Below are positions 1 to 64,000 of a stretch of DNA of 64,000 bases, in pieces. The notes beneath the pieces are model-generated. The model was not told the DNA's origin. It was given only the letters and a program-made list of their open reading frames with translations, and did not search any database. Numbering within the stretch: the stretch's first letter is position 1; each line of letters starts with the position of its first letter. The stretch is taken from positions 6,699,464-6,763,463 of the forward strand of contig CM049320.1 of assembly GCA_026874595.1 (NCBI GenBank), in the 5' to 3' direction. A program made the translations under genes and the position numbers. This DNA comes from Sipunculus nudus (Eukaryota > Annelida > Sipuncula > Golfingiida > Sipunculidae).

Positions 1-378
1 TCCCGTTCATTTTAACACATCCGAGATTTTATAGAAACATTTCACAAGTCGAATTTCTTGAGAATATACTGTTTGGTTCAAAAGTTGTAGCGTTCACAAA
101 TAATTTCTGTTCCAGCTGGTTTGACCGTGAAGATCTATGTAAAATTCATACGTTTTCGAACTCGCCAAAGAACTTGATTGAAACAAGTAGAGCAAAAATG
201 TTTGAGGAGAAAATATGCGATACATTAAAAGTTATGCGGTTCCCAAAAATATCGTGTTTGTTTTTCATCTCACCCAAGGGTTGTATATATTTAGTTACAA
301 AACTGTCACTGATAAAGTCTCTTCTGCAGTTTTTAAATGTTCATTTATTTGTTGAAAGCCAATGAGGCTTCAATAAGT

Positions 379-510
379 TTACTCCGGGACGAAGACCTTG
401 ACATTTTTGCCAATGACTTGCACCTGATCACCGTGCAACTTTATCAAAGGTAGCAGGAAGTATAACACGTCCGCTTGGTCCGCTCCTGGCATCACAATAA
501 ACGCGTGCAC
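379..510 (-). CDS. Copy A exon 5 (terminal coding exon)
   Basis: Preceded on the minus strand by an acceptor ending TTCAG and ending in TAA. Reads VHAFIVMPGADQ at the start and KNVKVFVPE at the end. It has the same length (132 nt) and phase 0 start as copy B exon 5, and the shared VKVF strand lies next to the C-terminus. Confidence 0.78.
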   Translation of the reverse strand: MHAFIVMPGADQADVLYFLLPLIKLHGDQVQVIGKNVKVFVPE

Positions 511-728
511 CTGAATAAAGATATAGTCGAAACATAATAATCAATCTTAATGACACCATTATATCCTTATAATTATATTAATTTCAACACCATAAAACAG
601 TCACTTGTTCACGGTCACGTTTCGTTTTTACTCTGTATATAAGACTACGTTCGAACACCATCTCGAAAATGCGACCACTACATCGAGGACTCATTGGTGG
701 TTATAATTTCGAAATTTTACTTTCTCTA

Positions 729-802
<74 letters not shown>

Positions 803-3800
803 GCACGCTATATGTTTACTTTAAACAATATACATTTTACATTTTGATTCTAAAGATTCAGAATTTCATATCCTAGATAACATAATTTGTCAAATTTTAA
901 ATCACTGTGCTATTATATACTGTTCTTGTTTTGGCACTTACATATGTCAATGTATGCAAAACTAATTAAAACCCTTAAACGTTACGGTTATTTAATAAGG
1001 GAAAACCTGACAGTTTTTTTCTACCAATACAATTCCCAAAATTATTTGAACATGATATTTACATGGCATGCTTTGTTTGATTATTGAATAGATTTTCGGG
1101 GTCATGTGCTTGCTATTAAATAAATTTTCGGGGTCATGTGCTTGCAGTATACGAAGTTAAAAAATTGATTCTTGTGGTGGGTTTTTGTATGATATTATAA
1201 CTGAGAAGGAAACAAAATTGCACGTTATAAAAAGATGACCAATAGACCATTCATAATATTTAACATAAACAAGAAGAATTTTTTTTTATCTAATTAAAAG
1301 ACAAACAAGTGTTTGTAATAGGGTAAAATTTTAAATTATCATGAACAAGTTTGGAATTCTAGAGAGTTACTAGTGAGTGAGCCGTCCACACATAAATGCC
1401 TTCTGGCGTCAACAATATGTAATCGGCCTTTAAAAGGCCAAAACTATAAGAAATAAAATATATGAGAACCTAATAAAATCGGTATACACTAATTTTCCCT
1501 TTAGAGATACACCATGAGTGTCACTTTTAATGACATATGTTCAGTTTTATCATGTTCTTCTGACTGCCAAAACTGATTCTTGACGCTGGTAGGTTACTCC
1601 ACTTGAGCATCTTCTTTTAATTATATTTAAAAATTTAGAAGTTAAAAAGTGTGACTGGTTGTTAGAGCCTGGTGCCATTTTGCCCCGCCGCAAGCCGAGC
1701 TAAGATCAAGCCGAGCCGACCCGCGTTTATCAGGAAGCGCCGCTGTTTTTTCATTAAGCCGAAGAGAGCCGATTTTGTGCAGTTCAGTTTGTTTTGAGGA
1801 AAAAAAGTAATACAAAATATATATCTTTTACTATTATAATCGCCCGAAACATAAACAAACTGACACAGTTAAACAGTCCATAAAAGCTTTTCATTCCAAC
1901 AAAATCAGACAATTGCGCGTATTCTCTGGCGAGTGCTTGGGTGGATAAAGCGGAGGCACAGGGGGCGCGCACCTCTGTTTCGACAACAGAAATGCAGGAA
2001 TTATAATAACTAACCATGTGCCGGAATTCTCAACTGGCCCCGTTTCCCTCCCTAAATTTCTGTATGCGAGAGATACATATAAAGACCATTAACCCATGTG
2101 GTATACTTATAAATGTGCCAGGGTGTTGAGCCTCTTTTCTGATATAATGTATCCTGAACATTAAGATAACGTTTACAGCTATAGGTCAGGTAGAAAATAT
2201 GGTTAAGACCATTAACCCATGTGGTATACTGATAAATGTGCCAGGGTGTTGAGCCTCTTTTCTGATATAATGTATCCTGAACATTTAGATAACGTTTACA
2301 GCTATAGGTCAGGTAGAAAATATGGTTAGCTCGAACATTCCGCAGAGCAAAGTATATGGTTCTTGTCATATTAGTTCATCGGGAAGATCCTTCATGTCGT
2401 AAGATGGTTGCTGCTATATGTCATAGACTGAAAATTCATGTCATAGGAAACATTACAGGTCATAGGTCATGCGGAAAAACCTTCATGTTATAGGTATTTT
2501 ATCATAGATCACATGTCACAGACCAAACGTTTGCGCCTCCTCGTAATAGGCCATAAGTCAGGACGTACTGCCTGTAGGTCAAAGGTAAGCTACAGTTCAT
2601 CAACTACGTCATAAACATATCATTCGAGCCATAGATCACAGGTCATAGGTCATGAGGATATATTTCATTTCCTAGGTCAAAGGTTACATTGTTTCTATTT
2701 CAGATCACAGGGCGAGTCATTAATATCATAGGTCATAAGCCAGGTCTAAGATGTCAAGGCACAGGTTTCGTCATGGGTTAGAACCTACTTTTCGGTGGCC
2801 ACGAATTGTTCTATTCGGAGGGCATAGAAGTCGTTTCTTATATGCCATTCTGATAGGTCATAACCCAGGTTATATGCTATTTTGTGCACACCAATGGCAC
2901 AGGTCAGACGGTATTCTTTCATTCAATAGGTCAAAGAGCGGGTTATATAGGTCATGAGGCAGGTTATAGTGCCAGACACTGGTCGAAGGATAGATTGCTT
3001 ACGTCATAGGTCACAGGTATGTTGGTATTAGGGCATACTTAAATAGGGTTATGGTCATTTACGTCATAGGTCACGTATGTTGGTATTAGGGCATACTTAA
3101 ATAGGGTTATGGTCATTTAGGCCATGAACGGGAAATGAATGGGTAACGTTATAGGTCATGGTCAAGTATATAGATTATATATGTCATGTAGTTCATAGGT
3201 AAGATGGAAACCCAAATGTCATACGTCACAGATCTTTCACCGATCTTGTCACAGTTCATATTGTAGGTCGCTAGGTCATAGATGTGGTTGTTAATGATAA
3301 AAAAAATGTTACGCTTTATTTATCATACCTCAGTCTTGAAGACACATTTATACAACGCCAGTTTCAGCCCTTTTTGTCTTTCTCCAAAGGCGAACGTGGT
3401 TTCCTCTCTCATAATGTCAAGATACTGGTCCACGGATTTACCTGTATTGAAAATTAAGTATAACATTACTTAAATAATTTGCTCTTCAAGGAGCGGTTGT
3501 ACATTCAATTGTCCCGGATTTCCTCAACTTTAAACCACTCCTTGTATGGCCAGATTCCCTGGGTCCCAACACAAGGGTGGGCACAAAGCAAAAATGTTGT
3601 TATCCACATCTCTGCTCTAGCTAATGTTATTACATCGGTACTGACAAAGGGCCAAGAATCAGAGCAACGAGAGCCGATGTCGCATGTTTAAACTTATTCC
3701 TTTACGAACAAGAAAGCGATGGCAGCCCGCATACTTCAGCTAGTATATCAGATTCAAACTTAAGTTGTTCATAGACGTAAGCTTAGAAAGTAAATTATCT

Positions 3801-6172
3801 AATGAGAGTTACAGTTCTTCACAAACTCAGAACAGGTTAGTACTGCCCGTCAAAACAAAGGCGGCTACAATAGTTAACAACTGTTTATTCAGTCGGGGAG
3901 AAATTTTACCTCGTTCGGAACATTTACACTCATAGGGTCCAGTTTTCATACCAGACATGTTTAATATTCATTGTTTGTATGGATTCCTTCTTACAATATC
4001 ATGGTATCTGCCAAGGTTTCCATCTAAATCCGTTTATTTACTACTCTACATCTGTTTGAATATGCTTGTACTGGGCCCTATCGATGGTTCAAAACATAGC
4101 GCGCACACCTAATGACGAATCCAGATGTTTAGGCGTCAGACCATTGTTTATTATTTCATGTTTCTTGTCTTTGTTTCACAGTTGTTACACATGGCACTTC
4201 TGATTTGGCAGTGTTGTTGTGTTGATTAAATAATTGTGCACTGTTTTTGCTCACACACAGAAAAGTGACAATGTATTAAACAGGTGAAATTTGAGATCCA
4301 TCAGCCATGACAGTTTTGCTGGAAAACGTTTCACCCAAAATGAACTAATATTGTGAGTTAATGCATATGTTTTTTTTTTTTTCAAATAATTACCCTACTA
4401 CTTGTGATGACGAATTTGACTTTGGTGTTACTCAAATGACTCCGTACATTCCATAAAATTATCATATCACAATTGATTAACAAAAATGCTACTAGACAAC
4501 CCACCTGAGACATAAACAAAATAACATCAAAAGCACCTTCTTACGGTGGTAAAATTAAAAATTAGATACCTTTATATTCTACCTTGAAATGGGCCCAGAA
4601 AACGAAGTCCCCCTCTGTTACTTTGAGGTTTGGGCCTGGGAAACACAGACTCTCGTCCACTCTCATAATGTTCTTGGCGAAGTTTTCGTACTCGTACAGA
4701 GGACAGGAGTTCACGTCAACAGACTGACCCACAGTAGAGTTTAGATCTCCTACCGCCGAGTCTGGTTTCTTTACCACTGTAATTAGAGCAAATGATGGTT
4801 ACTAGGAGTCATGATTTCTGCGTCTTATCAAGCTAATTGGTTACTTGGAAATGGTAGGACTTTTAAATAATCATTTATTTTAACATTTCATTGACTTTAA
4901 GCTTGAACCTTAAGGACGGGTTCCTTTAAGAACCTCTCGAGATTTAAAAAAAAACTTCTATGGTTCCATCTTGAACCTCTTAAGAGGTTCCTTACGGAAC
5001 ATTTTAAGGTTTTTATGGTAGACTGAGTTTGAATTCTTGAAAGGTTTTTACCGGAACCTCTTGTGTAGGGTTCTTTCCAGGTTTTACTTTTAAAAAAACA
5101 TTCTACGATGTCATACCATTCGTTTATAATATATTAATCCAAGCTGTATTACGACTGCAAGGTTTCTTGTAAAGTTACACTGACCGAACGTTTGGCTGAG
5201 ATATTTCAGGAAACAGATATTTTATACGCACGTGATATTTAAAGACCAACTGTGGTGGAATTTCAATAATGCCGGGAAAAATATCCGACTTATTATTTCG
5301 TGCGCACGAGATATATATTAAAAACAAAATTTCTTTTAATTATGTCCCTAACGGGCTCCATAATATTAGGAAACTTTTTTTTATTTTTTCATGGTGAAAG
5401 ATATTAACTCTTAACAAGAATAACTTTCAAGCGATATGATCAAACGCGAATTGTTGGTTCGACGTCCTCAAACATGAGAATTAACCTACCGTCTTAATTT
5501 TTAAGCATCGTTCTTACAAATGGACGTACCGGTCTCTCATGATTTCAAATTTCCGTCATAGTATACGGTAAAAGCAAGAATAAAAATATACGGTGGCCGG
5601 TAAGTGCCACAAAAAAATATTACGTCATGCGCACGATTAAATATCTCGTGACACAGCATAAATATCTCATGCGCATGAGTAATAAGGTGGAGCTCAGGAA
5701 TATTTTTTCGCGCGTAATAACTCGTGCGCACGACATAGTTATCTCTTGGGCGCGAATAAATTATTTCGTGCGCACAAGTTCATAAGTCGTGCCCACTACT
5801 CGGATTTGTTCTTGGGGCACTAACGAGCCACCGTGAAATAAAGCTGAAGGAAATCCATTTAAATTCTTCTTTACAAAAAGATGAATAAACACAACGATAA
5901 TCACAAACAGTATACGATCTAACTGCCTCTGACAGCGATAAAATTCAGGTTTCAGATGCATGATAATGAAAATATAAGATAAAATGATACGTCAAATATA
6001 CATCTCAGAACATGAAATGTAATTTTTAATGACTGTTGAAAATGATAGATGTCGCTAGTTTGGTTGACATTTGCATTTGCCCGTATGGTCAATCTCTAAA
6101 TTTCTTTTTATGTATGGATGGGTTAGAAAATTCTTTGTCCTTACCTGCCACAATACGGTTCTCCCCAACAAC
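379..6172 (-). CDS. Copy A of an unassigned five-exon family; exons 2-5 only, exon 1 not found
   Basis: Four minus-strand segments line up with exons 2-5 of the complete copy B (50948-63013). They are 6145-6172 (28 nt), 4570-4776 (207 nt), 3329-3441 (113 nt) and 379-510 (132 nt including TAA). Each internal boundary has AG/GT sites, and the phases run 1-1-0 exactly as in copy B. Shared features include VVGENR, YEYENFAK, FVFWAHF and VKVF near the C-terminus. The reading frame is open throughout, and the divergence from copy B looks like protein-level divergence rather than decay. I do not recognise the family by name. The last ~90 residues resemble a muconolactone-isomerase-like ferredoxin fold (inference). 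No ATG-bearing exon 1 is visible on the minus strand upstream of 6172. The matching exon 1 sits at 44438-44569 on the opposite strand, beyond an inverted repeat that also contains exon 2. As laid out here the gene would lack its start and promoter. Confidence 0.75.
511..2084. other. No gene seen; TA microsatellite and a small tandem duplication
   Basis: Holds a long TA run (about 735-798), a ~33-bp direct duplication with TTTTCGGGGTCATG (about 1088-1145), and a GC-rich patch at 1680-1760 with repeated AAGCCGAG-like words. Short open frames here have no recognisable protein features. This lies upstream of copy A exon 5 on the minus strand and so forms part of intron 4. Confidence 0.6.
2085..2327. 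repeat. 121-bp tandem duplication
   Basis: Two near-identical units (2085-2206 and 2207-2327) beginning AAGACCATTAACCCATG and ending GAAAATATGGTT. They differ at only a few bases, so the duplication is recent. Confidence 0.9.
2395..3275. repeat. Degenerate AGGTCA/TAGGTCA array
   Basis: Dozens of scattered AGGTCA or near-AGGTCA words, often spaced as AGGTCATAGGTCA (e.g. about 2459 and 2640), consistent with a decayed 7-bp satellite. It includes a ~59-bp tandem pair at 3001-3119. It is located within copy A intron 4. Confidence 0.75.
3329..3441 (-). CDS. Copy A exon 4
   Basis: Acceptor AATACAG and donor GTATGA flank a 113-nt exon, one codon shorter than copy B exon 4. Reads KSVDQYLDIMREE early and LYKCVFKTE at the end, aligning with KTTEELLALWKDE and VYKGVFQRE of copy B. 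Confidence 0.75.
3442..4569. other. Copy A intron 3, nothing further recognised
   Basis: An AT-rich intron between exons 3 and 4 with no coding similarity that I can recognise. Confidence 0.6.
4570..4776 (-). CDS. Copy A exon 3
   Basis: Acceptor ATTACAG and donor GTATCT flank 207 nt, identical in length to copy B exon 3. Key shared residues are KPDSA, CPLYEYENFAK and TEGDFVFWAHF. The exon starts by completing a Val codon split with exon 2. Confidence 0.78.
4777..5564. other. Copy A intron 2, with GGTTCTTAAGAACC-like words
   Basis: 4900-5095 contains repeated imperfect palindromes around GGTTCY..AAGAACC. Near 5298 is one copy of the CGTGCGCACGAG motif that is frequent in the neighbouring inverted-repeat arm. 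No coding sequence is seen. Confidence 0.5.
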
Positions 6173-6480
6173 CTACAATTTAAGAGATATTGTTAAAATA
6201 TATGGCCAAAACCAGTGCCCTTAGATCCAGTTTTTAATTCTTATAACTAACTTCAGTCTCTTTTATCGGTTTTGAGATAATTTCGTTTGACTGATAATGA
6301 CTTTCTTTGGTTTGTTGCATGATAAACCATTGGCATGGACGCAAGGTCGGAAAAGGGTTGTTTCTATTAAAGCTTGCGTCGCCGCGTACCTATAAATACA
6401 CCACTGTTCCTGTCTTGCGTCGACGCGTATGTAAAATACACCGAAATAAAATATATTATATATATATATATATGTATAAC
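5565..6480 (+). repeat. Left arm of ~0.9 kb inverted repeat
   Basis: Matches the reverse complement of 46970-47896 along its length with small indels, at roughly 90% or better by eye. It contains copy A exon 2, a cluster of palindromic TCGTGCGCACGA-type motifs (5620-5780), and the end next to a TA microsatellite (6455-6475). Similarity ends near 5565 and within the TA repeat. Confidence 0.85.
6145..6172 (-). CDS. Copy A exon 2 (28-nt microexon)
   Basis: A 28-nt exon between an AG acceptor and a GTAAGG donor, reading VVGENRIVA plus one base. The same microexon is found in copies B (57695-57722) and C (47281-47308). It lies inside the left arm of the long inverted repeat, so it is physically duplicated with copy C exon 2. 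Confidence 0.72.
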
Positions 6481-6919
6481 TCTGGAGAAAAACAACACTA
6501 AAAATTCACAACAGTCTGTTTCACGGGATGCTACCCGATCATCAGGTGAATATGGTTAGAATGAAGCTAACGACGTGGTTTGAAAAGCCGAGACTTTACG
6601 AGAGTACGAGATTATGCTTTGTGCGATTCGGGGGGCGGGGGCATGTGAAAGACTGACACTGATCCTATTGTCCTCGGGGGCACAATAGGGTTGGTCGGGG
6701 TACACGTGCGTTACTGGAACATAACAGCTCAAAGAGGTTATTTTAATGTTTATATATAATATAAAGATATATACCAGGATGCTCAATTAGCATATTAAAC
6801 TGATTATTAATAGGGTCTATGAAGCAGTGAACATATTAGTAGTATACATATGATATAAATACACATATCCTATGAAAATACACAATATACAAGGCACAAA
6901 ACAATATAAGAGGCAAATA

Positions 6920-7060
6920 TACTATACTATACTCATACCAAGTGGAATCCACTCGGTAAACTCACCATGCTGTAGTGGTAACGTCATGTCCCTCAACACT
7001 GCGAAGCAGTGAGAGAACACCTACCTGAACAGGTTAGTCTGCCCAGTGGATCCTTTTTTT
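6920..7060 (+). other. Possible Pol III-type small-RNA or SINE fragment
   Basis: GTAGTGGTAACGTC resembles a tRNA-like A box. CACTGCGAAGCAGTG can form a perfect 6-bp stem. ACCAAGTGG/CCACTCGGT and CAGTGGATCC recur at the ends, and the stretch stops at a T8 run typical of Pol III termination. No clear B box is present. The identity is uncertain, and a worn SINE head is as likely as an RNA gene. Confidence 0.25.
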
Positions 7061-8620
7061 TGTATATGACATGCGTTTGTATATTATTTCTGTAAAATTA
7101 ATGTATTACCTGTATTTAAACAAAGAATATAAACAATTACCATAACTCGAGTGGGTGTAATTGAAATGAAATATTATATATTACTATTTTTTTACAGATA
7201 CATATCATGTGGAGCAAGTAATCCCTCCAAAGTGCATAACGTTGGGTGATGACTGAAAAATCCTCTCAGATATGTTTAACATTTAAGTCACCCTTGTTGG
7301 CTAAGCGTTTTTTTCAGATTCGGTTAGTCTCTATGAAGAGTCTAGCTCCTTTAACAGGACCTGTACATAAAATTATTATGTGACTTTAATAAACTATGGC
7401 ATTAATTACCTGGGTAACTTTTCAAGTTGAATTAGCTCATCTTTGAATTGCCCTAAAAGATAATCCACGATTACAGCATTTCTTTGCCAGACTTTGGCAC
7501 ACTGCGATGACAGCTCTAATTCAAGGAGCTTTCCAAAAGCGGGGGGGGGGGGGGGAGGGGGTCGCAGGCAGGGGGTAAGTGGGCTACCTACCTTCGGCGC
7601 AACCCCCCCCCCCCCATCCCCATACGCTGTTACATGTCTCATTTTATCTGTTTATTTTTCCAAGTTATTGGTAATAAATGTTCATTTATTTTCCATATAA
7701 TTGTTTGCAGAAATGATTACTGAAACGTACACCATTAATAATTTTCGGAGCCAATGTTCTTGGTCTCAGATGGTCAAAGGTAGAGGTAAAGGTAAAGGTC
7801 ACGGAGACTCATGTATACGGATTGTTTTCCTTATATCTTGCTAAATATAATCATAGCCACTTCAAATGTAGCTGATTTGCATACTCTTTGGCTATTCCCC
7901 TCACTACAAAATAGGCTATTTGTTATTATGGTACTATTTGTACCGACATCATTTTTATTAAACTGTCATATAATAAGTATGATACATAAATTTATATTAA
8001 TTCATAATTTAACTAATTTTTTTATTTTATCGAGAAAATGAGAATTAACTGTAATGATAATATGAACAGTTTACTACGTAATGACGATGAAAGTTATTAT
8101 ATCTTCTCTCGCTTAGAACTTTCCTTTCTCCCGGTACGAGAAGATTCTTGAAAGGTATAGGACAAAATATTGGCCCATCAATATGCCTACACATATAGTT
8201 TTGCTTTGTTCTTTCTTATCCAGGTCATCATTAATGTCGCCCAGCACAAACAATAGCAAATTCAATTCCAAAGAGGAGAAAACAGAACGATATAGTCGGC
8301 AAATATGTTCGATGGATTATAAAAGTTTTCTTTAAGCCATAACTAGAATCATTTTTGTTTCCCGAACTTTGAACTGAACTTAACATTCCATTACCTCACA
8401 ATAGATAGTAAACTCTTCTTCATGGTTCCTGCTTAACACATATCACACCTCCATGTAATCCACAGTGGTTCTGTTCGGTTAGAACATTATACCTGAATAT
8501 GTTTTACTTTTACTTTTCAGAAAAAAAAATATCCAGATTGTCATCATTTGTCAAATATGCTTCAGCAAAACACATCACATCAGTGCGATTGAAAATGTGA
8601 GCCTGTCTAGTAGTCAAAAG
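7061..8620. other. No gene seen; G-run and C-run pair
   Basis: AT-rich sequence apart from 7541-7615, where a G15 run followed by more G tracts faces a C13 run about 50 bp away. Open frames crossing it are low-complexity Gly/Pro artefacts. Confidence 0.6.
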
Positions 8621-11600
8621 GTCTAACTTTTTTGGCCGAAAATAATGTATATTTGAATGACCATTGCCTGTCGGCTTGGGGTTCCTTCCGTCCGACTCAG
8701 TTCATCAGTTCTAACTGTATTTTGTCGGATATCCTGCGTTTCATCTTCAATTGTTTCGCTAGCATCTATTCTACCAGCTTCAAAATCTACGATATATGTC
8801 TTCACACGACTTAATGCAACATAAGCTTATCCTTTCCCCAACGCTTCACCTTTTTCATGTTCACAACAATTTTATTCACCTGGCATTTGTAGATTTTCAC
8901 TGCCCATGCTAATGCCTTTGGAAATTGTCCTCTAGCAATCTTTCAATGTCTGTTTTTCTTAATTCATATGTTGCTTCATGTCTCCTTTGGGATAATCCTG
9001 TTTCCAGAGACTACCAAATAAGGGACCCTTTCGAACAAATTCATCTTGAAATTTCACCAAATTCGGTTAAATATTTTCACTGGTATGGTTTACTATCTTT
9101 TGAACTGATCCTATAACGCCATTGACGAGTCCATCAGACTTATCGATGCTGTATGCAAGCATGACTCTGGCGCCAAGTGTCAATACAAAAATCGTATGTA
9201 AACCCGCCTTTTCTGATCGCTTTTGTAACGTGTTCATCTTCTTAGAATTGACGTGCCTAGCACTGTCAGTCTTATCATCTGATGCATGAATGTAAATCCG
9301 GTCCATTCATGAACACATGATAAGCTAAAACATCTTCCTTTCACTGTTTCCTGTTGAAACTGTGCTTGTTTCTTATTTAACTGCGAACTATTCTTTGGTA
9401 TCCATCATCAGCTAACATTTGTCCCTCGATCTGGGTTTTATATTGCGCAATAATTTTAGAAATATTGATCAGACTTGGAAATTTTGATCAGTTCTGTATT
9501 AGCGTCAGTATCCTGCTGGTCAATGTCTTTTTCTACCTTTACACCTTCAGCTTCATTTTGCATGCTTTAATTGTCATGTTTAGCAAAAGGTGCAACATTT
9601 GCCCACGCATGTTCAAGCGGCCCAAACCCTGCATCGTTTAGAATTGCTTCTTCCACATTTCTTAATTTTCTATGTATTTTTAATCATTTGTAGCTATCTG
9701 GTCCTGTATGTGAATGTTATGCGACGAAAAATAAGGAACATCCAATAGGTCAACATTTCGTTACGACATGGTACTTGATACAGCAAGGGTTTGCCCGATA
9801 GAAGTCACTTTGATCTTTTCCAATACAAAACTGTTGGAATCTAATTATTGCTGAACGTCTTCGTCTTCATACCGCCATTTTTGAATTTGATCTGTTTTGG
9901 TAGTTCTGCTGAAACATCCTGTGGTACATTATCGATATCCAGTACAATCGGTACGCTGTCGTTTTCCTCCTTATTCAAACTTCCGTGTCTCACTTTTTAG
10001 TTAACTGCAAAATCTGATAGACATGGATTTTCTTTACAGTAAGGTCTCAGTGAGTATCTTCTAATGACATTGCTCTGGAAAATGTATTTCTTCGTTATCT
10101 TCTTATTCATCCAGTTCTTTTTGTGGTTTCAGTTCAGCAGCTCGCACATCTTTAGAATCTGTATTTACAAACAGAAACTCTTTTCTGATCTATTTCATAG
10201 GAATGGATAATTTTCTGTAAACAGCTTAGTGAAACTGATCCTACACATCGAAGCATGGATTTAATTGTTCTTTGTACCCTTTACAAACTTGTTTTAGCAG
10301 TTCGTCTATACCTTTATATATATATATTTTGTTTTATAGGCAGCAATGTGAAATAGCACATGAGTACGAATCTATGATGTTCAGTGTGTCAATGTTTGCT
10401 GCCAAGCTTTCAGTATCACTCGGTTTTAAGGATTGATCAGACTTTCTGCTGGTAACCTCTTTATCACTATTGTTTTGCCTTTTTGTGATACCAATAGCTC
10501 TTGAATATACTCTTGCAGAGAAACCTTTTTCCAATGTGGCGTCTTTTGACGTATCCTTATCAGAAATTACATCTTTCACTTTTTGGAGTACACTGGATGC
10601 ACATGTCTTCTTCCGTTTTACCATTTCATCACCTGGTTCCTTCGCGATGACAGAATTAGATGGTCTAAGAAAGCTGAACCTATGCGGTCCTTTCTCCCTG
10701 CAATAACCTGACTGAGTAATTCCTCGATTATTTTATTGAACAGTTGCGCCTTCATCAGCAGGTATTGCACAAATTATGTATTTGTCAACATATGATGTAG
10801 CTACTTTATTTGAATCAGAATCAACTCTCAGGCGCATCTTTTATCCATAAGCGTGTATATGCATGAGGAGAACCAGGAACCTGAAATTCTATTCGAATAA
10901 CGTAAACAACTTTTTCCGCTAATGGTAGAGCTTTTGATTTGAAAACATCTCTGATCAACAGTTCTGACCTGTACTGAAACTGTCGTGCAGCAGTCACTTG
11001 GTTCCTTCTCAGCCAGTGTGATCTCTCAGCAAAAAAAAAAATACTTGTTTGACATCATCATGAGTCTATAATGTCCCATACCGTCTCGCTATTTTTTAAT
11101 CTCTTATGCAAGTGTATGTCAGCAACGGAAACTGTAAAATACCGTTTATGTTTAAAGCTGTCGAACAATGCTTACAACGTTAAATTCAGATTCGAAATAA
11201 GCAAGAGTTTTCTTGACGTGTTTCGACATTCTATATGTTTAGTCTGGTTTAACAAAACCTGCCATCTTGTCTACATTTTAACAATGATTTCAGTGAAACG
11301 TTTCCCATGAAAGTTTGATATACTAGCAAATGAAAATGTATTAATTAATATGACTTGTAACTTGCTGACATTCGCTTGCATATTGTGCAGTCAAAATGTT
11401 CTCAATAGATCTTGAGAAACTGCCATCAACATCAAGCAATCTTGGATTGAAATATTGTCGACGCTTCGAGTGCAGAGGCCGTTCAGGTGTCAGGGGATTT
11501 GTCCCCTACGGATAATTGTAAGGCTTCCTCAAAGTTAGGAACACTCATAATTTGTAATAGGTTTTGCTCCATTGGCTGTTGCAAAACTGATTATTTTGTT

Positions 11601-12540
11601 GAGCAATCCAGGACCTTTATTGATCATACTTGCTTCATATGGCAGCCCAGGCACTAGATGCTTCTTCAAATGCATATTCATCATGTTCTCTGAGGTCTTC
11701 GTCATATTAAGTACATGACGTTTCTATCACCTATCTCAACGGCACTTTGTAAGCACGCTGCACTTGCTTCGTCGTCTTTTCGACCATCATGCTGATTTGT
11801 TTAATGGCTCATATATCATAGAGTGGGACTGTCTCTGAGGTCCGAGATCAATATCATTTTCTTTTACAATGTCGCGGACACGGGGTAAGGCAAGGTCCGC
11901 CCCTCGATATATGAAATATTCAAGATAGCCTAGTGGGCTAGATGGTCACCTCAATTTAGAATTCTTAAGGCATATTTGTAAATTATCCGCTGGATTTCTC
12001 TTTGCGTGTCCCGATCAATTTTTATAATAACGACCAAATCGTCAGTAATGCGCTGTTTCTTGTTAAAATTTGCAAGGTCTTCACTTTCCATTCTAGCAGC
12101 AACACTGTCAATGTAGTTTTCCCTGTTTTAGTCATATAGTTAGGCACTTGAATACGTAACAGAACGAAGTTTATATTTGTTTTATCGAACCTCTCGTAAA
12201 AAATAAGTAAAACATACAATATCCATCTCCGTGAACATTGAAAAACATGCATCTTACTCTGAATCGCCATGGCAAGTTCTTTTATAGTCATTTTGAGAAT
12301 CACTGACAACAGTCACAGAAACAGCTTAAACACGGTCTTGCGTTTCCTCAATGACGTTTCCTTGTCAACTATTTATTTCATTTTCAGTTACCGGTTATCG
12401 TGATGAAAATTCATTTTTGTCTGCCAGCAAAGCAGCCTCCCAAAGGGATCATTTGTCTTATCTTTCAACGATTTTTCATTATTGTCAATATTTCAATAAT
12501 GTGGACTTTCTTTTTTCAATCATCTTCGTCCTCTGAACCT
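8620..12540 (-). mobile_element. Decayed Helitron-type element with PIF1-like helicase
   Basis: Minus-strand fragments in changing frames read like the PIF1-helicase proteins of Helitrons. From N to C they are DVDGSFSRS..ILTAQYASE (about 11390-11470), a segment with GPLEHAWANVAPFAKHDN (about 9580-9640), HVFMNGP (about 9302-9325), LGARVMLAYSIDKSDGLVNG (about 9115-9180), FPKALAWAVKIYKCQ (about 8870-8925) and AYVALSRVKTYIV (about 8775-8810). In canonical PIF1 proteins MNGP continues straight into the Walker A GTGK. Here it runs, after a frameshift, into sequence just before the GARVML motif, so the ATP-binding core is deleted. A TAA stands where a Gln normally precedes AYVALSR. Many stops confirm inactivity. 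The Rep nuclease motifs and the terminal structures (5' TC, 3' CTRR hairpin) were not identified, so the limits are approximate. Confidence 0.7.
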
Positions 12541-14226
12541 TATCAATGCACATGTAAAGTTTGATTAAAATCCGTGAAATATGTGTTGAGTTATCGGCCA
12601 GTAAAGATTTTTGCCAAAACTATGGTATTCCCGACTTTGTCTAGGTATATAGTTAAATTTTGTAAAATAAATAGTATTATTTTATTATTATATAATATAT
12701 GTTTAAATTTTTGTGATCAATGAAGGTACCAAATATTACGCATTTGCCTCTTTATGTAATTTGTGCAAATTTTGTTTGGCAAGTTTGTCTTATGTAGGTA
12801 TACTCGCGATAATTCAGGTGGACAGGGGTAGTGGAACAGACTATAGTTAATGACGGAAAACTTAGTTATGAATCACATATATTGGTCATTCTTTTGAACT
12901 CTCTAAACTCACTTTGCAGCCTCCCAATGCAGGCTATTGTTTCAGAGATATTCTTGAGGTCACATCATATCACCTTTTTACGGTGTTCCTGGTCAGCTAT
13001 TTTTCTGTATTCCAATGTTTTTCCCAATAAGATATCTTTCTGTTAGTTTTGATTTCCCGAGTAGATTGACGATTTATTTGCTCAGTTGAGGTACATGGAA
13101 CCATCAAGTTTACCGCCCTACAATCCCTGAGGGACGGAACAGTTGCAAATTGTGACGTGACCATAGACACAAAGGAATGTTTTTTCTTGCGCAACCACTG
13201 TGCGGGTTAAAATCCCTCACCGACAGTCTTGCACCTGCGTTACGTATCACGAAATAGTCGATGCTAAGATCATCGTCCACCAGGAGGTGCCACATGCGAG
13301 GTTGGATTTTGTGGGTGTATTGATTTATGTCTCTTACAGTCACACATAATCGCGCCAGCAGTCGGGTGATCCTATGACGCAACGCCAATGAAGTACTGGA
13401 AAGCAACCATAAACCATGAGCGTCCAAGCAGGGAATGCAACCAAAAGTAGCTGGTCGTTTCTAATGGCACCTTACATGTACGTTCTGTTGTTCCCCTAGC
13501 AGTGTTATACTGACCACCTTCCAATCAGGGGCTATTCTAGACAGGTTTGACTTTTTTACTCGACAATTTTGAAAGAGAACTGAAAAAGTACAGCTTCTCC
13601 TCAAATCAGAAGCTAAGCACATCCGGTCCAATTGCCTGCTGCCCTGTTGTATTCGCGCAGCACATCTTGAAATATACCGATCTGTCCGTCCATTCTATCA
13701 TATCTTCCCTGACCGATGTCCTTTTTATCCGTAAAATTCATTGAAATAGTTATAAATAGAGAATGTATTTTGTGGACAATAAAAGTATTAAAAGGTCCCA
13801 TTTTAATTATTAAAATTTGAGTATTTAAAGGGTTAGCGGGTTAGGCATTGCCATCGTGGCGACGTCATCATTGTGAAACTTGGAAAAAAAAAAATAAAAT
13901 TGTTAATCAAGATTTAATTATTACGTCAAAGGCTTTCCTATTTTCAATATGTGGGTGTAACCATGGCATATCTCTGAGCACCAAGCACTCTACTTCCTTT
14001 TACCAATATGTCGTGGCTAAGATTTTTTAAAGCTTCCCTACGCATAGTAACCGATTGTTTCGCGTTTCATGATACTATTCAATAAAGACACACAGCAAGG
14101 AAGTGACCCACAATCGTGCAGTAGATCATTTGAAGGCAGCAATAGCTGTCGATGAGATCTCTTATCTGTGAATTTCAATATTATTATTCTGTAAAGAAAT
14201 TTAATGCTATGCACAACACGCTCCAA
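12541..14226. other. No gene recognised; part may be an unclassified repeat
   Basis: 13100-13430 is less AT-rich than its surroundings and has open minus-strand frames (e.g. 13110-13427), but the translation matches nothing I recognise. The rest is AT-rich non-coding sequence. Confidence 0.5.
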
Positions 14227-14252
14227 AGTTTTGCTACGGCCAAATATATGGT

Positions 14253-14305
<53 letters not shown>

Positions 14306-14334
14306 ATAACCATATATTTGGCCGTAGCAAAACT
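14227..14334. repeat. Perfect palindrome: 34-nt arms around a TA microsatellite
   Basis: Arms 14227-14260 and 14301-14334 are exact reverse complements (AGTTTTGCTACGGCC... / ...GGCCGTAGCAAAACT) with only TA repeat between them. The whole 108 bp is effectively self-complementary and would fold as a long hairpin or cruciform. Confidence 0.95.
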
Positions 14335-14964
14335 CTTGTGGCGTGGTGTGCCGGCTGCTATAGCTCATCAACACTTGATAATTTAAATCAAATAATAAGG
14401 ACACAAAATATTATTTATTTAGCTAACTGACCATAACTGATTCTACCAAAAATAAATATTTCCATGGCTTATGCGGGAGGTTTGCAAAATAAAGAGCGTT
14501 GAGCATGAATTATACACAATGTCTAATATCAACTTAATTCAGTCAATATTGTTTCTGTCTCGTTTGTAGTTTTCCATATTTTAAATGAAATTACTTTATT
14601 TAGTATTATGCATTTTCTGATTCAATCAATCTGTTTGATTGACCATTCATGGTCGGTATCACATGTGAATAAATATTATTAATATATATGATATCACTCT
14701 TTGACGGGAAGAAGTAAAAACAATTCTTTAGGATTAACGTTTGTATATTTTGTGTGTAAAGGATTCAATATTGAACAAAAGATGAACCTATACGTCATGC
14801 AACTGCTTGACGAGATTAAGACAAACACGGTACATTAGAGGAATTATAGCTCATTCAGCATATATTCTGATATTTCGATGGACACGCTGCTATAGTCTCG
14901 AGGCCCTGCATTGTCAAAGCTCTTGCCTCTTGTCAAAGGAAAATTTGATCGTTCTTCCTTGGGA

Positions 14965-14999
<35 letters not shown>

Positions 15000-15030
15000 T
15001 ATGGAGAGAGAGAAAGAGAGAGATAACAGG

Positions 15031-15180
15031 ATGAAGACGCCTTAGTGTTGACATGACTTGACTTCTGATGAAGGAGCGATAAGCTTCGAAAGCTCGAGGT
15101 TAAATTAAACAGTTAGTCAAAACTAAGGCGTCTTCATTCTGTCATTTGTACAGCAAGAGACTAACACGGCTACATGAAAT
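15031..15180 (+). mobile_element. Penelope-like terminal sequence with hammerhead-like core
   Basis: 16-nt arms ATGAAGACGCCTTAGT (15031-15046) and its complement (15122-15137) enclose CTGATGA (15065-15071), a short hairpin, and GAAA (15088-15091). The following GACTAACACGGCTAC resembles a motif I associate with Penelope-like element ends in other animals. Penelope terminal repeats are known to carry hammerhead ribozymes. The match here is partial: the putative stem III has a mismatch and stem I is weak. No reverse transcriptase is visible next to it. TA and GA microsatellites flank both sides. Confidence 0.45.
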
Positions 15181-15181
15181 C

Positions 15182-15233
<52 letters not shown>

Positions 15234-15606
15234 CATTACTAATAAGTAATTAAGAAATGTTGATGTTTACATTTGTATTTTTTTCTGTTAATATGTTTCA
15301 TTTTGAACAATATTGTAGTTGCAGTTGAAAGTAGTACAAGTAAAGCTTTTTGGGCCATATGTCGGGAATTTTTTTTCTACCATTTGTCTCTTGAACCATT
15401 CACGGTTTAACACCTAATGGTTGGAGGATCCGCTTGGTAAAAAATATCCCCACTTTTATGAACCTAATTTGTCGAATGCAAAATTGTGATAACACATTAA
15501 ACAAAGACAGGAGTTCCAGAAATAAACTACAATATTGCAACCTTTCATGATTCGGTATTGGTCTCAGGAAAAGCAGTAACAACTGTATTTCTTGCCATTG
15601 ATACAA

Positions 15607-16275
15607 AGACAGGAGTTGTATTGGTGAGGAGTCAGACTTTCTGGGTTGTATTATAAGGGCGAGGAGTCAGCCAGTCTTTCGGGGATGTATTGTAAGGGTA
15701 AGAATTTAACCAGACACTCTGGGCTGTACTGTAATGGTGAGGAGTCAGCTAGTTTTTCTGTATTGCAATGTAATGGTGCGATGTCATCCAGACCACCTGG
15801 GTTGTATTGAAATAGTGAGAAGTCAGCAAAACTTTCACTATTGTATTGTAAGGACGAGGAGTCAGCCAGATATGCTGGGATTGTAATGGTAAGGAATCAG
15901 CCAAACGTTCTGCATTGTGTTGTAATTGTGAGGAGTCAAGCAGACTTTCGGAGTTGTATTGTAAGGATTAGGAGTCAAGCAGACTTCCGGAGTTGTATTG
16001 TAAGGGTGAGGAGTCAAGCAGACTTTTGGAGTTGTATTATAAGGGTGAGGAGTCAAGCAGACCTCTGGGTTGTATTTTCATGGCGAGGAGTCGGCCATAC
16101 TTTCAAGATTGTATTGTAAGGGTGATGAGTAAACCAGACCTTTTTCGGTTGTATCCTAATGGTGAGAAGTCAGCCAGATTTCCTGGGTTGTATTGTAATG
16201 GAGAAGAGTCATATAGACTGTTTGTTTGTATTGTATTGCTGAGGAGTCAGCCTTAATTTCTGGGATTAACTGTTA
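15607..16275. repeat. 39-bp minisatellite, about 17 units
   Basis: Units resemble GTTGTATTGTAAGGGTGAGGAGTCAGCCAGAC with variation, and a stray unit lies at 16365-16400. Because 39 is divisible by three, open frames appear on both strands with 13-residue periodicity (e.g. CIVRVRSQADFRS), but no gene signals accompany them. Confidence 0.85.
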
Positions 16276-16400
16276 TGAGTAATGGTACTGTATGGTCAAT
16301 TATCCTGTATAATTATGATATATATAAAATAAAATAAATATAAAATTTTTTTTTTCTGTTAAGAAGTCAGCCAGCCTTTCTGGGTTGTATTTTATTAAAC

Positions 16401-16785
16401 TTGACATGGCCTAGAATGCTGGAAACATCAGTGTCTATGCAATGTAATTATGTATAGCATGACAGTATATATAATATATACAGCTGATAACATAGTTTAT
16501 CGTTAAATATATAATGGGTTCATTTGTTTCAAGTTTTATAGTTCTTGGAACAAACAAAAATTAATTGTTCAATCATCATCCACTCGTTATAATATATACC
16601 TGATATTAGATATCATATTCATACCTGATAATATGACATTATTAGTTGAATTATTTTAATACGGGAGAAAAGGCATAAGGTTGTTAATATCATAACCTTA
16701 TAACAACATTAGGTAGGATATAAAGCATTTGTGAGTTGGTAATATGACAAACGAAATTCATAAATAAAATATTATTTTTTTTCAG
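16401..16785 (+). other. AT-rich stretch upstream of the fucosyltransferase exon
   Basis: Ends in a polypyrimidine tract and AG that fit a splice acceptor for the leader exon. The donor and promoter were not located, so they could lie anywhere further left. Confidence 0.5.
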
Positions 16786-18007
16786 ACACCCCAAGACAGA
16801 GCAAAGCGGAGAGGAGCCCATCCTTGTCATGTCTTCTAAAATAAATGCAAAAATTTTGATTTTTATTGTTTTAATTGAACTTTCCTTTGTTATGTTAACT
16901 TTTTATATATCTCTCCAAGATCTACCTCTTCAGTATTTCTCCTTGAATTTTATACCACATAGATTAACCAGAATTGCAGGGATGTTTGGAACGTTCTTTT
17001 ATAGTGATCTCACAAACACATCCGATGATGAAAGGCGGCTAAAGAAAATTCTGTTTTGGACCCCTTTCATTTCTACTCCTGATTATGGATTTGGATTTGG
17101 ACGACGTCCCTTTCTGGATCGCAACTGCACCTACACTAAATGTGAAACGACAAATAATCGATCAGAGTTCAATGCGAGCCATGCTGTAATTGTACACATG
17201 AGGAACATCGGTTCCCCATCTAGAATGCCAACATTCCGGTTTCCATGGCAATATTTCGTATTTCTTTTGGCGGAATCACCAATTCACAGCTGCAGAATGG
17301 GAGCATTTAACGGGTTTTTTAATCTAACCAACACGTACCGTTATGATTCGGACATTAATGGACGATACGGTTATTTGGTGAAGAAACGAACCGAGAAAAT
17401 CCCACAAAAGCCGTTTGATTACTCTAAAGGAAAAACAAAACTGGTTGCATGGTTTGAATGTAACTGTCATACTCAAAGTATCAGAAGACAATACACAAAC
17501 GAACTTCAGAAATACATAAACGTTGATATCTATGGTAGATGTGGCCCCTTGAACTGTTCAGGCAGAAAAGTTTGCTATTCTATGTTAGAAAAAAACTATA
17601 AATTTTATCTGTCCTTCGAGAACAGTATTTGTAAGGATAATGCTAGAGAGAAATTGTGGCGTGTACTGGAGCTAAACATGGTGCCTATAGTTTTAGTTTG
17701 GTTTGAATACAAGAAATACCTACCTGATCACTCGTTCATCGATATCAGGGATTACAGATCTCCTTCTGAATTAGCAGCATATTTAAGAAAACTGAATTTG
17801 AATGCAACATTGTATAACCAGTACTTCGAATGGAAACAATATTACAAAATAGACACCAAGACTCACGCTATATGTTACCTTTGTGAATTTTTACACACAA
17901 AGATAAATTTTCATAAAACCTATGAACACTTAGATAAATGGTGGATTAAGGATCAGAACTGTATTGCACCAAGTGAATACTTCAAAGGGCATGCAAACAT
18001 CAGTTAA
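16786..18007 (+). CDS. Alpha-1,3-fucosyltransferase-like protein (GT10 family)
   Basis: The coding sequence is 16829-18007 (392 residues), a typical GT10 length, in one exon. A T-rich tract and TTCAG at 16771-16785 indicate that a 5' leader intron is spliced 43 bases before the ATG. Residues 9-29 are a hydrophobic signal anchor, as in Golgi type II enzymes. A variable stem follows, then the acceptor-binding half (LFWTPF at 75-80, ESP at 149-151, YRYDSDI near 170-176). The GDP-fucose-binding half carries LVAWFECNCHTQS (205-217), VDIYGRCG (232-239), YKFYLSFENS (257-266), REKLW (273-277), SFID (302-305), and the Cys-rich tail YLCEFLH...WW...C. Sequons include NAS, NLT, NCS and NAT. It would transfer fucose from GDP-fucose to GlcNAc of N- or O-glycans; linkage and acceptor cannot be read from sequence. 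Oddities: ECNC replaces the usual VSNC, and DNAREK the usual DYVTEK. The open frame suggests a functional gene. Confidence 0.88.
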
Positions 18008-19470
18008 AGAAAAACTTGTTTAAAGAGAGAGGGTTGATAAAAAACTCCTATGATTTTTAACCTGGAATTGGTCAACTAGAACACTATTTGATCAAAGTGT
18101 ATATAAAGGAGGGACAAGAATTGTTGAGAAAATTTTTGTTTCTAGTTAATACCCTATTGGGTATGACAGCAAAAGTGTGGCTCTAGTCACCTAGACTAGA
18201 CTTATAAAATTTCTTGATTGCAGGTTTTTCATGTTTGAACCTATACCCTTCAACAGGAATCCTAACGGTTTTACAACTAGGCGACATCATTCCAAAAAGC
18301 AATAGCTAGTAACTTTTAAATCTTTTCTCTCTGGAATGTACTTCACAACGAAAAGATTTTACAGTGATATGCACCATACAGCAACTTTTCAAAGTTAATT
18401 TAGATCGTATTAGGATGGGAGAGGGTATAATAAAATCTTCAACGAAGCCACTTTGTATTGGGGTTTTTACTGGACGTAAATATGTGTATGAACAAACAAA
18501 TTAATGCTACATGTACCAGTGCTCTCATTGTCCTATCAATATTAAGCAGATTAGGAAGAACATAACAGTTGATGCAAAAAGACTGGACTTGATTATTATT
18601 ATACTAAATAACACTTATTTACCATATTGTAAATAAAAAATTGCAACAACTCATTACGTAAGCTTGTAATGATTTATGTTTAATAAGATTTGTTACCACC
18701 ACTCAGCACAAGAAAATAAAGGCAAGGACGCGGGGCCAGTTATGTAAACTTTTCATAAATAATCTAATGTTAACCTGTTATAGCACACGTCTCTGGTTTC
18801 GTTTGTTTTAGTTTGAATAATTAAATCACGTATCATTCTGTAAAACTGTCAATGTTTTTTTTTTATTTTGGAGTGTATATATTTCCGAAGACAGGATGAA
18901 TGTATTCCCCTAGACCCTAACATCCGTGAGCCCAAGGGTTTCATGACACCAACTGGGAGATCATAAATATAAAAAAGGCATTGTAGCTTTTCTAATTATT
19001 TTGACATTGGGTGTCGTTATTATTTGTACATAACAAATTTGCTAATTTTTTTGCATTTATGTAAATTTGAAAAGTGACAATAAAAAATTTAAATAAAATG
19101 CAAAAAATCATTCAATGAACAATTAAACTTCAGATAGAAAGACCATATATGATATTAGAAAAAAACTTGAACAAGTAGCAAATTCTGAGGAATAGCATGC
19201 GCTTCTAAAGTAACAGATATTCGAAAAGCCTTATTAGAGGATATTTGGAAAAGTACGGTTTGAGGACTAAAAGGAGGAGGTAGAATAAAACCAGTAATAT
19301 GGTTCTAATGGAAAGTGTTGTGTAGAAAAAATCATTTGTTAGAAAATAGTGTAATTTCAATTACAGTTGGGAAATTAAAATTAGAGGTACAGTTACAAAT
19401 TTGGAGAGAAAACCAACAATAACAATTACAGCAATAGAAAAAGAAAAACAAGTAATTTTGCCGTTTTTTT
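18008..19470. other. 3' flank of the fucosyltransferase, no further gene
   Basis: AT-rich, with several AATAAA-like hexamers (e.g. about 18713) that could serve polyadenylation. Nothing else is recognised. Confidence 0.5.
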
Positions 19471-19479
19471 TTTAACTGG

Positions 19480-19865
19480 GGGTAGAGCACAGGAGTCAAA
19501 GCCGGGAGGTCTTGAGTTTAAATCTCACCCGAAGCGGTCAAATTTTTACGGCCGGCCCATGAGCGCTCTGCAGGCTTAATGGGAAGGCTCTGCACCATAA
19601 CCTTTTATCAATCACAAACGAGTGCGTCTCTTGGGGGTTCCTCGGATGCTATTACCCAGCAATGGGTATGATTACACACCCAAGACCCACAGGTGCGATA
19701 GACACCGAACCTGGGTGATACCAGGTTACAAAAATAATATGTTAGGAAGCGAGTGATACCGCGCTGTGACACAGTCCTAAACGGAAATGGAACTCTGCAG
19801 ATGTTTATACTTAGATTAATAATTAGATGAGAGAGCATAAAAATGCAGGCGGTTATATCCACAAA
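19480..19865 (+). mobile_element. tRNA-derived SINE, copy 1
   Basis: The head has an A-box-like GGGGTAGAGCACAGGA and a degenerate B box (GAGTTTAAATCTC), then GGCCGGCCCATGAGCG and CTGCAGGCTTAATGG shared with copies at 45108 and 51940-52090. The tail GGAAATGGAACTCTGCAGATGT is shared with 45395 and 52220. Total length is about 380 bp. Confidence 0.75.
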
Positions 19866-20079
19866 AAAATGTTTTTACAGTTTGCGAAAGAATTAGATGA
19901 AAATGGGGGCGCTACTAGTCATCTGGCGGGGCTTAGTGCCAATTGGACGTTTCCAGCCTTTCATGAAAGAGAGTTTAAAAAATACTACACATAATTTTAA
20001 AAGATCGCCGACTTTTGTAAATGATCCACAGAACAAGGGACCTTAATTTTGCAACAATTTTTGCGTTATCATCAAAAAT

Positions 20080-21450
20080 TTAAAAGTTATGAAATAGTCA
20101 AAAATGCTGTCCTGAATGCAAATGAGTTGGTACCTCAGGCCTCTGGACTAAAATTGTGACAAGTTAAGAAGGCTAATAATCATATCCAGGTTGTATTGGT
20201 CAGATAGAAGGATACCTGTTTGATAGATTGTGTCCTTCTTTGCAGGTACACAACAGTTTTGATAAGTTTAGTAGGGTAAATTTGGAATTTGAGAGTTTAC
20301 GAGCAATATGCACAAAGACAGTCAAGTTTTCATGTTGAGACCACCAAGTTGACAGATGAATATGTCATAGCTCACAAAGTGACGTATAGAAAGTACAGTG
20401 ATCGCAAAAGTCAAAGACTAGGTCGGCGTAGAGATAATCCTTTGTCTCTTGGTACCGCCATCTCATTAGAGTCTTCAATTTACAAGTCCCCTGTATAGAT
20501 CAACCGGACTCTCTCGTTGAAAGAGATTGTGGGATTCATTGGTGAGGACCGATGACATGTTTCTATTGTAAAAAGGAGGGGAATGATATTGCTTTTTGTG
20601 AGGCTTAAAAGGCTAAAATGCAAAATGCACAGCGTTACGAGTGGCTGCGAGGCCGCAAGTTCTATGCTATTCTCCCCAGGTCATAACCATGAGAGTCAAG
20701 ATAATTCAAAACCATTGATGATGATAGGGGATATCTCTTTGCGAACTTTTGATACGAGGAATATTGTTACTATCTTACGTGATGCAGGGTCAACACATCA
20801 AGAATAATAGTTTCAACTATTCTCTTTGCCTGTGGCACGAACGCAGGTGCAGATGTACTTCTCCGGGATGTACTCCTCGAGTTTACCCCATGTAACAGTT
20901 CCGTTACACAAGGGCTTTATTGATTGGCCCTTGTGTCAGGTAAGAAAACGGTAGAGATAAGAGAAAGCCTGCCTTTTAGTGGCAATTTCGGTTTACTTTA
21001 GATATGACCTATAGGGAGCTAGATAAATAACTATAGAGCAACAGGTTTTATATAAGCCGAGTGCCTAATGGAACGCGGTGCTAACAGAATGGGAGTTAAA
21101 GGATATTGTTCCAGACTGCTTTACAACTCGAGCTTCTTTCCATGGTATAAAAGCAGAGGCAGTCATAGAGTTAGTTCAAACCTTCATGTCTCATAGTAAT
21201 GAGAGTGTCTACCACGAGAAGCGTGAGTAAGGTCTACATGTGATAGACGTGTTGCTCATAAATGTAGGTCCATCAATTAAGCTTTCTGACATTAGTGTTC
21301 CTCGAAACGAGGAAGTTTCCTTGTCTTCAAACAAGTAGTCTGACTTTATGGTACCTCTTAGTGATATTTCCTGTGACTCATTAACCAGTGATGCGAATGC
21401 TAGACCTTCCAGTTACCAACTTAGCCTGTCTGGAAAAAACAGCTGGAATG
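20080..21450 (+). mobile_element. Ty3/gypsy gag-protease remnant
   Basis: Fragments in shifting frames. NANELVPQA (about 20115-20145) and TDEYVIAHK (20353-20380) resemble the gag of invertebrate gypsy elements. CFYCKKEGNDIAFC (about 20560-20605) is a CCHC zinc knuckle with Asn replacing His. RDAGSTHQE (about 20780-20805) sits where the retropepsin-like D-[TS]-G motif is expected, with DAG, and LALVSGKKTVEIRESLPFSG (about 20925-20985) follows. Stops and frame changes mark it as dead. No LTR pair is evident here. Reverse transcriptase does not follow in place. Confidence 0.6.
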
Positions 21451-22633
21451 CAAAATGTAGTTTCAGAGATTAAAAAAATTGTTTTTTTCCAGTCCTGTTG
21501 TGTTTAGCAATCTGAAGAACGTCCTACATGTTAATATACAGATTACGGATACAGTTTACTATTCAGAAAATGAACTCCTGATTATCTCGCTGAAAGTGTG
21601 ACATGGAAAACGGTACATCAAATAGGCATGCCTTATCGCTTGGATACTTACCAACAGATTATCTCGGCCGAGTTTGATTATTGTCTTTTTTTGTTGTTTT
21701 TATTTTATTTTGGTAGGTTTTTCTATTAAACTCATCAGGAATACTAATCAATAAAATATCTCACCTAAGTTTGATTTTCTTCAAAATACATGCATATTTA
21801 ATAAGGTCATAGGCAACCGCACTCAGGAGGCACCTTGGCTTAAATTAATTAAATCAATTAATTAAATTCTCAAGACATCTTACCCACATGAACAGAAGCA
21901 TTGGGAAATTAATTATTATAATTATTATGATATCATGCTTGCATCAAAGAAAAAATGTTAAATCAACTTGTCTTATTCTGATGTTTTATTTCTGTACAAG
22001 AAGCATTTTAACATATATACATGTATTTCTATGACAATTTATTGTTGCATAATATCATTCGTCACAGAAAAATAAGTGGCAACCAGATTTGAACTAAAAT
22101 GAAAATAAATATTTGTGTAGTCATTATATTACGTTAGCCTCGCTGGGTTACATGCAGTTACAAGTGAGATCGGATAAGAAAAATGGTATATCTTTTATAC
22201 AACCTTGAGAATGAGCCATGAGCAACCAAAACTTAAAACATCTTATTATCACCACTATTACTGTATTTCGATTTTCATGACGGTTATGCAGTTATACAGG
22301 CACTCTGTCTGCCCTAGTTTTCAGCAGCACATACTGCCTTTAAGGGCTTAGAAGTTAACAATGTGTTACTATAAACTTGTGGTTTCTTTATGTAATTTTA
22401 TGTGTGTTTTGTCTTCTACTTGTCTTGTTGTTGTTAGAGTTATAACATCTCTCTGGCATAAGGATGTGAATATAGTTGAACTGTTTCACAATTTTAGCAG
22501 AATAATACAGATCATCAAGTTCTTTTATGTAGTCGAGATTTTATAGCTATATTTTTAGATATGTTATCAATGTTTCTGATATACATGTATACATGGAACT
22601 GAATATATTAAGTAATATATATTTATTTCTTAT
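21451..22633. other. No gene seen
   Basis: AT-rich sequence without recognisable coding or repeat structure. Confidence 0.5.
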
Positions 22634-24110
22634 ATGTCTCACATAGATATATTATCATTGAATGCAAGGGGATTAAGTGGGTGTATGAAAAGGAGAGAGC
22701 TTTTCCATTGGCTCCAAGGTAAAAAATACAATATTATTATGTTGAAAGAAACGCACATTATTCCAGAAGATCTTATGAAATGGCGAGCTGAATGGGGTCA
22801 CCATTTAACCATTAGTAATGGAAACCTTTCATCAAGAGGCGTAGCCATATTGATAAAAGAAAGAGTTATACATGATATACATAGTGTATACTCTGATGAA
22901 TGGGAGATTTATTGTTTTGGATATCCCTCACTTAAACATATAGTACATGAACACGTTGCCTCAGTAAAAAAACAAAACAAAAATAAATAATATTTTTGCA
23001 GTGTGCAATGCTCGAAACCTTACACCAATTGGTAAAATAACTGTATTAATTTTGTCTTATCACAGTTTACATATCATCTTTCAGTTCTAACTACACCCAG
23101 TTAATCATTCATGAAACAGATTGAGAGAAGTATATATAAAAATAATTAGAGGAAGGCGTAATGAATTGATAAAAAGAAAAAATTCTAATAGCATCTATTG
23201 AAAAGGAGGCTTGTATATGATTGAGATTTCAATATAGAAAGTAGCTTTATAATGGTGTGGATAAAGCGTTTATTAGAAAAATGTCCACAAAATGTCTTGA
23301 GGAAAATTGTTTTCGGATTTTTATAACTACGAGAAATATCGTTCAATTATAATCTAGCACCTAAACATGTAAAATATATTATGAAATATAAATATCCTTT
23401 ATGGGAAGAATTATGCCCATGTGCAATTACAACTTATACGATCCAGAAACTTACGAAGAAATTATATTAGAATGTATATTGTTTAATTATCATAAAAAAT
23501 AATGATACAATTTTATTTTACGAATCGCTTTTCAGTAAAGTAGTCATATTTGAAACAGATTTAGTTAAAACGGTACAAGGTACAAATAAGTTAATGAGTC
23601 ATAAAGAATTTATTAGTAATTATGAGGATTTTTTAAATTATTTTTGTTTACGTCAAGCAATTCCACGATGGTGGAAACAATTCATAGTGAATGAACAAAG
23701 AAATAATATCACATAGAAATTTACATAAACATATTAAAACTGTGTTAACCAATAAGAAAGAAGCAAAATTTATATATGATCAACTGATGGACCAATAAAT
23801 AGTCCCTCCAGAAAATGCAATTTAAAAAAATGGAAAGATGATTTTATCAAAGTTACAGATATTGACGGTACCAAGTATTTTCAAGATAAATGTCACCGCA
23901 CTATCAGCTACGCAACGTATATTTCAATATTACAACCTTCATCGTAGGCTGACTAATCCATTTCTCTGTAAGTTAATTATTATCAATTCAAGTAAATGCA
24001 CTTTTTGTAAAAAGGAAGAAGAAAGCTTTGGTTCATTTATTCTGGGAATGTTCTTTTACAGCTACACCGTGGTCAGATATTCAGAGTATGCCAAGCGAAC
24101 AAGAGCCTAG
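22634..24110 (+). mobile_element. Internally deleted LINE remnant
   Basis: 22634-22960 encodes the start of an APE-type endonuclease (LSLNARGLSG, KRRELFHWL, IMLKETH, SSRGVAILIKE), where Asn and Glu of the active site are visible. The reverse transcriptase core is missing or unreadable. 23975-24060 restores similarity with the C-terminal zinc-ribbon-like end (CTFCKKEEES, followed after a frameshift by HLFWECSF). Several stops lie between, so this is an inactive copy. Confidence 0.65.
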
Positions 24111-25684
24111 AGTTATATTATCACATTTATCCAGTAAAGAATTTCTCTTTAATAATAATGAACATGACTGGTAAACATGCTCACATTAGCAACCAATATA
24201 TATATATATATAATTGTAAATGCTACAAGAAAATACCTATGTTTCAGGTTTTGGTGTGTACATGAAAGATTTACACACAATTGAAAAAAATATAGCAATT
24301 AAAAGAGGTAAGATAAATTAACACTACGTCAAATAGATAAACTTTGAAGCCTCATAAAACAGTTTAAGCAAGTCTCCATAATAGATAATTAATTAATTAA
24401 TTAATAAATGGAACTAATTAAGTAACAGCAATTTAACTTATTACTATGGGATAGATAGTTTTATTTTGTGTGTTAGGTTTTTATGTTAAATTCTTTTTTT
24501 CTAATTCTATCGTTCCTAAGGTTAAAATATAGCCGGTGAAAAGTTTGTTTACATGTTTATGTATTGTTATGTTTATTATGTATTTGTGTCGATGTACATC
24601 TATGTTTGTATCGTCTGTATGTATCTTTACGTCTTCTTTTTGGTTGATAGACTTATTTAAAAAAATGCTTAATTCCAAGCTATTATTAACCACCGAGTTC
24701 CGAAAAGACAAAAGGGCATTAAAGCGATATCTAGCAATGGCTGGATCTCATCAAAGGTTTTGTAAAAACGTTTTAGAGATCATCACTCCACTAACAATTC
24801 TGTTAACATTAAAGTCTCATTCAAATGGAATAATGTAAGCCTTTGACACAATAAATGCAAATGTGCGACGTTCTAGCTCGATATCTCCCTCACTTACCAT
24901 TAAATTCAGTCTTTTCATTTTGATTTTTTTTACATTCATACAACAGATGAAAAACAAGAATCAGCGTCCTGATCATCGGAGTCGGCAACTTAAAGAGTAA
25001 TGCCAATTTGTTAAGCATATAAAAGGAAAAGAAAATGTTCTGGCAGACAACGTATCAAGACTTATATAACAATTGTAACGTTGTTATTTCTTGGTAATAA
25101 AATCGTTTTACTATAGATTTTTGATAAGATAATTTAAAGGACAATGTCATTGTAAAGACAACAAGAAAATTTTATTAAATTTAAGACAAACGTATGTATA
25201 TTATCTTTGTGTTTTGTTTTAGTAGGTGTGCGACGAGGGTTCACAAAGCACGATGGGTGTCCCTGTGGATATCCTCACGTTGATACGTCAGAACTGCCTG
25301 TCGCCTGTGTTGTGGGGAGAACTCTCTTGTATTTCAACGGGGTTTACCATGATTTAGACTCAGGGAACCGGGATGACTGAACACTTAGCCTCGGAATTTT
25401 TTTCTGTATGTTGTTTCCCCGGGTCTTTTGAAGAATTAAAATAAATATTTGTGCCTAGTAAACTTGCAAGCTCAGTCTACGAAAACACAATTGTTTTTAC
25501 AGGGCTGCGATTGTTTCGGGCCGGCCTTTGAAGTTAATAAAAGAACTAGTGATGTAAAACTAAATTTGATTGTTATTGAGTCAGCCAAGGCGTAAGATGC
25601 ATTTTCCCGGCTAATATGAAATTTTTATTAGTCCATGGGCCTGAGCGGATTTTCGTACCACCCAGGGTGACAAAAAGTAAGTAG
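24111..25684. other. No gene recognised
   Basis: AT-rich. The open frame at 24536-24838 has no recognisable features. Around 25205-25380 the sequence is more GC-rich and has MGVPVDILTLIRQNC-like open reading, but nothing supports a gene. Confidence 0.4.
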
Positions 25685-25812
25685 TTTTTTTCAAAGGCGT
25701 GTGTCTATAGATGATATATTTGTATGATAACTGATCAAGAGTGGTGGCTTTTTTTTCAAAGGAGTGTGTCTATAGATAATATATTTGAATGATAACTGAT
25801 CCAGAGTGGTGG
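25685..25812. repeat. ~65-bp tandem duplication
   Basis: Two units sharing TTTTTTCAAAGG.GTGTGTC, TATAGAT.ATATATTTG and ATGATAACTGATC..GAGTGG. Confidence 0.85.
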
Positions 25813-27036
25813 ATTTAATTTTGTCAGCTCCTTATATGGAACCAATCCTTGTTTCATATATCAAGCACAATGAAGGACCAATATTGGCGATGCCATTCCA
25901 TATCAGATACCCGCTGTCAAAGGTATTTGCGCAAGGTGACTATAATAATTGGGGTACCGACGTTCAATATATGGTTACACATATTTTATTTTTTACATAT
26001 ACAAACATTTTATATATTCTACAACCTTAATAGGCGGTTACTCTTAATAAAGAGTTGATAAAACGCCATCCTTCCTGTTCCTGATCTTTACCTGCAAAAG
26101 TAAACAGTTTATTAAACAACATCCTTTTTGTTCCTTATCTTTACCTGCAAAGGAAATCTTAAACAGCAGTCATTCATACAATTCTGACACTGGCATACAG
26201 TGTACTGGCATACACTAGCATATAAATAAAATGGTCAAAATATCCGAGTAAAAGAGTATAAGATAGTAATAAAACTCAAAATATATTCAAATATACTTGT
26301 TGTTCATGTTTCAATGGTATTGGATGAGAGAAATGGATTACATGTATGTTATATGACATTAACCTCAAATATGCTAAATAACGCTGTAATTAACGCCAGA
26401 TCCTGTCTGATGACATTTTTGCATACCAATGTAAGCTTTAACACGGAATTTAGCTCAGCTCACTAGAATGATATGACCTATTGTTTTGGTCCATGTCAAA
26501 AATTCAGCATGCTGCTAGATGTCCCCAAAATTTCCTGTCAAACCGAAATCTGGGCATTTGTGGTTTCGTTCATTCGAGAAATAAAGGGAAAAATCAATTT
26601 AACATTAAAAATTTTTTATCACACTTCAGGACTACCTAATGTCAACTTATCCGTCTGCTGAACATCAATCCTTAATTATTTTCCTATTTATTTACCATAT
26701 ATATGCCATAAATTAAGACAAATTCTGCTATTTCTTTAACTTATGGGCCCTATAAAATAGCGCTCTTTGTTAAATATCACAAAAGATATTTACTCTTTTA
26801 ACATAATAATTCTTTAAGCTAGAGACTCTTTTTAGGTATATATATCTTTTGTTTAATTAAGGTTCTATCGGTTACCCAAAATTAGATATCAATTTTGTTA
26901 AATGTTCTGAGTTATTTGCATAAAATAAAATCTGTACCTTAAATTTTGCCCACCTTTGACCATGGCATGTTTTCCCCCTTTAAGTAGCATTCGTTTAATT
27001 TTCACAGCATATAAACGAAAAAATATATTTCAACTC
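25813..27036. other. No gene seen; short 60-bp duplication near 26060-26160
   Basis: Two copies of a segment with CATCCTT..TGTTCC and ATCTTTACCTGCAAA. The remainder is AT-rich sequence with no recognisable coding. Confidence 0.5.
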
Positions 27037-27480
27037 ATAAATTCATAAAAATCCTAAAAGAACAAAGTTTGAACAAAAGCTATTCAGCTCTTGAGACCTG
27101 TAAGGTGACCTGCTAATATAATTATCAGTAGACCACAGTAAATCTTTTTGAGAAATAGTGTCATATAAAAAAGGTAAAATATTTGAATAAACAAATTCAT
27201 AAAAATAAAATATCATTGCAGTGTGACAAAATAAAAAAAAAAAAAACTCTGGAGACCCGTAATATTCACCTGGTACTATAATGAGAACTAGATCCCATAA
27301 AAACTGTTTGAGAAATAGTCTCACATATGAAATGTAAAATTTTTTTATAAACGAATTCATAAAAAAATATTTAAAAAATTCAACGGTGACAATAACCTAA
27401 TCAGCTCTGGAGACCCATAAGACGCACCTCCTATGAAAATTTAGATTATGAAAGTAGATCTAGAGAACTTTACAAATGTT
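27037..27480. repeat. ~158-bp repeat, about three units
   Basis: Units start near 27037, 27195 and 27353 with AATTCATAAAAA, and share CTCTGGAGACCC and TTTGAGAAATAGT.TCA. The third is truncated and runs into the DDB2-like region. Confidence 0.75.
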
Positions 27481-27612
27481 TACGGACGGGACCTTTGTAA
27501 ATGTACAATGAAAGTATATGAGAAATTTAATCTGTTCATGTATTCCTGTAATTCTGCTTTTCGCCCTTTAAAAACTGCTCAACCTGTAAAGTTAGGTTTT
27601 CACTCGGTGCAG

Positions 27613-27757
27613 ATAGGAACTGGAGGTTCGATACAAGCCATCAAGTTTTACCCAGAGGATCATGGGAAAGTTCTCACCTCGTCAATAGATGGCACGGTGT
27701 CCATCCATGACCTTGACATGAATAAGCAACAGATTATTAAAAAAACGATGCACTGCC
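27613..27757 (+). CDS. Isolated DDB2-like WD40 exon
   Basis: A 145-nt exon candidate between CGGTGCAG and GTGAGT. It reads IGTGGSIQAIKFYPED, then VLTSSIDGTVSIHDLD, which resembles the WD40 blade of damage-specific DNA-binding protein 2 (IGAGGSITGLKF... in vertebrates). DDB2 recognises UV lesions in chromatin as part of the DDB1-CUL4 ligase. No other exon encoding the remaining blades was found on the plus strand in the window, so this is either one exon of a gene with very long introns or an orphan duplicate. The open frame extending upstream (from 27448) lies in repeat sequence and is not considered part of it. Confidence 0.5.
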
Positions 27758-27989
27758 GTGAGTGAGTTTCCTTCATCGACACCAGGTGGTGCTATGGTGC
27801 ATTCATGTTTACCAGTTGGTACTGCTAATGGATGTTGGACAGTGCTGTTATGTACTGGAAACTGGTGGTGCCACCTATTTTCTTTCTTGTTTTCATGCCG
27901 TTTTATACTACAATCCTTGTCACATGACATTACTGTGAGCATTATAAGTAAAAAACTAATGGACAGATTTCTTTCGTATTAGGCAAATA

Positions 27990-28200
27990 AATAGTAGGGC
28001 CAAGCGCGGGCCAAAAAATTGAACCGGAAACCGCCTCGCTTCTCGCAATCAAAGAAAACAAAATCATCCCGCCCCGACTTGCAATTACTAAGATTCTTTA
28101 AGCCCGCAAGCTCCTCGCAAAATTATCATTCGGCCCGCGACCGCCCCGCTCGCATTTTCTTCGAGTTTCACGCCCGCAGTCCAGTCCGCAAATGTTTTAT
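27990..28200. other. GC-rich island in AT-rich surroundings
   Basis: Repeated GCCCGC/CCCCGC words and a short open frame (28019-28213) rich in Arg and Ser. No promoter or protein family is recognised. Confidence 0.35.
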
Positions 28201-29029
28201 GATCCCTAAATAATCATAAAAAGAATATTTTACAGCACAAATATCAGCCATGCTTATTATTAATATATTTGAAAAGTTTGATGATTAAAATGAAAACTTA
28301 TTTCTAAAACGTTGTAGCAATGATTTAAACCAAAATAAAAAGAAAAATTTAAAAGACATGTTTGAATGCTTATAAATGAATTCAATATATACATATATGT
28401 TACAATACCTTACATGTTTCATACCTGTTATACTTTAGAACCCTTTGGTTTCCTTGTGTGTTTTTTTTATTTAAATGTATATAATAAGGTTAAAAAGAAT
28501 ATTTCTTAATTCTTAAAGTTACCCTTAGGAATAGTAATGGCTAACCACAAGTCATCAAACTACTGAGATGCATTTGCTCGTTAAATTCTTTTCAGTCATA
28601 ATCTGCTAATTAGCTGAAAAAGGAGACGAATGAGATGGTCAAGGGAGTAAAGAGAAATTCTGACAGATGAGGCGTAGAGGTTCAAGATGTTCATTGAGAT
28701 AAGCATGACCAGAATTGTGTTTCTTATAAAGCAGTCTTCACCACTTTATGCTGTGTCCAAACAGACATTTGACCAGCCAGTGGTCAATGTCAGTGACACG
28801 TAGACAGCAAATGGAGTTACACACAGATAAGGAGTCCACCTTATAGGCTTTGTACAGTTGTAGGTCAATTGAGTCACCTTTACAGCCAGCTGTATCCACA
28901 CAGTGTATATTACAAGATGAAAGGTAATAATCCCCTTGGTTCACTCCCAGTCATATTGCAGTCCATATACAACATCAGGAAAGATAACCTTGTACGTAGT
29001 TATGACCACCTCCCACTGAAAGAACCATT
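28201..29029. other. No gene seen
   Basis: AT-rich, with no recognised coding or repeat structure. Confidence 0.45.
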
Positions 29030-30070
29030 GTCTTTAGGTCTAATAATCGTCATAAATCGTAAAATTGACATTTTTTTTAAAACCGTGACCTTATAGTTGT
29101 TTGTTATATTTATCATGTCACTAAAACACTTTCCTGGCGTTATTTTGTATCAATTAGAAAAACAAGCATTTTAATTCAGATGTCTACCATACTTTGGTTG
29201 TATACAGGACCGCCATCAGCTCGGCGAGAACAAACAGGGTATTCAACTGCTTATTGGTTATCTTTTTATTTGCGTTGCACGGCACATCTTTGTTTTAAAG
29301 GCGTGCGGAGGGCACTGGTCAGTCAGCCGGGACTGTGCTTATCTTTATTACTGGCACTTGATAATTAATTGACAAAATTACTGCAAACACCCACCCCCCG
29401 TACTCTTACCCCTGTACTATTATGCAGATCGTAGAATTTTGTTTTGGTCTGTGTTACTGCCCAAATTACGTCAGTGCCATCCTGTACGGGTAAAGGTTGT
29501 TTTATCAAGAATATGTTATGAAATATGAAATTGCCGCTTGTTATGCCAAATATGAGTATAGAAACATAGCATTGCTTGGGACTCGTCGCTTATTATTTAT
29601 TATTATTACGCTCTAGTGGTTGTCCTGTAAGCGTGCGTGTCTCCGTGTGTATCTCTGTGAAAGCCAGCTAACAGCGTCGACATTCACTGAAACAGTTTAT
29701 ATTTTATGCGGTGAATACGGCACCTTGTGGAAAAGTCACCCTTGATTTAATAATTATATTACATGCTGCTGGATGTCCTATAGCGCTGTTTAACATTTAA
29801 ACCAGTTCGGATCTTGTTCGGGAACGCTGTCAATCAACATCGGGATTCGATGATTTCTTTTTACATCATAAAACTATATCTTTAGGTCTAGCAGGTGTTG
29901 CTGGTAGTTATATCGTGTCCACAGTGTTCAAGTATGATTGTGATCGGGGGATTTATTGACAGTTCGAATGTTAACTCATTGATAAGAGTAATCGTTGGTA
30001 ATTAGTCCCTTCACATCTGACGCGTGTCCCGGCGTGGTGGCCTATGACCTTGGAGTGTTAAACTCAAAAC
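29030..30070 (+). repeat. Dispersed repeat, copy 1
   Basis: Shares blocks in the same order and orientation with 59975-61780. These are GTGACCTTATAGTTGTTT (29086/60016), ACAGGACCG...GCTCGGCGAGA (29206/60703), CAGCCGGGA (29324/60825), and CCGGCGTGG..GCC.ATGACCT (30030/61750). The divergence is substantial, so this is an old mobile-element family of unknown class. Confidence 0.65.
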
Positions 30071-30089
30071 CCTATCTTCTTGTATCAAA

Positions 30090-30705
30090 ATAGCACAAGC
30101 AGCTTGCTTATTAGCATCACACATAATTTAAAATCTTTGTCAAAGTGACGTGCTTTAGGTACAGGGGTATTGGCCATCATTGCCTTCAATATCTGAAACG
30201 CTGTTTCACTTTAATCTGTCCAAAGAAATGCCTCTTTTTTTCTTAATTAGATTGGTAAGTAGGACAGATATCTCAGCGAAATTCTTACAGAACTTTCTTT
30301 AGTACCCAGTCATGCCTAGACACCTTTGTAAATCCTTTTTTCTAAGGGCCTTTGAAAATTCAATATAGCCTCGATTTTGGCATGGACTGGTTCTACATTA
30401 CCTTGTCCTATGACATGACCTGAATAAATGACCTTTGCTTTCCCGAAATTTCTCTTTGCCAAGTTAATTGTAAGATTAGCCTCCGCCAATCTTTGAAAGT
30501 ATCACTTTACACAATAAGTCCATTTATATATGCCTAAACACCTTTGAGATTGTTTATACAAATTTTCATGAGGCGTTGGAACGTGGCCCCTGCGTTCTTC
30601 ATTCGGAATGGCATGACATTTTATTCAAATATCCCCTCAGGAAATACAAATGCTTAGATTTCCCTCGCTCTTTCTGTTAGAGGAACACCTCAGTAACCTT
30701 TGTCA
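30090..30705 (-). mobile_element. Ty3/gypsy reverse transcriptase fragment
   Basis: Minus-strand reading gives EVFL.QKERG, MPFRMKNAGATFQRLM (about 30560-30610), RLAEANLTINLAK (about 30455-30495), IYSGHVIGQGNVEP (about 30395-30437) and GMTGY.RKFCKNFAEIS (about 30265-30315). This is the order of a gypsy RT palm, connection and start of RNase H. The catalytic YxDD box is altered to AYINGL. Stops and frameshifts are present. Confidence 0.75.
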
Positions 30706-32040
30706 CATTTTGTCACATACAGTCCAGCCCACTTTTTGTCATATCGGTTAAAAGAAAATCCCGTTTATTGTCACATAATTCTACAATCCCAATCCATGTC
30801 CTTTATATACAATGGTAAATCTGACCGTTTAATATCATGGCATATTGTCATAATCCCGTTTATTGTCATGCCTGGAACACTTGGCAGTGAAACCTGTTCG
30901 CAGTTAATATCACATCAAACGCGACACGGCGATCAAGGAGGCCAAGAGCCTGTAATCTGTCAGGCTTATCAGACGATCACATCTCCAACCTGTGTGCGGC
31001 AGACAAGTGTAGTATGCATGCGGGTCACTTCCCGTCACTTAGCTAATTAACGTCTGATTAAGTACCAGGTAATCCGGATCATTGCGTTTCTTCGTACGTT
31101 AACAAGGGCGATGTTTGCGATCACATGGCATACATAATGAACTCCTGGCCTCTGTAAGGCCCTGGTTTACACCTCGGTGACGTTTCGCCGATATGAAATG
31201 AAGCACGAGCGGTAAACGTTGCTTACAACTGGAAACCCCCTTTAAGGGTCCATGAAGAGCTGGAGGTTTTTTGAGAACTGGAGGAGATACCCGGTCTCGG
31301 AGTAGTCCTATCAAAAAGACGATCATGGAAGTCTTAATCATCAATAAGATATCCGGAAAACAAGGCGAAATAGTTGGAGAAAGAATTCTCTGGTAAAATA
31401 GTCTGCGTACGCATCACGTCATAACTGTGGAGCATATTTCCAAACGTTTGACTTTATGACCCAGACGCTACGTCTCTTTCTGTTGGCAATTCGGATTTCT
31501 GTCAGTTATTGAGGCATGCGGCAAAAAACTTACAGGAAATAAATTGTCAGGTGCGCATGAACGTAATTAAATATGCCGTTGTGCAATAAAAATATTCCTA
31601 AACATCTCTGTTTCATTTTTTTTGACGATTTATTAAATATCATTTGAGTCATATAGCTTCTTCTATGACTCAAAAGGACATCAATGTTGAAACTCGCATA
31701 ATGTCACATTTCGGTTATTATCATAATTTATTCATGCACCACCGACATGGCAATAAGCGGGCTTGACTGTATTTGGCTTTGCCAATTCTATCAATGCAGT
31801 AATCTACTCCTGGTAATGGATATGTATCTGTTTTGTTTATAGCATTTACTTTCAAAAATCAGTGAAAAATCTAAGACTTTGATCTGATTTTGGTACAATT
31901 ATACATGGAGATCTCGAATGACTTTTACTTTCCCTCATGATATCATTTTGTGACACGTATTCTACTTCTTTACGTTTGCGAGAGTTTTAGGGTTAACTCT
32001 GTATGGATGATGATATATTGGCTTTGCATCGCCCACATCA
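30706..32040. other. No gene recognised
   Basis: 30700-30880 has repeated TTTGTCACAT and CCCGTTTATTGTCA words. The remainder shows no coding similarity that I can identify. Confidence 0.45.
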
Positions 32041-32049
32041 ACTTCATGA

Positions 32050-35010
32050 CACACAACATAAGTTCTGCTAGGCACATCAGGAAAAAACTGATTATATTTC
32101 CTCATCAGTTCTGATAACTATGGTGGATAAATTCATCTTTGATGGTTATGATTCGTGCCTAGTCACTAAAACATGGCTCGAAGACTTTGACAATGCAATC
32201 ATTGATGAGGCAACAACGAGTGGTTACCTCTTTGAACAATACCCGGGCAAGCAGGCGGGGGTGTGGGTATTGTCTGCAAACCAAATTATGAAACCAAACG
32301 AATATCAGCTAGCAAAATTAAAGCATATGAGTTTTCAAATTGGATTGTGATATGTAAATCGGACTCACCTCATGTTATAGTTATTTAAAGACCACCTTAT
32401 ACCGATAAGCATCCCGCTAGACTGAATTATATTAGTGATAAAAGTACTGCGTACATAGTGAAACACCACCTTAGATGTTTATAGGTGAGGATTTCAATAT
32501 TCATAGTGAAGATACTAGAAAATTTCGTTGTTCTTAAGGTGAAATGGATATGAACAATTACGTATTCTCAGCCACCGATGAATCATGACATAATTTTGAT
32601 CTTCTTGTTTACCATTAAGGGATGGTGCATAGCTACAACCTCCAGATAGAAGATACTTTATTTCTGATCACGCATTTATAAAGGCTACAAAGAACTAGCC
32701 AAAAAGAGACTGAAACCGTAGAAATGTCATTTAGGAAAATTCAAGAAATAGATGTACTCAAATTTAAAAATGACATTAAGTCAACAGATCTGATGGATAT
32801 GAAGAATAAATCAGTTATTTTAGAATGAAATGATTTATGATCGGGTACAAACAGATATTCTAGATGCTCAAACTCCAGTTGTTCGCAAAACTAAAAAAAA
32901 ATGAACAATGAAGAGCTGTAAGGTAAAAAACAGAAACGTAAAGCAGCGGATAAATGGCCCAAATTTGAATTGGATTCTGTTCACAAAAGTTTCAAAGAAG
33001 TACGATTAAAATACATTCAAAATTCTGACATTGCAAAAAATCTTGAACTAATCAATTGAAGTACGTAAATGCAAGGGAGATCTAAAAGAAACTCTACAAA
33101 CATATTAAAAGATTGACACAAGGTGAATGTGTAACACCATAACCTAAATGTGAAAATAACAATATATTACGTAAGAGATTCAGTGATTTTTTTATTGATG
33201 TTATTGACAAATTCATAAATGACATGGAAATTAACATTCTGAATGAAAACATCGATGATTTGATAAAGGATAGGAAATTTAACAGGACATCTACTGAACG
33301 TTTTTACTTTTTTAAACCTATGCCAGCTTTGGAGATAAGGCAATTGCCCACTAAGGCAGCAACAAATTCATGCATTTTAGACCCAGTATCGATTGAGGTA
33401 TTTAAAAAATGCATTATTGTCCAATTGGAGCAAATAATTCATTTCATATTCGTCAGCTTTAATCTAAAATAAAATTATGTACTTTTATAAAATTATGCAC
33501 TGTAGCCTTCAAAGGCAACGCACCTGTAAAAAAATTTTACCATACCTTTTGTTCTGGAGGTCTGTCCATTTTAATATTCATATACTAAACGACAGGTGTC
33601 ATAATATTGTATAGCGATATTCAAAGAGTGGTCAGGATGTGTGACGTATGCATGTGACTCTGCTCATTTGCGTTTTTTATATGATCTCGGTGGATTTTTT
33701 TTGTACCATGAGCATGGAATACCTCCCAAGAGAATTGTAAGTTTTTGTATTAACTTTAGGGGAGAAAGGGCAATTGGTCACTCAGTCAGCAACAAACTCA
33801 TGCATTCTTGACCCAATATCGACTGACGTATTAACGACTGACAGTGCATTGATGTACTATTGGAACCAATGACACATATTGTGAACAGTTCTTTAGTTGA
33901 AGTATCTTTTCTATGCGACTTGAAATGCGCGGTTGTGATACTACTGTTAAAACATCATGAGCTGAACTTAATTATAAAAATTATGGACCGGTCAGCAACC
34001 TATCGTTTGTCCCGATGACTATAGAAAAGGCTGCCGGTTTACATTACGTAGATCACCTGGAAAAATCAATATGTTTTCAAATAAAAACGCAGCATAAAAA
34101 ATACAACAGCACTGAATCACTGCTTGTAAAAGTTCATTCCGCTATCTCAGCTCCCTCTGTGACCCGATGTAAAACAGTCTCCTGCCATAGGGGATATTCT
34201 GATGATTGAGTACCAATAAGGATGTTAAGGAACGGAAATGGATGCTGAAATGTATTTCAGAAATCGGAGCATGGATGCCGACCAATAAATTAATCAACTA
34301 CGCAAAACTGAATTTCTGTCTGTTGGGACAAAACAAAAACTATAATATACTTTTACTGAAATATAATAAGGAAATGCTGAGATAAGGCAAGTTAATAAAA
34401 TAAGGAACCTAGGCTATTTTTTTACAAACATGTTGCAGTTGGATCATGTAAGCCATGTGTGCAACTATTATAAAGGCAACTATCAGTTCACTAAAATTAG
34501 ACAGATAAAGTATTGTTTGGACAAATCAACATTTGAACCACTCACGCATTCTTATGTGAGCTCAAATATGGACTGTTGTAATTCTCTATTAAATGGCTTC
34601 CCGAGTATGTGATAAGTAAATCGCCAAGGTTACAGAACTCTGCAATCAGAGTGGTAGGTGGAGCTCACAGATTTGATCATATAACTAGGTCGATGAAGGA
34701 TCTTCACTGGCTGCCGGTTTCCTCACATAAACAAGCTCTGTTGGTATTTATGTGCCTTTATGGCCAGGCACCCGAGTATTTGTCTTGTTAATTGAGAGCA
34801 TAATCAAAGCCGTGCTCTGAGGTCCGGTCAACGTTATCTGCTTGTTGTTCAAAAGACAAGGAGGGGTCGAGGGTCTTCACCAGTGCTGCGCCAGCTGTTT
34901 GGAATAAATTTAAGGAACACATCAAACGCCTAGACAGTATTTTAAGTCAGTTGGGGTTCAATGTTGCCAGGTGAGGTCCTGTGCTGAAGGTATGGGTTCA
35001 TGACAACAAA
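32050..35010 (+). mobile_element. CR1-like LINE remnant
   Basis: Endonuclease pieces are DSCLVTKTWL...GYLFEQY (32150-32250) and FIGEDFNIH (32475-32505, the GDFN-type motif). RT pieces are FKPMPALEIRQLPTKAATNSCILDPVS (33310-33390), GPVSNLSFVPMTIEKAAG (about 33988-34035, usually YRPVSNL), STES (34110), SYVSSNMDCCNSLLNGFP (34550-34605) and LHWLPVSSHKQALLVF (34703-34750). Order and spacing match a CR1-type element, but stops break every frame. A second NSCILDP block at about 33790 shows an internal duplication or a nested fragment. Confidence 0.75.
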
Positions 35011-35334
35011 ACATAATAATAATACGTGTGCCTGGTGAAGTAAACTTTAACTCAAATTAAAGGATATTAGAAAACCTGTAACCGAGAAACATGTTTTATT
35101 TGTTAGACTTATTATAATTTAATCAGATATGAGGGTTATGATGATTCTCTTTGAGACAGAATGGACAATTTTTATGTGTGTGTGTCGGGGGGGGGGTGTC
35201 TGAGTTAAATGGATACTGTTCTTGGGGAGCGATGTTATTTGAAATTTTACTTATAAAAATCTCAGGGGTAAAACGCCGGGAATGTAAGATAGCATTTCTC
35301 AGATGTGTTGCTCAAAAACAGTCCAAATACAACA

Positions 35335-36573
35335 CAGAACTCTAAACAAATACTGATTCAAAAGCCTTGTGACCCACATTAAGGGAGAGCACAAGGGTCA
35401 CTGCAAGGAAATACTACCATCACAGTTTGGTAAAGCATTTTAATTACATGTACTTAAGTAAATGCATATCAATATCATTGTTATGTGAATATGAAACTGC
35501 GCGAGGTCTTGTTTCCAGTTTATTGAAAATTCCACTTGTATTAGGGGTAAGAGTGTGACGGTAAATTGATAATGAAAAATTTAGTTGCTTGGTGTTTCAA
35601 ACATATTATAGTCACTGTGTAAAAAAAATTAGTCATAGTGTTATATTCATAAAGTTGCTCTTAATTAAGAATAACGTATTCCTTAATAATGTTGAGTATG
35701 AATATATTATTATTCACATGAACAGTTTGTTATATTCCTAAAGTTACTATCATTAACAATAAGGTATAACTTAATTATTTTGAGTAAAATATTTTATTAT
35801 TCACAGGAACAGTAAATTCAATAGTGCTAACCAGGTGGTATATATGTTTTCGATACTGTTACATATTTAAAGGTTAACATGTCACTGCATTCCTTATATA
35901 TTATTGTAAAATAGTTCTTAAATAATCATACAAATTAAGAAAGTGGCCAGATATAGTCATTTTATTCATCAGAATTAGCACATAGGCCAGAGCTCTAGTT
36001 GCTAGTTAGGAGTGGTCCCTTCACATAGTTATGTAATGTCACTGAAGGTGTAAAGGTCCACAGGGGGCAAAGAGTAAGTAGTGTCGCGCACCGGGTAGGG
36101 ATTAGCTTGCACATCTTCATCTAGTAAATAAGGGGAGACACCTTGAAAATTATAGTTAAGTTGTATTAATGCATCAAGGAAATGTTTGTATTGCATGTGG
36201 GATTTCTGCAGCCTGTCATATTGACTTAATGAATTGTTGTTGCTAACTGTACAGCAAAGGCCTATGTATCCCATACCCTTATTTGTATTAATCCCTCAGT
36301 AATAAGATGCTGTCCATTAGATGGGTAACCCCTGATTGGTCAAAGGATAAATCTGTAGCTATAATGTTAAAATTAGTGATAGTAGCAGTCAGTTGTTTCT
36401 GGGTGGTGAAGCTGAGCGCACGCAACCTCTAACTGTAATATACAATAAATTTTAGTGTGTTTTACACTATTCGCCGTGTGAGACCTCTGTTTGAGTGCCA
36501 ACTGGTGTGTTTTGGAGAGTGCACGTGAGAGACCGCTTCTACTGGTCATGACTTCCCGCCCAGTAAGGCGCTT
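35335..36573 (+). repeat. Long direct repeat, left copy (probable LTR)
   Basis: Nearly identical to 41943-43242, both beginning CAGAACTCTAAAC and ending CAGTAAGGCGCTT. It lacks ~65 bp present in the right copy near 42155-42220. It contains AATAAA at about 36446, consistent with an LTR polyadenylation signal. Canonical TG...CA ends, primer site and target duplication are not clear. Confidence 0.8.
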
Positions 36574-36796
36574 TAGAACAAACTCTGAAATTTCTGGTAT
36601 GAGCATTTGGAAGAATCAATTTAATTTTTTTGATTGTCTGGAACAATAAGTAGATCATGTTTAATGATTCCTGGTCATTTTAATACCTTTTCCCCTTCAT
36701 AACTATCTGTTGAATGTCCATTATTCAAATTGCATGTGTCCTTTGATAATAATCAGGTCTTCATATATCTTAAAGACAGCTTAATGCATATATATA

Positions 36797-36798
36797 TG

Positions 36799-36853
<55 letters not shown>
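36797..36853. repeat. TA microsatellite
   Basis: Uninterrupted TA dinucleotides. Confidence 0.9.
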
Positions 36854-36858
<5 letters not shown>

Positions 36859-37183
36859 AAGTCGGTTAACTGACGCTGGGATACGAACCCACGATCTTCC
36901 GATTTCCGGTGGGTGTATTTGCACACTTTTATAGGAAACTGCAAAGTGACGTCACTACAGTGACGTCATAGTTACACCCACTGCATGTGTCGGCACCGCG
37001 ACTTTGCATGCAGCAGGGAGAACTAATGGCCTAATATGGTGTGCTGCATATATTATATATAGAGATGTATCGATAGCCGTGATGCTTCTTTGTTTATAGA
37101 TGTAAATGGTGTACACAGAAAAGTCGGTTCCCACCGTCAGTGAGCAGACTTTTCTGTTTATACCTTTTACATCTGTAAACAAT
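36854..37183 (-). repeat. tRNA-like SINE fragment plus imperfect hairpin
   Basis: On the minus strand, GGGTTCGTATCCC (about 36885) is a B-box match. CAGAAAAGTCGGTT occurs at 36855 and 37115. 37090-37125 and 37147-37182 are inverted repeats with about five mismatches in 36. This is probably a composite of small non-autonomous elements. Confidence 0.45.
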
Positions 37184-38090
37184 GAACCAGCATGGCTATT
37201 CATACGTATATATATATATATATATATACATTTTTATTCATATGTTTACATTTTTCACTTAACGTCTCAAAATATCTTGGGTAAATATTTTCATGATTTT
37301 AGTACAATAATAAAGTCAAATGTAAACTATGACACTAATAAACTGTGACGTTCATTATATACACCACAATGCACTGAGACAATGTCTGAAATGAGTTTTC
37401 CTTAATGATAATATTCATCTAACTCTGATGTGAGCTTGGGCCTTTTTGAGGTGTGTCATTCTTCCTTAAACAATCCCTAGTCATTTCCTATTTAATTTAA
37501 AAGTGGTGTAATTAGTGTGGTCAGTAAGTGCATTGATATTGTCTGAGGATGAGGAGCTTGGCGAGCTTAACCATTTACTTTTTAGCGGAAGCTGGTTCGA
37601 TTCAACGTGCTTACTGAATCATAAATTCTCTGCTAATCATACGCACGTTATACATGTTATTAATTCAATTTTTGCCAAGAATGTTATATTGCGTCGACTT
37701 TCCTGTTTGCTATATGTGTGTGTATCCATACAATGCAACAAGCATCCTAGTTAACATATTTGAAGATCTAGCGAAGATTTTATCAATATACTTATACGAT
37801 AGTGCAAAAGCCAAATATCTCAATGCACATAACATTGATAACAAAGCTTCCCTTTACAGAGTTACCGATCGTGACGCATTTTATGGTACTACCCAATAAA
37901 GGCTCAGTGCGCTGAAATGGTTTGCGATAGGATATAATTATTAAGGATATTATTAATAGAAGGCAGTTATATTTTTTAATAAGATCTCTTGTTGCACTTA
38001 TATATATATATATATATATTTAATTATTCTATTGCTTTCCTGCAATGAACAACTGCTAGATTGCTTTACGGTATGGCAACAGAACTTTAC

Positions 38091-38258
38091 AGTTATATAA
38101 ATATAGAGGAATCAAATTTTGTCAGACATTCATATTACTTATTGTTGCACTGATCAGGTAAGACTGTCTGATTGAAATGGCATAAAGAGCATGTAGCACG
38201 AAACTACGTAGTAGTAAAAATGTCCGACAAAATTTGATTACTCTTTATTAATATAACT
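38091..38258. mobile_element. MITE-like element with 40-bp terminal inverted repeats
   Basis: Ends 38091-38130 and 38219-38258 are inverted repeats with about four mismatches in 40, beginning AGTTATAT and containing ATCAAATTTTGTC. It spans 168 bp with no coding. A target-site duplication is not obvious. Confidence 0.65.
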
Positions 38259-39900
38259 ATATTCATTTGTCTGACATAGCAGTTTGCAGCGATTCCTTTC
38301 AAACTTATAGAGTAAGCCTACGATCCGTCCGTTTGTCTTGAGTTTTGTAAAAGGCCAAGGTCATAAAATCACTTCAATTTCGCACTTTTATATCCAAGTA
38401 GACTATTGATCATTATATTCATCTCCCTTTTTTGAATTATTCTAAGCAATTATTGCCACAACCTCCACGTTTCCCCTTCAAACAAGCGTTCGACGTCTGG
38501 TCGTCAGGTCTGAAAGTGTCAGTGATCCAGACCAATGTGATAACTGCCTTTGCATTTTGACAACTAACCTGCTTCACACTGGCTTGAACAAATGAAAATG
38601 CTTATCTCACGCATGTTATTCACAACACATTAATATTTATTTCATGCAAAAACTTAATGTATACAGCTAGATTTAAACTTAGTATCTCCAAAATTGTGTA
38701 AAAATCTGCGTGATCTCTGTAGTGCACGCACTATAATATAACATGTTTTATTTTTGAAGATGTTTTGTTAAAATTCTTTAAATTTTTGAAAGCCGGGTCC
38801 GTTACAGAGTAAAAGCTTTATATATAAGCATATAATCTTCAGTATAATCCTGGATCATGACACTATCACTTTTCGGAATATTCCATTTTTATATTTTAAG
38901 AGTATTCAAGTTACCTTGTAACTCGCATTTAAATGGCTTCCATTTAGAACCACTGGACAATAAGTTTGTCCTAAAGGTAGTTTGGTCTATGGTCAATATT
39001 TCACAAATACCTTATCAACCATATACAAATAGGAGTAGTGTTAAATGCTGTTATCTGTATAAACACCAGTGGAGCTTGAGCTGACCAGTAATTACCCAGG
39101 TTATTTTTTTTTTTAATATAATTCAACTACTTTGCTAGAACTGCTGACTCTCAAATGGTGCACAAAATTGTATTGAAGTCGATAAAAAGTGTGTTATCAG
39201 AATAAACTCTAAAGTGCATAATTATCAGTGAATGCAAATATATGCACGTGTAAAATAAATCAAGGACACCTACATCCAATCTTACTGCATCATCTTTTCC
39301 CGCTGTTTCTCTGTATGTATATCCACCACATACACGAGCAGACTTCAATAAACGCCAGAGGTAGCACACATCTAAAGCCGTCTATTTTGTCTACTCCAAG
39401 GAAGTTCAATATTCACTTCTAACCTCAAAAAAGGAACCTGTTATAAACAGAAAGGGGAGTCTGTAACGAAAGTTCTATGTAAAGTCCAAATTTTCTTTCT
39501 TTCTCGTACGCGGCTGACATCTATAACGTAGATAACTGGAAATTGAGCTATTTTATATAGCAAATTCCCCCCAAAAATGGGCCTAAAAAGTTCAGTTTTT
39601 ATATTTGTGTAGACACATTTATCATACATTCATAGTAAAATAATGACGTTTTTATCCAAAATTTAATATTAAGTAAATTTTCATTCAGCAATATATTTTT
39701 TTCTTCAATCTATTATGCATATATTCAATTGTGGCACCGGAAGTGAAAAATTAGGGAAAGGGATTTTCAAATATAACTAATACAGAAAGAGTAAAATATA
39801 AAATGCATAAATCTATAATGTGTCTGGATTTAAAAACACAGAATAAACCAGATGAAATATAGCTTGAAGTCACATTTCAAATATAGATCACACTCACCAA
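38259..39900. other. No gene seen inside the gypsy interior
   Basis: Short open frames only, none with recognisable motifs. Confidence 0.45.
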
Positions 39901-41942
39901 GCTACTCAACGTTGTAAAAAGTCATGCTGAAGAGTCTTGGGTAAGTTACAATAATCTTAAATCTTGGTTTTTTGGGGCTACATTGAAACTGTTTATGCAC
40001 ATAAAACAACGCTTATATCATGATTATGTGATGACGTGTGAAACACATTATCCGGACATGGATGATGTAGATCGACTCAAGATATCGTTCTTGACAAGAG
40101 TGATTCCGTGCACCCCTATTTCCGGCAGTATTAGACAGAAAAAAATGGGGTATATCCAGCAGTATGGAAATATCTTTTTATATTAGGACGGAGATCAACT
40201 TGGTTTAACTAAAACCATCCATTATTAAATAATCATGGAAGATCGAACGCCTATGTATCAGCTATAAAAGAATGTACCTTCACAGCTCTGGAATGAATAG
40301 GTGCTTTTTCAAAAATGCATCATTACTGAGCTCATATTTTGTGTCACCAAAAGTCTTTGTAGAAATAACAAGACTAACGGATGCCCACTCACGGAAAGCA
40401 CATTCTGCTGTGAATAGAGTAAGTGGATTTGATGTCTTAAGTCAATACGCAACAGGTACTTCATTATCTATATTACAACAAAACAGCGTTTGGTAGGAAA
40501 TAGGTGTAAGCATGTATAGGGATAAACTTGTCAAATGTTTGCCACAAACTCAAAACACTTTCATCTGAATGACTTGCTAAACGTCAAAGAAGTTCAAGTT
40601 ATAGGGAGATGTACTCAACTAAAACAACACAGTACCGTAAAGCCAGCTAAAATGCTAGAGTCCTATTAATGACAAAATTGCGTTCACCATCATGTTGGAA
40701 AGTACCCTCATTTTGGCATTTGCAAAGAGGTACTATGAATATCAGCTCATGACAAGACAAACAAGGTCACCAATTCGTTGATAGAGCCCTCGTTCTGATG
40801 AGGACCTACTGCTACTGGCCAGGTATGGACAAGGTAATCAGAACCTATAAAGCCCAGTGTGAATCAGATTTAATTCGTGTAGAGGGCAAAGTAAAGACCT
40901 TATTCAGTACTATTGAGCCAACTTCTCCACTGAAAGTGTTTGAAATAGACTTTTCTCTTTTAAAAAAAAAAGGCTACAAAGGGTATGAAAAATGTATTTG
41001 TCATGATCACACATTCCATAATTGGATAGTTGCTGTACCTACGAGAGATAAACCTCCTAAAACAGTTTGAAGAATCTTAGTACAAAATAGTTCTTTACTT
41101 TTGCTACACCTACAGGTCTACACTATACCCAAGGCAGATACTTTTATAAAGTCAAATAATAAAACAACGTTGTCCCCTTTATAGTCCAATGAAAATAAAA
41201 CAAAAGCATATCCCCTCAGTCGAACAGATATTGTGGAAGGTTTATAACAATGATCCGCTAAGAACGTTACCTATACAAACAAACCGATGTTGGCCTGAAT
41301 ACCTCACAGAGATGGCCTATGCTTATAATAATACACCCAGCACAAGCACAGGTATTTCGCCGTTCTACTTCCTGTATTGAAGAGACAAAAAACTTCCATT
41401 GCCAGCCTTCTTGCTCTAGGTAAGGATTCTCCATCAAACAGTTTACCATAGCGGGTAGCTAGTCACCAGAGGAGGTTATAATATGTGAACCAGATGTTAA
41501 GGAAACATCTTGCTCAAGATGTAGAAAAACTAAACCTTTATGGAGACAAATCAGCCGATTATTTTAATTCTATTTTGGACAGAGTGTGTATTAAAGAGAA
41601 AAAGGTTTCCAGGGACACGATAAAAATTCAAAACGCTAAATTGTGAAGTGAAGTTTATAAAATGGTTGATACAATGGTTGAAAGAGATGTTAGTCAGACC
41701 AGTTTGGAACTTTTAAAACGGTCAACGTATGGGAACTGAAAGTATCTCCTATTAACTCCTCAACAAAACCAAAACGACTTATAATCTCAACCAAACCAGA
41801 ACAACGAACGACACCTAGAAAACATAGAGCTCCATCTACCAGCTCAAGTCAGAGTCAATAACTATGTACCTATCATTCAGCACTAATCGAGATAGTTCTT
41901 TCTCTAATGACCCCGGTCACTCTAACACAAATACTCCTAATT

Positions 41943-43242
41943 CAGAACTCTAAACAAATACTGATTCAAAAGCCTTGTGAACCACATTAAGGGAGAGCAC
42001 AAGGGTCACTGAAAGGAAATACTACCATCACAGTTTGGTAAAGCATTTTAATTACATGTACTTTAGCAAATGCATATCAATATCATTGTTATGTGAATAT
42101 GAAACTGCGCGAGGTCTTGTTTCCAGTTAATTGAAAATTCCACTTGTATTAGGGGTACCCAATACATATGTTATATTCGTTTTATTACTCAGGGAATGGT
42201 TAGTAATGGTTAACGTGGATAAGAGTGTGACGGTAAATTGATAATTTAGTTGCTTGGTGTTTCAAACATATTATATTCACTGTGTAAAAAAAATTGGTCA
42301 TAGTGTTATATTCATAAAGTTGCTCGTAATTAACAATAAGGTATTCCTTAATAATATTGAGTATGAATATATTATTATTCACATGAACAGTTTGTTATAT
42401 TCATAAAGTTACTATCATTAACAATAAGGTATCACATAATTATTTTGAGTAAAATATTTTATTATTCACAGAAACAGTAAATTCAATAGTGCTAACCAGG
42501 TGGTATATATATTTCTGATACTGTTACATATTTGAAGGTTAACATGTCACTGCATTCCTTATATATTATTGTAATATAGTTCTTAAATAATCATACAAAT
42601 TAAGAATAGGTGTGGCCAGATATAGTCATTTTATTCATCAGAATTAGCACATAGGCCAGAGCTCTAGTTGCTAGTTAGGAGTGGCCCCTTCACATAGTTA
42701 TGTAATGTCACTGAAGGTGTAAAGGTCCACAGGGGGCAAAGAGTCAGTAGTGTCGCGCACCGGCTAGGGAATAGCTTGCACATCTTCATCTAGTAAGTAA
42801 GGAGAGACACCTTAAAGATTATAGTTAAGTTGTATTAATGCATCAAGGGTATGTTTGTATTGCATGTGGGATTTCTGCAGCCTGTCATATTGACTTAATG
42901 AATTGTTGTTGTGAACTGTACAGCAATGGCCTATGTATCCCATACCCTTATTTGTATTAATCCCTCAGTAATAAGATGCTGTCCATAAGATGGGTAACCC
43001 CTGATTGGTCAAAAGATAAATCTGTAGCTATAATGTTAAAATTAGTGATAGTAGCAGTCAGTTGTTTCTGGGTGGTGAAGCTGAGCGCACGCAACCTCCA
43101 ACTGTAATATACAATAGATTTTAGTGTGTTTTACACTATTCGCCGTGTGAGACCTCTGTTTGAGTGCCAACTGGTGTGTTTTGGAGAGTGCACGTGAGAG
43201 ACCGCTTCAACTGGTCATGACTTCCCGCCCAGTAAGGCGCTT
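41943..43242 (+). repeat. Long direct repeat, right copy (probable LTR)
   Basis: Partner of 35335-36573, longer by one ~65-bp block around 42155-42220. It directly follows the integrase-side coding remnant, as expected for a 3' LTR. Confidence 0.8.
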
Positions 43243-44149
43243 AAGATGAAAGGCGACCAAAGAAGTAAATCATTAACCTGTATGCCTAGCTAATGTGGTC
43301 AGCTATAGCTCATCACATTGAACCATGCTACATGTAATCCTTTCATTCAGATAGTATGTGTCATTTACAGAGCGGGCTTCGTATTTTTTGTGACTATTGG
43401 TCAAAGGACAAGGATATTGAAACCTTTAAATCGTCATTTCCTAATAACTGTTTTTTTAAAAAAAGGCAACAACCACCTCAACCTCTTTATTTGCCTTTAC
43501 GTTGTTATTTTATGAGTTGATCAAGTTTTCTTGTTCTTTTGCCAATATGTCAGTTCTTGTGTTTAGCTGTTGTTGTCATTTTTCTTCTTTTGCGTTGGTG
43601 ATTTCCTGGCATTTATTCAGATAGTATATGTCATTTTTATTGTTGATTATCACGCCAGTTCTCATGATAGTTCAAAGTCTACTTGCACCGGGCGTTTAAC
43701 AATTCCATGACTGTTACTTATAGGTCATTAAACGTAACCCCGGCCACCTGACCCTGGGCAGTGTAGCGGAAACGCCGGGCAAACGAATCGTCCAACCGTC
43801 ACGCTGCCGATGAACACCCACAAGGCCATATGCAGTGTTCTTGCTGTGTTCCATTTTCAGGTGAGATATTCAGTGTGTCTTTATTTTTATTCCATATTTC
43901 CCTACGTAATTTCAGTGATAGTCTTTTTTCTCCTCATTCTTCTTGTATTTTGTTATATTCATAACAAAGTGTATCATATATGTACAGAGGGATATAACTT
44001 GTATATAATCCCTTTTGATGATACGAATTGGAACTTCATCACCATGACATTCCATTCTTGGTAAAAGGTATTTACTGTTATTTTGTTTTTTTTAGTCCAT
44101 ATTTTATATAGACTGGTCATCTATCAGTACACGTAATTGAGATCTACGT

Positions 44150-44210
<61 letters not shown>

Positions 44211-44437
44211 GAAAAAAATGGGAAAGAAATTTATATATAAATATAGATAGCCACTTTCCGACATTAAAAGTGTTATGGCTGGATAAAGTTAAAAATATTT
44301 GTAAATATTCTTTAAATCATTCAATCGCTATATTAAACGGCGTGGGACATATAAAGACGATCAGTACTGGTAAACTTTGAGCAGGCACCCTGTGATGCCC
44401 TGTATCTCTTGCAGTTCCTGACCAGAGTCTGTTCAAC
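43243..44437. other. Upstream of copy C exon 1; TA microsatellite
   Basis: TA repeats at about 44150-44208. CTGTATCTCTTGCAG at 44400-44414 is a good acceptor for a 5' leader exon of copy C. No other gene is seen. Confidence 0.5.
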
Positions 44438-44569
44438 ATGGCGGCGTTCAGCGGACAGGAGTGTATTTGTCTGTTAGATATCAGCACTGTACAGGGCTGT
44501 ACTGATGCTGACGATATTTTATACAGGGCTGCCAAGGTGGTACAACCTCACAGCTCCTACGTGTTCAAG
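44438..44569 (+). CDS. Copy C exon 1 (start exon)
   Basis: Reads MAAFSGQEC at the start and SSYVFK at the end, matching MAAFRGQEC and SSYVFK of copy B exon 1 at the same length. The start is chosen because both copies begin with the same MAAF and because the codons upstream do not match. Confidence 0.78.
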
Positions 44570-46968
44570 GTAAGCGACTCTCTCCTCTCTACAAAGAATA
44601 TTGCAGGGTCGAAATGGGTCCTGCAAAATAGTTTCCCCGTTAGTACACTTTTTAAGAAAAGGTTCCTTCAAGAACCCGCATTATTTCATCTTGGCCATGG
44701 TCCCTTTTGAAACACTCTTCACTGTGTAAAGGATGCATTTCCATTTGACGATATTTTATACAGGGCTGCCAAGGTGGTACAACCTCACAGCTCCTTCGTG
44801 TTCAAGGTAAGCGACTCGATCTATAAAAGAATTTTGCATGGTCAAAATTGGTCCCGCAAAATAGTTTCCCCGTTAGTACACTCTTTAAGGAAAGGTTCCT
44901 TCAAGAACCCACATTATTTCATCTTGGCCATGGTCCCTTTTGAAACACTTCACTGTGTAAAGGTTGTATTTCCATTTGGCACTCTGATGTTCGTGTCCAA
45001 AAATAAGGTTTCAGAACGGACTTGATCTCCCAAGATATTAAAAAAGGGTATAATATTTCATGAGGGCACACAATTATGCATATGTTTATTTTTGTGAAGC
45101 ATTGCTCCGCCTTCTGTGGCTCAGGGGTAGAGCACAGAACTCAAAGCCGGGACCTCGTGAGTTCGAAACTCAGCAGAGGCGGTCAGATTTTTCACGGTCG
45201 GCCCCCAAGGTTGGCGCTATGCAGGCTAAATGGAGATACATGTTTCGGTCATGTTTCACTCACAAACTGGAGCGCTTTTCCTGGGTTATGACTAAGAAAT
45301 GAGAATGACAGACACCCAACACACGCAGGAGTGGAATAACTGGCCGAGGTAAGCAAGGATAAAAGAGGCCAATCACGGTCACGTGGTTCGATACCGGAAT
45401 GGAACACTGCAGATTTACAAGGTTAAGACTGACCTGCGCATTACGATGAATAGGAGCGCCTCAATGCGCTTCTTTTACACATTCACAGATATATAAAATT
45501 AAATCTCGAGAAAAATAATATCCTTGCCACTGAATATTCAAGGCGGATGAATCTTGTGAACCCGATGGAGAAGTACTATAAGTTCTGAGAGGGTAAATAA
45601 TTGTCACTCGATTCTAACATCGTGTTCCCCGTAATATTATGAAATCAGGCAAACATTAAAATAACTGTATTGGTTCTATTTCTGGTCAATTTCAAAATGA
45701 TTAGAATCGATCTAGAAAATGTGGTTCATTTTTTTTTCTTATTATTATGTATTTGTTCTTATACTGGTCTCTAATCTTTTTACTCTAATGTTTTAGTTGA
45801 GTCGCGGGAGGTGCCCAATAACATTTCGGACACTTGTTATACTATACCAGTCTAATATCAGACAGAGCCTTCACGAAACCTTGCCATTTGACAACTTCAC
45901 CTAATGTTTTCCTATTACAACAAGGATTAGATGGCCATCTGTATTTTAAGTATTGGGAGGACCTTTGAACTGCCCATTCACCTACCCTTTATAAAGAAAG
46001 TACGTGATTTCTGGCTTACTCTCTGTATATATTAATTGGATTAGAGTAACATCTGTTGAGAAAAAAACAAAAACAAAAAAAAAAAACCGTGTAACGCCTC
46101 TGTTAAGGACCGATGATTGTGATTACCAACAACCTGTTTGTAAATACAGCAACGTTGACAAAAAAAAACCCAGAAGTTAGTAGATAAAATATTTTTGGAG
46201 GTTGAACGGTTACTTGTTGCAAAACACCATTTGAAAACCTCTTGCTTCTCAGACTAGCTGCCAAATTTCCTTGCTGAATTGCGTTTTGATTATTTGTTGG
46301 GCCCCACAAAGTATGAACATGTTTATTTAAAAACATAGCGAACAGCCTTGTGCGGTGATTTCGGCATTTTCGGGCTATTTTCAAAAAAAAGGTCCAAGGG
46401 AATATCTTTAGTTTATTAACGACAGATATCGGAATGGTCCCCTTTAAAGTAGATGCAATGTGTGCTAAGCCTTATGGCTCTCCATTTGCTTCGTGTAAGC
46501 TACACTTCGTGTAGAAACTAAATACTCGAGCAACGGTTCACTGCGTTTGAATTCATGCAATATGTCTAGACCTTATGACCTCCATCGAACCGTAAAATAA
46601 TATATAACAATTATATGATAGAATGAGAAATCTATCATCAAAGCTGGGTAGCGCCATCTAACGTCTGAATAAGGTACTTCGCGCACTGCAGTGAGAGGTA
46701 CGCCATATCTACCACGATTTCTAGGAATGAACTGCTGCACGGACGGCTTTGTTCAATATGAATATATATGTATTTATATGTATTCATAAATATATATAAA
46801 TAAAAATATATAGAGTGAAACTTCTATAAACTCAGCACACTTTGACTTGGCCAACCTGTCCACTTTACAGAGTGGACTATATGGGAGAAATATACAGGAG
46901 AAAAAAAGGGACGGTCAGAAACTGCCCCCTGTAAACAGGTGCCCTCTTGATGAAGGTGCCACTATAAT

Positions 46969-47006
<38 letters not shown>

Positions 47007-47308
47007 TTATTTCGGTGTATTTCACGTACGCGTCGACGCAAGACAGGAACAGTGGTGTATTTATAGGTACGCGGCGACGCAAGCTTTAATAGAAACAACC
47101 CTTTTCCGACCTTGCGTCCATGCCAATGGTTTATCATGAAACAAACCAAAGAAAGTCATTATCAATCAAACGAAATTATCTCAAAACCGATAAAAGAGAC
47201 TGAAGTTATTTATAAGAATTATGAAACTGGATCTAAGGGCACTGGTTTTGGCCATATTTTTAACAATATCTAAACTGTAGGTTGTGGGGGAGTACCGAAT
47301 TGTGGCAG
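44438..47308 (+). CDS. Copy C of the same family; exons 1 and 2 only
   Basis: Exon 1 (44438-44569, 132 nt) starts ATGGCGGCG and ends TTCAAG before GTAAGC. Exon 2 (47281-47308, 28 nt) reads VVGEYRIVA between AG and GTAAGG. Both match copy B in length and phase. A polypyrimidine tract and AG at about 44401-44414 suggest a spliced 5' leader. Nothing resembling exons 3-5 follows on the plus strand before copy B begins on the other strand at 50948. As laid out, this is therefore a head without a body. Exon 2 lies in the right arm of the inverted repeat whose left arm carries copy A exon 2. Joined by flipping the intervening ~40 kb, this exon 1 would complete copy A. Exons 3-5 beyond the window, with copy B nested in the intron, is the alternative. 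Confidence 0.72.
44510..44978 (+). repeat. Tandem duplication of the exon 1 3' half and intron start
   Basis: About 237 bp (44510-44746) is repeated head to tail at 44747-44978 with roughly 90% identity by eye. The second unit again carries the 3' half of exon 1 (44747-44806, ending SSFVFK) and a second GTAAGC donor. Both halves keep an open frame across the exon part. Confidence 0.85.
45108..45480 (+). mobile_element. tRNA-derived SINE, copy 2
   Basis: TGGCTCAGGGGTAGAGCACAG is a good A box and GTGAGTTCGAAACTC a near-perfect B box. It is followed by the shared CACGGTCGGCCCCCA and GCAGGCTAAATGG. The tail has CCGGAATGGAACACTGCAGAT. This copy best preserves the promoter and lies in copy C intron 1. 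Confidence 0.8.
45481..46969. other. Copy C intron sequence, nothing recognised
   Basis: AT-rich with A-runs. 46800-46970 is moderately GC-richer. No coding motifs are visible. Confidence 0.45.
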
Positions 47309-47896
47309 GTAAGGACAAAGAATTTTCTAACCTATCCATACATAAAAAGATATTTAGAGATTGACCATACGGGCAAATGCAAATATCAACCAAACTAGCG
47401 ACATCTGTCATTTTCAACAGTCCATATAAATTACATTTCATGATGTATATTAATGTATCATTTTATCTTATATTTTCATTATCATGCATCTGAAACCTAA
47501 ATTTTATCGCTGTCAGAGACAGTTAAATCATATACTGTTTGTGGTTATGGTTGTGTTTATTCCTCTTTTTGTAAGGACAATTTTAATGGACTTCCTTCAG
47601 CTTATTTTCACGGTAGCTCGTTAGTGCCACAAGAACAAATCCGAGTAGTGGGCACGACTTATGAACTCGTGCGCACGAAGCAATAAATTCTCGCCAACGA
47701 GATAACTATGTCGTGCGCACGAGTTATTACGTACCATTTGAAAAAAATATTGATTCCTGAGCTCGACCTTATAACTCATGCGCATGAGATAATTATGCTG
47801 TGCACACGAGATATTAAATCGTGCGCATGACGTAATATTTTTTTTCCTTGTGGCACTTACCGCCTACCGTATATTTTCATTCTTGCTTTTACCTGT
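46970..47896 (-). repeat. Right arm of ~0.9 kb inverted repeat
   Basis: Reverse-complement partner of 5565-6480, beginning in a TA microsatellite and ending near 47896. It carries copy C exon 2 and the same palindromic GTGCGCAC motifs. The divergence suggests an old duplication rather than an assembly duplicate of one locus. Confidence 0.85.
47281..47308 (+). CDS. Copy C exon 2 (28-nt microexon)
   Basis: Flanked by CTGTAG and GTAAGG. It differs from copy A exon 2 by Asn to Tyr in VVGEN/YR. It may be a leftover of the inverted duplication rather than a used exon. Confidence 0.6.
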
Positions 47897-50800
47897 ACTG
47901 TACTTTTAACCGATTTTCATCCTGCTGTGGTCAGATACAGTCTAGTTAGGAGGACACATGAACAAATAAATTCATGGTTAGGTCCAACAGAGGAATGATA
48001 GCAAAATACAAGTAGCGCTGACAAGTACAATGCTGATGAAAAGTCTGTGTTAAAAGATTATGAGAGACCTCTAGCCGTCAATGGTTCAATTTTACACTTC
48101 AAGTAGTCACAGTTGTCGGCGGAAACTAATGACGTATCCTCCTGTCGCCACGGTAACCGCAGGCACTTGTTGATACAGAAAGGGCACCTTGATAGTCACA
48201 GGAACCGTCTCTCAAACATGTTTTCAGAAGTCACTTAGACGTAGTCACTTAGATTTAGAAACATCCTGAGGTTACATTTTGGGGAATGATTTGAATTATC
48301 CAGTTTTGTTCACATGGATTAATAAATGACCCTTGGTCTATGTGTGTTTCTGATGAAATGATACAAAAAAAGAAAGAGTTCCATTAAACAGAGTTCCATC
48401 CATACGAGTATAGAAAACTTCTTCTTACTCAACCTTTAATACTTTACAAATGTCTGCCTTGTGTATAAAATGTATGCACAAAAGAGCTGGAATTATATAA
48501 ATGATTTTTTTGACCAGACTTGTCTTTTTTCATTTATTTGACAGTTAATTTAAGTTTGTGTATATTTCTAAGGAGAACATTCCTAGTTCATTCATTTAGG
48601 AGAAATGTGGATAAATGTGTGTTGTGAAGCAATAAACATACAAACATATTTGCACAATAAAAAACATTTTAAATACACAGTATAATCAATACTTATGGTT
48701 TGTGGAGTAATTATGAGACCAGGCTTCAAATTTGGTGAGCGTAAAAGAAGTATCAATCAACATCGAATTTATAATGGTGTTTATAAAGGCAATCGGGGCT
48801 CTATAACGACACAATGATAACGAGTTCATTGCCGTGCGACTTAATAATAAATATATGTGCATGTCGTTTTCATTGTCGATCCAACAAAGCCAATACGCCT
48901 AGGAAAAGATCAGTTTGCTCAGGAAGTACAAGGTTCTCCTCTTAATTCTTATTGCATTATCAATTGCCTAGGTAAAGGGTGATAACATGCTCGGCATATT
49001 GATAAATGATAAAATTGAAAAAAAGGAACACCATCGTGATCCGGTTTTCTGAAAGTTTGAATAAATTCGTATCTTAGGGACATCTGATTACAGAAACAGT
49101 GCAAACAAAGAATAATTTACTGATTTCAGACCAAATGGCCTTTAAAACAGTCTTGTAACATTTTGCCACCAATTGGCAATTCAACCTGTCATTTGCGGTC
49201 ATCATAGAGTGACATAATCATAATCAGCTAAATATATCGTTTCACAGGCTGTTCATTCTGATCATATTCACTCGTTTGAGGTTAATGTGTGTGTGTGTGG
49301 GGGGGGGGGGGTATCAGTGATGTAAAAATCGAGTCATCTTTTAAAAAACTCGAGAAATCTGACCGAGTTCATCCCCAGTCCAATTGAACGTCTGTTACAT
49401 ACTATAAAAACTGAAAAAAACTGATAAAAATGTGCAAACTTCTCACAGGATATTGGAATGTTACAACACTATATATTCACCAAGCTTTAACTCATTTCAG
49501 CGGGAGCTTAATATAATTAACTATTACGATAAAAATCAATGTGCTACCTGACTGAAAAATGTACATGAAAAACTGAAATTTCGATTTGCATTTTAAAGAT
49601 AATTGTATTTGGACTCCGGTTCCAACTGACTCGGGCTCTAAGGAGGTAGACTTGGACACAAACCTCAATGACTCGGACTTGGACTTGCACTCGGACTCGG
49701 GTGGTCTAGAGTCGACTTCATCACTGCTTCGTGTTTTCACTACCAACAGCATTTCCGTATTTGCACAATCAATCACTTTCGGTTTAATGCTTTTTCTTTT
49801 TTTGAACATAGATACATGTACTCTTTTTACTAACAGCTTTTTATAAACCAAGCTGATGCCTTCGTCACACGGAACCTTTCGCAAGAGGAATTACCAAATG
49901 TTTACTAATATACCAGAAAACACGTTAATTCTCCGAAAAACTCAGGTGATTAGCTGGGTTTAAGGAATTTGTGTGTGTATTGAGAAGAGGGGGTCAAATA
50001 CTTGCTTCTGATGCGATTGCAAATGCAAACGGCGGAAAACTAATGCTTGTAAAACTTCCAATTATATTGTTCAGATATTACATCCATACCAAACAAAGAA
50101 CAACGAAAAGATTGATACATGAAATTTTGAATTTTTTCCATGATCTTTTATTAATGCTGTCGAATGTAAATCAAACTGTAAGCACTCCAATAAACAACTA
50201 GTCAAATCGAAAAGGGCTATCCATACAGGGATACAATCCAACTGTTAGGTTATTTCGGTCCAACAAAAGTATAATATAAACGTCTATGGAGTTAAAAAAA
50301 TCCCCTTTGAAATCATAAAATGTTCACTGCGACATATATCAGAGCTATGTGCCCTGTAAGAACCCCACCCCAAACAAAAACCTAGTATCTTGATAATCAA
50401 TGCATGGGATACAATAATCTTGCATTGAATATTGACCATGACTAGATCTGTCAGTTTCATGAAATCGGAGGCGCCATCTGTGATTTTTTTAACTTTGCGA
50501 ATCTCTTTCTGCTTTTGAGACTATCAAATGACAGCAATAATGTCAGTTTTCGAGCTTTGGCTTCATCTTGTGTTCCAAAATCTGGTTAGTTTATATATCA
50601 TAAGCAGGTGCCCGTAAGTAAACCTACTGTTCGTCTGTCTCTTCGTCTAACCATCTGTCCGTCCATCCGCCCGTCAACAAATTTGTTTACCCGAATAATA
50701 ACTCCAGGATCACCTAACAATGGAGGAAAACCTTATTCCTAACCTGCAAATGTTCTAGTGCTCTCATGATGCCTAAAATGGGTGGATAGATTCTTATGAA

Positions 50801-50947
50801 AATCAGGACAGTGCAAGTTCTTTTAAGTCCCAAGTCAATGGGTGCAGGTCACAGGACAAATTTCAAGTATGGAATTGATTTCATTTGGTGAATCTAATAT
50901 GCGAAATTGAAGCGAAATTATAGCCATGTAATCCCATTGGGGCCTTC
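47897..50947. other. Between copies C and B; no exons 3-5 of copy C found
   Basis: I looked specifically for plus-strand KYENFAK, FVFW and VKVF equivalents and saw none. 49613-49735 has degenerate ACTCGG hexamers that create an acidic/Ser-rich open frame on the minus strand. A G12 run lies near 49299-49310. Confidence 0.55.
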
Positions 50948-51079
50948 TCATTGTTTGCCGAAGACCTTGACATTCTTAACTGTGGCATGTATATTTTCCC
51001 CATTCTTCCTCAGCATAGGCAACGTGAAGGAAAGAGCGTCAAGCTGATCGGCGCTGTCCATCACGAAGAACGCTTGTAC
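50948..51079 (-). CDS. Copy B exon 5 (terminal coding exon)
   Basis: TTTTCAG acceptor, 132 nt to TGA. Contains VQAFFVMDSADQLD and VKNVKVFGKQ. Confidence 0.8.
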   Translation of the reverse strand, partial: VQAFFVMDSADQLDALSFTLPMLRKNGENIHATVKNVKVFGKQ

Positions 51080-54000
51080 CTGAAAAATATATAATAGTGT
51101 TATTGAGTTGGTTGTAATTACCTTTGTACATCAGATATGTGTAGTTAGCGGTTGAACGCGAATTGGAAGGTTGACGTCTCAGGTTGTCCCTCCACCTGTT
51201 TTGTCGCGATTATTTTTTATTGAGCGTTTTGACGCAATGGTTAGAGCAATGGATTAAGTGACTGCAACGCTCTGCGTTCGAATCCCGATCAGACCAATTT
51301 CCTCGCTAAGACTCCTGACAAAAAGTAGTGACCGAGTACTGGTCATGCACAGCTAGCAGGCTAAATGTAAAATGGATAACTCTATTGAGTCTATGGAGGC
51401 GTGGGTTAGGGTATATTCTCCTCAGGGAGCTGAGAAGATAAAAAAAAGGAAGAGGTACTTGACCAGGAAGCAAAAGTGTGAAGTTGGATGACTCTCAGGT
51501 AGTGATTTAAGATAATAATCGTTTTTCTCATCAAAGAGTAGAAGTTTAATTGTCTCCACTCGTATGTATGTTTATCCGTTTCTTTACAAAATGTCTGACG
51601 CAATCATGAACGGAATCTCGTGATATTTTCACGGTATTTAGGGAATATGCCAACGAAGAATCGATTGGATTTTGGTATGTATCCGGCACATGATAACCTT
51701 TCAGCAACGTCATCAAGGAATATTCTTTAAGGTAACTTAACAAAATATATGTACCTCTGTAGGATTCCATTCCGGTTTTGGACTACGTGACAAGGTAGTA
51801 TCACATGCTTTCGCTCATTCTTTATCCGGGTCTTAACCAGGCCCGGAGACTACTGCACCTACGGGCCCTTTGTGCTTATTTGTCACCGCTGCTGTGTCAT
51901 ACCACCGATGATCCCCCGAAAGGCGCACTTGTTTGTAAGTGAAACACGGCCATTGGGCACGGCCTTCTCATTAAGCCTGCAGAGTGCTCACCCTGGGTGG
52001 GGGCCGACCGTGAAAAACTCAGATTCGAACTCACGATCTCCTGGCTTTGAGTCCTGTACTCTACCCCTGAGCCATAGAAGCCGCTTGCCATCAAGAAATA
52101 TATATATAAAAAAGAAAGTGACATTTTCACAAATGAACCTGGTAATATGGGTCGTATAAGTGAATGCTTAGTCGATGGCAAGAGATTCATTTGCTTCCTC
52201 CCTGTCACGATGCCTGTCACCGGAATGGAATTCTGCTGATGTACATAGTACCTAGATAAGCCAGCATTAAAAATGGATGCGGTTACCTCCATCAAAGATG
52301 AAAAAAATGTTCATATGAAAAGGGTAAAGATTTGATTCAGAGACCGCTATTTAGATCATTTGGTTTCCAGACTGCTGTAGTTAGTGTTAGAAACAATAAC
52401 ACCATTTAAATCACTCACATTTAAAGAGGCAGAGAGAGAACGCTTGATACGCGCGGTATGCATCATTGCAATGATATTGGCTATGATTTTTATCCCCGTG
52501 CTCTGCTAATTCTTCATCCTGTTTGAGACCAAGTTAATCTTAATAAAGATCTGTAATTAAAGTGATTTTGTAATAGAAGTGATTCAAATACAGCTTTTAT
52601 ATATGTTTCACCGTTGCATTGGCCCTATTCACTATATGTAATTTTGATGCAAGTGTAACCGTGGACATTTAAGTTAATGGTGATAATAAGAGAAATAATT
52701 ATTTTGAAGCAAAAGAGGGAAATGATAAGTATCAGAGTTCAAGAAAAAATATATACATAATCATCCCCGGTATCAAGCGTGTAGGGCCAGAAAATTTTAT
52801 TGCGAAAAGTTTATTTGGGTCCTATTCGGGAGGGCGTATGTGCGTGTCATACATTAAATGAACCGTCCTCTGATAAAACAAGAGGTGGATAATTTCCTCT
52901 TTCTCTTAAATAATTTTTACATTTTCTGTATTCTGATCGAAATGAAAACGTTTTTCCCACATTGAACCAATCATTGTATAAAAGAGCAGTGCAACCAGAA
53001 ATAGAATTGATTGCCTCTCAGACTGTTTGATGTAAGCTGTCTATTCCTACCTCTCGCTGGAAGACACCTTTATACACCACGAGCCCAAAGTTTCCTTCTT
53101 GCCTCGATCCCAGGGCCGCCATTGCTTCATCTTTCCATAGAGCAAGTAGTTCTTCTGTTGTTTTACCTGATATGTAAAAGAAATGAAAATATACTTTCTG
53201 CAATTTATTAATGGTGAATTTACAATCGCGTATATAGTTTCTGATAAATACAGAGTAAACATGACCGCGGTATTTATTTCAAAATTAATTTATTTCAGTT
53301 ACATCTATTATTAACAACTGCATATAGATATTACAGTAAAGGTCTGAAATTCTTTCTAAATATAAATTGATGGCAGTTTTCTTAAGAATCCACCTGTTTT
53401 AAGCTAGAAAGATTGCCTCTTCAGTGTTGCTGTTCGATCCCTGATTTAAGGATCCAGCGTGTTCCGGCGTGGTGACAAGATGACGGTGCAATTCGTTTGA
53501 AGATTGAAGTCGACTTTTGGAAGATTGTTCGGTTTTCTGACATTTATATTAATTTTTCATTAAACAAGACAACGATGGCTGTGTACACACGCAGGCTGTA
53601 CTTCTACTCAGTTGTATGTTAAATAGTAAGGTTACGGGGGTACTACATATCACATTTTACATATACATAAATGCGTACAACATATACGAACAACTGAATT
53701 ACGTGTAGCTTATAAATAAAAAAAGTAACCTTCATCCTATTTATTTTTTGTTACTTTGGAAATATTTTCTCCGATTGCATGTTAAATAAGGAGAATTCTG
53801 AAATTCTACATGGTGACAACCCATCCAACGCCTCTGTAATTTCCTTTTCTGGACCTCTAACATGACAAGTCTTACGTCACTCACACGATTTTCACCAATG
53901 ACCATCCGTGGTTATCGTTCTTATTAATTGGTAAGCTGTGGCGACCAGGGGAAAATCCACGGCTATATCCGTGTTCATCTTCAGCCCTACGCTCCCGAGG

Positions 54001-55340
54001 CAGCATAAATCTTGCGCTTCTAAAAAAGCTACCGATTTCCCCGTTGGCTGCTTTGACAGTTGATGATGCACTTTAACACCAGCTCGCCTGTCTGCTGAAA
54101 AGAAAATCTGCTAATGTGTCTAGCAGCCAACCAAATGCCAGTCAACAATCACTCGACAGACATCAGACTCGACCCATAAACAACGTGGTTGGCCATTCTC
54201 TCTGAGCCTGTGGCCTGTTCAAACGGTTGCCGGGGCGATGAGCTGTCACTCAAAACGAAATGTACAACATTAGCATAGTGTATTCCTCGTTTGGCTGGTA
54301 AACCGTTTTGTCTTCCAGCACAGAGTCTCATCTGATTGTACCAAAATACAGTACTCCCCTCTGGTGTAGAGATTCAGGATACGAGGTCATAACAAACTGT
54401 CACAGCGCTTACGGTATGGGTAGTAGGCCTATAGGTAAAGCGCTGTGTAAAGGGCGTACTTCAGTACACCATGAGCCAGTCCAGAGAACGATAGCGATAC
54501 TATTGTCACTTGGCCTCACGAAAACTGCTTATTGATTAACCATTCAATACATGAGTATGTTGGTTGCTGTAGTCTGTCCTGACCGAACTCCGTCAATTAA
54601 GTTTGGATGTGTAGGGTCGCGGGACCTTAGCTAGACATAGCTAAAGTCTTCGCGATCGTGAGAATCTGTAGTATTACCGTGAATGGCCCACTTAAGAAAT
54701 TCCCAACCGTCACAAACCGCATTTGCTCCGCCACCATCCTAAATGTGGTCCAATTGAATCCCTTGTATGCGTTCATCTTTTAGGACTGAAACAGCATCAA
54801 AGCCATGTCGATGCCTTCGAGGACGGATGCAATCAATCCAAATTAGCACTTTCGCTTTAATACTCAAACATGAGAACTTTTCCTAATACCATGACTCCAT
54901 TAAAAAGTACCTTTCCCTCCGTACCCTGATGTTTGACGTTGTTACTTCAGGAACGTAGCAAGATATTTTACCAAAGAGATTGACTTAATATGAATTATAG
55001 CATTAAATCATGCATCGTATACTGAATTTAAACCAAACAAAATAAACAAAATTAAAAAAAAATAAATTCAAAACTTACCAGTGTAATTCACTGTAGCATG
55101 CAACCAAAACACAAAGTCCTTTTCCGTGACCTGAAGCTCTGGTGTGTCGCCATATACACTTGTGTCTACTTCTAAAACACCCTTTGCAAAGTTTTCATAT
55201 TTGTACATAGGGGTACAGGTGACTTCAAGGTAGCCTGTTATGGAAGGGTTGAGCATTCTGAGAGCCGAGTCTGGACTGTTTACCACTGAGAAACGACACA
55301 CATGAAAAATTTAGAAAATAATGAATATTTAATATATATA

Positions 55341-55380
<40 letters not shown>

Positions 55381-55704
55381 CACAACAGTAATGTTTTTGT
55401 AGGTGAGGATGGTTAGACGATCATAAGTACCGAGAAGAGGAATGGTAATTCAACCTAACGGGGTCAGGAGGATGCTAGGCATTAATATTAACATTTAAAT
55501 GAAAGTATGAGGAACACAAACTGATGCGTGGGTCAAATTTGTTTGATACATAAAATGGAAAATAACTCTAACTTACAGAACCCCTCGGGAAGACAATGGA
55601 ATTATGGTTTAACAATCCAATCCTCTTGTGGTTTTCTACGTGCAAGCTAGATCTTATCTTGCTGTGGTGAATGTCAACCAAGTTATTGCTGCTTAGGTGC
55701 TGCA

Positions 55705-55737
<33 letters not shown>

Positions 55738-56092
55738 GCAGCTGGTTCTCACTCGCCGGCTGGCTTGTTGAGAAAATATACACAGTGAGGAAGCCTGCAT
55801 GTCAGCTTACAGCGTATGCCAACACAACATGGTACCGCCACATGCATTAAATACTGATCAGCATTTCAATACACTGTACACTGCTCCTGTGATTATGCCG
55901 TATTTACCCCTTAAAGCTTTACCATAATATAATGGAAGTATTTTGGTCCTCTTTTCCCTTTAAGTTTACCATCGATAATTTGAACAAGAAAGAATTCAAC
56001 AACAGGAATGTACATCTCGTTGCCTAAATAATGGATAAAATGTATACCATTAAATGACATTTGACATACAGCAGAGCAAATTATGCTATAAC

Positions 56093-56124
<32 letters not shown>

Positions 56125-59100
56125 AATATGGCTCTCCTACCAATTAATAAGGAAGAAGTCTGATGATCATGGCGTCACAAGGTCAAAGCTCAAGGCCACA
56201 GGGGTCATCTGCCCAAACATTTGTTTCTAGGTAATAATATCATTTATGAATGGCATATAAGCTTTAAACTTTACCTATACATGGCCCAACATTATTATAT
56301 GAACTGTGCACGTTTTAGTCTTCGGATTAAAGTTAAAGGTCAAAGAGCCCACTTCTGTGTTGGTATGACCTATAACTTATGTAAGAACCATATTGATTTT
56401 CGGGTCATGAGGTCAGAGGTGAAGGTCATATGACCCACAAAGATTGTTAATGCATTTTAAGTCTTTTCATTACAAACCTTCTATCTTCCACACGTGGGTC
56501 TCCTGTCAATTATTTTCAAACACAAGGTAAAAGGTCAAGGACACAGGACCATTACACGTAATTATAACCAGACTTACAGTAAAATATATCAGATGTAATT
56601 ATGCCTCTATTGCTAGTGATGCTCCACCTCTATATATTTATAAACAACTGTCACTGATTCAAACTTAAACATATTTCTTTGTTGTTTAAATATTGATTGG
56701 AATCCGTTGTTTCTCTCTCAGCATGTAATTAGATTTATTATATTTACGTTTATTATATTTTTTTCAAGCTTCAATCAGTCCCTATTTGATGTCTATGGGC
56801 CTTTTCCGCAACTAGTAAATGTATACATAACACATGACGGCGCCGCAGCTGGAATATACATACCGGATTTTCAATGTTAGTATGATACCTTTAATTTTTG
56901 GAAGATTAATCCTGTAAATAAAGATGTTTAAAAAAAAGGCGGGTGATCATTCTTGTGAAGTAGATAATTCTCTGGAATTCGGACTTGTGAAAAAAATTGT
57001 CTTGGCCGTGGAATACATCTTGTTCTTTTATTTCTGGTATATCGCCCATTCTCAATGTGTTTATATTTTCTGAGCCATTTTAGTACTGGAAACGAGTGTC
57101 TGTGGTTTGAAGTGCCTGTAATGTGTTTTAGTGCACGCTCCGGCGGCAGTGCTGGGATAGGTTTGTGTGGAGCGTGAGCGATGCATGGTGTGTCTGGCAG
57201 AAGCTGATACATTACAAAAGTTTTTTTTTTACAGTACAAGCGTGTCGAACACAGTTTCCCCAGTAACGAATCGCATACAGTATTCGATACACTTGGCTTT
57301 CATACAGGACAAAAAAAAAATTTACTTCTGATAATAAAATCTGTATGCGCAAAAACTTTCTTCCTAATGTGTGTTAAATGCGGAAACTATTCAAGACGAA
57401 CACATTGGATGCTTGTTCACACTGCGTTGATGAATTAATGAATTCTGTTTCGATGTGGTTTCAACATGCGGATCAAAACGCAAATGAATAAGGGTGTGGT
57501 GTGAATAGAAAGTGGATTTGGGGGCAATAAAACGGTATATCGATACGATTCTTGCTTTAACTCCAGTTTGCATAAATGCTATTTTATTTCCTCTCTCATT
57601 GTATAAATTTTTTCTATCAAATTTACAAATATGTTCGTACATAAGATCTATTTCTGTTTATGATCAGCGTTAAGAGAAAAATAGAATTTCTAACCTGCCA
57701 CCAATCGATTTTCTCCGACCACCTGCAACAAATAAACACAACATAAACGGTTTTGTCTGTCTGTAACAAAGAATTAATAAACGGAGTGAAGGTTATTAAG
57801 CCATCACAAAGACTTTTCATCCCAACGTCCGGACGCACTGCCCAATGACGGAGGCGTATAAGTTTTATTCAAATATGTGTGGAGTTTTAATATCCTTTTT
57901 TGGGTGGAGGTAACCCTCCCAATTTTTGCGGTTTTTTAATTCCGTGAGGGTGGTCATTGAGAAAAGCCGAACTGTCTTCGGACTGCGTCTTCGCTCGGCG
58001 ATCTGGAAATGTTCACAACACATGCGTTATACATAATTAACCTCCACGCCAGGATTAAGTTCTATTGTGCATATGAATAACCCCTGCTGTCAATGACAAA
58101 GCTAAGCATGTTTGGGCTAACATTTGACCAAGCAACTGACCCACTTGCATGGTTAATAAATGGGAGAAAACATGTGCCTTTCAATCCCTCGGCCCTCATT
58201 TCTTATGTCAGCATGCCATACTGAGTAATCCTCTAATTCATCCAGGTAATCGTTTTGCATAATGTTAAAATGACCACAACAATTGTCGCTGCAGTCTCAC
58301 CTTGCATTAACATCTTCAACGATTCTGTAAACAGATGTATCACGTTAACTATCCCAGAAAGCAAGTTTATAAGTTACTGTTCATATTTACAATACCGCCT
58401 TATGGATATTAAACAGCAAAATATATCCACAGGTTTATCATATATTAAATATATATTCACAGAAAAATACCTGCTATTGGATATAATTGGCACGGATGTT
58501 GTCAATGCAGACTTTATATTAGCTCCACTTAATTTTGTAATACACGCTTCCCAGGCAAAAAAATTCGATTGATGCGCGATATCGGTGACGTGGCGGTGTT
58601 AATGTATACAACAAAACCACGTGCTAACAGGTTTAAGAACGTGTATGGTAAATGGGTGTTATGCAGGGATGACATTCTTGTCCAGGTGGTTCGCCATGTT
58701 TGTTTACAGTGATTGCACTGTTGCAGCAATTTAGGTCATTGTCAGTCAAGGCCACTGAAGTAGCGTGCTAGGTGAAGAACCAATTGCAGGAGCCTATCAT
58801 TTCCATAAATATAGCTTGACCCTGTGCGGAGGTAAGTGACACAATGTCAACAAGGACATAACCCGGACGATAACCAGTGAGAAACAAGGCTCCGTTACGC
58901 TGGCCTTCAATCAAGATTACATGAATTGACTCCGTTTACTTACCTTCGTGATTTTTCATTTGAAAAACATAATTGATAGTTCGTATAAAATACATTATTC
59001 CTTATGAAGAGTTTTATTAAAACCTTAAATACACCATTTAGTGAAAAAAACGCCCACATAATTCATAATGTTCAGTTTCTTTTACATCTACCTTCTACCT

Positions 59101-62100
59101 ACTGACAACAGGTGTCGACTGAAGTGTCAGATCACCGCACACCGCCTAAATGAATGGTAGACCTACTAACCAGGTATGCATATCCCGTTTCTTTCTTCAA
59201 GAACTGCTTCCTTGCCTTAAAACATACATTAAATTCATATTTCCTTTCTTCCATGAATCTATCTATATTTTATACGTCGATCAATAATATATAACCATTG
59301 TAAAATCTTCGAAATCTGAATGCTCTCGCGTCTCATTCCTGTTCGCTGCTGTAAACATCATTCCTTACCAGTTCTTCAAGGTAAACATATAATGTGTGAA
59401 TTGCTTACCACAGACACGGCGTCACAAAATAAAGGTAAAAAGTACAATTATAATTTATTGAGACAGTATTCCGCTGAAAATCCACATTTATTTTAACATC
59501 TAGACTAAAAACATGAATTTCCGAACTTTCAGGAGTTGTATTGAATTTCCGGAATGTTATTAGTCAATTTCTTCTACAAAAGAAGTATATCGGCGTTCCC
59601 CCAGGTATCGAATTTGATATCGCCGTTGTGAATATGCCCCCATAATTTACATTCATAAAAAAAAAACCTAAAAATGGACGATCGCCACGTGTTGGCGCTC
59701 ACTAATCGTTCGTTTCACTCCTACCTGCGCCTGAGGGCTGGTGTCAGATGAAAAAGCAAATATTGGTAAACATATACCCGAATTGGTAACCACGGTTACA
59801 GTGACGACAAGTCGTGTAATTTGTTATTTCAACTCATTTGCATTGCCCGAGACGACACTTTACCGAATATTGTCGACAAGCTACAAGCTGCAAAATAATG
59901 AGGCCTTACAGAAAATGTAAATTATCAAGGTGTAGGACAATTTTGAACGGTCTCGTATCAGTTAAGGTCTTATGATAGTCAAAAATTGTGAAATTGACAT
60001 TTTTGTGTAAAACCATGACCTTATAGTTGTTTCCTATATCTATCTTGTCAGAAAAACACGATAATAATATTAATTGGATATTAGCTGCATCCGTGGGAAA
60101 TCCACGGCTCTGACTGATGCTAATTTTTTTTTGTAATGAGCTAATAGGAACTAAAAGATGCATATTTTAATCCTAAGGTTTTTGCAGAAAATTTTTGTCA
60201 TGTGTTTCACTTATATGATATAAAGATTACTTCTGCTAAAAATCTCCAGGAACACCCTCCCCCAAATATCAACATAGAAAGAAAAAGTATTCTATTCCAG
60301 AAATTACGCAAAAAAAAAAAAAAATTTGGAAAGAGACGTGAGGCATATACAGGGTGTACGGATTTTTAAGTGAGATCCCACCCCCCCCCCCCCCACGGTC
60401 TTAACAGTCCAATGAAAATCCCCGAGGCGCATCCTGAAAAAGCGTCGCAGGCGTCGAGGACCTTGCAGCACAAAAGATATAGGGGGACCTGATGGGGAAA
60501 TATTAGAAATATTAATTATTCAGCTTAATAGTGCATAACCCCGCAAAATAAAACAAACTTGTCCTAGAAGAGCACACCACCGATACGTCTGCCGAACTTG
60601 GAGAGTCCAATAAATAAGGAAGCAGGTAAACCGTGGTCGAGAAACCCAACTCCGTATAAATTATATAGAAATTCAGATGTTAACCCCACGTGGAGTGCAA
60701 ACAGGACCGTCTGTTGGCTCGGCGAGAGCTAGCATCGTATCAATTGCTTATTGGTTTACCATGCACTCGCGGTGTTAGGCAAATGGTTGATTGACAGGCA
60801 TGCAGTGGGAGCGGTGTGCGGTTAGTCAGCCGGGAATGATTATTTTCTATATTACCGGCACTTGCTATTTGGCACTAATTGATATAAACACCACCCCCGG
60901 TACTCCAAACCCAGAAATAATATTGTCTATGTCGCTGCCCCGAAATAAGTTAGTGTTACGGTACCAAGAAATATGAATTTACCGATTGTTATTTCTCTTA
61001 TAATACATGGCCAAAACCAATACCGAATACATCGTTGCTTTTTCTATTATATACACTATCTTCAAACTGAACGTCATGGGTCGAAGAAAAAAGAGTAGAA
61101 CAAGCGAAGGTACAATTCACAATCGATACCTCACATACTGCCTGATCACCAAGTTCCGGTGTTATTAAAAAAATTACAGAGAGATGACCATTCCGAGTCG
61201 TCAATTGACGAAAACACAGTAACAATAAAACAGGGAGTTCAAGAATTAATAATCTACTCTCTGTGACAGTGGGGCAAACTTGCTATGTTGTTGGCTACGG
61301 CAGCTGTCTGTGCCATATGCCATGAATGGAATTTGTCGTTAGTAGAGGATGGAGACAAACGCCGAGGGTGGTGTAGCAATATGGGACTGCGTTGCACGAA
61401 GAATTTTGTTAGAGGAACGCGGCACCAACTTACACTACTAGTCGCCCGTTAACATGTTTTGCGAAGCGAACCACGCCGGAGCCTTAGCTATAAGAGCGAT
61501 CGGTAAAGGAAGAGCGACCGCAGCACGATTTAGCGCGGTTATGCACATTCCTCCTCCCCTTTTACCCAATAGCTGGTGATAAAGAGGGAGAAAGAGAGAG
61601 AGAGAGAGATGTGTTGCTGCTAGCTATGAAGTGTCTCGTGTATAATTGGGAGAGACAAGCTGTTAACTTGATCAGGGTATATGGTAGTCTTAATGAGAGT
61701 AAAAAGATTAATTTATTCCAATCAGTCACTTTACACCTGACGCCTACACCGGCGTGGCAGCCCATGACCTGATGACCAACCGTCCGACCAGTAAGCTCCG
61801 CCTACTTCAGTTTGACAGTTCTCCAGTTGTCATTTTGCCTAAAAATTTCGTCTTTTTTACATAGAAAAACTATTAAATTTTATCATTTATATTTTTAATA
61901 ACAATTCACATCGGAACATTCAGTAAAAATATACGACGGTCACTTGCGGTTATACCCCTGTTTTCCACTCAAAACGAAATTTCTCTTCCAAAGGAGTTTG
62001 TTTTGCCGTTTTCTCAAAACATTATTTAAGGAGACTTCAGAGCGATATTTCTAAAAAAACATCGAATATAGGCTTTTCAAAGTTGCATATAGGTTAATCA

Positions 62101-63013
62101 ACATGTATTCTAAAATGCGTTTTTTTTTCTTTTTTTTTTTATTCGATATCGTGTTCAGTGTAGTAATCATACGTTATTTAAACAAAAGAAGTATTGTTTA
62201 TATCCAACTTTTTTTTTTAAATTTAAAATTCAATATGAAAAAAGACTATACATATATAATAAAAAACTGCCTAGAGATGTCTGTATGAAATTTTCACACA
62301 CGTACCCTAAGCCAAATTTTAGATATATCGAATTATAAAAAATTAAATCAATTCATGTTTCAATTGTCAAAGTGGACACTGTTACATTGATTATATATAT
62401 CTCATCTGATTTTTCTAAGGATTCTTAATATATATATACATCACTGTGGCTAAATTATTATTAATATGAACTTTAAAGCTAAATTAAACCAAGGTTGTTT
62501 GACGATCATAAGACCTTACAAGCTGGGCTAAGCCCGGGATTTGAAAATCTACTCTTTCATGTTTGAAATGTTAATTAGCCGGTCATTGTCGACTGTGTTT
62601 AACAAAAGATTAAAGGACTCGTGAAACTTGGACCTGGCCGCCGTCACCCCAGTACATTATAACAATTCTAAGTATATGGACGGTGTTAAGTTTGTTTCAT
62701 GTAAGTCCGTCCGAATCCGAAACTCGAGTTTTCGTTAAAATGAAGCCAATTCTAACTTGACTTGTTCGGTCCCTACAGATTTGTTCGTAACTCAAGTCTT
62801 CCATTGAAACGGACCCCGTTTTAATGAGACCAGACTGTACTGGGAATGCACACTGATGCACTGATGACAGAATGTAGTTACCTTGAATACGTAAGAGCTG
62901 ACGGGCTGTATCAGCTTAGCTGCCTGGTCTATTACAGTCCCTGTATCCGCACATCCCTTCACAGTGTGTATGTCCAGAAGGCCAAGGCATTCTTGACCAC
63001 GGAAGGCGGCCAT
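50948..63013 (-). CDS. Copy B: complete five-exon gene, 204 residues, muconolactone-isomerase-like fold suspected
   Basis: Exons are 62882-63013, 57695-57722, 55079-55285, 53051-53166 and 50948-51079, all minus strand. Introns begin GT and end AG, and phases 0-1-1-0 join into one open frame of 612 coding bases plus TGA. There is no signal peptide or membrane segment, so it is probably cytosolic. I cannot name the family. Visible landmarks are MAAFRGQEC and SSYVFK (exon 1), VVGENR (exon 2), MYKYENFAK and TEKDFVFWLH (exon 3), LLALWKDEA and VYKGVF (exon 4), and VQAFFVMDSADQ and VKVFG (exon 5). From residue ~110 the order strand (FVFWLHATVNY), helix (TEELLALWKDEA), strand, strand (QAFFVMD), helix (ADQLDALSFTLP), strand (HATVKNVKVF) resembles muconolactone isomerase and YciI-like dimeric alpha+beta barrels. 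The N-terminal half has a similar rhythm, which suggests a tandem two-domain protein. Fold and enzymatic role are inference. It is convergent with copy C. Confidence 0.8.
51225..51440 (+). mobile_element. Second tRNA-derived SINE family
   Basis: CAATGGTTAGAGCAATGG (A-box region) and GCGTTCGAATCCC (B box) are spaced as in a tRNA gene, but the acceptor stem does not close, and a tail with CTAATG/GCAGGCTAAATG-like sequence follows. It is situated in copy B intron 4. Confidence 0.6.
51940..52295. mobile_element. SINE copy 3, head inverted relative to tail
   Basis: The tRNA-like head reads on the minus strand (52090 to 51940: GGCTCAGGGGTAGAG, GTGAGTTCGAATC, CACGGTCGGCCCCCA). The tail (CCGGAATGGAATTCTGCTGATGT...GCGGTTA) reads on the plus strand at 52218-52285, unlike copies 1 and 2 where both read the same way. 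Confidence 0.65.
53051..53166 (-). CDS. Copy B exon 4
   Basis: ATATCAG acceptor, 116 nt, donor GTAGGA. Contains EELLALWKDEAMAAL and VVYKGVFQRE. Confidence 0.8.
53167..55078. other. Copy B intron 3, nothing recognised
   Basis: Mixed composition. CCGGCGTGGTGAC near 53463 resembles a block of the dispersed repeat at 30030/61750. No exons are seen. Confidence 0.5.
55079..55285 (-). CDS. Copy B exon 3
   Basis: TTTCTCAG acceptor, 207 nt, donor GTAAGT. Contains NSPDSALRM, TPMYKYENFAKG and FVFWLHATVNYT. Confidence 0.8.
55286..57694. other. Copy B intron 2 with simple repeats
   Basis: TA repeats at about 55336-55377 and 56095-56123, and an A30 run at 55706-55735. 56170-56540 is rich in AAGGTCAAAGGTC/AGGTCA words. 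No coding is seen. Confidence 0.6.
57695..57722 (-). CDS. Copy B exon 2 (28-nt microexon)
   Basis: GTTGCAG acceptor, VVGENRLVA plus one base, donor GTTAGA. The microexon is supported by frame closure between exons 1 and 3 and by two other copies in the window. Confidence 0.75.
57723..59974. other. Copy B intron 1 (first part), no gene
   Basis: The open frame 58255-58572 has no recognisable motif. The remainder is non-coding. Confidence 0.45.
59975..61780 (+). repeat. Dispersed repeat, copy 2
   Basis: Same ordered blocks as 29030-30070 but longer, with extra sequence including a C-rich run near 60381-60395. It lies within copy B intron 1. No open frame in it resembles a transposase. Confidence 0.6.
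62882..63013 (-). CDS. Copy B exon 1
   Basis: ATGGCCGCC start, 132 nt, donor GTAACT after TTCAAG. The same length and MAAF start as copy C exon 1 fix the start codon. Confidence 0.8.
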
Positions 63014-64000
63014 TTTCTATTGTCCTTAACCCAGGCTGTTAGAAAGATCTGCAACTGTACAGTAATTGTCGGTATCGCCTGTACAATAATAAGTACGGCT
63101 GTTTTGTACCTGGCTCACACCTGCCGCAGTTCACTGTATACTGGACGCCATCCATCAGTCTGTACCTGTATAATCTGTCTGTTGAAAACATACAAGTATG
63201 TTTCAAGATGAGTAAAAATAACAATAAATGATTTGTTTGTCGAAACATTAAACGCACACTGTCTGTTAGGTAACACACATATACTATAGAATACAACCTA
63301 CTCAGCCCAATAACATGCACAATGCTTCTATCAAGGCTGTGTGAAAGAGTGGTGCTGTAAAAATACAATGTTTTATTGCGTGGCCACAAAGTGCTGAAAC
63401 TAAGTCTCCCCCGTAGAAAGGGGATGCTCATAGAGGTTGATTAGTTAATTTTTGATATCCATATTTCGGGGAAACTTTAATAGGTTAACCTACTTAGGTC
63501 CCTACGAGTGCAAAACCATAAATTTGATTTTTCTTTTTTATTGTTTTTTTTTCTGGCATTTTCTGTCGTTTATCTCGAAATCTAACAAGAATGTAGTTTG
63601 CTTGTTTCAGCATTTGTCAGCTCTTGTTTTTTTTAATTTACCGATTTGAAGCAAGTTATTTACCTACAATACCTGTAGAATTAACTTGGTTTGTGACATA
63701 ATCTGTCTGCATACCTATTAATGAACTGTAGTTTTTTCCTGCTAAGAAAGAATTTGAAAATGCCTTGCCCCCATTTTGTAATGCTTACTTAACTACCTAT
63801 TATATCTACTAAATTCCAATCTTTGGGACGAATTATAGATCCTTAATATCCGGTCGTTTATGTGTGACTGGTCTCTGGATGTCTACCTGATAGACCTGAG
63901 ATGATATTTATAACCAAACCGTGTTGAAAACATACCTTTGGTGTGGTGTTCCAAATATGTAAAATTTGCTAAAACAAACAACATGATTTGACAAGTATTC
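63014..64000. promoter_or_regulatory. 5' flank of copy B, promoter region not resolved
   Basis: Immediately upstream on the minus strand are TTGCAGATCTTTCTAACAG-like acceptor sequences, so the 5' leader may be spliced as suspected for copy C. A clear TATA box or initiator could not be assigned. Confidence 0.3.

Follow-up and report, generated by a model that had tools for sequence, protein, structure and literature searches.

A probable 135-kb inversion splits one gene of a Sipunculus nudus cluster beside a neighbouring copy truncated by deletion

Results

Two incomplete copies of a five-exon gene

The stretch of DNA analysed here, hereafter the window, spans 64,000 nt of Sipunculus nudus (assembly GCA_026874595.1, contig CM049320.1, 6,699,464 to 6,763,463, forward strand; coordinates on this contig are given as C15), and the whole of it lies within a single gene cluster on C15 of the 1.43-Gb assembly. 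The family gene comprises five exons (132+28+207+113+132 nt) encoding 203 residues followed by a stop, exon 2 being a 28-nt microexon with compatible phases (0 to 1). When AG-28nt-GT windows on both strands were scored (n = 390), the top three were those of genes C (47281, score 43), A (6172, 42) and B (57722, 40), and the fourth scored 15; exon 2 was found too in genes D, E, F, B2 and B3, all outside the window. The 203-residue family had no Pfam match, nothing at E<=1 in the protein collection searched and no PDB match by single-sequence search, and NCBIfam and profile-PDB searches returned matches at chance level only. The NCBIfam matches (E 0.06-0.1) were dismissed as chance, and chalcone isomerase, a single PDB match with an E of 0.74, was too weak to be retained as a relative. 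The cluster also holds a tandem array of near-identical units of ~17 kb, with a 5.5-kb palindrome, and partial copies consisting of 3' halves occur in this array.

Gene B is a complete five-exon relative on the minus strand (50948-63013, from tblastn and the exon-2 scan), with exons 1 to 5 at about 62882-63013, 57695-57722, 55079-55285, 53051-53166 and 50948-51079. Its 3' flank, S (47914..51181), is found inverted beside the 3' side of A in the array and in direct orientation at locus E. Gene A, also on the minus strand, retains exon 5 with its stop (379..510; tblastn match 510-382, aligned to D, E and the array copies), exon 4 (3329..3441; match 3442-3329), exon 3 (4570..4776; match 4777-4568) and exon 2 (6145..6172; VVGENRIVA, 28 nt, phase 0 to 1). 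Exon 3 is open and lacks the 1-nt deletion common to array copies U1 and U2. On the plus strand, gene C retains exon 1 (44438..44569, tblastn), an incomplete tandem copy of the exon 1 end (44747..44806) and exon 2 (47281..47308; VVGEYRIVA), which carries an N to Y change at a position that is N in 7 of the 8 exon-2 copies. A tblastn search of the whole window, 6-16 kb included, recovered neither an exon 1 for A nor exons 3-5 for C; an exon 1 for A at 6-16 kb would have told against the earlier sequence-only reading of this DNA. That reading had described both remnants correctly, A as exons 2-5 on the minus strand and C as exons 1-2 on the plus strand.

Gene C lacks its 3' half through a deletion

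The earlier order of the region was taken from paralogous locus E of the same genome, locus F being read in a 3.3-kb piece only. At locus E, exons 1-5 are followed by a 3' flank X, by S and by exon 5 of a B-type gene. C, S and B share this order and orientation, minus 9.5 kb, indicating that exons 1 and 2 of C belong together. The missing part comprises the remainder of intron 2, exons 3-5 and flank X (9,472 bp at the A locus), with a junction at 47893..47914 placed from the order at E; intron 1 of C is partly homologous to E and F. Gene C is evidently a separate gene copy beside B, whose exons 3-5 were removed by a 9.5-kb deletion.

Exon 1 of gene A lies 131.5 kb outside the window

The exon 1 of gene A was found at C15:6567964-6568095 on the plus strand, 131.5 kb left of the window, a locus that we call C'. 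Its 5' region (C15:6567186-6570847) aligns to window 43652-47004, including this incomplete tandem copy, with an identity that drops from 96% to 89% past 45777, a shift that counts against the inversion model presented below. C' matches C as far as 47004 and A matches C starting at 46978. Between these positions (46978..47004) intron 1 of C holds an uninterrupted (TA)n tract, the empty site for an element insertion carried by the copy to which A and C' belong, G1. The sequence-only reading had proposed that an inversion split one gene and that undoing it restores an intact 203-residue gene. This part holds; the partner exon, as the split element described below indicates, is that of C' and not that of C.

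Each breakpoint cuts one repeat copy into complementary halves

The inverted segment spans C15:6571209-6706517 (135.3 kb) and extends leftwards out of the window from 7054. Its right breakpoint is at window 7054..7055 (C15:6706517/6706518) and its left breakpoint, outside the window, at C15:6571208/6571209; the 263,000 bases spanning both junctions contain no N. G1 is thus divided, with exon 1 outside the segment (C15:6567964, plus strand) and exons 2-5 inside it (window 6172-379, minus strand). At each breakpoint one repeat copy is cut and complementary halves are left, one copy being a Penelope-like element in intron 1 of G1 and the other a repeat designated K.

Eight copies of the Penelope-like family were read, the window's own included. 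One half (6479..7054, minus strand) sits within the (TA)n tract in intron 1 of G1 and covers positions up to 610 of the reference copy L030, and the other (C15:6570879-6571208, beside exon 1) covers positions 652-977. Positions 1-610 on the A side and 652-977 on the C' side are adjacent and non-overlapping, in the orientation expected after un-inverting, and the halves meet at a poly-G tract held at that place by intact copies. Within the 263 kb examined, L030 matches nothing else at more than 90%; one further match, the last (6770693-6771405), is at 74%. For K, the right half lies at window 7055..7726 (plus strand) and the left half, inverted, from C15:6571209 onward. Four K copies were compared (three fetched, one in the region). 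In three of them, the left half (reverse complement, right of the C' break) stops at 721, 784 and 659, and window 7055 begins at 750, 814 and 686 of the same copies, with concordant left and right identities (72/71, 79/80 and 75/76%); in two of these three, both fetched, the matches extend over only about 135 bp for the left half and 185 bp for the right. The fourth copy (C15:6575464-6575998) matched the right half, and the end of the left half found no match there. The two novel junctions are therefore reciprocal, and rejoining their four ends recovers a single earlier order (for K, in three of the four copies compared).

The losses at the breaks amount to about 40 bp of the element (41 L030 positions, the poly-G tract) and 26-29 bp of K, and, judged by eye, the joined sequences share no more than 1-2 bases at the junctions. 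Recombination between inverted repeats (NAHR) does not fit these junctions, which join the Penelope-like element to K and lie away from the inverted repeat of the window; nor do staggered breaks, as the elements are cut with small losses and no inverted duplication of breakpoint sequence is present. The little or no homology and the small deletions are those of end joining (NHEJ-like). Private changes are few, both in exons 3-5 of A (2 of 454 aligned positions) and in the element fragment (10 of 565), suggesting that the inversion is young.

We provisionally take the element to be Penelope-like from its features, a putative endonuclease C-terminus and a hammerhead-like core. Its short ORF piece had no Pfam match, the hammerhead-like motif folded no better than shuffles (36 of 200 were equally good), and an RNA-family search near the break gave 37 matches, all under gathering scores, with no hammerhead. 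Nearly all of these sub-threshold matches were microRNA models on a G-rich hairpin (7527-7674). The idea that window 6451-7041 once adjoined S, from a copy near S2, was dropped, as this stretch has 2,073 first-look candidates (40 scored).

Orientation against locus E

In blocks of at least 80 bp aligned to E, the A side was inverted in 21 of 21 (8,638 bp), and direct orientation was found for C' (3 of 3) and for the region from C to B (13 of 13), which also contains two inverted blocks too short for this filter (53 and 58 bp). Un-flipping the 135.3-kb segment gives the orientation of the intact paralogue E. The fucosyltransferase copy inside the inverted segment lies on the minus strand and that of the window on the plus strand, in keeping with the flip. 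Since gene D, another member of the cluster, likewise lies on the minus strand, orientation by itself is no proof of a flip.

The inverted repeat around exon 2 is paralogous sequence

Each exon 2 does lie, as the sequence-only reading stated, within one arm of a ~0.9-kb inverted repeat. Alignment of 6478-5567 to 46978-47893 by blastn gave 929 columns at 90.7% identity, with gapless pieces measuring 244 nt (97%), 172 nt (94%) and 166 nt (89%). This is by far the longest inverted pair of the window, the next ones spanning 335 columns (67%) and 181 columns (72%). The left arm (5567..6478) consists of exon 2 with parts of introns 2 and 1 of G1 and runs colinear with gene E over 5816-6405. Window 6000-6480 matched six places in the genome, namely A, C, three cluster paralogues (74-79%) and a 37-bp microsatellite match; that match apart, no arm copy in the assembly beyond A and C exceeds 79%. 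The inner border of the arms is the element in the intron of A and the outer border is the deletion of C. The remnants of G1 and of the neighbouring copy G2, to which C belongs, overlap around exon 2 only, hence the 0.9-kb repeat. The arms are ordinary paralogous sequence and not the mediators of the 135.3-kb flip.

Discussion

Our data very probably reflect an inversion of 135.3 kb, arising by the ordinary route of two breaks, small losses and end joining, that split G1, and an independent deletion in the C gene of G2. The reciprocally split elements, the orientation relative to E and the deletion of C can be read from the sequence itself. What we infer from them is the succession of events, repair by end joining and the functional loss of both copies. 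The cluster is built of repeated convergent pairs, each with a plus-strand A-type gene, the flanks X and S and a minus-strand B-type gene, in that order. In pair G1, the (TA)n microsatellite in intron 1 would have received a young Penelope-like element. Double-strand breaks in the poly-G tract of this element and in a K copy 135 kb off would then have been rejoined crosswise with small losses, inverting C15:6571209-6706517. Exon 1 and the promoter would thereby have stayed at 6567964 on the plus strand, exons 2-5 ending up on the minus strand without them. In the adjacent pair, G2 (C and B), the orientation of E would have been retained, C separately losing exons 3-5 in the 9.5-kb deletion.

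Could the inversion be an assembly artefact, a 135-kb stretch of contig set in the wrong orientation? Poly-G tracts are poorly handled by long reads, and one break falls in such a tract, within a cluster that holds a tandem array of near-identical ~17-kb units and a 5.5-kb palindrome; the inversion is moreover known from one assembly, one haplotype and one individual. Yet there are no gap letters in the 263,000 bases, the junctions run base to base between non-homologous sequences, and the 26-29 bp lost from K are unexpected from a mere flip, so that we consider an artefact unlikely. It is far harder still to believe that A and C' are unrelated partial duplicates, complementary by chance: the cluster does generate partial copies, as the 3' halves in the array attest, but a coincidence would be needed at the microsatellite, the element and K, with all orientations matching. 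A plain inverted duplication with complementary losses was abandoned once C' and the split element had been found.

The sequence-only reading had placed the inversion in the ~40 kb between the arms, with recombination between them parting exon 1 of C from exons 2-5 of A. The arms, strands and phases are compatible with such an event, and the greater likeness of the inner arm part (15 differences in 405 positions, against 39 in 464 for the outer part, the cut point having been picked afterwards), which counts against our model, could mean exchange between the arms. However, the inverted segment extends leftwards from 7054 and is distinct from the 40 kb lying between the arms; C, S and B are ordered and oriented as at E with a deletion; and the split element places exon 1 of A elsewhere. 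Furthermore, the left arm is bounded on its inner side by an inserted element, and this element adjoins the K half whose partner lies at C', an arrangement that leaves no room for an arm-mediated flip here since the 135-kb inversion. Recombination between the arms is therefore very improbable. Staggered breaks around the same 40 kb, with the arms as duplicated breakpoint sequence, would recall the inverted duplications at the ends of inverted segments known as a signature of this process (PMC3355041). We give this model next to no credence, as the G1/G2 duplication far exceeds the arms, S beside the 3' side of A shows much the same divergence as the arms (85-93% for its nearest unit), the outer arm border is the deletion of C, and the order at E contradicts it.

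The 135.3-kb inversion shares features with known systems. In Drosophila, Galileo-mediated inversions reportedly have mobile elements at their breakpoints, as is the case here. Ectopic recombination between two element copies would be expected to place chimeras of the same element at both junctions; by contrast, each junction here joins halves of two unrelated elements. Penelope elements have been discussed in connection with inversions, with an indirect role suggested, whereas here the element itself broke. The human 415-kb polymorphic inversion HsInv0379 disrupts ZNF257 (PMC4591017) and is similar in that the break falls inside a gene of a cluster of similar genes and displaces the promoter and first exons. 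It differs in that alleles were genotyped and a fusion transcript was shown there, the present inversion being known from the sequence of one assembly, and in that, for each of the two elements cut here, one half can be matched to the other. On chromosome 2 of Drosophila mojavensis, inversions likewise show gene changes at breakpoints and breaks among duplicated genes; some of those (PMC3355041) involve ectopic transposon recombination or inverted duplications at the breakpoints, neither of which is seen at the breakpoints here.

A further 40-kb flip between the arms would join the promoter, exon 1 and intron 1 of C to exons 2-5 of A in a complete hybrid gene, and the cluster may switch members of the family off and on, or make hybrids, through successive segregating inversions, an idea that we regard as speculative and improbable. 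The present locus represents what appears to be a young gene-breaking inversion, resolved to the base at both breakpoints, since each break fell in a mobile element of which the genome has further copies. It also illustrates that inverted repeats flanking a segment are no evidence that the segment flipped. The cluster would also hold two neighbouring gene copies broken in two independent ways.

Gene family and its setting

In the assembly (1.43 Gb, 153 contigs), the window is C15:6699464-6763463. We examined C15:6540001-6803000 around it (no N among 263,000 bases) and, further along, the E locus (6807793-6827000), which holds a family copy outside the window, as well as some short stretches. 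Exon 3 of A (A being exons 2-5 of gene G1, minus strand, window 6172-379) found 11 places at E<=10, all within C15:6.54-6.97 Mb, to which the split gene's family is confined as far as this search sees. The A-type accounts for six: E and F, on the plus strand, and A, D and two array copies, on the minus. The other five are B-type, minus in all. An alignment of joined proteins spans 204 columns and puts E at 77%, D at 74%, B at 51% and B3 at 50% identity to G1. The 28-nt exon 2 is also present in B, D, E, F, B2 and B3, indicating that it is a genuine exon. A profile from five family members matched one PDB chain, a chalcone isomerase (E 0.74, 55 residues), a weak lead to the fold of this unnamed family. 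The window gave no tRNA and no Rfam match at or above its family's gathering score.

Exon 1 of the split gene lies outside the window

The sequence-only reading proposed that a flip of about 40 kb between the arms of a 0.9-kb inverted repeat had parted A from C (exons 1-2, plus strand). Its exons, phases and inverted repeat agree with our re-examination. Window 43652-47004, around exon 1 of C, has a copy at C15:6567186-6570847 (+; 96% and 89% identity) holding an intact exon 1, C', at C15:6567964-6568095 (+). This copy terminates in a (TA)n microsatellite, the very one at which A's homology to C starts, and which is unbroken in C. A's true exon 1 is C', elsewhere than C, and C represents the empty site for an insertion in the (TA)n of G1. 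The end of exon 1 and start of intron 1 are duplicated in tandem (window 44509-44978, 92%); because C' has this duplication too, it is probably older than the split between G1 and C's gene, G2.

Two repeats were cut by one inversion

Window 6479-7054, adjoining A's (TA)n, is one end of a repeat for which a first look at the genome gave 2,073 candidates, 40 of them scored; (TA)n adjoins seven of the eight copies read, the window's own counted. From a short ORF and a hammerhead-like core we take the element to be Penelope-like, a naming for which Pfam and Rfam searches gave no backing. In one of its copies, L030, positions 1-610 match the A side and 652-977 the C' side, oriented as expected for one element cut in two, and both halves stop at the poly-G tract that lies between them in intact copies.

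From window 7055 onward the sequence matches a second repeat, K, which we compared with three copies elsewhere (C15:9.20 Mb, C15:9.199 Mb, C17:58.04 Mb) and a fourth at C15:6575464-6575998, matched in its right half only. In the first three, the reverse complement of the sequence past the C' break reaches to 721, 784 and 659, with window 7055 starting at 750, 814 and 686 (matches of 663 and 671 bp in the first copy, about 135 and 185 bp in each of the other two); therefore, 26-29 bp of ordinary sequence were lost at this break. All four ends are thus accounted for by a two-break inversion of C15:6571209-6706517. That an inversion split the gene was correctly recognized earlier; the flip itself is a different and larger one, of 135,309 bp. 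Un-inverted, intron 1 of G1 would measure 3,995 bp.

Orientation was compared with E in blocks of at least 80 bp: the A end of the inverted segment is inverted in 21 of 21, and C' is direct in 3 of 3. An intact, single-exon fucosyltransferase gene (window 16829-18007, plus; GT10, Pfam E 5.7e-53) has a protein-matched minus-strand copy inside the inverted segment (C15:6589283-6588114; 80% protein identity over 16829-18004), and un-inverting makes the two parallel. Near the window gene lies a degenerate minisatellite (15612-16277). A Pif1-type helicase-like frame at 9067-9306 (minus; Pfam E 1e-4, 22.4 bits, just under the 23.9 cut-off) is perhaps a Helitron remnant. Within the inverted segment there is also a 5.5-kb palindrome (C15:6628554-6640283; arms 98% alike, spaced 0.7 kb). 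A tandem array (C15:6640816-6705941) runs from left of the window into it. In its units, roughly 17 kb long and not all complete, exons 3-5 of an A-type gene, its 3' half, are joined to the 3' end of one of B-type; the units are mostly 96-98% alike, carry a 123-bp minisatellite in intron 4, and two are decayed by frameshift or stops.

C is a second gene copy broken by deletion

Locus E has its exons 1-5 at 6808290, 6809525, 6811213, 6813594 and 6815191, followed by the flanks X and S and a B-type exon 5 (minus, with its stop). C and B, the complete relative at 50948-63013 (minus), are arranged likewise, and all 13 blocks of at least 80 bp are direct; two shorter ones, of 53 and 58 bp, are inverted and fall under that filter. 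What is missing in C between intron 2 (47893) and S (47914) amounts to 9,472 bp at the A locus and contains exons 3-5 and X. We therefore conclude that C, read as A's missing half, is instead a separate gene copy, G2, that a deletion broke. Its intron 1 shares homology in parts with E and F, and its exon 2 changes to Y an N retained in seven of eight exon-2 copies.

The arms (5567-6478 and 46978-47893) are unevenly alike: 15/405 positions differ near exon 2 and 39/464 farther out (Fisher 0.005 at a cut point picked afterwards), perhaps through gene conversion. Intron 2 of both A and C holds an element some 250 bp long and bounded by terminal inverted repeats (ACGGTGGC...), at about 5590-5834 and 47610-47869; E lacks it. 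Its two copies hold six of the seven window places of CGTGCGCACGA motifs (14 strand matches versus 0.05 expected, for a motif picked after seeing it).

Age and mechanism

The element fragment beside A carries 10/565 private changes, which falls within the 1.7-5.4% spanned by the other seven copies; the element's insertion is older than the inversion. In 454 aligned positions, exons 3-5 of A show two private changes, of which one alters an amino acid; stops and frameshifts are absent. The array copies U1 and U2 have a common one-base deletion in exon 3, and exon 4 of U2 holds two stops. A recent loss of A fits its few private changes and open exons, which do not thereby prove past function.

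The junctions, cut elements, missing bases and order at E are direct observations. The route was probably repair of double-strand breaks by end joining, with the poly-G tract as a putative fragile point, and both gene copies are probably non-functional today. Known parallels are HsInv0379, an inversion that disrupts ZNF257 (PMC4591017), and Drosophila inversions (PMC3355041; PMC6278893); a search by topic of the open-licence literature found no locus resembling the present one. Taken together, our results show that the 0.9-kb repeat, earlier held to have caused the flip, is a by-product of two gene copies broken independently.
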